Below, one piece after another: positions 1 to 64,000 of a stretch of 64,000 nt of DNA; the stretch's first letter is position 1, and every line of letters starts with the position of its first letter. Origin of the DNA: Cladorhizidae sp. MBARI D1340-BT2 (lineage: Eukaryota > Porifera > Demospongiae > Poecilosclerida > Cladorhizidae); contig JAQNBH010000011.1 in assembly GCA_028752905.1 (NCBI GenBank), positions 34,490,396-34,554,395 of the forward strand, given 5' to 3'. A model generated the notes under the pieces. The model was not told where the DNA came from. It ran no database searches and worked only from the letters and a program-made list of their open reading frames with translations. The translations under genes and the position numbers were made by a program.

Positions 1-194
1 CAGACAGCTAGGACATTGTGCTATAGGAGCTACTACACTTGCTGGATCTGTTGGTCCTGATGGCACTGGACAGATATGGTTGACTGATGTCAATTGTGTA
101 GGTGATGAGATAAGTCTCTCTATATGCCGAACTAATGCTATTGGAATCCACAATTGTTCGCACTTAGAAGATGTTGGTGTTAGCTGTCAAGCTG
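1..194 (+). CDS. SRCR exon 1 (type B, 5' part missing)
   Basis: The window opens inside an SRCR domain at RQLGHC. The rest reads through WLTDVNC, the ICRTN segment, HNCSH and VSCQAG, and stops at a GTAAGT donor after one base of a codon. The Cys in LGHC marks it as type B. Everything upstream of the second conserved Cys is outside the window. Confidence 0.85.
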
Positions 195-3100
195 GTAAGT
201 GACCATAATCATACTAGAAAGTTTTTCATGTGTGATTCATGATCATTAACAACAGAGTTTCGAGAACTGGGTATAATTTTAAAGTTACTATATACAGCAG
301 ATTACATGGCACTGTGCGAACAAGTTTTGTAAGTATAATAATAATTATTATGAGAAAATTCGTTTTTATAATATGTTACATCACAAATTTCCTTAGCTTT
401 TATCTTATTTAATATCATCGATGATATTAATATACAAATAAAAAATATTAAGACCATGGTTTAAAATTATGCTTCTTTCTACCAAAACTTTTATCCAGAA
501 GAATGTGGTGGCTTAACATGAATGCAACATAGCTAAGTTTAAACTGATGTTTTGAAATACTGTGCAAGTTAGATTGGGCTAGATTCACCTTAGCATTCGT
601 TCAACTTTTATAGTAACCATAATCATGGATAAAGATATATCTTTTTAATTATTTTATCACAAGCATATATCTACCTGCAGAACCATCTTGCAGATATGTA
701 ACTTGAGTTTTTCCAATCAGTTAAATTAAACATCTCTTCGAAGTATCATTACTTCAACTGAACTGGGCAATAACAAATTAAATCCACGCTGTTTTTATCA
801 CTATTCGTTTGAATGTCATGCATGCCCTGCAAACTGGAAGACTGGTATTCTGGAGTAATTTCTGATGAACTTGCAAAAACTATTCTGTATGAACTTGACC
901 TAATTGACATTTTAGACTATAAAATAAACCAAAAAATCCATGAAATTCTCCTTTTTAACATAATTATAGCAATCTATAGGAAATGGAAATTTTTATCATC
1001 TTTTAGATGCGTCTATATCTGTTTTGAAAACTTATTTGCTTGTTATTTTTGTTGGTGTTGTGTATAAATAAGTTGATGCGTTATCATAGATATATTTGTA
1101 GTTGAGTTTATAGAGCTCTACTTATGGATCATAGGAAAACTGATATTTATTCATCTCTGACCCATATATAGCTAAATAGGATATTGCAAAAAATTAAGGT
1201 CGCACATATTTTGAAAGTCATTTTGTTGTCGGTGGGTGTACGAAGAAGTACTTCATTCTGCTGTCCAAAGGGACTCCTCTGGTATCGAATTATCTAGCTA
1301 AATAAGAGACACCATTCCTATAAATAGGATTGCTAAACAGGTTATAACTATAATAAACTTAATCAGTTGTGAAATCCTTGCATTCCAATAACGTGAGCTT
1401 CAAACAGTTTATCAAAAAGAGAGGGAATTTCTGGTAGGTACAATATTTTTTATCTTTGTGTCAAAACACAATAGAATATAAATAATGCAACATTAAATAT
1501 TGAGCATAAATTTCAGTGCATAAATGGTATCATGCATAAAACTTTCATTTACAATGTATTAAAGTATTTAGCTTATTTTCAAAAAGTTTGCTTCCTACAG
1601 GTCCAGAATATGTATTTATCAAATACATATCTGATCTAGTTTCTTGTTGTCAAATATATAATATTGACGGTTTAATTTAAGGTGGAATATCGTGTCTATC
1701 TTGCTCATCACAAGGAGCCATTAGACTGCAAGGAGGCACAACTACTAGTGGACGTCTGGAAGTCTGCAATGGCAATGTTTGGGGCACAGTGTGTGATGAT
1801 GAATGGGGAGCCGCTGAAGCACAAGTTGCATGCAGACAACTAGGTTATTCTGCTTTTGGAGCTACTACACTTGCTGGATATGCTATTCCTGATGGCACTG
1901 GACAGATATGGTTGGACGATGTCAATTGTAATGGGGATGAGACCAGTCTCTTTAAATGTAGTGCTAACCACATTCGGGACCACAATTGTTTTCACTTTGA
2001 AGATGTTCGACTGAGCTGTCAAGCTAGTAAGTAATAGCTAATCATTGAACTAAGACGTTTGACATTTGCTTTACCAGACTTGTTGTCACAATGCTTTAGA
2101 ATTTTTGTGTCAAGGTTAGAGCAATAATATATTATGAGTTATGATTTGTTATTTTGACATTTAATCTTTGGCGATAGCTTTGTGCATAACTGAACTAGGA
2201 AGGAAAAAAAATCCCTTATTTTTCAAAACTTTCTCATATTTTCATTATTAAAACTGGTACTGGTATTCCAAAGAGTTCTCGGCAAATGACCATGGCTTGA
2301 ACTGCATATATAAATATTTATCTGTCAAAGGCTCTAGCTATAAAATTTGATCATTTCCCCATAATTTCATTATGACAACACTTTTCTCTCAAGGAACGAT
2401 CAGACTGCAGGGAGGCACAGACAGAAGTGGACGTGTAGAAGTTTACTACAACAATGTCTGGGGCACAGTGTGTGATCATGGTTGGGGGCCTGCTAACGCA
2501 CAAGTTGCATGCAGACAGCTGGGATATTGTGCTATTGGAGCTACTCCACTTGCTGATTCTGCTTTTCCTGATGGTACTGGACAGATATGGTTGGACAATA
2601 TCAATTGTGTTGGGGACGAGATCAATCTCTATATATGTAGTGCTAACCCTATTGGAATCCACAATTGTTCTCACTTTGAAGATGTTGGAGTGAGCTGTCA
2701 AGCTGGTAAGTAATAATAATTACTAGGAGAGTTTTTATGCATGACTATTGACTACAGAGATTTGAGCACTAGCAGATAACATGGCACTGTGTGAAAAAGT
2801 TGTGTGACTCTGTGGGAAATGTGGTATATTATAATGATAATTACTTTTGTTAATTATTTTTATTTTTTAATTCTATACTGCATTATAAAACTATTTATTT
2901 TCTCCTTAATTCTTACCTCACATTTTCTCCAGTAGGAGTGTGGTTGACTTAACAATAAAGTCAAATCCAAACTGCAGTTTTGAAATACAGTGCAAGTTAG
3001 TTTGGATTACAGTCCTCTTGCCATTCTTCCAACTTTTAATAGGAAGGATATACAAGATTTATTTAACCTAGAATATATCTACCTGCAGAACCATCTACAG

Positions 3101-6100
3101 ATATGCAACCTATAGTATAACAAACTGGTCAACACTTCTTCTATATCTCCAAAGCTAGACTGCTAGTAGATATACATAACTTACTAGCATCATGCTCTCA
3201 AACTAATGAAACTTTGGTAATAATAAACTGAACTACTTCCCATTCAACTGATGGAAATTCCTCAGTTATTCATGCACTCATAACAATAGGACAACAATCC
3301 ATCTTTAAATTTTGGTCACTTCAAATGAACTAGGTCAAATTTGATGGAATCCACAATGTACTTGTGTTACTTTTCTTTTTCTGTGCTGTTAAATACTCCC
3401 TGCAAACTATAAGACCGCATGCAAGAAGTGAATAAGCAAGAAACCCAGTATATTTATTCAGTTGAACTTGCAGCAACCATTATTGTCTAATTGTTTGAAG
3501 TTCTCAAGACTATAAAAAAAGTCCATGACATATTTTAACATAAAGCAGGAAATACCAATAACTGAAATCACCTACTTCTGACTCAATTGCTGGAGATCAC
3601 TCAGGTGATCATGCACTAATGATGCCAGCTTAACAATCCATCAGTTATATCAATTTCTTTGAAGTATGATAACTTCAATGGAACTAGGTGAAATTTGAAG
3701 TAATCCAGATTGTACTTGTATCACTCTTCCTTTGCATGAGAAGCAAGACCTGCAAACTGGAAGATAGCATTGAGAAAGTCAATAAGCAAGAAAACAAGTA
3801 TTTTCATTCAAGTGGACTGGCATAACCATTGTGTATGATTTCAAACAAATTTACCATTGGATATCCTCAAGACTATAAAAAAGTCCATGATATCCTCCTT
3901 TTTAACACAGCTATATATAGCACTAGCCTTAGAATTAACCCTGGATCCATAGAATCCCCTGCCCTGGGTCCATAAAATATCCCTGTCCACCATTCCTAGT
4001 TTGATGAGCGCAGAACCTGAGCTGTAGCCCTATTCCAGCACAGTCCAACATGGAAAAATACGAAGCAATTTTTAGAAATTGTTATCACATTTTGATTTTT
4101 GTTTTTAAGCAAATTTAGCTGATTATTTTTGTTATGCTGTTGTTTATAAAAAGATGATATTAATTTTATATATTGATATTTGCAGTTGCAATCTTTAAAA
4201 CTCCATTTATGCTCCTTAGGAAAAATGATATTGATTCGTTTGTGCCCTATAGCTAAATAGAATATTGTTGTACAGTACATGCGATGCAAGCAATAAAAGT
4301 CACGCATATTTTGAATATCACTATTTATGGTAAACCTAAGAGTTGAATTACATCAATGTACTATCCAAAGTTGTACTATCCAAAGAGAATCCTCTAATAA
4401 TCAAATTTAACTAGCCCTATAAGCCACATCATTCTTGTTATTGGAACTATTGCAATATGAACAAATATACTTCATCTATTTATGGAGTCAATTAATTGCA
4501 ATATACATATGAACTTCCAACAGTTGATGAAAAGAGAAATAATATCTAGTAGCTACAGCTGATCCTTGTGCTAGAATGGAATAGGAATTATAATATCAGC
4601 AGTAATGGGAATAAGTACAGAAATTTGTGAATTTCATTTGCATAAATGGAATCGTGCATAAAAGCAGCTTTTACATATTTTCAAACAATTAAGGTCCTTG
4701 AAATGTATTTATTATACATAATTTGCAAGCTGTATGCTGTCCTAATATCCGATATCTATGAAATTACCTTCTCCTACTCAATTGATGGAGTTTCCTCAGG
4801 TATTATGCGCTAATCATGAAAGCCCAACAATACATCAGCTATATAAAAAATATCTTTTAAGAATGGTTATTTCAATGGAACTAGGTGAAATCTGATGTAT
4901 TCTTGGACAGCCATTTTTTTGTGCATCTGTCCTGTCAAGCGTGCCCTGCGAAGTGGAGGAAGTAAATATCTAGAATGAATGCAAGGCATTGTGTGGTGGT
5001 AAGCAAAGGTTCAATAATTTGAAATCCCTAGCTGCTGGCCTAACACTGTACACTGATCTAATGAAATCAGATTAAATTATAATAATTTATTGAGAAGAAG
5101 CTAAGAATATTATTTATTATTATACTCACAGTTTTCAAGTAGTACCAGCTCAATATTGACCATAATGATCATTTCCATTTTAGACCTTTGTCTGTGATTC
5201 TCATTTCCATTTTAGCAAATTGTGTTCATAACTAGAATTTGTTGATGAATAGAGTGGCCAAGTTAGAATGAAACTTCACCTGAGCCTAAGGAAGCTTCTC
5301 TTTCATTGGCTGCTATGATCTTTTTAATTAATAACAATTGCTCTTTTTTTCAGATCTCATTTCTCTTTGTTCTACTGTTTCAGAAGTAGGCTTTGATTTT
5401 TCTCGGCAAATCAAACAGCTAGCTGTTCTGTTTAAAAAGATTTGGAGTCTACAGGTGTGCATGTAGCTATGGTTTTAGTATGCACATGTGCACAAGAATC
5501 CGCACGACAACTATTTCCAAATTGTTCAACCTCAATTACTAGATAACACCAAATCTGTTGATTTAGTGAGTGCTGTAGAAGTTTGCATCGTTAATACACT
5601 TCCTAGTTTGATTCTAGCCCAGACCAGTGCAGCTGCTAAAAGAGCTGTGGTTTGTAGCTATAAGTTCTTTGAATATGAATGTGTTGAAAGTCATACAGGT
5701 CTCGTTTTTTGCTGTAAAATTTATGATATCGACATTTTAATTAAAGGAGGAGCTTCATGCTCACAATGCTCATCACAAGGAGCCATCAGACTACAAGGTG
5801 GCACTACTATGGGACGTGTGGAAGTCTGCAACGAGAATGTCTGGGGCACGGTGTGTGATAATTTATGGGGAGCAGCTGAAACACAAGTTGCATGCAGACA
5901 GCTAGGTTATTCTGCTATTGGAGCCACAACACTTACTCGATTTGATGTTCCTGATGGTACTGGGCAGATATGGTTGGACATAGTCAATTGTGATGGGGAT
6001 GAGATCAGTCTGTTTAACTGTAGTGCTAGACCAATTGGAGTCCACTATTGTAGTCACTTTGAAGATGTTGGAGTGAGCTGTCAAACTAGTAAGCAGTAAT

Positions 6101-9100
6101 TTTCATAATAATTATGATTATTTTACCCAAATTTTGAACAATAGTTGTCACCAATGTTCTAGAGTATTTTTGTTATAGCCATAGCAATAATGTATAACAT
6201 CAAAGTACAATAATTGTCTTCAATTTTTCATGATTCTGGTATCTAATTGTTTACAGCTTGCTTTGTTGGCAAATGACCATAATCAATACTGTCCATAGTC
6301 AATACTGTATATATATATATGCATATTATACATATTAAGTTGTCAAACCCTCTTGATATATCATGATTTTTTTACTGTCATCATGACAACTCTCTCAAGG
6401 AACAATCAAGCTTCATGGAAGAACAGCTAGAAGTGGACGAGTGGAAGTTTACTACAACAAAGTATGGGGCACAGTGTGTGATCATTCTTGGGGAGCTGCT
6501 AATGCACAAGTTGTATGCAGACAGCTAGGATATTGTGCTATTGGAGCTACCACAATTACTGAATCTGATAATCTTGATGGAACTGGACAGATATGGTTGG
6601 ACAATGTTAATTGTGTTGGAGACGAGATCAGTCTCTTTAGCTGTGAGGCTAATGCCATTGGAGTTCATAATTGTTCACACCATGAAGATGTTGGAGTGAG
6701 CTGTCAAGCTGGTTAGTAATAGTCATCATCTAGGGTGTTTTTCATGTGTGATTCATTATCATTAGCAACAGAGGTTTGAGAACTATATAGATATTATAAT
6801 TATATAGAGAATTTGAAATTTCATGGCACCATGCAAACAAGTTGTTCAAACTACATGAGAGTATTTATTTATTTATTTATAATGTGGTATACCATAAGGA
6901 ATAACTTAATTCCTTTGCATTTGTCTTATTTTAAATCATGCACATGCAAAATATTTTTTTGGTAAATTATATACTGCATTTTACCAGTATATAATGATTG
7001 TTATTTCTCTAGTAGTGGTATGGTTCAAAGCATGAATGGAAAACAGGCAAGTCTAAATTGTAAATTTGAAATACAATACACGTTAGTTTGGATTACAGTC
7101 CTGTCATTCTCCCAACTTTAAAAGTAAACCATAATCATGGATGAAGAAGATATACAACATAACATAAGCATATATTTAGCTACCTGCAGAATCTGCAGAC
7201 AGTTTACCTGTATTATAACAAATAGGTCAACACATACTCGATCGTAATAAAAATATTTCCACGGCTAGACAGAAATTTTGTGCTAATTTATTTATAGATA
7301 GTACATAATTTGCAAGCCGCATGCTGTCCCAATATAAATCTAGCAATAAGTGAAATTACCTTGTCCTACAAAATTGATGGAGTTAGCTCTAGCATCATGC
7401 TCTATCATGAAAGTTCAACCATACATGAGCTATATAAAATATATCATTGAAGGGTGAAATCTGATGTAATTGATTTTGTGCTAAGACAACTATTCTTTTG
7501 CAAGTATCCTTTCAAGAATGCCCTGCAAAGATTGCTTGGAGGAAGTAATTGAGAAAAGAAGTATTTTTATTCAAGTGGATTTGCAGCAGAGTATTAGGAT
7601 TCAAGCTAATCATTGAGAGTGCCGTTATGTATGATTTAAACTGTTCAATATCCTTAAGATCATAAAAAGTGATAAAAAGTCCATGTTATCCTCTTTTTAA
7701 TAAAGGCAATGTGTAGAAATTGTAATGGTGCTAGCAATTTTTGTACTTAGCTTTTCATATTTTATGCTGTATTTTATAATTAGGACTTGATATGTAGAGT
7801 TGCAGTCAATATTGCAACTAAAGCTCCATTTATGTATCTCGAGGGGGGAAATTGTCTGAAACCTTGCTAAATAGAAGGTTATTTATTGTATCAATGATGG
7901 AAGAAATAAAGGTCAGGCATATTTTGAATAATATAATTTGTTGTCAGGTATATATATAAATATATGAGTATGAAGCATTACTTCATCGTGCAGCCTAAAA
8001 AGTTTCCTACTAATTTAGATGGATAGATAAGCTGCACTATTTCTGTCAAGGTATCTGTTGAAATCTCAACAAGTTGTAGGTTTACATCTGTGAAGTCCAT
8101 ACATTCTGATATAAACATGAGCTTCTAACAGACGATGAAAAGGAGGATTTAGTAATTAGCTACAGCTATCTATCTGAGTCGTGTGCCAAAACAAAATAGA
8201 ATATCAATAATAAAACATAATCAAAATTGTAGCATAGAAATTTGTGAATTTCATTGCATTATTGGAATCATGCATAAAAGGGGCTTTTAAACTTTATGTT
8301 GCTCATTTTTTAATTGTTTGCTTAATAGAAGTGCATGAATACGCATTTGTTAAAATATGTATCATGTCTAGTTTCTTGATGTGAAATATATTATATTGAC
8401 ATTTTAATTAAAGGAGGAACTTCATGCTCACCGTGCTCATCACAAGGAGCCATCAGACTACAAGGTGGCACTGCTACTATGGGACGTGTGGAAGTCTGCA
8501 ACGATAATTCCTGGGGAACAGTGTGCGATTTTAGATGGGGAGCTGCTGAAACACAAGTCGCATGCAGACAGCTAGGTTATTCTGCTATTGGAGCTACAAC
8601 ACTTACTACATTTGCTGTTCCATATGGTACTGGGCAAATATGGTTGGACATTGTCGATTGTGTTGGAGATGAGATCAGTCTGTTTAACTGTAGTGCTCAC
8701 CCAAATAGAGTCCAGTATTATTGTACTCACTTTGAAGATGTTGGAGTGAGCTGTCAAACTAGTAAGAAGTAATCTGCATAATAACATTTGCTTTACCAAA
8801 ATTTGCAACAATAGTTGTTCAATGTTCTAGAGTACTTTTGTTATAGCCTGTATAACGTCAAAAATAATTATCTTCAATTTTTTTAAAGATTCATGCTTCT
8901 GCTATATAGGTATATTTTCCAGCTGTTCTTGTGCATATGTGAAGTAGAGGAAAAGAGGAAACAACAACAAAATTCCTAGATATTGTCTTATATATTATGT
9001 CTTTTGTTCCCACTATTGGTATACTCCAAAGAGTTGCTGTCAAATGACCATAGTGTGAAATGTACATATGAATATATAACTCTTTTTGTAATTTTTCCCT

Positions 9101-12100
9101 TTATACTTAATTGATGTAACATTTTCATCATGAAAACTATTTTCTCTCCAGGAACAATCAGACTGCAAGGAGGCACAGGTAGAAGTGGACGTGTGGAGGT
9201 TTACAACAACAATGTCTGGGGCACAGTGTGTGATTATTCTTGGGGAGCTGCTAATGCACAAGTTGTATGCAGACAGCTAGGATATTGTGCTATTGGAGCT
9301 ACCGCACTTACTGAATCTGATAATCTTGATGGAATTGGACAGATATGGTTGGACAATATTAATTGCACTGGAGATGAAATCAGTCTCTTTAGCTGTAAGG
9401 CTGACACCACTGGAGTTCACAATTATTGTTCACACCATGAAGATGTTGGAGTGAGCTGTCAAGCTGGTTAGTAATAATCATCACACTAAGGTGTTTTTCA
9501 TGTGTGATTCATAATCATTAACAACAGAGATTTGAGAACTAGGTATTATAATTAATTTGAAATTTCATGGCACCAACCAAAAAGTTGATCAAACTACATG
9601 AGAGTATTATGGTATACCATAAGGAATAACTAAATTCCTTTGCATTTGTCTTATTTTATATCATGAATATGCAATAAAAAAAATTATACACTGCATTTTA
9701 CCAGAGTTTAATAATTGTTATTTCACATTTTCTCTAGTAGAAGTATGGTTCACGTAACATAAAAACATGAATGGGAAACAGGCAAGTGTAAATTATTGTA
9801 GATTTGAAAAAACAATGCAATTTAGTTTTATAGTGCTCCTGTCTTTTCTCCTAACTTTAAAAGCAAACCATAATCATGAATGATGAAGATATACAACATA
9901 TAATTTTTAGCACAAGCATAGCTACCTGCAGAACAATTTGCATACACTTTACCTGTAGTATAACAAATGAGTCAACACACACTCTATCGCAATAAAAAAT
10001 ATTTGCACAGCTTGACGGAAATGTTGTGCTAATTTATTTATAGATATACTTAGTTTACAAACCTCATGCTGTACCAATATCTGAAATCTAGTAATAAATG
10101 AAATTACCTCCTCCCTGATAACATGAGCTTCTATCAGGTAATGAAAAGTAGGATTTTGTAGTTAGCTACAGAAATCTTTCTCAGCCATGTGTCAAAACAG
10201 AACAGAAATTAAAAATATCAGCAATAATGCCATCATTAAATATGGAACATAGAAATTTGTGAATTTCATTATAATTGGAATCATGTATAAAAGGAGCTTT
10301 AAAAAATTATTTTTCTTGTTTTCAAACAGTTAGCTTTAACACAGGTGCATAAATATGCATTAGTTAAAAGATGTATCATGTCGAGTTTCTTGATGTGAAA
10401 TATATCATATTGACATTTTAATTAAAGGAGGAACTTCGTGCTCACCATGTTCATCACAAGGAGCCATCAGACTGCAAGGAGGCACAGCTACTAGGGGACG
10501 TGTGGAAGTCTGCAATGATAATTCCTGGAGAACAGTGTGCAATTATAGATGGGGAGCTGCTGAAACACAAGTCACATGCAGACAGCTAGGTTATTCTGCT
10601 ATTGGAGCTACAACACTTACTCGATTTACTGTTCCTCATGGTACTGGGCAAATATGGTTAAACAATGTTCATTGTGATGGGGATGAGATCAGTCTGTTTA
10701 ACTGTAGTTCTATATCAATTGGAGTCCGCCATTGTAGACACTCTCTAGATGTTGGAGTGAGCTGTCAAACTAGTAAGCAGTAATCTTCATAATACGATGT
10801 TTGACATTTGTTTTACCCAAATTTTCAACAACAGTTGTCAGCAATGCTGTACAATACTTTGGTTATAGCCAAAGCAATAATATATAACATCAATGTACAA
10901 TAATTATCTTCAATTTCTTAAAACATTGCTGATTTTGTTAGGTAATCTTTTGCAGCTTGCTTTGTGCATATGGAAAAGAGGAAACTACAACAACAATAAA
11001 ATTCCTAAATATTGTCTCACATATATATATTATGTCATTTGTTCCCACTACTGATATAATTATTTCAAAGTGTTGCTGTCAAATCACCATATTTGCACTA
11101 TATTGTTAAGGGCTATTTTTTCAATATTTTTTTTACTCTTAATTGATGGTAACATTTTCATCATGTTAACACTTTCTTGCCAGGTACAATCAGACTGCAC
11201 AGACTGCAAGGAGGCACAGGTAGAAGTGGACGTGTGGAGGTTTACTACAACAATGTCTGGGGCACGGTGTGTGATCATTCTTGGATGGTTAATGATGCAC
11301 AAGTTGCATGCAGACAACTAGGATATTGTGCTGTTGGAGCTACTACTCTTACAGAGTCTGATGTTCCTGATGGCATTGGGCAGATATGGTTGCACAATGT
11401 TAAATGTGTTGGGGATGAGCTCAGTCTTTTTAGCTGTAGAGCTAACCTGAGTGGCATCAACAATTGTTCGCACTTTGAAGATGTTGGAGTGAGCTGTCAA
11501 AATGGTAAGTAATAAATCATTACTAGTATGTTTTTCCTGTGTGATTCATGATAGGTTTGTGAAAAGGGGCTATTATAGATACTGGTATAGACTATAGACA
11601 GGAAATTACATGGCCCTGTGAATAAGTTGTGTAAACTACATGATGGAATTTATATGTTGTTATTGTGTTATATAATATATTTTGCCTTTAATAAATGTTT
11701 GAACATTTTATAATGCATTTTACTGAGGTTAAACAATTCTTTTTATTCCTACCATGCATTTTTTACAGTAGAGTTTGGTTTACTATAACAGGAATGGAAC
11801 ATAGCTTGTAAAAACAGTTGGTTTGATTTACAATGCAAGTTAGTTTGGATTACAGTCCTCTAGTCATGCTTCATTTTAAAGTAGCCGTAATAATGATGAG
11901 AGGATATGGAAGATATATGTTGTTAGCTTATTTAACACGAGCATATATCTATATCTGTAAAACTGTCTGCAGATATATAACCTGTAATGCACTCAACATG
12001 TAGTCTATTTCTATCTATCTATATTTCAAAAGATGGTCAAAAATCATTTTCTAGAGAAATATGTAAATATAATTACTTGCTAACATCATCCTCTCCAATT

Positions 12101-15100
12101 GTAGGCATATATGAAATGACCTATTTCCTAATTAATTCATGGAGATTCCTCAGGTCAATGTGTACACTCATGATGAAAGCTCGATAAGTAGGAATTCCTT
12201 AATTTACAGCTTGAAATCATCAAGACTATATAAAATGTCCATGATATCTTCTTTTTCAACATCAGGGAATTTATAGAAATTCTTATCATGTGTTAGATGT
12301 TTCTATTTTGGGTTTCATTTTGTGTATTGTTTAAAAATAAGGTGATGTTTTATAGATATTTGTAGTTTTATTCCAATTATGCATTATGTCAAAATAATTA
12401 TAATTTATCTGTGCCCCAAAACTATTCTGTCTTGGAGATTGTTGTAATCTGAACAAGTTGGATTTATATAATTCACTAATTTGTAAGATCCATACAATCT
12501 GATAACAAGGCAATGAAAAGGTGGATTTTGTAATAGCTACCATCATTGAATATGGAACATAGAAATTTGTGAATAATTGGAATCCATGTATAAAAGGAGC
12601 TTTTAAACTTTATGTTGCTTGTTTTCAAACAGTTTTCTTAATAAAAGTGCATGAAATGCATTAGTTAAAAGATGTATGTCTAGTTTCTTGCTCAAATATA
12701 TCATATTGACATTTTAGGAACATCGTGCTTAATGTGCTCACCACAAGGAGCCATCAGACTGCAAGGAGGCTCAGCTACTATGGGACGTGTGGAAGTCTGC
12801 AATGACAATGTCTGGGGCACAGTGTGTGATTATAGATGGGGAGCTGCTGAAACACAAGTTGCATGCAGACAGCTGGGACATTCTGCTATTGGAGCTACTA
12901 CACTTGCGGTTGCTGATGGTACTGGAAGGATATGGTTGGACGATGTCAATTGTGTTGGGGATGAGATGAGTCTGTTCAACTGTAGTGCTAGACCAATTGG
13001 AGTCAATAATTGTGCACACCGTTACGATGTTGGAGTGAATTGTCAAACTAGTAAGCAATAATAATCAGAATAGAATGCTTGACATTTGCTTTACCAAAAT
13101 ATGCAACAATAGTTATCACTAATGCTCTAGAGTACTTTTGTCATAGACATAGCAATAATGTGTAACATCGATGTACAATAATTATATTTAGTTTCTTCAT
13201 AATTTCTCTAGGTAAACTTTTGCACTTGTTTTGTGCATATGTGAACTAGAGCAAAAGTGGAAATGTGTTCAACAACATCTTAACAATTGTCTCACATAAT
13301 ATATATATTATATTGTCATTTGTACACCCGCTACTGGTATATTCCAAAGAGTTATTATAGTTTACATTATACATATGCTGTAAAAGGCTCTTTTGAAAAA
13401 AAATCCTTTATTCTTAATAGATAATATGTTTATCATGAAAACATTCATTTTTCTCTCCAGTAACAATCAGACTGCAAGGAGGCACAGGTAGAAGTGGACG
13501 TGTGGAGGTTTACTACAACAATGTCTGGGGCACAGTGTGTGATCATTCTTGGATGATTAATGACGCACAAGTTGCATGCAGACAGCTAGGTTATTGTGCT
13601 ATTGGAGCTTCTACTTATACAGAGTCTGCTGTTCCTGATGGCACTGGGCAGATATGGTTGCACAATGTCAATTGTGTTGGGGATGAAATCAGTCTCTTTA
13701 ACTGTAATGCTAACCTGAGTGGTGTCAACAATTGTTCACACTTCGAAGATGTTGGAGTGAGCTGTCAAAGAGGTAAGTAATAAATCATTACTGGTATGTT
13801 TTTCATTTGTGATTCATGATATTAACAATGAAGTTTGAGAAAAAGGGCTATATAGATATTGGTTTAAATAGCAGATTACATGGCACTGTGTGTACAAATT
13901 ATGTACACTATATGAGGAAATTTATCTGTTGATATTCTGGTATTATTATAATACCTTTAATACATTTTGAGAATTTTGTAATGCATTTTACTGATGTTAA
14001 ATAATCTTTTTTGTTTTGTTTTTCAGTTAAGTTATGGTTAACACTAATAGGAATGGAACAAAGCTGAACCAAAACTGTTGGTTTAAATTATAATGCGAGT
14101 TAATTTGGATTACAGTCGTCTTGCCATTCTTCCTTTTAAAGTAACCATAATAATGGATGAGTGTGTATAAAAGTAGGGTCGGATCCAGGGTGGGTGGGAT
14201 TGTGGTGGGTGCAACCCCCCCCCCTTTTGAGGTGTTGATCATGCATGTGACATGTATGATCAACACTTCACATCCCTTACCACATATAACTGGCTATTCA
14301 GCAGCTGTCAGCGTGTAGTTCATTACATAGCCAAATCTAAGGCGCATGTGCACCATGTCAGGAAAATGAAAATCAGGTAACTGATCCCCATGCCAATCAA
14401 GAAATTATCTCTAGAGGATCTTTGCCTTAAACGTTAATTATTTAGTGTGTAAATGTGTTTGTTGTCTACATTTGGTAAGTTCTTGTTTCCTTTCTCAGTT
14501 TATCTATTTTTAAACAAAGTGCGCTTAAGATTCGTGGATTTAAAGTCATTAAAATATCCCTTATCAGGGAATGCTTGATAAATTTTATTAGTTTGGAGAG
14601 AGCAAATGCCTCACAATTTCTTCCAAGATCTTGGAATCCCTCATCCATCAGTGTCTATAAATCCAGCAAATATTCGTGGTCAGGCATATTTGGTGCTGCA
14701 GTGATATCATCCGAGAAATCGCAGGTGTGCAAGCCAAAATTAAAGAGATTTCTCCGTTGGCTTTGTATACCCATTGTTTTTCACAAAAGCTTAACCTTTC
14801 AATTGCTGCATCATGCAAGGTTCAGGAGGTAAGGAATCCATCAGCCTTATTAATGAAGCTTATTTATTTTTAACCAACAATTCCAAGCAGCAAAGAATGT
14901 TTGAATTGACCTTGAAAATATACCTTCCTGATTCGTCCCATTCTAAACTTCCAGGACTCTGCAAAATACGCTGGGTAGAAAGGCATACTTGTTTAGAAGT
15001 ATTTTTCGAACTGTATGAGACATTAGTCACTTTCTTAGATGCTATCGTTTCACCAGCTGAGTATCCAGACTTAGTTTCTGAATCTGGGAGCTGGAATTGG

Positions 15101-18100
15101 GACAGAGATACCAAAGTGAAAACACAAGGGACGAAAGCTTAACTTTGTTTATTGCTGTATTCATCATAACAAAGAACATCCTGATGAAGTAAAAATTATG
15201 GCATCAAAAGTTCAGAAACAGGACCAAGATGTCTTTGATGCTCATAAAATGGTCAGTACAGTAATTGACAACATTGAAACCACATGAAAAAATATCAACA
15301 CCGTTCTAAGTTTCTGGTATGAAGAAATTCTACACATGGCAGATAATGTTGGTGTTGCTGAATCTGTTCCTAGGAAGTCGAGTTTGCAAAGGAATAGAAG
15401 CAATAATCCAAGTGATACTCCAATTGTCCACTACAAAAGAGCAGTTGCTATTCATCTTCTTGACTCTCTGCTCAAATGAAAGAGAGATTTTCTGAGTACA
15501 ACTCCAATGCTAAAATATTGCTCTCTTTGATTCGATCAATTATACATTGCACGACAATGGACTTGGTCAAAAATGTTCTGAATGACTTTCTGTATTGGGA
15601 AAGGGATCTTCCATTTCATAGGTCACAGCTTTAGGGCACAGATGAAAGAAAATTATTTTGCCATAATGCATAATTGGAATGTGATGTAATACACATTGTG
15701 CATCTCTATTTGGGTATGTCTTATTAAACATGCCCGCACACTGGAAGATTGCATGTTGGAAGAAGTAAGCAAGAAAAGTAATCTTACTTAGTTCAATAAC
15801 CTTGTCAACAATCATTTACTCTTTCGACATTTCAACAAGATGTCTTCATCAGGAATATTATTATGGACTTATATAACATTAGTACAAAAATTCAAACTAA
15901 TATACAGTTTAAATCATGATTAGCATAAAAAATGTCCATGATATCCCTCTTTCGAACATAAGCGAATTGATAGAAATATTTATCTTGTGTTAGGTGTATC
16001 TATTTCTGTTTTAAAATTAGATTTTTGTTTAGCTGTTGTTTATAAATAAGATGATGTATACATATACATTTATAGGCATGATGGCAAAACCTTTTTAATT
16101 TATCTGTGACCCATAGTCCTGTTTTCTGTGATACAAAAAATGAAGTTATACATATTTAGAATATCGTCATTATTTTGTTGTTGGGTAAATCTAGATGAGT
16201 CTAAAGAATAATTCATTGTGTTATCCAAAGAGCAATATCCATATTTACTTAATTAGATTTGCTACACTATTTCTTTCTAGGGTATTGTTAAAATCTGAAT
16301 AAATTGTAGCTATATACTTTACTCATTTCTAAAGTCTATTCATTCTGATATAAATTTGAGACGATGAATATATAGGAGCATTTTGTAGTAGGTACAGCTA
16401 TCATTCTGAGCCTTGTGCTAAACATAATAAATATAATGCATTATTAACATTGGAGCAGAGTCATGCATGAAAGGAACTTTTTAATATAGTTTTCAAACAG
16501 TTTGCTTAATACATGAGCATAAATATGAATATGTATCAGGTCTAGTTTCTTGCTGTAAAATATAATTATGATACTGACATTTTAATTAAAGGAGGAGTAT
16601 TGTGCTCACCATGCTCATCACAAGGAGCCATCAGACTGCAAGGAGGCACACCTACTAGTGGATGTGTGGAAGTCTGCAATGAGAATTCCTGGGGAACAGT
16701 GTGCGATGATAGATGGGGAGCTGCTGAAACACAAGTTGCATGCAGACAGCTGGGACATTCTGCTATTGGAGCTATAACACTTACTACATTTGCTGTTGTT
16801 GTTGGGACTGGCCAGATATGGTTGGATGATATCAACTGTGTTGGGGATGAGATGAGTCTGTTTAACTGTAGTTCTAAACCAGTTGGATTCCACAATTGTG
16901 CACACCATGAAGATGTTGGAGTGAGCTGTCAAACTGGTAAGCAATATTCATCATAATAAGATGTTTAATATTTATTTTACCAACATATGTAACCATGCTT
17001 TTCACCAATGCTCTAGAGTACTTTTGTCATAGCCATAGCAATAATGTATAACATCAATGTACAGTAATTATTCTCAAAAGATTCTTGATTTTGCTAATGA
17101 ATTTTTTTGCAGCTTACTTTTTGCATATGTGGAGTAGAGGAAAAGATGAAACAATAACAACAAAATTCCTTATTTTCTAAATAATTATTGTCTCACACAT
17201 ATATATAATATTGTCATTTGTAAAGGCGCTAGTGGTATATTTCAAAGAGCCATAATTTTCACTGTATATATAAATTTATAGCTGTGAAAAACTCTTTTTG
17301 GAATTTTTCCGTTGATTCTAATGTTGGTAACATTTTCAACATGTTTTTCTCCAGAAACAATCAGATTGCAAGGAGGCACAGGTAGAAGTGGACGTCTGGA
17401 GGTTTACTACAACAATGTTTGGGGAACAGTGTGTGATCATTCTTGGGGTCCTGTAGATGCACAAGTTGCATGCAAACAGCTAGGATATTGTGCTATTGGA
17501 GCCAATACGCTTATGGAGTCTGATGTTCCTGATGGTACTGGGCAGATATGGCTGGACAATGTCAATTGTGTTGGGGATGAGGTCAGTCTCTTTAACTGTA
17601 GTGCTAACCTGAGTGGCATCAACAATTGTTCACACTTCGAAGATGTTGGAGTGAGCTGTCAAAGAGGTAATCATTACTGGTATGTTTTTCATGTGTGATT
17701 CATGATATTAACGATATAGTTTGAGAAAAAAGGGCTATGTAGATATTGGTATAAACAGCAGAATACACGGCTCTGTATGAACCAGTTGTGTTTACTACAT
17801 GTTGGAATTTGTATGTTGATAATTTTGCATATAATAATTTTAATAATATTTGTACCTCATTTTGTTGAGGTTTAAAAAGACTTTTCTACCGGAAATGTTT
17901 TTCAGTAGAGTTATGGCTGATTATAAAATGAATGGAACAAAGGCAAGTAAAAAGAGTGGCATTGCAAGTTAATTTGGATTACATTCATCTTGACCTTCTT
18001 TCTTTTAAAGTAACCATAATAATGGATGACAGGTTATGTTAATTTAACATGAGCATATATATATCTATACCTGTAAAACTGTCCAAAGACATTCGACACA

Positions 18101-21100
18101 TTCTATCTCTATAGCTATCTATATTTCAAAAGCCTGCCCAAAATCTTCTTCTAGCAAAATATATAAAATTTAATATACATTACTTGCTAACATCATCCTC
18201 TACTAACTGACCGAACTGTAGAATGAAATAAAATGACCTATAATTGATGGAGATTCCCTAGGTCATTATGCTCGCATGATGAAAGACAATCCAGCATCTA
18301 TATCTTTAAATTATGGCAGGGTTTCATCTAGTGGGGGGGAAGCTTCCCCCCCAAACACTCCAGCTTCCCCCCCAAACACTCCAGCTTCCACCTCCCCAAA
18401 ATAAGCATGAGTTTTACCTAACACAAGAATTATTATATTAAAGTAAGATTTATAAATTGAGTTTACGTTGTTTCTGTTCTTTCCAGTGATCTATAATCAC
18501 TTCCAGTTCTTCATCACTCAAATGTTCAGGACCCTCGATACACACTTGCATAGCTTGGTCTAAACTCTAAAGTGTCCTCACCAAGTCTGCTTTTCAGCCT
18601 CGTTTTTATTAGTTTCATATCACTGAAGATTCTTTCAACTGTAGCTGTAGTGATAGGCAGGACCAAGGAGATTGAAGCAAGACGTTCAAGATTTGGAAAG
18701 CCTGCTTTTAGAGTGTCATTTGTTAAAAGGCTAGTAAGAACATCAGAATTAGAAGCATTACGAAAATTCGTGAACAATATGCGCCGAAAGATTTTCCACT
18801 CAGCTTCAGTTTGTTGTGTGTCTACATCAGGCAGGGGCGTACCCAGCATAGAGCGCTCGGAGCTCGCGCACCCCCCCTAGAGTACAGAATGCAAAAAAAA
18901 AAAAAAAAAAAAGGGGGGGGGGGGGGGGGGGAAAGAAGAAAAAAGGTGTGGCCAAGAGTAATCCACATGCGCGAATGCAGTAAAACTAGATCGAGTCGTG
19001 TTCCATGACAGAAGTTCTCAAGCTAGCTCAGTGACTGTGTGGTTGATTTTTGATTTGAGCTGCCAACTATATACATCTCAGCAGAAATGCCACCGAAAAA
19101 GAAGCAGAGAATTACACTTTTTGACTTCAAGAAATCGAATGTATATATATATATATATACTAGGTAAGTACTCAACATAAATTAATCTGTGGCCTCAATG
19201 TGGCTCAGGAATTCCCAGTTCAATTATTAGTCCTTCAGCTAGAATTAGGGAGAAGCTCTCAGACCTGTGCAGTAGCTTGCCCTAGGTACCTCAGAATCTA
19301 GCGAAACAGTTAATAGCAATGCAGTTAATATAAATAACATCCTCATGGTGTCTTTCATAGCTATAATTGTTAACTTTTTAAAACAGAATTGGACAACCAG
19401 GCCTCTCCTTCAGAGTGTAACAGTCCGAGACATATTATTCCCTCTGTTTCTGACAGCCTGACCATTCCCTCAGTTTCTGAGAGTCCGACCATTCCCTCAG
19501 TTTCTGACAGCCCGGCCATTTCCTCAGTTTCTGACAGCCAGTGCAGCAATCTGCAGGTAACCAAGGAGATGTCTCCACAGATGGACATATTTTTTTTGTC
19601 AGGGAAATTGACCTCTGTCGAGACAAAGATTCGGCTAATCAAGGGGAGGAAACCAGAGGTAACATTCAGGCTACCTAGCCAGGAGTTCTCTGATACACAA
19701 AGAAACATACTGGTATTACCAGAAGGCTGTTTAACCTAAGGTATTTGGACATATTCCCCTGGATGTACTATTGCAAGTCATCTAATCCGATTATCGTGTG
19801 GCATGTCTAGCCTGCATCCTTTTTGCCAAGGAAGGGAAATTTATGTCACGCCCCACTGAAGTCATGGTATCACGCCCTCACACCAACTTCAGGAAGACTA
19901 ATGCCAAGGCCCACGAATCTGCACAATATCACAAAGAGGCTGTGGCACAGTTTTTAGCTTTTCAAGAAACTAACCATGACCCCAGTCTGCGTATTGACCT
20001 CTGGATGAATGCACAAGAGCAGCTCACATTACAAGAGAACAAGAAAAAGCTCAAGTCAATCATGCTTCCCATAATCTTTTGTGCCAAGTATGGTCTAGCT
20101 CTCCGTGGCAAGAGAGACTATGGGGACATAAATTGGTTTTCCGCATGCAGCAATACACTTAATTGAGCTATATACCCTCTTCTATTTGACTACAAAGGCC
20201 TTGGAGAGAGCACCCCCCCCCCCCCCCCCCCCCTCTAAATCCTGGGTACGCCCCTGTCAGACAGGTATTGAGAATCTTGTCTGCCCCTGAAATGTAAGTT
20301 GTTGTGGACTGCCGTAGAAGTTGGTCAGTTTTTGTAGCTTTTCTTCACCATATGAAGACAGGGAATCTTCTTTTGGGGGTAAATGGGATGGATTAAACAC
20401 TGAAAATGCTGAGTAAACATCAGAGGAGCTTAACCTATTAGTAATATTATGGTCAATTACACTCTGAATGTAGGGACAATAAATCTTTGAGATAAAGAAT
20501 TCTTTATCGGCTTGATGAACAATGATGTTTCGCTCACCAAGTGCTGCCTCATCTGAAAATACCACTGTGTGGTCTTTAAACCAGGTCTGTCAACAGTGCT
20601 TTTAACCATCACAGGAACGATAGCAACATCAAGATTCTTAGCTTGAAGGCTTCCTTGAAGTTTAGCAATTGTATGGAGTACATCACAAAGCATGTACAAA
20701 CAAGCCACAAATTTATATGTGCACATTAGCTTAGCAATGCCATATGCCTCAGCATCTCCACTCTCCTCATAAATGTGTTCAAAGGTGCCAACCAATGCTG
20801 GCAATGATTGTCTCACAGCACGAACACATCGCTCTTGTGCCAACCAACGTGTGTCACTTGGTTTGTGCATTTTCAGCTCAGGGGCATTGAGCACTGCTTG
20901 AATTTCTGCTAGTCTCTCAGCCTTTTTAGGTGAATAATGGAAAGCTTGCCACACAGAGAGAAGAGTCCCCAATACTCTCTTGACCTCATTGTGTTCACTT
21001 GAAGCATGAACAGCTGCCAACTGTAGTCTGTGACAACAGCAGTGAACAAATAAAGCACTAGGAGAATGATATCGCATCCGCACTTGCACCCCACTTTTCT

Positions 21101-24100
21101 TTCCAGACACCGTGCTTGCTCCATCAAATCCTAACCCACGCAACTTACTAACAGGAATTCCTTTGTCGCTAACAAACTGGAGTAGATAGTGTCTGAGAGC
21201 CTCAGCATTAACTTTACAGGCATGGACAATCCCTAAGAAATGCTCTACTGCCTTGCCACTCTCCAACCACCTTGCACATATTGATAATTCTGTTTGGGAG
21301 GACACATCAGTACTTTCATCGGCCAATAGAGAAATGTATTGACTAGAATTCAAGCGACCAAGGAGTTGCTTTTCAAAGTAATGGCTAATGCTTTTAAGAA
21401 GCTCAGCTGTGGTGGCTTTGGAGAGTTAAGTTGCATTGGCTGGACATATGTTTTGGTTTACTTTGAGTTGTTTATTTCCATTGTCAATTTGAAGTGAAAT
21501 TAGGCTTTCAAAAGTTGTTGTATGTGGAATACGATGCCGAACCAAAAAGTAGACAGACCTAATTACATGTACTTGCTTTATAAATTCACGATTTTTTCTC
21601 CTCTCTTCATTAGAAGCACTAACCATCTGTTCAATGACACCCCCATGTGCTCTTGAACTCTCAATCATTGCTTGTCTTTCGACAGATGCTAGATGCCATT
21701 CAGACTTTTTATGCTTGCCAAGTAGCTCAGTTGCTTTGACCCAGTTATTTATAGGACGTGTAACCCATGCACCACGTGCTCGCACTGGGGGCTTGCCATA
21801 TTTCTGGCAAAAAGTGCAAAACATGCCACCTTCCTGTTCCTTAAACACCATCCACTTCCATTTAACTCTCCAATCGGGATTGTACTTCAGGTTCTTTTTG
21901 TAAGATTTTATTCTTCCACAAGCACTGCTTACTTTCTCTGTTGATCCACCTGAGAGGAGGTTGCTTAGGAATAGGTAGTTGATCATCTGAGGCTTCACCA
22001 GAGTTACCACTACCAGTTGGTCTACTTGGCCTTCTAATAAAAAATCTGTCCATAATGCCACATGTACTGTGCACTATTTGGAAACAACCAACTGCTGTGG
22101 TTTGTTAGACAATGACTATCCACAACTAACAGCAAAACAAAGAGACAGAAATAACAAAGAGACAGAAATAATTAGCAACTGTTGATAATTACAGCAAAAT
22201 AAAAGTAAAGTGTCTCTAGGTAAAAGTCCACTAGGTAAAGGGTCAACAAATTATTGTACTGCACAACTATATAGGCCTGAGACTATGCTGCTTATTATTT
22301 TAGAACTAAAGAGATTGACATGCTGAAATATAGAAAAAATATTTTTGTCTGTATACGTATCTGCAGGTTGAGTTTCTAGTTCTAGATCAAGAAAAGACTT
22401 CTCAAGTTATAGATTTTTATACATGTTTTCACATGATCTCTTGAACATTTCAGCCTGCAGTTCACATATAAAAGCATGATTGTTATGGCTAATAGAGCAT
22501 ACATAATAGAAAGCATATTGAATGGGCTACATTGGACATGGTGATTATATCATGTGTGGTTATGGAATTATTAGATTTTATATTCGCTAATTAATTTTTG
22601 AGCAAGTCAATACCATTAGAAAGCATATTGAATGACACTTTGGTATATTAATATTGATTATATCTTGTGTGGTTATGGAGTTATTAGATTTGATATCTGC
22701 TAATTAATTTTTCAGCAAGTCAATCTCCTTATTATGCCCATTTCTTATTCTGACTAATAGGGAATAATATTGCAATGGGCATAATTGGAGCATAATAGCC
22801 TCCCCCACCCATTAAAAAAAAATTGGAATTGTCCATATATATAACCTGTCTTTGAAGGTTGAAGCAGGCTGCAGCTAACAACTTAAGGTTGTGCATTCAA
22901 CATATCATTTCATTTTGAAAACACAAGCAACAATTTACAAATTTATTACTTTTTTATGTTGTTTTGAGGTGTACTGATTTTTGAAGCAGAATTATTCCAA
23001 AATAATAGGAAAATTTTGGGGAATTAGAGCATAGCTTAAATGGTCATTAAAAAAAAAACACGCACAATAGTCTCAGCCTACCAAAGCCAAGCTCTACTGG
23101 ATTTTATCAGTCCAATGAGGATCTGAGCAATAAAAAGTAGGCATTGCCAGTAAAAGTGGGCATGGTGAGGTGACAGAAGGGTTCAAAGGTCATGATGTGG
23201 TTTCTTCCTCCCCAAATACAAAATCCTAGATGAAACCCTGTATGGTGTAACCAGATGTAATCCAGATTGTCTGACACTATTTTATTTGTATATATATATG
23301 TTCTATTAAACATGCCCTGCAAACTGGAAGATTGCATGCATGAAGTAAGTAAGCAAGAAAACAACTATTTTTATTCTTAATTATTACAATGCCTTGTCAA
23401 CCATCCAGTTGAAATTTAGTCTATCGACATTTCAACTAATGTTCTAGCCTTTATCAGATTTATTATTATGGATTTACAGTAACATTAGTGGAATAATTCA
23501 TGGTTTAATATCATAATGCATTATGGTTGACTATAACAGGAATGGACAAAGCCCCCCAAAACACAGAAATATAGTTTGGATTACAATCCTCTTGCCTTTA
23601 TTCTTTTTACAGTAAACATAATAATGGATAATATAATGGATAATAGAGTATGAAAGATATCTATTTCTAGGTAATTTAACGTTAGCATAATTATATCTAT
23701 ATCTGTAAAACTAACTGCAATTATTTATCCCATAATGCACTCAACACAATCTATTTCTAATTTCCAAACCTCATCTCTTACAGAAATATATAGATATTAG
23801 TTCCTAACATAATGCTTTCCTAACTAACTAAATTGTAGCAAATGACCTGTCTCCTAAATAAGTGATGCAAGTCATTATGCTCTCATGATGAAAGGCCAAC
23901 AATCCAGCAGTTATATCATAACATTCAATGTAAGCATGAAATTTGATGTAATACACATTGTGCATCTGACACTATTCTATGTGGCACTGCAAACTGGAAG
24001 ATTGCATGTTGGAAGTAAGTAAGCAAGAAAAGAAATATTTTTATTCTTACTTAGTACAATAACCTTGACGATTTGAAATTTACTCTCTCGAAATTTTAAT

Positions 24101-27100
24101 TAGATATCTTTATCAGGAACAATGATATTTATTAATGGACTTGTAGAGTAATATTAGTGCAAGAATTCAAACAAATTTACAGTTTAATATCATAATGAGC
24201 ATAAAAAATGTATGATGTCCCTTTTGAACATAAGCGAATTTATAGAAATATTTATCAAGCGTCTATTTTTGGTTTTTAAAATTAGATTTGTTTAGTTGTT
24301 TGTTTAAAATCAAGGTGATGTTTACATATATATTTATAGCAGTTGCATTCAATATTACCATAAATTTACATTCTGATATAACTTTTAACAGGTGGTGAAA
24401 AGGAGGATATTGTAGTAACTACAGCTATCTTTCTGAGCATTGTGCCAATATAGAATCGTAATTAAAAAATATCAGCAATAATAAATCATTAAATATGAAG
24501 CAAAGACATTTGTGAATTTCATTGCATAATTGCAATCATGCATAAAAGGAGCTCTTAAAAATATATTTTGCTTGTTTTCAAGCAGTTTTCTTAACACTGA
24601 TGTATGAATATGCATTGGTTAAAATATGTAGCAGGTATATAAATATATGATATTGATATTTGAATTAAAGGAGGAACTTCGTGCTCACCGTGCTCATCAC
24701 AAGGAGCCATCAGACTGCAAGGAGGCACAGCTACTAGGGGACGTGTGGAAGTCTGCAATGATAATTCCTGGGGAACAGTGTGCGATTATAGATGGGGAGC
24801 TGCTGAAACACAAGTTGCATGCAGACAGCTGGGTTATTCTGCTATTGGAGCTACAACTCTTACTACATTTGCTGTTGCTGATGGTACTGGGAGGATATGG
24901 TTGGACGATATCAATTGTGTTGGGGATGAGTTGAGTCTGTTTAACTGTAGTGCTAGACCAATTGAAGTCCCTAATTGTGCACACAATGAAGATGTTGGAG
25001 TGAGCTGTCAAACTAGTAAGCGATAGCAATAATAATCAGATTGTATTCACTGGATATTTCAACTAGTCGAAATGTCGAGTGAATGCAATTTGAAGTTGAT
25101 TATTGAGAAGTTGATTATAATGCTATTATGTCAACTGAGAGTTCATTGAGAATAATAATCTGATTGACATTTCTGATTGACATTTGCTTAATTTTTTTTG
25201 TAACCATAGATGTCACCAATGAATATATTCACAAGGTTGTTGTGTGCGTATCAGATGTACTATATACATAATCGGAAGTCACTGCCTGCAACATAACTAC
25301 TCTCTCTCTCCAGCCACCAAGATTTAAAAAGCTACCAACCTGATCTAATTATGAAACTAACACTGTATCTTCGAAGCTTAGTTTAGCCTCTTCCCTTCTG
25401 TATGTTGGGTTAGTACAATGTGGTAGGCTAGGGTTACGCTTTTTCCCTTCTCCATTTGAGTTTATCAAGCATTACATACTAAGATTCTAATGAGATTGCA
25501 TCATTCTCTTCTACTTTTGGTTCAATTAAGAATGAGTGTCTGAGATCTTGATCTTAAGTGGAAGATTGCTCATTCAGCAGTAACTGCTCAATTGTCACTT
25601 ACATCGCTTCAGCCAACTCGATGTCACCTTCTGATGGCACACATATAACAGGCCTGTAGAAGTCTACCAGTGATCAATGAAATACAGAAGAGAAACCTTT
25701 CTTTAGGAATTAATAAAATGATATAACACTGAATAACTTGCTACAAGGAGATAACTATAAACTGTGCACCCTATTATAGAAATCATTTCCCCCCTCCTTC
25801 TTTTTACCTTGTAACAACTCGACTCATTGACTCATTAATAATTTTTAAAGTTTTACCTAGTTTTCAAACCCTTGCTTAACACATATACATGAATATGCAT
25901 TTCTTAATAGACATTCTGGTCTATTTTCTTGCTGTCAGATTTATAATATTGATGTTTTGATTAAAGGAGGGACACCATGCTCCTCACAAGGAGCAATAAG
26001 ACTGCAAGGAGGCACAGCTACTAGTGGACGTGTAGAAGTCTGCAACAATAATATCTGGAGCACAGTGTGTGATGATGCATGGGAAGCTGCTGATGCACAA
26101 GTTGCATGCAGACAACTAGGTTATTCTGCTACTGAAGCTACTACACTTACTACATCCGCTGTTCCTGGTGGCACTGGAGAGATATGGTTAGAGAATGTCC
26201 ATTGTGTTGGCAACGAGATCAGTCTCTTTAGCTGCAGTGCTAACCCTATTGGGTATCGCAATTGTGATCACTCTGAAGATGTTGGAGTGAGCTGTCGAGC
26301 TGGTAAGTAATAGTCGTCATACTGGAATGTTTTTAGATGTGATTCATGAGAAAGTTTTGAGAAATGGTGCACTGTGCAAGAGATTGAATTTATTGAACAA
26401 AATAAAGTAATTTTAAACTGCATTCTTGCTTTAAATATTATTCTCCAGCTTAATAAATTTTTACAACACACTTTCTCTAGTAGTGTTGTGGTTAGTTTAA
26501 CATTATAATGTCATCAATTCTAAAACATATTTTTGAAATAATAAGTTTAGATTCCATCCCTCTAGCAATTCCTCAAAATTTTATATTAACAATAACTGTG
26601 GATGAAGAGGATAAACAAAATTCTCTTTCAAGCAAAGAGTGCACAAAGTTACAAACAGAGTTCTTACTAATGAGCTAACACACCGCTGTTTAAAGTGCTG
26701 TAATGCTCTACACCCATCAAAGTATATTCAGGTGTACCCAATGTTGATACCAGATTGTTAAAATGGTATTGTATAGTGTAATATCGTGCCGAGATGATTT
26801 ACAATTGACAAGGGTTGAGGATAGTTTCTTAGATCTCCAATACAATATACAACACAATCCAAAACATTGGGGTTCTCCTCTCTCTCTTTTCAAGGGCCCC
26901 TCCATCCTGGATACAACACATCCTGGATACAACATACAAATCTATATATAGATATTACAAAGTAGATAAGTTATCAAAGGAAATATGTGCATCCTAATTA
27001 CAAACAAAAGATGTGAGCAGTTCCATTGTGGTACAACAGTTATCAACACCTATACCAAAAACGACTGAGTCAACAGTGTTACACAGCTCCCCTCCAAATA

Positions 27101-30100
27101 GAAATCCGCCCCGGATTTAGTGATCAATGTGTGACCACTGGCAATAGTCGATCTGGAGGGTGACGAATTCATTGGGGATATCAAGGAGGAGTTGTCGTGG
27201 GTGGTAAAGGCCATTCCTCTATCACTGGTGTGAGATTAGTGCCAATTGGAGGAACAATTTTAGGTGGGAGCGAGTTTTTGCATGTAGGTCTCTGTCGAGG
27301 AGGTAAACGAATATCGTCTGGACATAATTTGAGCCGATCAAAGTGTACCACTGGTCGATTGGTACAGTTTCGAATGTTTTGTAGTCGATACACCGATTCT
27401 GACGACACGGAATGGGCCTGCCCATGGTTGATGAAATTTCCTTGCTACTCCCTTTCGTCTGACAGTTGTATGTAGCCACACCAAATTTTCCCGATTCAAT
27501 GGTTTGCCATGAGCTTTTTCGTTATAGAGTTCCTTTTGTCTCTCCAGCTTATGACCAGTCATTTCTCGCACTCTTTGATAAGCTTCCTGTAGGGTCGACT
27601 TAAGGTGATCTACATATGCAGTTGTAGAGATGTGGTTTGGCTCTGATGGGGCTGTACCATACATGAGCTCAAGGGGCATTTGTACTTTGCGTCCATACAT
27701 GAGAAAAAACGGGGAATAGCCTGTGGTCACATGAATGCTGGTGTTATAGGCCGGACAGAGAGGTTGCAGCTGCTTCTCCCACTCGAAGGGGTGTTCAGTC
27801 ATGCTGGTGGCTAACATGCTGATAAGTGTGCGGTTGAACCTTTCAACCATCCCATCCGACTGAGGATGGTAAGGGGTGGTCCGAGTCTTGCTAATGCCTA
27901 GCAGTTTACAGATCTCCAAGATTAGTTGAGACTCAAATTGCCTGCCCTGGTCAGAGTGCAGCTGCTCTGGTGGCGAGAACCGAAAGAAAAACTCATTCGT
28001 TATCACTCGAGCAATTGTAGTTGCTTCCTGGTTTGGAATTGGATATGCCTCCATCCACCTTGTAAAGTAATCGCCCACTACAAGGATATACGCATTTCCA
28101 TTCCCCGATTCTGTCAGAGGGCCAACTATATCGACAGTGACACGCTGAAGGGGACTACCTACTTTAATGCTCTGTAATGGTGCCGGAGTGGGAGTTTTCC
28201 TCCTAGCAGAGGATGAACAGGTTTTGCACCACTGGGTTATGTCAGCATGGTAACCTGGCCAGTAATAACGTTCCTTGAACGTTATTACTGGCCTGAACGT
28301 TATCATGCATCCTCTCCAAGATGTCCACCATGTATGCCTTCATGCATCTCTTTTAGTACTTCTTCCTTCTTTACTTCAGGCACGAGCTGTTGCAACACAG
28401 ATGTCGAGGTGTCAGGTTTCTCATACGGACGGTAGAGAATACCCTCACGGCTTAAGACCAGATTTGGAGAAGGCATCGAGTATTTTTGCTCAATTATTTT
28501 GTCTGAGCCGCAGTTGGTGGATGTCCACTTAACTTTGCCTTGATGACAGGTCCAAGAATATGATCCCCTTCCTGTAACCTTCCAATGTCTTCTCCACCAA
28601 CCAGAGAGGTGACAGCAATCTTCACCTCATTGCCATGGCTGTCCTAAATTGTTCCCCAATCAGGAAATGTCGAAAATGTCTGGTGAAGACTACCACTGTG
28701 AGTAGTTCTCTCCTGGTCACGCAATACCTACGCTCTGGTTTGATGAGCAGTCTACTAACATAGGCAATCACACATTCCCTACCACTCTGTGACAAGACAG
28801 CACCTATTCCAGTATCACTTGCATCAGTGTCTAACAGGAAGGGTTTGTGGAAGTCAGGGTAAGCCAACACTGGGGCCGAGATTAGATACATTTTGAGCTT
28901 CTCGAAGGCCTTCTGTGTTTCTCCTGACCACTTAAAATGAGCATTATGCTCAGTGAGACGATGGAGGGGACGGGCAATCTCAGCAAAGTCACGGATAAAC
29001 CGTCGATAATATTCCGCCAGACCAAGAAATTGCTGGACTTCCTTGGTTGTCGTCGGGGTTGGCCACGATGCCACTTTCTCAATCTTAGAGGGATCGGTGG
29101 CCACTCCTTCATCTGACACAATATACCCAAGATAAGTAACCTCGTGCTGGAAGAAAGTGCACTTCTTGTGCTGCAACCTTAAGCCAGCTGTAGACAGACG
29201 CTCAAAGACCATGCTCAGATTTGCTAAGATAACTAAGCATTGCGACCACTGTAAGCCAGCCAGTACTAGATCCATCAAATGCTGGAAGGTTGCTGGAGCA
29301 TTGCATAGGCTAAATGGCATAACTTTGAACTCAAATAAGCCCTCGGGGTACAGAAAGCTGTTTTGTGGCTGTCCTCCTCCGCTACCTCAACCTGCCATAC
29401 CCACTGAGAAGGTCTACAGTGGAAAACCACTTTGAGCCAGCAAGGGTGTGAAGGGTATCATCAATCCTAGGGAGAGGATATGCATCCTTTTGGGTGACCT
29501 CATTAAGCTTACAGTAATCTATGCAGAATCTAAAGCTATTGCCTTTCTTCTGAACTAGGACGATGGGGGAGGCCCAGGGACTACTCGACGGCTGAACTAT
29601 ATCACTGTTATGCATGTCAACTAGCAGCTCCTGTACTTCCTTCCTCCAATGTGGAGGGAGTCTGCGGACAGCCTGTCTAATTGGTGGAGCAGTACCAGTG
29701 TTGATATGGTGCTTCATCTTGGTGGTGCGGCCTAGGTCTGATTTAGCTGTGGCAAAAAGGTCAGCATTCTCTTCTAAGAGTGCGAAAAACTGCTCTTTCT
29801 CCTCAGGTTCTAGCACACTGCAGCTCCGCTCCACTATTTCCCACAAGCATTCAGCTTTGTCTGAATCCACGTGCGGTATTTGTGTAGGTATACTTGCCAC
29901 CACCTCTTCCAATGGTGGTTCTACTGACTCTAAAGTAGCCACCATAGCTTTTGACAAAAGGGACACCATTTCAGGGCTTGGATTTAATAGCCTCACTGGC
30001 ACTTGGCCATTTTTTGGTTCCACCAATACTCGGGCTACAGCAAATGGTAAGCGTTCCCCACCTTTTGGCTCCACCACACAGTACCCCCTTTGGGGTGGAT

Positions 30101-33100
30101 CCTTGCAACGTGTCATGACAATACGCTCCGAGTATGTGGGGAGCTGAATGGGCTCAGCTAAATACACCATATTCGCCACATCACTCTCATCACAAGATAG
30201 GAAGTCTTGATGCAACTCAATGGTAGATGAATTGCCAAGATGGATCATTGATATTCCCACCTACTGTGCCTTATGCTTAAAAAATATATCTAAGCCCAGA
30301 ATGGCGTCAGTAGTAAGTGGACTCACCACGATGATGTCAGCATGATAGAGGATTCCTTGGAGGAACAGGTCCATGGGTTAGTATCCATAGACTTGCAGAG
30401 GAGATCCATCCACGCTTACCAGTTGCCGTTCTGTCCAGGGTTTGAGTTTGACTCCTCTGCCATGGCTGACCTTGTCTCACACATCCTTTCGCATGAGGGA
30501 TACTGAGGCTCCTGTGTCCACTAGCAGGGTAGCCGCATGCCCATTGACCTTGCCACTCACGGTATAGCCACCTGCAGGTGTTACTAAAGAAACAATAACT
30601 TTAGGTAAATGAGCCTCATCGTCATTATCCTTCTGCAGTAGGCTCCTTGTGCAGAAGGATTCCTGTTTCCCTGTGGCTGGTCCCGTTGTGAAGAGCGACA
30701 ATATCTCGCTATGTGCCCACTCTTACCACATTTCCAGCAGGTAACATCAGTATCCCGCTGCCTAGAGCCTCTCCTTGAGCCCCAGTCCCCGGTCATTTAC
30801 CCTCATGGAATAGTTTGCTCCCCTCCATGGCATCCCCCCTCTCTGCCTACTTGCTTCTGAGTCAGAATAGTTCATCTCTAGCATCTCAATTCTATCAGTC
30901 AATCTCTCTACTAGAGTGGCGAGATTATCTCTTTCTGAGCCCTTACTACTCACCCCGCCAATGGTTTGTCCTACTTGCGGGGGGTTTCTCTCAACACTTG
31001 CAATCATCATCCTGGGAGTGAGATACGACTCCAGCTCCAAGGTGCCTGCAACTGCCTCGTCCAGCGCCTTTCTGCTTAACGCCAAATGCGACTTGGCTAT
31101 TGTCGAGTTGTGCGAGGTAAGCGTTCAGAGCTAGTATTTCTTTAGCATTCTCCCCCAAGTCGGGTTGGCCTTGTCTGCTAACAATCTGAGGTCATCTGCA
31201 TGATCTGGCCAGCTTTCAGACTTACTCTTGCGTCTGGTTTGTAATTCCGCCTGGTAGCGGGTCTTCCTCGTTTTTGGTTCGAACCGCTCGCTCAAAGCTT
31301 TGGTGGCTTTGTTGAAACTTGTCCTGGTCGCTGGCGGAAGGCGTTGGAACGCAATCTGTGCTCTTGCTGTCAACCGCACTCTGAGCCATTTCAACCTGTT
31401 CTCATCATCCCACTTGTTGACGGCCGCAACATTGAGAAAGTGGTACTGCCATTGGTCCCAGCTTCCTTCGCCAGAGTAGGGTTCAGGCAAGACTAAAGGT
31501 CTAGCAGCCATTCTTTGTTCAGATCTTGATCCTGCCGACTACGCCAATGTAATATCGTGCCGAGATGAGTTACAATTGGCAAGGTTTAGGATAGTTTCTT
31601 AGATCTCATTCAATACAATATACAACACAATCCAAAACATTGGGGTTCTCCTCTCTCACTTTTCAAGGACCCCTCCATCCTGGATACAACACATCCTGGA
31701 TACAACATACAAATCTATACATAGATATTACAAAGTAGATAAGTAACCAAAGGAAATATGTGCGTCCTAATTACAAATAAAAGATGTGAGCAGTTCCATT
31801 GTGGGAGAACAGTTATCAACACCTATACCAAAAATATGCGACTGAGTTTAACAGTGTTACATATAGTGTATGTATAATTTTAATATTAGGTAACCAACAC
31901 CATCGACAAGTTGAAATGTCATTAACCTCTCTTAACAAATGATCCACATCTGAAATATAGCTACTTGATCTAATTTGGGCCACTAGCATGCAAATTATGG
32001 TTACTTCAAACTTCACGATCCTGTAATTGAGTTTGTTCAAGTATAGCAGTTTCTGTTAGCTCTGCTATGCTTTTTCTTAACCCTTTGAAGTTGTCAAACA
32101 CCATCATACTCGGACTCTACAGAATGCATTGAGTGCATTATTCGCCTCTACTTTAGGCTTATATTAGGATGACAGTCTGAGATCTTGATCAGAAACTACA
32201 GTTTATTCACTCAAAAGTGACTATCAATTGGCACTTATGTCTCATTTTGCCAACTCGTGTCAATGTCTAATGCTAACATGAAGCCAATGTCATCAGTAAA
32301 AATCTACAGGAGCCAAATCAGAATCTTTTAGGCATCAAGAAAATGACACAAAAAATGAATAGCCTGGAATTATAGACCACAACAAGATTACTCTGTACTA
32401 TTAAATTATTGTTAACCCCACTTTCTCAAGTCCTTCCCCCTTTATTATTTTGTCTTTGGATCTAAATAATATTGTAAGAAACTTTGGAAAATACGAAGTG
32501 TTAATAATTGGAAGTACCTCAAAATGCACACCAGTAACTCTAACATTCTGAGTTTAGATGTTATGACATCACAATTAAAACATTGTTGAAATTATCTAAA
32601 AATATTTCTTTGTTTGAGCTGTGTATTTGTTGCATTAATGCTCTTTGAAGTTACTCATGACATCTCAGAATTGAAGTATTCTTTTATATGGCGAGTTTAT
32701 GAAGCTACTAAATGCATATAGATATTGTTATGCTTAGATATATATATATTAGAGATGGGAGGCCTTTTTGTCCCTATGGTTTGATATTTATCTGGTGAAC
32801 TTGAAGTAAGGAATGATGTTGGGCACTCAATCAATTGGACCTCAGAAACTCAGTGCTGAAAAAATAGGTGCACTTGTAGATTATATAATATTTCAGGCCT
32901 AATTGCTTTAAAATAATGTGTTCTAGTCAAAAGAAATGACCCTACAGACTCGGTTTTATATTTGCTTTACTGTAATTGGCAACACTAGTTTTCACAAATA
33001 AAATTGTTATAGTAATACCACATGGTTGAATTAAAAAATTATCTTATTTAATGTATGGATTTGAGGTCTACTCTTTTCCAGTTTTCTTTGTGCATAGGGG

Positions 33101-36100
33101 GAACATTTTTATTTTTTCGAAGACCATGTCACATTTAACATATTATTCTATAAAGTGCTGGCAAAAGGCAATAGCTTGCACTGCATAACTACATATGAAA
33201 ACTTGGCTATAAAAGACCCTTGCTGAGTCATGTACTTTGTTCTAAGATGATTTTTTCCCATTATTGTAAATAGTTTCCTCTCAAGAAACAATCAGACACC
33301 AAGGAGGCTCCGCTACAAGCGGACGTGTAGAAGTTTTCTACAACAATGTCTGGGGCACAATATGTGATGATGCATGGAAAGATGCTAATACACAAGTGGC
33401 ATGCAGACAGCTAGGATATTCTGCAACTGGAGCTAATACACTTGCTGTATCCTCTGTGTATGGTGGCACTGGGCAGATATGGTTGGACAATGTGAATTGT
33501 TTTGGGGACGAGATCAGTATCTTTAACTGTAATGCAAACCCCATTGGGGTCCACAATTGTTTGCACTCTGAAGATGTTGGAGTGAGCTGTCAAGCAGGTA
33601 GGTACTAGTAATTATCATACTACTATGTTTTTTATGTGATTCATGATCATTAACTGCAGAGTTTTGGGAACTAGTATATACAGCAGAGTACATGGTACTG
33701 TGTAAACAAGTTGTATAAACTACAAGAGAGATCTATGTGGTATATCATAATAAATGTTTGTTTTTGTCTCATGTATATAATTATTACACAAAACATAAAT
33801 TTTATACTGCAATCCACCCAAGTTTAAATCCTTAATTTATTTTCAGCTGTATGCTTTATTATAATATGAATGGAATGTAGTTTTGAAGTACTGTGCAAGT
33901 TGTTTACATTACAGCCCTATTGCCATTCTTCCATAATTTTTTTAAGTAACCTATATCATGAATGAAGTGGATATGCAAAATATCTTGTTCTGGTGAAGGA
34001 TCAAGAAAGATAATCGCCCAGTTCTTACTACAAAACTTTCACATGGGTGTTTAAAGTACACTAATCAGTCATAAGTTCAAGACCCATTAATCTATATTTG
34101 AAAGTTTGTGGTATTCGCAGTGGCATACACAAGATTTTGTAAAGGAAGTTGCATCTTGTATATAGTATATCATGTTTGGTTGAAATATGTTGCATAGGTG
34201 ATGAAGCTGATATGCATGAATATAATTCAGAAATCAGTGTTTCACAGGGAAATACCATAAGAACACTGTATATAACAACAATGAAATTGGTGGTTAACAA
34301 CTTTATGTGCACTAAACATGGAGAGCCTTAACAATCAGAATTTATGAAGACAAGAAGTTTACTAGCGTGAGCATATCTATAGTTGTTCATATCATCCTAA
34401 CAAGCTTCTTGATCCTTATTTGCAGGAACTTCTAGCCCTTTTTCCAGCCTTATAGTAGCACATTAACTCCTCTAATGGTCTACGAATTTTTAAAACACTT
34501 TCTGACATACACAATATTTGTACTTTGGGCTTATGAAGGAAGTGAGCCTGTTGCAAGAATTGTTCTCATCGTTTGCTAAAAGGATCTATTCACCATGTCG
34601 GATACCTAAACGCTCGTTAGCGAACCTGTTTCAAAGTTAAACACTTAAAAGGTAATCACTACTACCTTCTTAGTTTGGATCAAGATACTTGCTCCTTCAT
34701 AATCTTTCTCTAGAAAGTCGTTTGATCCTTCTCAGACTCGCTCACAAGCTTAGGTAGGTCCTCAGTTCTCTGCCAAAAAACTATCCATTTTCTGTTAATG
34801 TACGTTATTTATTATAGTGTTTAGTAAGCACCTATTCTTAAATCAGTGCCCATTTTCTTGCAGGGGGTTTAGGTCACTAAACTACCATAGATTATAAGGA
34901 AGGTACTGCCATCAACATAATTATGCTCTCTCTATAAAGCCATCCAGATCTACCTTATCTTTTGTTGGTTACTAGCATTGCATGCTACCTTGCTATAGTT
35001 CAACCTTCACCTTTCTGTAGGTTAGGCTCATACAAGTATGGCAGGCTGGGTCTATATCTTTTCATCAATATTTGAAGTTGTCAAGTACCAACATCATACT
35101 CTGCAGAAGGTAGTGAGGTTGCATCTACTTTAGGTTCATATGAGGGTGAGAGTTTGAGATCTTATCTGAAACTGCAGATTGGTCACTCAGTAATGAATAC
35201 TCAATTGGCACTTACATCTCTTTGGCCCCCCCTGATGTCTCCTGATGTCTCTTTTGCACCCTTGATGCCTCGTGACTACACATGTGTAATATGTAGTAAA
35301 GTCTACATGATTCAAGAAACCAGAAACCTTTTTTAGGCATCATAAAAAATTGAATAACCTGGCAAGATTAATCAATACTAATTCATTTTTGACCTCCTTC
35401 TCCACCTCTCTCTTGTCCTTTTTGTAATATAGAAATAAGGTTTTGAAAAATTAGCTAATTGTACAGGAAGTAACTTACCTTAAAAATTACACCAGTTCAA
35501 ATGCTCATAACTTCCTCTATTTATATCTTATGACATCATTAAGGGTAAGGATCCTTGATCTGGAACCCTGTGCGTTTTTTACCCACTGCTATGGACACTC
35601 TATTAATCTAGCAGTAAGTGATTCAGTAAAACAGATGAAGCTCATGCGAGATGCACTTGATGTGACATATGAAATCACAAAGTTAATTAAATTCTCACCT
35701 AGGCGTGAATGTCACTTGAAGCAAGGCTAGTGATATGACTACATCAGCAGGCATTAGAGAGTACTTTGTCCCACTAGGTGGCCTGTAAGGGCTGATTCCC
35801 TAGACAGTATCATCAACAGTTATATATATACTCTGTCCTACAGTCAACATGGGATGAAGCACTTGATTTGGCGAGGGATACTGAAACAAAGGCCACAATT
35901 ATTGGAGTTTTTTCACAGATGAAATCTTTTGACTTCCTTTTTGGTGTACACTTGGTGAAATTCTATTTTGACATACAGACAACCTGAGTGCAGCATTACA
36001 GAAGAAGACCATATCTGCTGCAGAAGGTCAGCATATTGGCAAGATGGTGGTAATTGATACTCTCAATTCATTTCGTACAGAACAACTGTATGATTCTTGG

Positions 36101-39100
36101 GGGGAGAAAGTTAACAAATTTGCTCAATTAGTGGATGTGAGTGATCCACAACTTCCATGTCAACCGAAGACACCACGGCGTTATGAAATTGGGGAATCTA
36201 GTGGTGATTTTCACGTCTGCTAAGCTCTATTTTCGACAGCAGTACTATGAAGCTATTGACAACATCACAAATTGCTTGAAGAGTCGTTTGAACAACCTGG
36301 TTACAATGTTTACTGCAACCTGGAGAAGCTTTTGAGAAAAGCAGCTAAAAGGGAAGCTTTTGAAGATGAAATTGAATTTGTTTGCTCATTTTTATAAAGA
36401 TGATTTCAATCAAGTTCTCCTAAGTTCCAGCTTTTGAAAGTACTGCTGACGGAAATGGGGCTGATGTTACGATATTTAATATCAGTGACTACTTTCAATC
36501 CCTCAGTGCAGGCCAAAGAGAGCTACTCAGCCAAGTATGCCGCATCATGCAACTCGTGTTGGTAATGCCAGCAACAAATGCTACTTCAGAACATTCTTTT
36601 AGTGCCTTACGAAGAGTGAAAAATTACCTTCGTAGCTCCATGACTCGATGACACAGAAAAGATGAAATAATCTAATGGTACTGCATGTACACAAGGAACA
36701 TACAGATTCTCTTAGTAAGATAGATATAGCTAGTGAATTTGTTGGTGAGTGTGATAACAGGAAAAAGATGTTTGGGAAATTTTAAAAGGTTTTGTTTTTC
36801 ATTCAGACTTTATTCTTGACCCCAAAACATGGCATTGTATTATATCCTCGGCCATTTTGGATCTACCAATAATTTTTAGCTTCCTCCGGGCCTGCCAAGT
36901 AGAAGTCAAATATTAGCCCAACAATTGATTATTGATGATATCAATACCTCAGGTAATAGTCCTCACCCCTGTAGAGTTTCAGGGATCAATTTTGCTTACA
37001 ATTGATGGCTGACCTTTGCAGCACAGCTCAGAGCTCCATCATTAATATTCACGTGAGTTAAAGATCTTTATCGTGCAACGGAAATGACTGCTGACTTGTC
37101 ACATTTCTCTTCCTTCTACTCTATTTGGTAGGTAATGGAATGTAATTGAATGACATATTGCTAGTTCATTACTTTTAGCTTAGCTAGCTAGCAGGAATTG
37201 ACACTAGAATTAAAAAATCATGTTCAGGCAATAAATAGTCATAAAGTTTCAACAACAGGTGATTGTTAAAAACTATAGATGCTTCAGGCTCTGCCTCAAC
37301 TATATTTTTTGCACAAATCTCATCCCTTTTTATTGGAAATGGACTCATGGAAGAAGCAGAAACAGTAGCAAACATTTTGAACTTGATTTGAAGCAGCTGT
37401 TGGCAAGAGAACTAGAGCACTTGTTTGCTTACAGCGTATTGAAATCGTTTACCCATGGCAAACTTGAATGTAGGTGATTATTGATTTGGAAACACTAGAC
37501 TACCGTTGAATCCATAAAGTAAATAAAGAGTTTGTTGTGTGGATCTATAGTCGCTTTATTTCAACAGAGCTTTTCTCAATAATTGATATTGATTTTTACT
37601 GAGGACTCTTTCACATTATATATATAATATACATATATATCTTACTGTATAATATTAAGGGATAATCCTGTCGGTTGGTCCAATCATTTTGGTGGATGCC
37701 AGTTTCCTGATGGTATCATTCTTCACTTTTTCCCCACTTTTTCATTTCTTCTTTTGTTTTCTCCTTCACTTGATACACAAGGTCAGCATTTCAATATACT
37801 GGGTGGGATCATTAAAATTTTTCTTTAATATATCCTGATTTCAAAGTACCCAGTTTGATCATGGGGATACATTCACTTTTTAAATCTTTTTCTTTTCCTG
37901 ACATTATCATAAAATTCTGTGGGATGGCAAAAAATCAGGATCTGCCTGTACATGCTGTATATGTATGTGTGTATTTGAGACAACCAGCTTGAAAGCATTC
38001 AAGGGGTACCTCACCTTAATAAATAAAGGTGAAATCCTTTCATTTTGGGACTCCATCTTCACAGTTCAATCTCATTCACTAAATCCTCACCCTATTTTTG
38101 TTTTTCTCCATCTTGTTCACTTGATACTCTAGGTCGCCAGTTCTGGATGCAATCATTTTTAATTTTAATGCCAACATCAGGGTATTTCGAGATGGCTTAA
38201 ACCAAATAATTTTTAACCTGTAACTATAATAGTAGCTATGTCTGTTTGTATATGTAAGTGTGTGTTTAGAGGCCACTGGAGCTGGAAAACATTATTGCAG
38301 CAGACTGCAGTTATCTCATTAGTCTGCTGGTGCTGGTATTACAAGAAAGCTGCTGATAAATGACCATAGCTTACATTGTAAATATGAAATTTAGCTGTCA
38401 GATGCCCATACTGTGTCATGTGGAACGTTCCCTTTATTCTGATGACACTTTCATTATGACAAACACTTTTCTAGGAACAATCAGATTGGAAGGAGGTACA
38501 GCTACAAGTGGACGTATAGAAGTTTACTACAACAATCTCTGGGGAACAGTGTGTGATCATGAATGGGGAGCTGCTAATGCACAAGTTGCATGCAGACAGC
38601 TAGGATATTCTGCTACTGGAGCAACTACACTTACTGGATCTGCTGTTCCTGATGGCACTGGGAGGATATGGTTGTATAATATCAACTGTCTTGGGAATGA
38701 GATCAGTCTCTTTAAATGTATTGCTAACCCCATTGGGAACCACAATTGTTTTCACTCTGGAGATGTTGGAGTGAGCTGTCAAGCAAGTAAGTAATAACCA
38801 CCATACTAGGATGTTTTTCATTTGTGATTGATAAGGTATGAAACCAGGTTATTTACAGAGTTGATATAATATGTAGAGCAGACTAAAATGGCACTGTGTG
38901 AACAAATTGTGTAAGCTATATACACGAGAATCATATTAAATAACTAAGATCTTTCTTTTTATTATTTTATTCAATGAATGAATGAATGAACAAAATTTAA
39001 ATTAAATATTCTCTTATTACAATAACCACCTCAATATAATTAACATGAAATTTACACTCGAGATTTCAACTAAATGCATAATGTATACTCTGTTTCAAAT

Positions 39101-42100
39101 TTTAATAATGTTTTTAAACAGCATGTGCATCAAGACACAATTGTTAGATGGCATATCAGGTAGTATTTCTCGTTGTAAAATATAAAATATTGATGTTTTG
39201 ATTAAAGGAGGACCACCGTGCTCATTGCAAGGAGCAATCAGACTTCAAGGAGACACAGCTACTAGTGGACGTGTAGAAGTCTGCAATGACAATTTCTGGG
39301 GCACAGTATGTGATGATGAATGGGAAGTTCTGGATGCACAAGTCGCATGCATACAACTAGGATATTCTTCTGCTGGAGCTACTATACTTTATGCTTCAGC
39401 TGTTCATGATGGCATTGGAGAGATATGGTTGGATAATGTCAATTGTGTTGGTAATGAGATCAATCTCTTCAGCTGCAGTGCTAACCGAATTGGGTACCAC
39501 AATTGTGATCACTCTAAAGATGTTGGAGTGAGCTGTCGAGCTAGTAAGTAATTATCACACTAGGATGTTTTCATGATGGCATCATTAAGAACTATGTATA
39601 TATAGAGAGAATTTATATACACAGCAGTTGAATGAGGTTAAATTATTCCAATCCAGTCAATTTTTCTGATTTCCTACTATTTGTTGGCATATCTACATAA
39701 TTATATAGTCTCATCCTCTTGTCATTGTTGGTGATGATCAGAACTTTACTGCTCTTTCCGTACTCTTTCTCTAGGTTAAAGCATCTATTTTATGTATGTG
39801 TGTGTGCATGCTCAAACACGTGTAGGTTTTGTGCAAGTAATGGTAATCTGGGGCATGCTAAGGAAAGGGGTCGGGAGGTGTATACATGTGCATTTATTAA
39901 ATAAAAAAAATTTCTTCTTGTCCACTTGGGTAAGATCTGTTGCTTAAATTGTTGTGTTCCAAAATAATGGACATAAGTTGGCTTTTACCTTTTCTAAATT
40001 ACACCATTCAAGCATTAAAGCAGACGAGTTACAGCAGTTCATAATCACAACCCTTGAGTATTACCCTATTTTTAAAAATGTGTGACCTCACAAATTTATT
40101 TGATTCCAATGCCAGATTTTGGTGGATATAACTTATACGTAAATAACGTTAACTTTAATGTATGTGTTGTTTTGGATCTAAAATAGGACATGCCTATTTT
40201 TACTCTGTATTTGATCTTGACCTATTTCTCAACTTTTATATAATTAACCCTCTTTATTGAATCTGCCACTACTGGCACTAAAAAAATGTAGTAAAAATGG
40301 CAATTTTTGGTTCTAAAAGCTAGTTATGTTCATAGTTTTCCACCCAAGATTTACAACTGAAATGACTAGTAATGTTTTGAAGTGACTCCTACTAGTATAC
40401 TAGTAAGAATATATGTTATGGAAAATTATTTAAAATTTAATACAGCCTTATTATAAAATTAATATCAAATCAGATATTTAACTGAACCATTTACCATTTG
40501 GTCATGTGATAGCATGATTATTTAGGAAGTTGTGGTCAAAAGATATGACCACAAACTGACCACATAATATGAATATAATTATGAAAACAATGGTCATGAT
40601 TAGGAGTCCTATAACTTCATGTTATGGACTCGATATATGGCTCAAAAGATAGATCAATCCATATGCTTTCTTTTGCTTCTTAAAACTTAGGAATATACAT
40701 TACTATACAAATGTTATGCCAACCCATAATAAGGTCCTCATAAATCGACCACAAAAATATCTTGTCAATACAATATTCAGTAAACTTTTGATATAATTGT
40801 TTGACACAATGTAATCTAAAGCAATTTTGCGTGGAGTTTGAGGTGAAATCAGTGTCTGTGGCAAAAGTCAACCAAGTTGTGGAAAGCATGGAAACAATTC
40901 CGATCCTCCATAATGCAAATGTGAACCTTGCAGTATTTGCATTGCACACGACATTCTCCGAGGTAGGAATGGATGCCTTCACATTCTTCGTAACTTGATT
41001 CATCATCAGAGATGTCCCAAGCTGCCACAGTCACTTGGGAAATAATTTCAGCTATTGACAGTTTCTTCTCCATTGCTGATATCGTCCGACTGAAAATCGT
41101 TCGTGTTTTAAATATAATTTCTTCAACTTTCCTCCACCCAACTGCCGTAAAGATTGTCGTGTAAATAGAATTTTAATTCAGCTATCTTTTAATATAAAAA
41201 TTATTGCCTATTATCAAATGCATATGGCGCCATTGACAGTGAGAGGGTTAAAATACAGCACTGGAGTGCCTGTGAGGAAGCTATAGAAGGAAGTCCACAT
41301 ATAAGAACTTGATGTTTGATTAGCTACTATGGTCCCTTGAGCAACAGATATATTTAACAGCATAGTTTAATAGCTGCATAATGTTCCATAAAGCTCATTT
41401 GAGAAAGCTATAGCTAGATAAAACATACAGCCTTGGCTAAAGCTGATGGTTCCACAGGTCTAGACTTGGTGCAAAGAAGGAAGTCTACAGGCAAAAATGT
41501 ACCCAAATAAGTAAAAAAATTGCAGAACCTATCGTTAGTCTAGTTACGCAACTTTGATTATGTCTATAGTTTAATTTCTGCAGAGCATTCATCACAAGAA
41601 AGCTATTGCTACTAACCACAGCAAAAGTTGTAGTGGCTACACTCATCTGTTAGGCACAAATAAGACCATTTGTTTTGTAAAGTACTTCTAGAGCATTATG
41701 CAATCTGGGGCATGCTAATTATATAGCTAATTAATAGGGATAAAGCATGTCCTGCATGTTTCTTTTCTGTGGAGTACAGTCTTAAATATATTAAATACTA
41801 ATTCATACATCTTGCATTTGTATTTGTGATATGTTGTATGCATAGTATGATTAAGGTTTAAAAATGACTGAGGAATGTTGTTGATATACGTAAATCAGAT
41901 CAATAATGGACAGTCTGTTAAATTGAATATTTATTACATGTATTTATCACAGAAGTTGCGTATGGATTTGAAGCGGCAGAGTATTCGGTATATGAATCTG
42001 CAGACATCCTGGAAGTGTGTTGTAGGATAACCAATCTTGAGGATGATATACAGGTCACAAATTTAATCACTGTAGAGATCACTCTTCAAACAAGGACAGA

Positions 42101-45100
42101 AAGTGCAGGTATTAAGAGGTGGTAGCAAAAGAAACATCTAAAATGGCAATATTTTGTGATAATGCATTTTGATTTCATATATATATATATAAATAGCAGC
42201 CTCACTACAATATATGTTCCTTAGAAAAACATTATTTGTCAATGTTTTTAGTGCAGATAATGAAGCTGATATATTGTTTGCTGACTATTACAATGTCATG
42301 GATCATAATAATTATTATGATGGTCTCCGAGTTCTATTGTTATTATGAACTGGCAATGATGCAATACAACTTGACTATAATGATGATAAAACAGTACAAC
42401 ATGTAAATAAAATTTCCATTCCAATGTCAAGGATTAAGATAAATAGTATCTAATTTTATTCTTTTATGTTTTTATTAGTTAAGTACCCACCCATGCCCAT
42501 TCATAAATAGAGACATAGATTTATAGAGATTAACATAAGTAATTTCTGGTTTTGTTGAATATCTACGGTTTTAATTATCGTGACAAGATTAAGCTTCTTT
42601 TGACTTACTAAGGTCATTAGTAACAAATATCGTTAATAGAACAAAATACCCTTCTTTCTGACTGGTCCTATCTAGTCTATCTTATGCAGTGTGAAGTACA
42701 AAGTTTCGAACATAAATTATGCATGATATAAAATTATATAATATCTATACAACAATATTACCTTAAATCAGTAATTTTTGTATCATATTACTGCAGATAA
42801 TAAAGATTTCAAGGAACCTCCTTTGACAATATTCAATTTGACAATTTTCGATTTGGATCATGGTGATATTAATAGCCAGAGATTTTGTTTCAACATTACC
42901 ATTATTAATGATGAAATTCGTGAAGGTAATGAATCATTCACTCTTGAAATCTCGGCTCCACTAATTGTTGGAGTAATTGCCTGGCCCAATATCACAGTGA
43001 TTTCCATTTTGGATGATGATGGTAAGAACTAGAAGGCACAGTAAACAGCTTAAATCTTTGAACCCTAAGTCTCCCAAGTCAGGCTAATCCCATCCACTCC
43101 TCCACCTCATCTCCTGAGGTTCTGGCAGGAAAATTACTCAAAATATAAAGTATTTTATAATATGTTGTATAAATGCATTTAAACAGTGTTTATAAAAAAT
43201 CAATGTTACACTGATGTATAAATATGTTTTAAAAAGCCAGGAAGATTTCAGTCCATTCTGACACCACTGGAGTACCTTTCCAGGCCCTGGCATGACCCCT
43301 GCCTCTATTACCATGTCCTTGCTGTCTTTTACCTTGTCCTCTGTTATTAGCTGGCAGTACTTGATTGTCTTCTTCACTATCAGAGTGTTTGCTCCAATCC
43401 AAAGTCATAATAGAACCTAACACATGTTCAAGAAAACTCAAATCTTCAGCCTAACCCTGCTATTATTTTATAGATTGTCATAAAAAAATGAAAATGTAAC
43501 CAGACAAATTAGACAGTTTCAGTGCACCAAAAATCTAATCAAATGAAGCAGTTAATTAACTGTAGCACTGTACTGGACTATGACAATAAAAAAAACAGGT
43601 TCTCTGACATGTAAACAGATCACTCATGTTTAATATATACCCCTTTATATTGGTAACAAAACCAGCTGCTCGGGTTCAAAGAGTTTAACTTGAAGCGAGT
43701 ACAATTGATGAATTATCATAATACATATTATATAGATGCTGCAATTGGTTTTATCGATGCACCATATTACTTTGGTGAGATTGATTCAAAAGGTTCTTTG
43801 CAATTTGGAGTGCTGTCTGGTGGCCTGGAGATAAATGTTTGTGTTCAATTTAACATATCACAAGGATCAACATCACGTAAGGAACATTTGAAATGTTTAT
43901 TTAGTGGTAGTGCTCCAGTTAATATAGTCAGTGTTTCCCAATTTGATCAACATTTATGCTCATTTATGCAAATGCTAATATTCTTTTCAATCACATTTTA
44001 TCTGGTGTAATGATATTCTAATGTTTGTATGAATATTTTAAGTTAATATGAAATAATCTCAATCATTGCAATCCAAAAAAATTGTATCCAGGGTCACATA
44101 AAATGTACCCTACCATGAAATCATTGGTGTTGTATAGGAGTCTCTTTAGCTGTGGTACATTGTACAATGGTGAAACAAATATGACGTTTGGGACCTGAAT
44201 GAAGGAGTATAAAATTGCATGCAGAAAGTGAGAACTCGAGAAGTCTCTATTGCAGAGTATGTGTTGAATCAACACAACAAATCTTGTGGGAAAAGACCTC
44301 TGAGAATGATATAGAGCTAGCAAAAGAAGAGAGTTCTCATGAAGGTAGTGCTGCATATGCATGTAAAAATAGGAAGAGTGCTTCTATGCTGGAACTACCA
44401 GGTTCAACTCTCAATACCATGCATGCACTTGTATTCAGACATCTTGAATCACATGTATTTTTGGTGTGAAATGCATTGCAACTGATTGTGAATGTGTTGT
44501 ATTCTTTTCATTTTTTAAATTTGCTTTGATGAAGCCGAAGTAAATGTTATTACTGAAAATCAAATAGCTGATTGAAAAAGATACCTTAAGGTAAAAAGAA
44601 TTCTAATTCTTTACTTTAATTGTTTCATATTTAATAAACCACTGACAGAAATCTAGGTTTAAACCAGGTTATTATAACAGTAACAAATAATTAGGCATTT
44701 CCACGGTTATTTTTTAATATAATTGAATTACATTATATATTTTGATGGTGAAAGTATAGTTACAATGATGCCAATTTATAGATGAACCAAAGTTATTTCT
44801 TTATAAGTAATTTACTTAACTGGTTGAGTTATATTTATATTTATTTCAAATATGATCACATATATTATACATTTTAAGAGAGAGAGATTTCAAGTGTCAC
44901 CATAAAATGTTATTTTTTTAAACAGTTTCCCCATCCTTCCTCTGCCCTCTCTTCCTCACCCCCTCCCAATAATCTATGATAACCAGGTTAATTTATATCA
45001 TACTTGCCCATATTTTTACTTTCACTTGAGTAGATAAATCTATATGAATCTACTATCTTCATTAATCTATGACCAACATTATTTTTTTCAGTTTTGATGA

Positions 45101-46496
45101 AGGGTGATGGAGATGAATTCTACATATTGAATGCTGACCAGCCATCCATCAATGTATCATTCACTCTAGTCAATGACAACATATATGAACTTACCAAGGT
45201 AATGGTAGCAAATTTAAGATTAATAGGCAGCCATCCTCCTCGTGTGACTATTGCAAATGCCAGTGCACAGATCTACATCTTAGATGATGAAGGTAATCAA
45301 TATCATTTTGTGCAACATCACATGAGAAAGAATAAAATGCATGTCGTTAATATCATTCACTTAAATTAATTATGGAATTCAAGAAAACTGATTACCTAAA
45401 TGAATTCATGTTTGTGTTCTATATTAATATCATTAACTTAAAATAAATTACAAAAGTCAAAAAAATTAATACCTAAATGTATTTAGCAACCGGGAATCAA
45501 AGCATGTCATAATTAGTAACATATTAGCATGTCATAGCAAACAGTTTTTGTTCACTTTTTGTCAACTATTCATATAATACAGTGTTGAGGATACCTATAT
45601 ATCTGTATGCATTTGTGCATTTGTTATCTCAATTTTATTTTCCAGTTTTGGATTTTAGGTTTGACCCAGATATGTACTCTGTCAGCGAAGTTGATGTAAA
45701 TGTCAGTCTGAATGTGCACTTGTTCAGTGGGAAACTTGGAGATATTGGGGTCATATTAAGGGCAAGTATTGCTAATGGTTCCACTTTTCATGGTAAGCAA
45801 GTTAATATCGTATCAATAAACAACCTTTGGTATTATTTGTAAACCACTCCTGCATGATTATTCTGCATGGAAATCCGATTCAACATCTTTAGTAGATTTT
45901 TTAAATCTTTTTATTATAGAGAGCAAAAGTGAATACATATACAAAACTGATAGGCTCGAAATAATTATTATCACGATGTATTTTTTTTGTAGAATTTACT
46001 TTTAAAGGAAATGATACATTGAAATTGGTAGAACTTCCGATAATATCGAATGAAATGGCAGAAAGACCAATGAATTTTAAAGTTCAATTGTCATTTATTA
46101 ATTTCACCAATGGACAAGCTGACAAATTTCAAGATCAGGGAAGAATTCATTTAGATCATGATGCTCAAGTCACCATACGCCCATCTCTTCCATTACCAAT
46201 TATCATTGGAGCAACTTTAGGAACAGTGGCATTGTTAATACTTGGTATTATAATATATGTTCTCTATGCATTGGTGTGCATTGTGAGGAGAAGGAGAAAG
46301 TTATCAGCTAATCATTCTCGGGAACCTGGCAGTAACAGGTATGTGATTCAGTGTTAAATCAATGGCAGAGTTTATAATAACATAACGGATGTTTGTTGAA
46401 TATACATTTAGCCTCAGCCAGCCCCCAAAAATTGAGATTAACCCAGTTGTTTGCCCTCTTGTCAACAATGTTAGGGGAGGATATATCATACATTAG
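1..46496 (+). CDS. Multi-SRCR / Calx-beta single-pass transmembrane receptor (spliced gene model, 5' end outside window)
   Basis: Assembled exons: 1-194, 1682-2026, 2394-2705, 5747-6088, 6400-6711, 8414-8761, 9152-9466, 10428-10772, 11184-11504, 12718-13050, 13461-13772, 16592-16936, 17355-17666, 24671-25015, 25967-26302, 33286-33597, 38475-38786, 39208-39543, 41953-42108, 42797-43021, 43736-43876, 45092-45292, 45646-45792, 45993-46338, 46412-46496. All junctions are AG/GT, and every internal intron is phase 1 except the last (phase 2). The sum is one open frame of about 2,358 codons to TAG 46494-46496. Order: 18 SRCR, 3 Calx-beta, a transmembrane helix, then a tail of about 45 residues. SRCR domains are protein- or glycan-binding ectodomains; Calx-beta domains are calcium-binding beta sandwiches. 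A cell-surface adhesion or recognition role is inferred. Multi-SRCR membrane proteins were proposed as aggregation receptors in Geodia, and Calx-beta domains occur in sponge aggregation factors. The start codon and signal peptide must lie to the left. The last intron and tail are the least certain parts. Confidence 0.8.
195..1681 (+). other. Intron 1 (B to A type)
   Basis: Phase-1 intron. It shares blocks with the other introns that follow type B exons: a box reading CCTGCAAACTGGAAG near 822, and a final stretch with TTGACGGTTTAATTTAAG before the acceptor. A short open frame at 813-1067 has no recognisable domain and no support as a gene. Confidence 0.6.
1682..2026 (+). CDS. SRCR exon 2 (type A)
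   Basis: A complete SRCR domain of 115 codons with a linker containing two Cys (ISCLSCSSQG), then GAIRLQGG, LEVCNGN, GTVCDDEW, VACRQLGYS, DDVNCNGDE, LFKC, HNCFH and LSCQ. The six core Cys are the group A SRCR set. The Cys in LEVC and the two linker Cys are extra. The donor GTAAGT follows GCT A. Confidence 0.9.
2027..2393 (+). other. Intron 2 (short A to B type)
   Basis: At 367 bp this matches the 310-420 bp size of all introns leading from an A exon to the next B exon in exons 2-13. It shares with them a central block reading roughly GTTCTAGAGTA...TATAACATCAA, here diverged. No gene inside. Confidence 0.6.
2394..2705 (+). CDS. SRCR exon 3 (type B)
   Basis: A 104-codon SRCR domain with no linker: it starts directly at TIRLQGG after a CTCAAG acceptor. 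VEVYYNNVWGTVC has Tyr where type A has Cys, and RQLGYC adds a Cys (codon 2528-2530). The other core Cys are in VACR, INCVG, YICS, HNCSH and VSCQ. Confidence 0.9.
2706..5746 (+). other. Intron 3, with repeated internal blocks
   Basis: A 3-kb intron holding at least two tandem copies of one segment (about 3360-3560 and 3700-3920). Each has a CCTGCAAACT..AAGA box, then GTGAATAAGCAAGAAA-like text and a 'TATAAAAAAGTCCATGA' box. The same segment recurs in other B to A introns. A minus-strand frame at 3996-4307 is AT-rich filler. The open stretch 5488-5746 upstream of exon 4 has no start or domain that would make it coding. Confidence 0.5.
5747..6088 (+). CDS. SRCR exon 4 (type A)
   Basis: 114 codons. 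The linker CxxC is at codons 5758-5760 and 5767-5769, then GAIRLQGG, VEVC (Cys 5827-5829), GTVCDNLW, VACRQLGYS, NCDGDE, LFNC, HYCSH and VSCQT. The acceptor TTAATTAAAG has no polypyrimidine tract but is conserved in the sister exons. The frame is open 259 bases further upstream, but the domain boundary and acceptor fix this start. Confidence 0.9.
6089..6399 (+). other. Intron 4 (short A to B type)
   Basis: A 311-bp phase-1 intron, the shortest of its class, with a (TA)n run at 6309-6320. No gene. Confidence 0.6.
6400..6711 (+). CDS. SRCR exon 5 (type B)
   Basis: 104 codons. The opening is diverged (TIKLHGRTARSGRVEVYYN instead of TIRLQGG). GTVCDHSW, VVCRQLGYC, NCVGDE, LFSC, HNCSHHED and VSCQAG follow. 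The donor is GTTAGT rather than GTAAGT, shared only with exon 7. Confidence 0.88.
6712..8413 (+). other. Intron 5 (B to A type)
   Basis: 1.7 kb, colinear in patches with introns 1, 3 and 7, including the CTACCTGCAGAA box near 7178 and the CCTGCAAAGATTG box near 7518. No gene or mobile element recognised. Confidence 0.5.
8414..8761 (+). CDS. SRCR exon 6 (type A)
   Basis: 116 codons. Linker TSCSPCSSQG, then VEVCNDNSW, GTVCDFRW, VACRQLGYS, VDCVGDE, LFNC, QYYCTH and VSCQT. It is one codon longer than its sisters because of an extra Tyr in front of the fifth core Cys. The next exon has an extra codon at the same place. Confidence 0.88.
8762..9151 (+). other. Intron 6 (short A to B type)
   Basis: 390 bp. 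It ends in a pyrimidine-rich TTTTCTCTCCAG acceptor. Short antisense frames here are by-products of the SRCR exons. No gene. Confidence 0.6.
9152..9466 (+). CDS. SRCR exon 7 (type B)
   Basis: 105 codons: TIRLQGG, VEVYNNNVW, GTVCDYSW, VVCRQLGYC, INCTGDE, LFSCKAD, HNYCSHHED, VSCQAG. It carries an extra Tyr before the fifth core Cys, like exon 6, and a GTTAGT donor like exon 5. Confidence 0.88.
9467..10427 (+). other. Intron 7 (B to A type)
   Basis: 961 bp, the shortest B to A intron, as if the middle of the intron 5 layout had been deleted: the CTACCTGCAGAA box (about 9919) is followed directly by the block that precedes the A exon. No gene. Confidence 0.5.
10428..10772 (+). CDS. SRCR exon 8 (type A)
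   Basis: 115 codons. Linker TSCSPCSSQG, VEVCNDNSW, then RTVCNYRW (Arg replaces the usual Gly before TVC), VTCRQLGYS, VHCDGDE, LFNCSS, RHCRHS and VSCQT. All core and extra Cys of type A are kept despite more substitutions than in its sisters. Confidence 0.88.
10773..11183 (+). other. Intron 8 (short A to B type)
   Basis: 411 bp, with a 'TTCAACAACAGTTGTCA' block shared with introns 4, 6 and 10. No gene. Confidence 0.6.
11184..11504 (+). CDS. SRCR exon 9 (type B) with a 9-bp tandem duplication
   Basis: 107 codons. CAGACTGCA at 11191-11199 is repeated at 11200-11208, so the first strand reads TIRLHRLQGG instead of TIRLQGG. The rest is regular: VEVYYNNVW, GTVCDHSWMVNDA, VACRQLGYC, VKCVGDE, LFSCRAN, NNCSH, VSCQN. 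The duplication keeps the frame. Confidence 0.88.
11505..12717 (+). other. Intron 9 (B to A type)
   Basis: 1.2 kb of non-coding sequence with patches shared with introns 1, 5 and 13 (for example the stretch before the A exon). No gene or mobile element recognised. Confidence 0.5.
12718..13050 (+). CDS. SRCR exon 10 (type A, shortened)
   Basis: 111 codons. The acceptor context ATTTTAG has lost the usual AATTAAAGGAG, so one linker residue is missing, but the CxxC remains (TSCLMCSPQG). Three residues are missing in the middle (TTLAVADG instead of the TTLTTFAVADG seen in exon 14). VEVC, GTVCDYRW, VACRQLGHS, NCVGDE, LFNC, NNCAH and VNCQT are present. Confidence 0.87.
13051..13460 (+). other. Intron 10 (short A to B type)
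   Basis: 410 bp, with a TA-rich run near 13301-13312. No gene. Confidence 0.6.
13461..13772 (+). CDS. SRCR exon 11 (type B)
   Basis: 104 codons. The joined junction codon reads Ile rather than Gly or Arg. TIRLQGG, VEVYYNNVW, GTVCDHSWMINDA, VACRQLGYC, NCVGDE, LFNCNAN, NNCSH, VSCQR. The MINDA segment groups it with exon 9 (MVNDA), suggesting recent duplication of that pair. Confidence 0.9.
13773..16591 (+). other. Intron 11, holding a hAT relic
   Basis: 2.8 kb. Beyond the hAT relic (14175-15620), the right part (15640-15960) is another copy of the intron segment with the CTGGAAGATTGCATG box, closely matching 23300-23480 and 23940-24240. Confidence 0.6.
14175..15620 (+). mobile_element. hAT transposon relic (P52rIPK/THAP12-like transposase fragments)
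   Basis: The left end is probably at 14175 (AGGGTCGGATCCAGGG followed by C-rich sequence, a common hAT end style). The left part also holds an inverted repeat around 14237-14268. Transposase pieces on the + strand in shifting frames: LALYTHCFSQKLNLSIAAS near 14759-14810, IRWVERHTCLEVF near 14967-15006, and a final DLVKNVLNDFLYWERDLP near 15560-15613. These match the conserved blocks of hAT-derived P52rIPK-like proteins as I know the family. Stops and frameshifts are frequent and no right end is visible, so it is dead and 3'-truncated. Confidence 0.7.
16592..16936 (+). CDS. SRCR exon 12 (type A)
   Basis: 115 codons. Linker VLCSPCSSQG, CVEVCNENSW (with an additional Cys, GCVEVC in place of GRVEVC), GTVCDDRW, VACRQLGHS, INCVGDE, LFNCSS, HNCAH, VSCQT. 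The Arg-to-Cys change before VEVC gives this exon one Cys more than its sisters. Confidence 0.88.
16937..17354 (+). other. Intron 12 (short A to B type)
   Basis: 418 bp, with the GTTCTAGAGTACTTTTGT-like block shared with introns 6 and 10. No gene. Confidence 0.6.
17355..17666 (+). CDS. SRCR exon 13 (type B)
   Basis: 104 codons. The junction codon reads Glu (ETIRLQGG). LEVYYNNVW, GTVCDHSWGPVDA, VACKQLGYC, NCVGDE, LFNCSAN, NNCSH, VSCQR. The donor is GTAATC, weaker than the usual GTAAGT. Confidence 0.88.
18832..20256 (+). mobile_element. Nested hAT deletion derivative inside the larger hAT
   Basis: Perfect 15-bp inverted repeats CAGGGGCGTACCCAG (18832-18846) and its complement (20242-20256). 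The flanks are TCAGG on the left and TCAGA on the right, a 5-bp target duplication with one change. Inside lie a long A run followed by a G run (about 18892-18931), transposase N-terminal pieces on the + strand, and a C run near 20211-20233. The catalytic core is absent, so any movement must have been driven by another copy. Confidence 0.85.
19087..20166 (+). pseudogene. Truncated hAT transposase, N-terminal part only
   Basis: ATG 19087 opens a lysine-rich start (MPPKKKQRITLFDF), typical of the nuclear-targeting start of TTF-finger hAT transposases. The segment 19389-19739 has four imperfect repeats of the type IPSVSDSPT. 19798-20166 contains ACLACILFAKEGKF, AHESAQYHKEAVAQF and KYGLALRGKRD, matching the zinc-finger and hinge region before the catalytic domain in this family. 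Splicing between the first two pieces is unresolved: a GTAAGT donor at 19164 and an ACAG acceptor at 19386 do not restore the frame simply. Confidence 0.65.
22508..22727. repeat. 110-bp tandem repeat, two copies
   Basis: Copies at 22508-22617 and 22618-22727, both starting AGAAAGCATATTGAATG and sharing GTGTGGTTATGGA and GCTAATTAATTTTT. It lies within the right part of the hAT element, upstream of its transposase. Subterminal repeats of this kind can be transposase-binding regions; that role is a guess. Confidence 0.75.
24671..25015 (+). CDS. SRCR exon 14 (type A)
   Basis: 115 codons. Linker TSCSPCSSQG, VEVCNDNSW, GTVCDYRW, VACRQLGYS, INCVGDE, LFNC, PNCAHNED, VSCQT. It is the last exon with the two-Cys linker. 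The next SRCR exon is again linker-bearing rather than type B, so the regular alternation breaks here. Confidence 0.9.
25016..25966 (+). other. Intron 14, with a repeat shared by introns 15 and 16
   Basis: 951 bp. Starts with a short inverted stretch (ATTCACTGGATATTTCAACTAG..CGAGTGAAT, about 25045-25085). 25375-25740 is one of three copies of a roughly 350-bp repeat (others near 32045-32385 and 35010-35360), marked by TGAGATCTTGATC and CTCAATTG.CACTTA. No gene. Confidence 0.55.
25967..26302 (+). CDS. SRCR exon 15 (type A', one linker Cys)
   Basis: 112 codons. The linker is shorter by three residues and has one Cys (TPCSSQG, codon 25978-25980). VEVCNNNIW, STVCDDAW, VACRQLGYS, VHCVGNE, LFSC, RNCDHSED, VSCRAG. 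The preceding domain (exon 14) has LGYS, not LGYC. Confidence 0.9.
26777..27083 (-). repeat. 3' LTR of the Ty3/gypsy element
   Basis: 307 bp, TG..CA type ends. It contains a short internal direct repeat (ATCCTGGATACAACA twice, near 26905-26937). The purine-rich tract of the element (complement of CTCCCCTCC, about 27087-27095) lies immediately inside. Confidence 0.9.
27338..28390 (-). pseudogene. Integrase region
   Basis: Zinc-binding HHCC part: GGHLGEDA near 28318-28295 and CKTC near 28218. Catalytic core with VDIVGPL, HSDQGRQFES and the E-bearing SDGMVERFNRT. A C-terminal part with FQRELYNEKAHGK-like spacing and WAGPFRVVRI follows. The DDE residues appear present. The frame is opened only from 28306 and is broken at its start by a 16-bp inverted repeat at 28257-28293, and the end runs out of frame at 27338. 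Confidence 0.85.
28622..30260 (-). pseudogene. Reverse transcriptase and RNase H region
   Basis: 30260-29382 carries the pre-RT linker and fingers (DYCKLNEVTQKDAYPLPRID, FSTVDLLSGYG). A small frame change near 29398 leads into 29320-28622 with MPFSLCNAPATFQ, FLGLAEYYRRFIRDF and the RNase H segment LLDTDASDTGIGAVLSQ. Between LQWSQCLV and MVFERL the stretch that should hold the YxDD catalytic box is absent (near 29240-29210). The polymerase is therefore inactive. Confidence 0.88.
30477..31511 (-). pseudogene. gag, zinc knuckle and protease region
   Basis: 31511-31131 is a gag-like capsid segment (LPEPYSGEGSWDQW, ARAQIAFQRLP, RFEPKTR) that ends at a stop. The reading continues in another frame at 31085-30762. 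A CCHC knuckle (CWKCGKSGHIARYC) lies near 30740-30699 and an aspartic protease motif LLVDTGASVSLM near 30530-30495. Frame changes separate the three parts. Confidence 0.8.
31524..31547 (-). other. Primer-binding site of the Ty3/gypsy element
   Basis: Directly inside the 5' LTR (on the minus strand), after one T, the sequence starts TGGCGTAGTCGGCAGGATC. TGG is the complement of a tRNA CCA end, as expected. The matching tRNA was not identified. Confidence 0.7.
31548..31861 (-). repeat. 5' LTR of the Ty3/gypsy element
   Basis: 314 bp, the partner of the left LTR, with four small insertions relative to it, for example in the ATATGCGACTGAG region near the right end. Confidence 0.9.
33286..33597 (+). 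CDS. SRCR exon 16 (type B', no extra Cys)
   Basis: 104 codons: TIRHQGGSATSGRVEVFYNNVW, GTICDDAW, VACRQLGYS, VNCFGDE, IFNCNAN, HNCLHSED, VSCQAG. It has the B-type start without linker, but Ser instead of Cys after LGY, leaving the plain six-Cys group A set. Confidence 0.9.
33598..38474 (+). other. Intron 16 with a hAT relic and local duplications
   Basis: 4.9 kb. It contains the third copy of the 350-bp repeat (35010-35360), a hAT relic (35530-36894), and near the end a diverged tandem duplication of about 330 bp (roughly 37670-38000 and 38000-38310) marked by CACTTGATAC..AGGTC and TGTATATGTA.GTGTGT. No host gene seen between. Confidence 0.55.
35530..36894 (+). mobile_element. hAT transposon relic related to the element at 46748-49804
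   Basis: + strand transposase pieces: FTHCYGHSINLAVSDSVKQ (about 35580-35630), YEITKLIKFSPRRE, FRQQYYEAIDNITN (about 36229-36270) and the dimerisation block LVMPATNATSEHSFSALRR (about 36556-36615). These closely resemble the corresponding pieces of the minus-strand hAT downstream of the receptor gene. The right end AGCTTCCTCC.GGCCTG (36878-36894) resembles the complement of that element's left end. The left end is missing. Frames are broken throughout. Confidence 0.75.
38475..38786 (+). CDS. SRCR exon 17 (type B', no extra Cys)
   Basis: 104 codons: TIRLEGGTATSGRIEVYYNNLW, GTVCDHEW, VACRQLGYS, INCLGNE, LFKCIAN, HNCFHSGD, VSCQAS. Like exon 16 it lacks the LGYC Cys. Two B-like exons therefore follow each other here. 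Confidence 0.9.
38787..39207 (+). other. Intron 17
   Basis: 421 bp, with a short (AATG)n run near 38973-38990. It ends with the TTTTGATTAAAG acceptor shared with exon 15. No gene. Confidence 0.6.
39208..39543 (+). CDS. SRCR exon 18 (type A', one linker Cys), last SRCR domain
   Basis: 112 codons. Linker PPCSLQG with one Cys, GAIRLQGD, VEVCNDNFW, GTVCDDEWEVLDA, VACIQLGYS, NCVGNE, LFSC, HNCDHSKD, VSCRAS. It is most similar to exon 15 in linker and acceptor. Confidence 0.9.
40248..41247 (-). mobile_element. piggyBac-like non-autonomous element
   Basis: Flanked on both sides by TTAA (40244-40247 and 41248-41251), the target duplication of piggyBac. The ends start CCCTCT on the left and its complement AGAGGG on the right; beyond six bases the match is only patchy. 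It carries the short minus-strand ORF described separately. A length near 1 kb and the lack of a DDD core make it dependent on another transposase. Confidence 0.6.
40849..41073 (-). CDS. Short ORF resembling fused N- and C-terminal ends of a piggyBac transposase
   Basis: 74 codons from ATG at 41073. The first half is acidic (DISDDESSYEE), like the start of many piggyBac transposases. The second half, CKYCKVHICIMEDRNCFHAFH, resembles the Cys/His zinc-binding tail of that family (CxxC, then LC, then CF..YH). The whole catalytic core is missing between them, presumably from internal deletion. Whether it is translated is unknown. Confidence 0.45.
   Translation of the reverse strand: MEKKLSIAEIISQVTVAAWDISDDESSYEECEGIHSYLGECRVQCKYCKVHICIMEDRNCFHAFHNLVDFCHRH
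41953..42108 (+). CDS. Calx-beta domain 1, first half
   Basis: 52 codons after an ATCACAG acceptor: YGFEAAEYSVYESADILEV, then VEITLQT. The pattern F..aeYsV.Esad.lev.v is the opening of a Calx-beta domain. Phase 1-1, closing at a GTATTA donor. Confidence 0.75.
42109..42796 (+). other. Intron 19
   Basis: 688 bp, AT-rich, with a (TA)n run near 42178-42192. No gene seen. Confidence 0.6.
42797..43021 (+). CDS. Calx-beta domain 1, second half
   Basis: 75 codons: FNITIINDEIREGNESFTL then ITVISILDDD. The I.ND...EgnEsF.l...A...I.DDD pattern is the calcium-binding second half of Calx-beta. The three Asp at the end are the expected ligands. Three N-x-S/T sites are visible (NLT, NIT, NES). Confidence 0.85.
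43022..43735 (+). other. Intron 20
   Basis: 714 bp. A minus-strand open frame at 43229-43441 is acidic then Gly/Arg-rich; it has no recognised domain and I do not call it a gene. Confidence 0.5.
43736..43876 (+). CDS. Calx-beta domain 2, first half
   Basis: 47 codons after a TATATAG acceptor: IGFIDAPYYFGEIDSKGSL, then VCVQFNISQGSTS. It matches the first half of Calx-beta in length and in aromatic-acidic pattern, but more weakly than domain 1. Phase 1-1, GTAAGG donor. Confidence 0.65.
43877..45091 (+). other. Intron 21
   Basis: 1.2 kb. Open frames at 44063-44362 (minus) and 44215-44469 (plus) have no recognisable domain. A C-rich stretch lies near 44925-44968. No gene supported. Confidence 0.5.
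45092..45292 (+). CDS. Calx-beta domain 2, second half
   Basis: 67 codons after a long T-rich tract and CAG: SINVSFTLVNDNIYELTKV then ANASAQIYILDDE. The VNDNI.E and I.I.DDE motifs are the Calx-beta calcium-site pattern. Confidence 0.82.
45293..45645 (+). other. Intron 22
   Basis: 353 bp, with two similar segments (CATTCACTTAAATTAATTA near 45354 and CATTAACTTAAAATAAATT near 45431). No gene. Confidence 0.6.
45646..45792 (+). CDS. Calx-beta domain 3, first half
   Basis: 49 codons after TTTTCCAG: LDFRFDPDMYSVSEVDVNV then VILRASIANGSTFH. The F.p..ysVsE.d..v pattern repeats that of domain 1. Confidence 0.75.
45793..45992 (+). other. Intron 23
   Basis: 200 bp, phase 1, ending in T-rich sequence and GTAG. 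No gene. Confidence 0.6.
45993..46338 (+). CDS. Calx-beta domain 3, second half, and transmembrane helix
   Basis: 115 codons. VELPIISNEMAERPMNFKV through DHDAQVTIRP is a degenerate second half of Calx-beta (HDAQVTI instead of I.DDD). Then PIIIGATLGTVALLILGII continues hydrophobically to VCIV and is followed by RRRRK, a stop-transfer signal, giving an outside-in (type I) orientation. The donor AG|GTATGT leaves phase 2, the only non-phase-1 intron in the gene. Unspliced, the frame would end at 46355. Confidence 0.85.
46412..46496 (+). CDS. Last exon, short cytoplasmic tail
   Basis: 28 codons after a TACATTTAG acceptor, in frame with the helix exon: SLSQPPKIEINPVV, then CPLVNNVRGGYIIH and TAG. 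No kinase, ITAM or other known signalling motif is visible. One tyrosine lies near the end. The acceptor is reasonable and the frame fits, but an alternative 3' exon further downstream cannot be excluded. Confidence 0.55.
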
Positions 46497-46747
46497 AAGG
46501 AAGAAGTGTGGTCAGGCCAATATGCTATATTACTGTAGTATACATTATTTGTTAAGAATCTGTCCTTATTTGGAATTTAAGCTTTATTTGAAGAAGTTAG
46601 TACTTATTAACTTTCAATGAACTCTCAGTTGACATAATATTAAAATCACCTTCTCATCAAATTTTATTCACTCAACGTTTTTACGATGATCTAGTCTTCA
46701 TCAGGAATAATGAGATTCTAAGGCTCGCATGAGCCTGTTATATAATG
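46497..46747. other. Presumed 3' untranslated and flanking sequence of the receptor gene
   Basis: An ATTAAA at 46639-46644 is a possible poly(A) signal 143 bases behind the stop. Nothing else recognised. Confidence 0.3.
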
Positions 46748-49700
46748 CAGGGGAGGAGGAAGCTCGGCTGCATTGGTAAGGCCATTGAAACCACGCCCAC
46801 TAAAACTACGCCCCCTAGACAGTGTGCCAAAGAAACATGTGTTACAGGAACAGGAAATAGAAATATGAAGTGCTATCGTATTCATTACATTGTTTTATTG
46901 TTTTGCAGTTTCAGGGATCTCCCTCCTAGTATAAGCCCTGACTAGACCCTAACCCCCAAGAGGACATACGAGATAGGGTGAACTATCTGAGAACCACAAC
47001 TATATAGTCTAAACAAAGTCACCATGATCAACATTTAATTAATGAACACGGTGATTCTTCATGTTGACTAGCCAATTCTGATTGGCCAGGAAATAGTGTT
47101 TGATGCATTACTATTACCATTATATCATTATGGACTGACTAGCTATGTACCAGGCAGTAGCCTATTCAAAGGAGCTGGTATTACTTACAAGTGTCCAGTT
47201 ATTGTGAATTATGTTATCCTATTTCTAAGAGATAGCAGGATTCTGAGGAAGCTTATAGCTTATAATCCACTACATGCAGGTAATAAATAATGACAAAATT
47301 GTTTTTGTTTGACTACATGTGATAATTATTTATGCTAATGTAAACAAAAATTATTGAAAAGTACCCAATATTTTAAGTCTATGTTCAGAGTCTCACCAAT
47401 AAATTCATTTGCAATGCTAGCTAAGTATAGCTTATCAGTAATATCCTTATGGGCATGCAAAACCATGAGGTTGTTTAGCCTCTCTTGACCCATGGTGGTT
47501 CTCAGGTAGATCTTCAGAGCACTGAAGGACCTATCAGATGTGGAATTTGAGGCTGGCATAATGAGAACAAGTTTAAGCACAACACAGACCTGAGACAGAA
47601 AACCCCGCTGAGCATCTGTAAATGAACCAAAAAACTTCTTGATATCAAATATGCTTGGATGTGAATTCTCTTCAGGGCAAAATGAATGCTTGAATTCTGT
47701 TCCAAAGGTTAGCAACTGAGCTTGCAGAGTTTCTGGCTGTAAATCATCGTCATAAAAGGAAGTGAAAAGACAAATTCAGCTGTGAAATCCAAGTTTTCAG
47801 ATGCTTTCAAGAGTAACTGTTCAAGATATCTGTATACTTCATACCTAGGTTGCTGGAATCTATCCTGTATACAGCTCACTGCTAGATCAATAGCTTCAAA
47901 ATAGTGCTGTCTATAGATATCTTTAGGAGACTGATGAAAATACATACCTTCTAGGAATCCTACGTTGACGTGGCAACTGAGGTTCAATATCAAGTGGCTC
48001 TGCAATGCTTGTCACCTTTGACCAAAACAAATTGTAAGATTCATCAATTCATAATGTCTGAAGAGTACGAACTACCATGGCTCCAATATGTTGTCCTTCA
48101 GCTGTAGAGCAAACTTTCTCTTGTAAACATCTACTGAGGTTGTCGGTGTAGCGCAGCACCATTTCTCCCAACATTGTCCCAAAAAGAAAATCAAACGTCT
48201 TCATTTGTGCACTTACTCCTTGGATCCTGGCCTTGCTCTCTGTATCCTTGGCTACTTCCAATGCTTTTTCCCAAGTGTTTAATAGAGCTGAATAATTGTT
48301 GAGGATGCTAAATTGAGAGTCCGCTCGGACTGTCCATCGGGTTGGACATAGGAGTCCAATGCTTGAAGGGTGGCTATCAGTCCTTAAATCACTCTCTGCT
48401 TTCAGCTCACGGAATATGCCATCTCGACGTGGTGAGCGCTTAATCAGCTTAGTAATTTCGTGTGTCGTTTCCATGGAGATTCCATTACCTTTGACTGCTT
48501 CACATAGTCATTAGCAGCTAAATTTAAGGAGTGACAATAGCAGTGAGTAAACACTGCACGAGGTTCTTCATCCTGGACCCGCTTCGCCACACCACTTCTA
48601 GAGCCAACCATAGTGCTACAGCCATCATAGCACTGTCCACGAATATTTCTAAAAGATAAATTTAGTCTGGTCAAGGTATCTTTAATGATGGAGAAGAGGG
48701 TAGCTGAATCAATAGACGGAACAGCATAGAGCCCAATGAACTCTTCATCAACTTCAAAATCATCACCAATATGATGAAATACTACATTGACTTGCTCCTG
48801 GTTCATCACATCTGTTGTCTCGTCAATCATTACAGTTAGAAATGGTGACTTGTGTAGCCGTTTGGTGAAATCTCTAATAACTTAAACAGCCATCATCTTG
48901 ATCAACGAATTAATAATTTCATGTGAAGTATATTTGTTACAAGAATCTCACCATCTTCTTCTCCATGATGCTTCAAAAGCTGGATGAGATTGCTCTCACT
49001 ATCATCATCATGCCCGCGAAGAGGTAAGCCCTGTCTAGTCAAGAATTTGATGCAGGACAGAATTTTCAGCAGCATCTTCCTATTTCTATGCAATTCAATA
49101 GCATTCTGCCTTGAGAGATGTGCACCAATGTGCATGGTAGTGGCAGGCAAAGTAATAATTGCTTCAACTGCTTCCAAGTGACACTTGCTCTTCTCATGCC
49201 CATTGAACACAGTAGTGGCATCCTTCCAATTATGGAAACCTTTGGAAACCTAAGGAATAATATGTGATTAAATATATATAAAGTGCAACATAGCTAGAGC
49301 TAGCTTGCCATAATAGAGCTGTAGTTCCAAACATGTAATTATATTTACTGAACTTACAAAAGCAGGATCTGCCTTAGTGTGGTTTTATTCTTCTTCTCCA
49401 AGAACATCCTCATGCATATCTGGCAGAAAACGGTGTCCTCAGCCTCTCTGTAATGGAGATAGGGCCATCTCGAGAACCAAGAGTGCTGGAAAGACCGTTT
49501 AACAACTGACTTTTTGCCAAACGATCGCTTGGGAAACTTGAAATCTGGTCCAGGTTGTTTGGATTCTCCCCTGCAATATCAGCTGTACTAGAGGTACTAG
49601 CTATTGCTAATGCTAAGTTTGTTGCCATCATGAAATCTGAGTGAACTGACTCACTTGATGGAAGGCAAAAATATAGCAGCTACATTATAGCCTCCTGTCG

Positions 49701-49804
49701 TCACGTTTGTCAACTACGCATGCGCAGCAAACAAGGATCGTAAAAAAAAATAAAATAAAAAATAAATAAAAAAAGCCATGGCCGTACCACTTGCACCGCC
49801 CCTG
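46748..49804 (-). mobile_element. hAT DNA transposon, full length, probably inactive
   Basis: The ends read CAGGGGAGGAGGAAG on the left (46748) and, on the minus strand, CAGGGGCGGTGCAAG at the right (ends 49804). Both sides are flanked by TAATG (46743-46747 and 49805-49809), a perfect 5-bp target duplication. At 3.06 kb it is compact and its minus-strand transposase fills most of it. Confidence 0.85.
47335..49640 (-). pseudogene. hAT transposase with frame breaks
   Basis: Read right to left. Start MMATNLALAIASTSS (49631). A finger segment with GHEKSKCHLEAV and the hinge RQGLPLRGHDDDSESNL (49210-48902). The catalytic RNase H-like core with MIDETTDV, GQCYDGCSTMVG and FTHCYCHSLNLAAND (48830-48480), then EITKLIKRSPRRDG and LLCPTRWTVRADSQF (48474-48049). 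The C-terminal dimerisation block with LVLIMPASNSTSDRSFSAL and QERLNNLMVLHAH (47610-47430). At least one frame change near 48470 and others between the pieces separate it into five frames, unless some gaps are introns. Confidence 0.8.
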
Positions 49805-49809
49805 TAATG

Positions 49810-50095
49810 GTAGCTAGCTATCCACCACGTGCCTGTACACACGCTTAACACGTGCAATATATAAATAAATAAATAAAATTAAATGAACAACAAATAAAAA
49901 TGTACATAAATAATAAACAAAATAAAATTTACAATAACAATAATAATAATAATAATAATGATAATAATAATATATTAATATTTTTTTTAAATAACAACAA
50001 CAACAAAAATAATAATAAATTTTTAATAACAAATAACAAATAATAATGATGATAATATTAATAATAATAATATAAAAAAATTATGTATTTATGGT
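49810..50095. repeat. AT-rich simple-sequence tract
   Basis: Runs of ATAA and AAT units (for example 49860-49880, 49925-49975 and 50040-50080) between the hAT end and the Penelope-like element. It probably combines the 3' tail of the Penelope-like element with expanded microsatellite. An apparent Tyr/Cys-rich minus-strand frame here is only this repeat. Confidence 0.7.
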
Positions 50096-50129
50096 GGTCA
50101 TGGCTTCAAGTTCAGGCTCTTCTGAGTAG

Positions 50130-50570
50130 CTACCAGACAAGACCATTCCACAGTCTCGATTGAACTAACCGCTCACACTTTGTTGCTAGGCCGATGTGCA
50201 ATGCCTCCTTCACTAGCAGTTCCTTCCGTCTTCTGGCCTGGTCCAAGATGGTGGCTTCCCCCCACAAAATAGGATGTCCATTATCCCATGCATACTCAGA
50301 CTTCTCTTTATTACACTTTCTACAGGCATCCTGATGTTCTTTCACTCTGGTCTCCAGTATTCTAATTGTTTCCCCTATGTAGTATTTCCCACAGTTACAA
50401 GGAATGCGGTACACAATACATGAATACATTTTAGCTGGTAAAACATCCTTCACTCTGCTCACTTGATTCATCAGAGTTCTCCCTGATCTGAAGATGACTT
50501 TGATGTTGAACTTCCTGAAGGCCCTCCTGATATCTTCACTCATCCCTGCTGAATAAGGAATCGCTATCAT
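50130..50570 (-). pseudogene. GIY-YIG endonuclease part of the Penelope-like ORF
   Basis: 146 codons. SCIVYRIPCNCGKYYIGET, then RVKEHQDACR, NGHPI and E in LLVKEALHI fit the GIY-YIG fold: the Y-x9-YIG core, Arg of the RxxEH segment, and a late Glu. This domain nicks DNA during target-primed insertion in the family. It overlaps the upstream frame at 50567, so it was probably one ORF split by a frame change. Confidence 0.85.
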
Positions 50571-51841
50571 AGGATACTTCTTTTTAGACCCCTCATTGCC
50601 TGTACGGGTAATTCATCTTCCTTTTTACGTTTAGATGTTTCTGCAGATGAAAGGTTGATGAAGGCTTTTGGATAATCATTCTCGATGAAGACCATATTCA
50701 AATGATGTTCTTCCTTCCAAAGTTCCTCCTTCTCAGTCACTACTCTTCTGACTCTATCATACAAGCTCTCCACCACTCCTCTTTTGAAGTGGATATGATG
50801 ATGTGATCTATAATCAAGGTACCAGTTGGTATGCATCAGTTTTCTGTAGGCGGTTGCAGTTAGACTTACATCTTTCTTCTTGTGTATGTGGCAGTCCAGA
50901 AATGGTAACGATCCAGCCACTTCAAGCTCCATGGTAAATTTTATGATGGCCTGATGTTGTTCAGATGGTCAACTCCTGCTCACTTCCCTTCTTCAAAATG
51001 TAGAAGGTATCATCCATGTATATCTTCCAAACCCTTGGCTTCAGTGGGGCAGTTGTGAGTACCAATTCCCTGAAGAATTCCATATAACGGATGGCTGCCA
51101 CTGCAGATACTGAAGAGTCCATTGCTGCACCCTCTTTCTGCTCATAGTATTTTTCTTGACAACTGAAGTAGGTGGATTTCATGCACAACTCCAACAGTTC
51201 AGAAATCCTGGTGTAGTCCTCTCACTCAAGCTCTCCTCTTTCATCAACATTTCAATAATTACTTCCACAGCCTCATCTATGGGAACATTGGTAAAAAGAG
51301 AAGACACATCAAAACTGACAAGACACCCATCCTTTGCCAAACATTCATCTTGAATACACTTGATAAATTACCCAGAATCCTTGACATATGTACTTGTATT
51401 TCCAGCTAGAGGTGATACCAAATATGCTATGAACTTGGAAATATTATACGATGGTGACGTATACAAGATACAATAGGCCTAAGTGGAATCTCAGGTTTAT
51501 GTATCTTAGGGAGCCGATAAATCAGTGGTGGTCTACTTCCAGTGGCCCCAATTCTATTCTATAATGCAGTTGCTATTTCTCTCATCTTCTACATATTCTT
51601 TAACATATGATTCATCTTGCTTTCCTGTGCCTTAGTAGGATCCTTCTTCAGTATTCCATATGTTTAGGTTTCCTGAAATGTACCTTTCCTTTGTCATCAG
51701 AACTGTTGTCTTCCCTTTGTCTGCTCGTAAGATACGAGCTCTTCCATCTTCCTCAGTTCTCCAAGGGCCTTTCTCTTTTCCTTTATCAGGTTGTCCTTCG
51801 GTTTTCTTGCTCTTCTCAAAATTCCACAAATTCTTCCTCAA
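50567..51841 (-). pseudogene. Reverse transcriptase part of the Penelope-like ORF
   Basis: Three frames (51841-51632, 51194-50961, 50932-50567) plus unframed conserved text between them. The palm motif reads YMDDTF. Stops and frame changes near 51632, 51195 and 50945 break it. Upstream YISGNLNIWN probably belongs to the N-terminal part. Confidence 0.82.
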
Positions 51842-52000
51842 AGCCTTGTTATTCTCCAGCTTACTGGCTATCTTTTCCCCACTGCAGCTAAGGCATCCAT
51901 CAGAAGTAGACTCTTTGGAGCAGGGACAAAGTTACGACCCAAAGCAAGCACTTCTTCCTGAGCTGGAAATGGTTATTTTCTGTCAGATTTACAAAAGTGT

Positions 52001-52070
52001 CTCCAGCTTCTTTTGATGTTTCTGCTTGGATTTGCTGTGATCCAAGCAGAAACATCAAAAGAAGCTGGAG
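52001..52070. repeat. Perfect 30-bp inverted repeat at the head-to-head junction
   Basis: Arms 52001-52030 and 52041-52070 are exact reverse complements around a 10-base loop. With interruptions the symmetry continues outward to about 51925 and 52204. The right arm holds about 57 bases (52081-52137) absent from the left. Confidence 0.95.
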
Positions 52071-52204
52071 ATACTTTTGAGAGAAAGAGATCGAGAGAAC
52101 TGAAGTTTCAACCCCAAGACTTGAACAGATGGGTCGTAAATCTGACAGAAAAGAATCTTTTTCCAGCTCAGGAAGAAGTGCTTGCTTGGGGTCTTAACTT
52201 TTGA
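52013..52204 (+). pseudogene. Inverted 5' fragment of the Penelope-like ORF
   Basis: 63 codons on the + strand containing VVNLTEKNLFPAQEEVLAWG, which resembles the N-terminal 'VINLS..LT.AE..vLskGLnF' motif of Penelope-like proteins. It ends at 52204 with a stop. It is longer than the corresponding part of the main copy, so it may preserve sequence that the main copy has lost. Confidence 0.7.
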
Positions 52205-53440
52205 TTATTGAAAGACTGCTTCAGCCATGTGGGAATTGCCTTGATTAGAACATCTGCATTCAAAGGGTAAACAATAAAATGCAGAGGTGTATTTAATTTC
52301 CTATAAGCCACTAAGTCTAAATGTCAGTCTAGTATATGACCATTGCCAAAGACAGCAGAGAGTATTGTACAAGGATGACACATTGTTAAGTCTGTCTGTC
52401 CATACCAAAGCAAATAATACTCACTCTTAACCAGAAAGAGACATAGTTAGATTAACTATTTCATAGTCATAAGTCTCTACAAGTGCAGACTTAGACTTCA
52501 TTCACATATAAAAAGAGCTGTTACAAGGTGAGCAACAGATTTTTTTCTGTCCAGAATGATTTATTGAAAGAAATTGTCAGAAAACACATTTCCCAATTGA
52601 AAGAGTGAGAGCACAAAACGATCAAAAACGACTATAATCAAAATTGCAGACATTGAACATTTCTTCTTGGCCTGACTGCCGATTCTGTAAGGTCTTTTGC
52701 GAAAAAACCTCTCTCTTATCTGGAACCACAGTGAATCCGTTTACTATGGAGATCCTGGGTGGATTGCATTCTATAAGTTTTGTTGTAGATATAGAGGAGT
52801 GTAACAATATTTAGCTTACTACTTTAAAGGGATAGGTTAATTTTGGATATGAAAATGATTCGCAAATATTTCCCCCCTCATATGTTATTACTAGTTCACG
52901 ATATAGAATCAAACTTTAGAGATGTTTAAAAAACACAAGACTTTCTCTAACAGTTTAAATATTAAATTATGAAATAAAATACTCTGCATTAGCTACATAT
53001 TTTGGGTGAGTAAGTTTATGGTAACAATTAGTAATTTATTGTTAGCTTAACAGACCCTGATCTCAGCATCAACTTTTTTTGCCTAGAATATTCCATAACC
53101 GTATAAGAAGAAATATTTGAATATTAATTGAATGCAGTGTTAAAAGAATTTTCTCAGAAAAATAGCGCTATGGAGAATAGTAGGAGATTGTTCATGCTTG
53201 ACTTTCATCACTGTCAAGTTTTATTGCATTATTTTATTGATTTCATGGCTAAAAATACATTTTTTCTATGCCATACTCGAGTGAGGGTAACAAGAACTTG
53301 CAGATTCATATTATTATTTGGTTATTGTCATTTTCCAGGATCCATTTATTAACTCAGTCATTCCCAACATTTATACTTTAAAAACGTAATAAGACAGTCA
53401 TTTGTTGTTCTTTAATGTTTCTAAAGTGTTTCTCCACGTC
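52205..53440. other. Intergenic, nothing recognised
   Basis: AT-rich sequence with short open frames (for example 52622-52807 minus and 53128-53352 plus) that show no domain, no codon pattern and no splice context I can support. Confidence 0.5.
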
Positions 53441-53444
53441 TTAA

Positions 53445-53908
53445 GGGGGGACGATGCTAAATTGAATTTTTAAAACCTGTGGTTATAACTTTAGAGCTCC
53501 GTCGATTCTGCAAACTTCACGATATGAACGCCCTCAATTTTGCACCCACGTGTCTGACCAGTAATACATTTTTAACGCCTATTCAAATGAGTTATTGTGT
53601 GTGCTAGAGCTTCCTCTAGCCACTCGTACCATTTTCAATTTTTTTGAACTACTTTGCAACTCGGAGTGGTTTCTGTGGAGGTTGCGGCGATTCAGATTTT
53701 TGAGGTCCCTCCGCTTTATGGTCTAGTAACTTGCCTATAGTTATACCTAATAAAACATTTTTAGTATCAAAAGAGTGCCACAGAGAGACCTATCTTTTGA
53801 ACTGTATATCAAGTCCATACCATCATGAAGTTTGCAGAATCGACGGAGCTCTAAAGTTGTAACCACAGGTAAAATTTTTTTTTATATTAAATTTAGCATC
53901 GTCCCCCC
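53445..53908. mobile_element. TTAA-flanked MITE with long subterminal inverted repeats
   Basis: TTAA at 53441-53444 and 53909-53912 flank ends reading GGGGGGACGATGCTAAATT and its complement. A second inverted pair follows inside: CTTTAGAGCTCCGTCGATTC near 53489 and its complement near 53835, so about 75 bases at each end are symmetrical. The interior has no ORF. TTAA flanks suggest mobilisation by a piggyBac-type transposase. Confidence 0.85.
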
Positions 53909-53912
53909 TTAA

Positions 53913-55015
53913 ACCTGTAACAATATATAAGGGGGAAAATAGTTGCTTCAATGTTCATATGCAACAACCTGATTCTTATATATACCAAACTGCAGCTTAT
54001 TGTAATTGTGTTCTAACAGTATAAGATTATACCTGGATAGCCCTGAGGCTGACTGACTACAGAGCTTCAGAGGAATATTTAGTACCCCAGGATAGTTGGG
54101 AATATCCCATGAAATCATAGGTAATGGAACACGTATTATTATCCTGGGATACAAATTGTTCTAGGTCTCAGATCAGTCCCGCTTCACAGACATACCAGGA
54201 TCATGCCCAAAGTATAATATCCCAATTTCATGATCCATGTGGTGTATTAGTATTCTTGCTAAGGGATAAGCAGTGCTGCGATCATGACAATCTATACAGT
54301 ACATGCCTTTTGGGCAATAGTTTGGCCTAACTGGTGAAATCTAGATCTTAGTTAAACATCTAGCAGAGAAGGAGCTATGCAGCACTTCGAGTACACAGGA
54401 GAACTATATACTCAATCTGCCATGCTCCCTCCATGTTACTTGCTTGTACTGCTTGCTCAGTTGTTCATTTGTTTTGTGTGGCAAAGCATCACTTGGCAAT
54501 AGTGAATAAATCCTGTAAGTATAGGATATTTTAGCCAACCCAGTTGTTATAAACTGCATAATTGCATAATTGTTGGGAGTCATTGTTGCAGGAGAAAAAA
54601 AATTAAAAACCAAACAAACAACAACAACTTGCATTTCAATTTTAATCCATGAAGAAATCTCGCTATATGGTCAGTTTATATAAGATATTTCAAGATGATT
54701 CCATCAGCCAGAAAGTACAACTGGATGACCTCAGTCTCAGTCTCAGTGTGCTTCTCATTTTCTATTTACAGGTGGCTGCTAAACTGAATACTTGTCACTT
54801 TGTTTTGATGCTTTTTAAAGCTGGAGTGGTTCAGAGATATTTTTATCATCTGCCATAATTTATCCTAAACAGTAGAACACAGACTTGGTGTTGTATATAA
54901 TATGAGCTAGAGACAATTGCACAGCTTCAGCTATATTCAGACTGAAAAGTATCACCAAATTAATTTATATATAGGTAGATAAAAATAATAATGTTTAAAT
55001 TTTCTCTATATTTAG
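53913..55015. other. Intergenic, nothing recognised
   Basis: No domain, splice-flanked exon or mobile element recognised. Short frames (54124-54330 plus, 54404-54634 minus, 54649-54858 plus) look accidental. A transmembrane exon that would belong to the kinase fragment at 55016 was looked for and not found. Confidence 0.45.
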
Positions 55016-55129
55016 ATGAGGAAGTAGAATTAAAGTCACATAGAGTGCAAAGTTCATTTAAGCTGAACATTTCAAGGCATCTTATGATTAATTCCTGCAA
55101 CTTGAAGATAAATGAAACTGTGGGACAAG
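55016..55129 (+). pseudogene. Tyrosine kinase fragment: juxtamembrane and start of N-lobe
   Basis: A phase 1-1 exon-like segment between TTTAG and GTAGGT. It reads EEVELKSHRVQSS and ends LKINETVGQG, the first half of the glycine-rich ATP-binding loop (GxG..G) of protein kinases. The exon that should carry FG.V and the catalytic lysine was not found in the next 1.8 kb. Same strand as the receptor gene. Confidence 0.55.
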
Positions 55130-56920
55130 GTAGGTTCCGTCTCTGTATAAGTATTAAAATGGTCAACCTTACTAATATACAGGTTCTCAATAAATTCTCA
55201 GTTGACAGTAGATATACAAAGACTTCCTTGAAAATTATTCAATCGACATATATGGCCTAGATACTTTAGCATTCTTCAGTATTCTTTATGACAGCTAGAG
55301 ATCTACCTAAAACATCTAGTAAGTAAATTATCCGGAAAATAGTTTTATCCTTCTGGTTGTTTCATGAACAACTAAATTGTTAGGTGACTTGCCAGCATGT
55401 GGGGTTCATAGTGTAGCAACCAATCTATACAAAATGTATTTGTCTATGCAAGTCCTATCTGCAGTTCAAGCTCTCTTAAAGGACCACCTAGAAGCAGACA
55501 ACCTCTGAAAAATGGACAAAATAAGCACCAATTGATTTTAACATGCATCAAATCATTTACAAACCTCAAAGAAGGGGACAATATCTGTGTTTCGGACACT
55601 GGACACTACTTGAAATTCCATACAAACAATATAGCAATTCAGAATTACCTCCATCACAGCGGGCAATCCAAAACCATGCCCATATCATAACATATTAACC
55701 ACACCCATAATTTAATGAATACAATGTCGTAATAATGCTTTTAGTAGCTAATAGTTATAGAGCTTCAGCAGAAACTAAGGAGTTCACTAGTTCTGACATA
55801 ATTATTATCTATAATAAGGATTTGCTCCATAAATACGGTATTTACACGAAACCTCCAGTCCATATCCAGCTATATTGATTATCTTAGACATTTCCAAAAG
55901 GCCTGATTATTTCATACCTAAAAAATTTGCACTGTACCAAATTATAGGAACATGACCTATGATAGCAACTTCTTTACAAAACACTCGACATCTCTGCTCT
56001 TGATTCACTACTGATTCACCTATGGTGATTTGTGTTCAACTGGAATATCCAGACATGAATATAGGGTGTGGTACCGTCAATTTCCATAACTTGCTGTTCT
56101 GCACTTTCACAGTTCACAATTGTCTGTCTATCATCAAGATTTGCTATATACCAGATTAAAGTTGTGCAACGTGTACACACGAATCCAAAATGTGACTTGC
56201 CAATTAATAGCCTACCTTATAGTGCTACAGCATGGCTTCACTTATTGCTGGTACTACTAAGAAGGGAATTCACATGTCATAGAAGAAAAAGGTAGAACAT
56301 AGTCAGAAGAACTCAGAAATAAGTTTCAGAGCATTGGGAGAATTTTATAAGTGTGGAAAGACAAAAGTTGGTCTGATATTAAAGTGCAAGGAGACTTTGT
56401 TGTTGATGTATGACCTCAGGCAGTGAATCCAAATGAGAGTAACCCCATCCATTAGAGTTAGTGAAATAAGCAAAGTACTGTATGAGTGGTTTGTCATTGC
56501 ATGCTCTAACATGGGGACAATAGCTGACAGAAAAATCTTAACAAATAGCCAAATGACTTGGAAAGTCAGGCTTGTAGGGTTTTAGGGAGTGGGTAGAAAA
56601 GAGGAAGATGACAATGACAACACTTGAAAGTGCGTGGTAAAAATCAGGTGATGTGCAGGCAGAGACACAGTGGATTCTTGGAAGTAGAGGCTTCCCAAAA
56701 TTGGCTATTGCTATTTCAAAGGAATACATGGTGACGTAAATGATACAGGGGCATAGGAGTTGTATTGTCAGTGTTGCAACACAAAACAGAATGTGTTCTT
56801 AATAAAATCGTGGTTATGTTACTGCATCTAACTAGGTCTGATCCGAAACAGTTTGTTTCTGAGTAGTTAATGAATACTATCTTGACTTGTTGTTATCTCT
56901 TCAATGGTTCATATTCTAAG
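55130..56920. other. Gap between kinase fragments
   Basis: By eye I find neither a VAVK-type lysine exon nor an HRD catalytic-loop exon here. The sequence is AT-rich with no mobile element recognised. This absence is the main reason for calling the kinase a pseudogene. Confidence 0.45.
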
Positions 56921-57085
56921 GTTGACTTCCATCTTGTGGTTAAAGTCTCTGATTTTGGTCTTTCTGAATCGATCAACCCATCCAAGGACTACTTCAGACA
57001 GCTGAAAAAGGGTGTAAAGCTACCTTTTAAGTGGATGGCTCCAGAAAGTTTAGGAGATGGAATATTCTCCGAGAAAACTGATGTG
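56921..57085 (+). pseudogene. Tyrosine kinase fragment: DFG to APE activation segment
   Basis: 55 codons between a TTCTAAG acceptor and a GTACGT donor: VDFHLVVKVSDFGLSES, KDYFRQ, LPFKWMAPESL, FSEKTDV. DFG binds the metal, the Tyr in KDYFRQ is the likely activation-loop site, and KWMAPES is the P+1 loop typical of receptor tyrosine kinases. The following WSFG exon expected in a working gene is not seen downstream. The segment itself is undamaged, so it may be a recent loss or an assembly gap. Confidence 0.75.
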
Positions 57086-57865
57086 GTACGTCTGTAAAAG
57101 ATAATAATTAAAATTTATTCCTACATCTGAGGTACTTGCACTAGGGGCAATGCACTTATGCTATTATCAAACAGACATAATAATTGCATTGGGCTGTGAT
57201 ATATTATATTTATGTGATAATAATAGTGGTCCTATGGTGTGACATGCTGGGAGTTATTCAGCGCTGGAAAGAGCCCCTATGCTGGAATCGATGCAAGAGA
57301 TCTCTGTCCTATGCTGGAGGATGGATATAGAATGGATAAACCTAATAACGCAGCATGCTCTGAAAAGATGTGAGCAAGTAAATTTTGTATCATAAGTAGC
57401 ATAATTAATTGAAACTACAAGGTGATCTTTTGCCCACATGTGCTAATGTATTGCACAGTATCAATTGCCGTGTTGAAGACTGAGATTTAATTAAAAACAA
57501 ATAATCCTTTCAAGATTTCCATCTCTCAACTTGTTGTCAATATAGAGGTGTGGCACTCTCACTCAATTTTTTCCAATGAAATTATAGATGGTACTCTACT
57601 CAACATCTTACGAGGCATTTTGACACTTGATAACACTTGTTACTTAAAAAGTCACATTTTTGTAAATGGTTATAGAGCTTTGTAACTATTGGTATAGCAG
57701 CGAAAAAAAGTGTTACAATGTTTGAAATGCTCTGATTTGACACTAATAAGCATGTGCTTATCACATTGATAAGTTAATCATGTTATTATTTTGGTCGAGG
57801 AAAGCACAAAGCATAAGGAACACAAAAGGAATAAAATTACCAGCATAGAGTGTATACAACAACAG
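57086..57865. other. Intergenic, nothing recognised
   Basis: AT-rich, no exon or element recognised. Confidence 0.5.
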
Positions 57866-57931
57866 TTATGGCGATTTAAGTGGATGGCTCCAGAAAGTAT
57901 TCTAAATGGCGATTTAGAATACTTTGTGGTG
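57866..57931 (+). pseudogene. Second tyrosine kinase scrap (P+1 loop)
   Basis: LWRFKWMAPESILNGDLEYF repeats the activation-segment end of the fragment 0.8 kb upstream, with identical KWMAPES codon text over most of its length (AAGTGGATGGCTCCAGAAAG). It has no DFG part and no donor, and runs into a poly(C) tract (about 57947-57965). It indicates a tandem kinase copy decayed to a short remnant. Confidence 0.65.
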
Positions 57932-59678
57932 GTGCTGACGTACAGTCCCCCCCCCCCCCCCCCCCGTCCCCAGCGGGACTAGAGGTCATTTTTCTTTATT
58001 TTTATGATTATTAATTTTTTAGTTCAAACTGTAGTTGCCAACTTAAGTTTTATAGGCATTGGATGCTTCATTTCAAAGTTATGGTGGATCTACTTCATCA
58101 TACTTTTCTTAGACATGTACAAACGTTCAGCTAGGAAAATTCCACATATACACCTCGTAATAATTATAACAACTTTCATCATATTTTTCTTTGTTACATG
58201 TAGATCTAGGAACAGAAAAACTCAAGAAAGTCATGGAAGTAATAAAAAAAAGGATCAAGAAATTGATAAAACTCACATTTTTTAAAGTTATTTCACTACT
58301 AACTCAAATATTTCGTTTTCCAAACTTGGACTGCTTATTCCCACAATTCATGGAAATATTTCTTGTTCCGAGCATAACTTTAAAAATGTTTGCTAATTTT
58401 TTGGTATGTGTATGTTATGTGAGAGTACTCTGTGATTTCCACGAATCAGATTTTGTTTACTGCAAGCATTGCCAAGAGATGGTGGTTAGAAGAGGTGACC
58501 TTTAGTTTTTCCCAGTTTTTCAGACCCTGTAGTGTGAAAATAATCAACATGACAACATATGGTAACTTTGGTCCATGGAAATAACTGAGACAATCCTTAG
58601 CAAGCCACACACAAATTATGCGTACTTGACTTCAATTCATTAGGCAGCTAGGTCTGCCACAAATATCTTGGAGTCACCTCGATATTTCTGCATGTATCTT
58701 CTGAAACATTTAACATATCATAAAAATACACACAGAATAACAAAGACTTTGGTACCATAATTACCTGCATAGAGGTAATAAAAAAAAAGTTATGGCTATC
58801 AGAAATAGGTAAAAGTGTTTTGCGTTTTTGACGTATAGTCCCCCCCCTTAACTGAACACCTAGATGCCAATAATCTTGGACCGATATATGAAGTTACTAG
58901 GGCTGTATTAGCTGGAAACCATGTATGCCTTAGCATTCAGTAAAGAAGGACACCAAGTTTTTATTTCAATTTGGTTTATTCAGGAACAACTTAAAATGTA
59001 AATGTAAATATAATGAGCTGCAATTTGGTATGTGCATTGAAATAACCATACAAATGGCAAATTTTTTTTCTACAAAGTACAATGTATCCAATTCAGAATA
59101 AAATCTTTCTCACAGACATATGAGTTTAGGGTGATCCATCGTAAATGTTAGTGCCTGTGCAGCATTTCAAAGCAGAATGACTTGCACAAACAGCAGGGCC
59201 TGTAAGGTTTTGTCCAGTTAGCATTAATGATCTTCAACAATTTTTTGGGCCGGCTTACAACCTTCAAATGGTTCATTCCTGGATGTACTTATTTCCAACT
59301 TAGCAAGCATCCATGCATCGGTTAAGTGCTCACTGGGCACTTAGCAAGTAAATTTCAGCAAATCTGTAGTACTTTTGATATGGTGGAACATAACTTATCC
59401 AAGCAGCTTAGAATCCAATGATCCCTATAACTGTGGAACACTTAAACCTAGCACCCTTACTTACACATGTTGTACATACCTTATTACCTCAAATAGATTG
59501 CGTATGGTCTATTAATTTGGACCACCAAGAAGCTGAATGGGGTGTGAACTGATATTTTATTGAGCATTGGCACCAGCTTAGGCATGCACATCCTCAAGGA
59601 TGAATTTGTTCTCAATGGAACTGATGCAAAGTCAGGGTCTTTGACCTGAGGGTGCACCCTCAGTCACAATAGACACGA
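57932..59678. other. Intergenic with unassigned hydrophobic frame
   Basis: An open frame at 58004-58285 (+) contains two hydrophobic stretches (LSFIGIGCFISKLWWIYF and VIIITTFIIFFFVT) followed by basic residues. It has no known domain and I do not call it a gene. GTCCCCCCCTTAA at 58839-58851 resembles the right end of a TTAA-type MITE, but no left end was found. At 59163-59237 the minus strand can be read as a Cys-rich scrap (PCCLCKSFCFEMLH), perhaps a piggyBac tail. Confidence 0.3.
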
Positions 59679-59921
59679 CTATTGAGCAGAGCAGCTTATT
59701 AGCAGATGTTGGAGCAAAACAATTTGAAGAACAAAGATACCCGAGCTATTAGTAGTAACAAGACTAAGCAGTTGGAACAGTTGTTCATCCTCTATAACAG
59801 CTTCATCCAGTTGTAGGTCCTCAAATTCGCCCTCGCTGATGCTGGCAAAGGGATCATCTCCACTGTTGTTGAGGGCAATGGTCTCTGTGGTGATATCCTC
59901 TATTGTTCCTTGCAGGTGCTG
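59679..59921 (-). CDS. Unassigned minus-strand open frame, possible exon
   Basis: 80 codons open from a TAG at 59922-59924 to the stop at 59679. It has no ATG at its start, so it would have to be an internal or last exon (ATCATAG could serve as acceptor). The text is acidic and unlike the surrounding AT-rich filler (ITTETIALNNSGDD, ASISEGEFEDLQLDE). No family recognised. A piggyBac N-terminus is one possibility given the Cys-rich scrap about 500 bases downstream on the same strand. Confidence 0.3.
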   Translation of the reverse strand, partial: QHLQGTIEDITTETIALNNSGDDPFASISEGEFEDLQLDEAVIEDEQLFQLLSLVTTNSSGIFVLQIVLLQHLLISCSAQ

Positions 59922-61439
59922 CTATGATGTAAAGTTCCTTTGCCATGGTTTAACTGGAAATGTCCATGTTACACTAGACCATATGTATTAACTAGGGTTT
60001 AATTTCTATCTTAATGGCATCGCATATGTACTGGCTTTTAAAATGGTAATATAACAGTTTCACCCCAATACCATTATGTGACATGACCAGATACGATTAT
60101 TATAAAGACCTCAATAGAGAGCCATAGATAGCTAGAGTCCCTAGGGAAGCATTCATTCACATCTATTACTGCTATATGGAAGTTTGAAGATGGATGAGCA
60201 CCTCTCTACTCTATCCACAAAGTGATTGGTAATTTGATTGTATAAGCATGACCCTCAAAATACCTTGATGGCATCTCACACTGCTTTACCTCTATTAAGC
60301 AACTTACCCCAGAGAGCTGGCTACATATTAACCTGTTAAAAATCGAGTTTCCATTTTCTTACCTTATAACTAGCCCTTGGCATAATCCATGATCGTGAAG
60401 TTTTGTCAGGTACTGCTAAAGCTTCTACACACTATCTGCCCATATTTATATTTGTCTACATCTATTCTGACATCACAAAACTCTTCACTCTACCTCTATT
60501 CTCCAAATAATTACTCAACCTCTACTCTCTTACCCCATAAAAGCGGACAGAAAAGGTGACTAGAGTTTTATTTTGACATAGATATTCAAATCATCAAATG
60601 GTATAGATCTGGAGTTGGGATAGACCATTTGAGAGCCTATTATCTATCATTCTTGGTTTGTTTAGCTAAACAGTTGTATTGCTGCTTTCTATAGATAATG
60701 AATTGGTTGCTGCATAGTTGGAATGCATAGGAATAATAACTGGTCCAAAGACAGTAGAAGAGAGGGGTTGTAATGATGTACAGGGTATACAAGACCTCAA
60801 ACAGTGCAAACTATAATTTTCAAGTTGTTGGCAGCTTCTTTAGTATCTTCTTTTTGCTGCTCTGAGAATTCCTTCAGAGAGCAATGTCAAATGTCCTTCA
60901 ACAAAATGGGATGTTAAATTCTGAAATGAAAATGTGCATGTGGAAGTATGGCTATTAGATGAGTTATGTTAAGAGTACATTCTCCCATTGATTATGCGAG
61001 TCACACTATACAAAACATCAGATCAAAACATTCAAAATCACTTGACAACAGATCACACCTGCATTAGATGCTCAGCTATTCTTAGGGTTGGTCAATGGCT
61101 AGACAAATGCAATCTAACAATAGAGTATATAGTATGATTTCAAACCGATACAATTGATTGGTTTTTTCCATTTTTTGGGGCTCACCACTTGATGCCTAGC
61201 ATCTGTTATGTATGCCAGGCATTGAGTCATGACTGAATGTCCAATGAAAAAATTTGTGTTTTTTATTGAGTCACATTACTCTAGAAATTGTGCTACCCCA
61301 AGCATAGTTGCAAATATAAAACTATATACATGTACTGAACTGATGTTATGAGATTGAATGTAATAGCTAAGAATGATATTGCTTACAGATTCAAACCTAT
61401 TTCAAGATGAAAATGAAGTCATGCTAGATAGAACTAAGC
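59922..61439. other. Intergenic, nothing recognised
   Basis: No long open frame, splice-flanked domain or mobile element visible on either strand. Confidence 0.5.
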
Positions 61440-62160
61440 ATGGTAGTATAAATTGTATCAGAGATTTTGCTAATACAGCAAAGTTTTGTATATTTTGTCT
61501 GTGGCTTTGGTGGAGTTGAAAGTTATATAATTATAGATAAGCTAAACGAATCTGATAATTTAGGATAGGTTAATATATATGACAAAAACATGTCCTATAT
61601 ATAGAAGATACCTATTGCATTATCGGCATCGATCGCAGGATATTATCCAGCTATTACATTAGTTCTCTCTCTTATACCCAAGTCCACATGCATGTGCTGC
61701 CTTTCTCATCTCAAGTATTGGAGTGTAAACGATAAAAATATTGGTAATTCAAAGTAACCCATTTCTTTATATTTTCATTCTCTCCGACACAAAAATAGAC
61801 AGGCAACATACAGACAGACATGCACTCAATTCCCTATAGGTTTTATAGGATGTAGTCATCATTTCTTGTATGATAAAGCCAAACCCTAGCACAGTGTGTA
61901 CAGAGGCCAGCTTGTTATTTTGGGAAGGATACATTGTGAATTATGATTTAGCACATTTACTATAATCTTTACTTATATATATATATATATTTATATATTT
62001 CTCTTCAGATTTCAAACAATTATTTTTGGAGATCAGTTCACCCTTGTCTGTGTGGAAGTTTTTCCCCTCCAGCCTATAAACAGCTGTTGTTTTCTCACTT
62101 CAGTCTTTTTGCTATGATAAACCATCATGATTTAATAAGTCTGCATTATTTATGAGGGGT
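61440..62160. repeat. Diverged tandem duplication, copy 1
   Basis: It shares an ordered series of landmarks with 62890-63700: ACAAAAACATGTC (61582), TGCATTATC.GC (61616), GTCCACATGCATGTGC (61683), GTGTACAGAGGCC (61896), TCAGATTTCA (62005), TGTTGTTTTCTC (62085). The offset is 1.45-1.55 kb. Confidence 0.65.
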
Positions 62161-62889
62161 ATTGCCTTCCTATTGTTTGTTGTAGATATGGTGAATATAT
62201 AATATATAGATAGAGATGCCCTGCAAGGAAATACCTAGCTTTTCTCCCAACTGTCCTCTGAGGCTTCGCTTGCTAATATTATTAGTAATTATTTATCAAT
62301 GACAGGCATTGAGTTGTAAGCTGATGCGCAATGGAAAGGTATAATAAATTTTGCTTGTGATCCTAGTATTGTTAATCTCTAGCAATTTTACTGCCGCAGC
62401 ATACCTACAGGCTTAATACTATAATAATTAGTAAATTATTGATGTTATGGAATTTTATACCTTGGATTATGGTATGAAGTGGTGGCTAAGAAATATATTC
62501 ATTAGAGTTCACAACTGGTGCAAGATGAGCACTATCTCAGATATACTCAATGTAGACAGCGATGACCATTTCCAATTTAGCAAGGAGTGACAAACATGTC
62601 TGGTCTAAAAAATGTGTCCATAGCAAGAGTGTGTTTATAGAGTTGCAAAGTCAGAATAAAACATTGCAATTCATTCCTGTTAGCTTATACACACATGAAG
62701 AGCTGGAATGTACACCTTTACCAGAGCCAAGGGAAACTTCTTGATTGTATATAGATGGTACCAAGCTCTAGCAATGTTGTGAAATTCACAACTGTATGGA
62801 ACAGGAATATTACTAATCATAGCCAGCTAGCTTATCTTGAAGGTAGAACTAATAGGTGGTAGTAAGGGAATTAATAAACTGTCTGAGAA
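62161..62889. other. Spacer between the tandem copies
   Basis: An open frame at 62562-62744 (+) has no recognisable domain. Nothing else seen. Confidence 0.45.
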
Positions 62890-63700
62890 ATTAGTTGGAA
62901 ATAGCCAAGCTTTGTCTGCTAATTTGAATTGATGCTGATTCTAATTTATATTTTCTGTGGGGTTGATAATTTTATATATAATATATAATTAAGCTAAAAT
63001 GAATCTGGAAGAGTATGAAACTAGTAAATAGTTAATGGCAAAAACATGTCATATAAATTCCCCATTGCATTATCAGCTTTTGGAAACTTACAAAATAGGT
63101 TCTCTTCCTTGTGGTCCAAGTCCTCAAGCATTTGCCTATCCTGTTGCCTCACAAGTATTATATATTAGGACTAATAAAGATACAATGATTGGGAATACAA
63201 GGTAACTTTTTTTTAAACATTTTTTGCTCCACCCACACCCACGCCCACTTCTCCTCTACTGCCAGTGCATGATGCAGTCATTATCATGATAAAGCCAAAC
63301 TGAGTATTCATGGCAAACTACACACACAGAACACGCACTTCTCTTCAACCAGTGCAGGATGCTATCATCATCACTTCCAAGGTGATTAAGCCAACTGACT
63401 AATTACTTGGTCAATACATTGTGTACAGAGGCCTGCTTGGAGAAATTTGGTATTTCTGTTCAGATTTCAGAAAACTATTTTCAGATATCAGTACAAATTC
63501 ATATTCATACCTGTAGCTTCCAGGATAAATCCATTCCTACTAAACCAAGTTAGCTTCTTTATGAGAGAGGTTTCTTTTCTGATTAAGGAGCATCATTTTC
63601 ACTTGTCCGTGATGCCAGTACTCACCTGTTGTTTTCTCTCTTGATAATGATGGCCAGTTGTGATTTAGTAAGGCTGTATTAACTAAGATGAGTGTCCCAT
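62890..63700. repeat. Diverged tandem duplication, copy 2
   Basis: Partner of 61440-62160 with landmarks in the same order: CAAAAACATGTCA (63039), TGCATTATCAGC (63066), GTCCTCAAGCATTTGCC (63119), GTGTACAGAGGCC (63421), TCAGATTTCA (63459), TGTTGTTTTCTC (63628). The intron-like composition suggests non-coding sequence. Confidence 0.65.
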
Positions 63701-64000
63701 TTCTATTTATTGTACAGGTTTTATTTTAGCAGTAGTAATGAATAATAGACATTAATAATTATAATAATAATGATAGTGAGCCATCAGAGGGGAATTAGAT
63801 GGAAAATGTGGTGTTTAACAGTAATAATATTTTTCAATTTGGCTATATATATAACTGTAATCCATCAACCATTATCATTATAGGTCTCAAAGGGCTTCTG
63901 CAACTGGAAGAATGCCTCTACATCATTTAACAAACATCAACAGAGTGCTTCCCATAAACAAGCTGTATAAGTTGTTCTTACACTTCTAGCTACAACCACA
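63701..64000. other. Window end, nothing recognised
   Basis: AT-rich sequence with a short (AAT)n tract near 63737-63771. No gene recognised. Confidence 0.5.

Follow-up and report, generated by a model that had tools for sequence, protein, structure and literature searches.

Here we describe cysteines that appear to pair within and between neighbouring SRCR domains in a gene of the sponge Cladorhizidae sp. MBARI D1340-BT2. The window (the whole 64,000-nucleotide stretch of DNA that was analysed) most likely covers part of a large gene for a membrane-anchored receptor with alternating SRCR domains, which resemble those of sponges. We name the first linker cysteine C1 and the linker cysteine nearest its own domain C2. 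In the reading that we favour, and consider probable although far from certain, each type A domain would have one extra disulfide, from C2 to its VEVC cysteine. Type A domains in the first 14 exons would use the additional C1, three residues before C2, to bond the LGYC cysteine of the preceding domain, stapling B to A. This staple would have a single origin and would then have been duplicated along with its two-exon unit.

The window contains 18 SRCR exons on the + strand with phase-1 introns between them, as predicted from splice sites; a preliminary description of this DNA had placed them at the same positions and on the same strand. Two window exons score 85.2 and 96.6 bits against PF00530 (SRCR), for which the Pfam cut-off is 26.1. 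The features are as follows.

1..194, +, SRCR exon 1, type B: LGHC; cut by the window edge, first part upstream in L010
1682..2026, +, SRCR exon 2, type A: linker GGISCLSCSSQ, LEVC, LGYS
2394..2705, +, SRCR exon 3, type B: LGYC, VEVY; domain starts immediately after the splice site
5747..6088, +, SRCR exon 4, type A: linker GGASCSQCSSQ, VEVC, LGYS
6400..6711, +, SRCR exon 5, type B: LGYC
8414..8761, +, SRCR exon 6, type A: linker GGTSCSPCSSQ, VEVC, LGYS
9152..9466, +, SRCR exon 7, type B: LGYC
10428..10772, +, SRCR exon 8, type A: linker GGTSCSPCSSQ, VEVC, LGYS
11184..11504, +, SRCR exon 9, type B: LGYC; insertion of three codons near the start
12718..13050, +, SRCR exon 10, type A: linker GTSCLMCSPQ, VEVC, LGHS
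13461..13772, +, SRCR exon 11, type B: LGYC
16592..16936, +, SRCR exon 12, type A: linker GGVLCSPCSSQ, VEVC, LGHS; extra unmatched cysteine (GCVEVC)
17355..17666, +, SRCR exon 13, type B: LGYC
24671..25015, +, SRCR exon 14, type A: linker GGTSCSPCSSQ, VEVC, LGYS
25967..26302, +, SRCR exon 15, type A' (one linker cysteine): RGTPCSSQ once spliced, VEVC
33286..33597, +, SRCR exon 16, type B': VEVF, LGYS; six cysteines only
38475..38786, +, SRCR exon 17, type B': IEVY, LGYS; six cysteines only
39208..39543, +, SRCR exon 18, type A' (one linker cysteine): RGPPCSLQ once spliced, VEVC
42775..43032, +, partial Calx-beta domain in reading frame (Pfam PF03160, E 1.2e-6)
45965..46357, +, frame judged by eye to encode a long hydrophobic segment and a short basic tail

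The Calx-beta frame probably continues the extracellular portion of the SRCR gene, and the last frame, for which there was no Pfam match, is the probable membrane anchor and cytoplasmic end. Of 173 full exons, 3 lack at least one of the six shared SRCR cysteine columns, in one case through a cut-off end. As a control, the canonical cysteines C27 and C92 are both missing in two sister exons, a joint loss.

The extra cysteines are regularly arranged. Two linker cysteines three apart are present in exons 2, 4, 6, 8, 10, 12 and 14, each with an LG[Y/H]C domain before it; exons 15 and 18 have a single linker cysteine, both after an LGYS domain; and exons 16 and 17 lack linker cysteines and LGYC alike. 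All nine linker-cysteine exons have a cysteine at the VEVC position (exon 2 as LEVC), compared with none of the nine others. The preliminary description had reported these three regularities (seven two-cysteine linkers after LG[Y/H]C and two one-cysteine linkers after LGYS; VEVC in A exons only; neither extra cysteine in exons 16–17), and each was borne out in the window. An argument from parity, in which every cysteine is paired, is weakened by exon 12, the additional cysteine of which makes its count odd, and by other exons with further cysteines: unmatched cysteines occur at column 14 in 4 of 173 full exons, including exon 12, and at column 66 in one, and an even count is thus not strictly kept.

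On codon evidence, the linker is coding. Its last bases, CACAAG, could serve as a 3' splice site with the phase of the upstream AAAG, so the linker might have been intron; were CACAAG used, the two cysteines would never be translated. The codon evidence rules this out to the point of leaving it extremely improbable. The linker cysteine codons undergo third-position changes and almost never change residue, whereas adjoining codons do. Among 79 two-cysteine A exons plus L007 there are 5 third-position changes at the C1 codon and 6 at the C2 codon, with one residue change at C1 and none at C2, although these rows were picked for having the cysteines, and residue counts at LGxC, C1 and C2 are thus partly by construction. 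Moreover, linker pN/pS is 0.44 in frame versus 1.3 and 0.95 in the shifted frames, and other sponge-like sequences contain a homologous linker and preceding domain end within one open frame. In the structure model the linker is of low confidence, with a mean pLDDT of 61 over the first ten residues.

The pairing of C2 with VEVC within the type A domain is well supported as a pattern, from which we infer the bond. That a linker cysteine pairs with VEVC in its own domain had been proposed from the window, and as a pattern it extends well beyond it: among 120 listed proteins, the linker cysteine is present in 71/71 VEVC domains with an adjacent upstream domain (all in 4 proteins), and one or two linker cysteines are present in 95/95 full VEVC exons of the host genome. 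Non-VEVC domains of the 120 listed proteins lack a linker cysteine in 1975 of 2041 cases and have one in 66. Among the listed matches of three protein searches (the best 120 of 3612, of 396 and of 7780, so that rarer cases may be missed), 180 of the 184 VEVC domains having at least six upstream residues have a cysteine no more than 14 residues upstream. For the other four, the cysteine is slightly further up in P0061, P0059 and P0206, and P0216 shows just 7 residues. Group B domains that resemble LGxC through misalignment were excluded from the protein counts. Linker cysteine and VEVC are present throughout the sponge-type relatives found among the listed matches.

The CxxC spacing of the linker is that of redox motifs, and the linker could be such a motif or hold a C1–C2 disulfide, with VEVC then bonding LGYC. 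We regard this as very unlikely: sponge-type relatives and the A' exons have VEVC with a single linker cysteine and without LGxC, which makes the linker cysteine its more likely partner, and the L060 linker, CSLGSLC, keeps both cysteines six apart instead of three (with LGYC before it in L083).

The outer pair, C1 and LGYC, requires more caution. In an exon tree, the LGYC exons form one side of a branch (99/96), the two-cysteine exons one side of another (89/89) and the one-cysteine exons one side of a further branch (96/88). By this grouping a single two-exon unit was copied to give all nine cases, which amount to one history rather than nine tests. The counts behind the earlier statement of 'no exception in nine cases' are correct but the cases are not independent, as the exons group by kind; all paralogues share one history, and exon order alone is thus weak evidence. 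Residue changes were counted on trees over all full exons, selected independently of the extra cysteines. Column 46, the LGYC position, needs 2 residue changes in 82 non-VEVC exons, against a mean of 5.02 per codon. In the 95 VEVC exons C2 needs none and C1 needs 6, mostly in the one-cysteine kind, compared with 5–20 at other linker codons.

The gene family comprises 1692 to 1890 candidate exons at first look in three host-genome searches, in each of which 150 exons were scored. Our genome survey covered 338 kb and 178 full SRCR exons (80 two-cysteine A, 71 LGxC B, 15 one-cysteine A and 12 without either), with linker cysteines scored in VEVC exons only; VEVC and LGxC occur together in none of the 178. 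Among gap-free neighbours, 33 two-cysteine linkers follow LGxC and 13 one-cysteine linkers have no LGxC before them, so that 46 of 47 fit the rule and one breaks it. None of the 15 one-cysteine exons with a known predecessor follows LGxC. A one-cysteine linker after LGYC, which the preliminary description had named as the case that would count against it, occurs in 0 of 66 LGxC-to-VEVC neighbours (33 fully read, 33 with an unread stretch between).

C1 most likely bonds the LGYC cysteine of the preceding domain, to judge from this order and the few changes at both residues. In the textbook scheme, the last SRCR cysteine is bonded to the cysteine six residues before the LGYC position. C1 lies seven residues past the last cysteine of B, a chain path that would make the C1–LGYC pairing short. 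The sole LGYY at the LGxC place and the sole phenylalanine at C1 form one neighbouring pair (L007), and its sister gene copy keeps both cysteines (LGYC in L038, SCQPC in L063). This LGYY/LFSPC pair is consistent with preceding-domain pairing; it lies within a damaged gene copy (38.15 Mb), the A exon of which is split by an insertion. The next intact exon of that copy, 38146133, has two linker cysteines and a predecessor without LGxC.

The first SRCR exon found for the window's gene lies at -749 to -444 (window coordinates, L010) and is of the two-cysteine kind (ISCSSCSPQ), with no further SRCR exon in the 29 kb upstream. Eight gene copies start with a two-cysteine exon, and the sequence read upstream of it contains no LGxC exon; that sequence spans 29 kb in the window's gene, 8.2 kb in L023, 4.1 kb in L019, 1.7 kb in L024 and less than 100 bases in four others. 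An unconfirmed signal-peptide-like candidate exon, MVHMAYISLAILLLLLFYL, which contains no cysteine, lies 29 kb upstream of the window's gene. The opposite strand of this stretch yielded no such candidate, and the background is 3 in 17 other 10-kb loci, both strands. The nearest 2.1 kb upstream has one short open candidate exon in common with L023, with a cysteine in the L023 version and none in that of the window's gene.

Because these copies start with a two-cysteine exon, the counts fit pairing with the preceding or the following domain equally well: such arrays have one more two-cysteine A than B, and pairing with the following domain leaves as many cysteines over. The alternating part also closes with a two-cysteine A and then a one-cysteine A (exons 14–15; L013, L021 and L026), so that a pairing of C1 with the LGYC of the following B domain suits the counts no less well, and the damaged 38.15 Mb copy gives one mismatch in either register. 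Nevertheless, we consider the following-domain arrangement distinctly unlikely: C1 comes directly after the preceding domain and would, from chain order and the textbook SRCR disulfides, have to span the whole A domain, and the LGYY/LFSPC pair suits the preceding register. The earlier proposal that the second linker cysteine pairs with LGYC of the preceding domain thus draws support from exon order (46 of 47) and the few cysteine changes, and is at odds with eight first exons that, in the sequence read, have no LGxC before them and with one further exon that breaks the rule.

Those first exons also bear on a different account, in which only the C2–VEVC bond is real, and C1 and LGYC, inherited with one duplicated two-exon unit, are free or bond receptor chains into oligomers. 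The first SRCR exon retains C1 without LGxC before it, as far as read; LGYC exons and two-cysteine exons each form one side of a branch; and Peng et al. 2024 (PMC10855680, in its excerpted text) propose external disulfides for extra sponge SRCR cysteines. We hold this account to be unlikely, given the few changes at both cysteines, the order kept in 46 of 47 neighbours and the lack of LGxC before all 15 one-cysteine exons with a known predecessor. A more far-reaching reading, which we hold to be less likely than not, is a disulfide arrangement new to SRCR arrays. The CxxC would clamp two domains, with C2 bonded to the VEVC of its own domain and C1 to the preceding LGYC, so that covalently stapled B–A units would line the receptor stalk, and the unmatched C1 of the first domain would join two receptor chains at their tips.

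Among the listed matches, the outer pair appears confined to the window's gene family. Among 2765 domains from 340 listed proteins (columns 40–46 read in 2234), 5 that do not follow the group B pattern have a cysteine at column 46, and none of these shows the C1–LGYC pattern of the family. That of P0176 looks like intron read-through; the mussel protein P0157 has two, with a possible partner near the first; P0206 has two of this type four apart; and the P0249 sequence is cut off at this region.

SRCR arrays are usually pictured as beads on a string. The staple, if true, would fix the angles between neighbours, stiffening B–A pairs and making the pair the working unit, an arrangement that, as the family is large, would be repeated many times in one animal. 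The window domains have the six-cysteine frame of group A SRCR domains (MARCO, SCARA1); the AlphaFold model of exon 14 has mouse MARCO as its top Foldseek match (E 1.2e-10), and exons 16 and 17, to go by their cysteine count, belong to plain group A. A vertebrate group A domain is encoded by more than one exon; by contrast, the window domains occupy one exon each and have extra cysteines in types A and B.

Group B domains (CD163, CD6, DMBT1) have eight cysteines and four disulfides (PMC10855680, excerpted text). Type B resembles them in having a cysteine shortly past LG, but one residue further (LG-Y-C rather than LG-C, column 46 versus 45); none of the 17 full window exons has the group B cysteine at column 11 or 45, and exon 1 has LGHC. 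As excerpted, the same source describes Group C as six shared cysteines plus one additional, massively duplicated in a sponge, with the extra cysteine modelled as unpaired and suggested to bond between molecules and to make polymers; LGYC and the second linker cysteine are not described in that text. Types A and A' likewise have a seventh cysteine, at VEVC. The excerpted text does not give the position of the Group C cysteine, but it is probably VEVC, since Amphimedon queenslandica P0059 and P0061 are built of VEVC domains. Unlike the Group C description, VEVC in the window comes with a linker cysteine just outside the domain profile. This linker cysteine may be the likely partner of the seventh cysteine of Group C, missed by domain-only models, and would offer a simple partner for a residue there reported as unpaired.

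The gene under study has its middle and end inside the window (C2:34490396-34554395, forward strand; C2 is the contig carrying it, in an assembly of 857 Mb and 325 contigs), with the following parts:

1-39543, forward strand: SRCR exons 1-18, each a single predicted phase-1 exon
42775-43032, forward strand: reading frame with a Calx-beta match (E 1.2e-6)
45965-46357, forward strand: reading frame with a probable membrane anchor, judged by eye
-749 to -444 (9251-9556 of the adjoining stretch L010): first SRCR exon found, a two-Cys exon

No SRCR exon was found within 29 kb upstream of this first one. The gene may start 29 kb before it, at about 262-320 of stretch L028, where an exon resembling a signal peptide, MVHMAYISLAILLLLLFYL, is followed by a phase-1 donor. 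The long intron between exons 15 and 16 contains the remains of an LTR retrotransposon (27338-31538, reverse strand), of which the integrase core matches PF00665 within 27338-28339 and the remaining parts were recognized by eye. Two transposase-like DUF4371 matches, which we take to be of hAT type, lie on the reverse strand at 20457-21425 and 48444-48881.

Apart from exons 16 and 17, which carry none of the extra Cys, the window exons fall into three types: A exons carry VEVC (LEVC in exon 2) and two linker Cys three residues apart, A' exons carry VEVC and one linker Cys, and B exons carry LGxC (LGYC or LGHC) and lack VEVC. The preliminary description held that two linker Cys follow a domain with LGxC and one linker Cys a domain without it, and within the window this is borne out in 9/9 cases. 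A tree was built from 12 relatives and all window domains but that of the partial exon 1 (17 domains); in it the LGYC exons (six, 99/96), the two-Cys exons (seven, 89/89) and the one-Cys exons (two, 96/88) each form one side of a branch, so the nine agreeing cases represent one history. Sister genes are informative on the rule only where they have changed independently. Exon 12 (16592-16936) carries one further Cys, at column 14 of the 102-column SRCR profile (GCVEV), as do exons at C2:21361898, 38137069 and 38435295 and in stretch L079 (4/173 exons in one count, plus one more from another reading); it probably arose in several exons through CGT to TGT at a CpG.

Genes with the same plan are spread along contig C2. 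The sequence covered, 337,875 bases after merging and including the window, contains 191 SRCR matches, 178 of them full (at least 94 of 102 columns): 80 two-Cys A exons, 71 LGxC B exons, 15 one-Cys A exons and 12 with neither VEVC nor LGxC (11 LGYS, 1 LGYY), linker Cys being tallied for VEVC exons only. Where the predecessor of a VEVC exon and all intervening sequence were read (matches below 50 columns ignored), 33 two-Cys exons follow LGxC, 13 one-Cys exons follow no LGxC, and a single two-Cys exon follows no LGxC. Neighbours separated by an unread gap (33 two-Cys after LGxC, 2 one-Cys after no LGxC) all obey the rule. The C7 locus yielded three one-Cys exons. At about 21.3-30.1 Mb of contig C2, A, A' and B exons recur in several sets (of up to nine) whose members score equally, which suggests a very recent duplication of a whole SRCR stretch.

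Fourteen two-Cys exons and one one-Cys exon have no predecessor within 12 kb in the sequence covered; eight of the 14 are first exons (SCSSC) and the others lie at the edges of the stretches covered. The first exons are in L010 (9251-9556), L023, L019, L024, L029, L036, L042 and L047, and no LGxC exon was found ahead of them over upstream spans of 29, 8.2, 4.1 and 1.7 kb and, in four cases, <100 bases. The first linker Cys of these eight first exons perhaps bonds between receptor chains.

Because the CACAAG at the end of the A-exon linker could serve as an in-phase splice site, the coding status of the linker needed to be doubted. Across seven A exons, linker pN/pS is 0.44 in frame (silent 0.36, non-silent 0.16) and 1.3 and 0.95 in the shifted frames. 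In 79 A exons (selected for two Cys, plus L007), third-position changes (TGC/TGT) number 5 in the first Cys codon and 6 in the second, and residue changes 1 and 0, the latter low partly by construction because the rows were picked for two Cys; residue changes number 7-19 in the six surrounding codons and 2 in the Gln codon. In an unselected count of all 95 VEVC exons, on a tree built without the linker, the second Cys needs 0 residue changes, the first 6 and other linker codons 5-20. This count leaves the likelihoods given below for the two bonds unchanged, as they draw on more than the selected rows. The end of the preceding domain and the homologous linker share one open frame in other sponge-like sequences. 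The linker is very probably coding. VEVC-type relatives with names are from sponges (Amphimedon, Ephydatia, Geodia) and the remainder are metagenome sequences, which makes a sponge the likely source of the gene.

Among the proteins found (domains <70 columns and non-adjacent domains dropped), each of the 71 VEVC domains that directly follow another domain has a linker Cys (71/71), whereas 1975/2041 non-VEVC domains have none. Judged from these relatives, the proposed bond between the second linker Cys and VEVC of its own domain is very likely. Modelled with AlphaFold from 25 sequences, exon 14 (mean pLDDT 83.1; 61 for the first ten residues) has an SRCR fold, with MARCO as the top structural match.

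The other proposed bond, from the first linker Cys to LGYC of the preceding domain, is likely but unproven; it is argued for by the order of the exons, the small number of changes, chain distance and a single joint loss. In a tree of all 82 full non-VEVC exons, column 46 needs 2 residue changes (mean codon 5.02). LGYY replaces LGxC in one exon and Phe replaces the first linker Cys in one A exon (LFSPC), and these two exons adjoin in the 38.15 Mb gene (stretch L007), a meeting with a chance of about 1/80 by our own arithmetic if such single losses were placed at random; the sister gene at 38.43 Mb retains both LGYC and SCQPC. This joint loss weighs less because the LFSPC exon is interrupted by an insertion and ends about 2 kb further on, no B exon comes after it, and the following exon carries two linker Cys with no LGxC ahead of it. 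At C2:38149358-38150696 (stretches L032 and L084), an insertion that splits an A exon starts with sequence that by eye resembles a DNA transposon end. The canonical C27 and C92, which the textbook SRCR pairing joins, serve as a control: both are missing from the A exon in both sister copies, showing that partners can be lost jointly here.

The first linker Cys might instead bond to LGYC of the following domain: arrays that start with A hold one more two-Cys A exon than B exons, so counting fits this pairing too and does not by itself separate the two. Chain distance favours the preceding domain: the first linker Cys lies seven residues past the last Cys of the B domain, and the SRCR scheme pairs that last Cys with column 40, which precedes LGYC by six residues.

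A metagenome protein, P0206, has a Calx-beta-like sequence (by eye) ahead of its SRCR domains, carries the two Cys of LKLCSTDC, and appears from sequence to be another SRCR combination of similar kind. The mainly open-access literature listings that were consulted contain no description of a disulfide linking one SRCR domain to its neighbour; where interdomain disulfides came up, it was for proteases and in reviews. Seven-Cys sponge SRCR domains have been named Group C (Peng et al. 2024, PMC10855680). In that paper, the extra Group C Cys is unpaired in domain models and bonds between molecules are suggested, and a single sentence mentions internal or interdomain disulfides as a possible cause of one- or two-domain duplication units. 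The position of the linker Cys described here, beyond the limits of the domain profile, may explain why it was overlooked in domain models.
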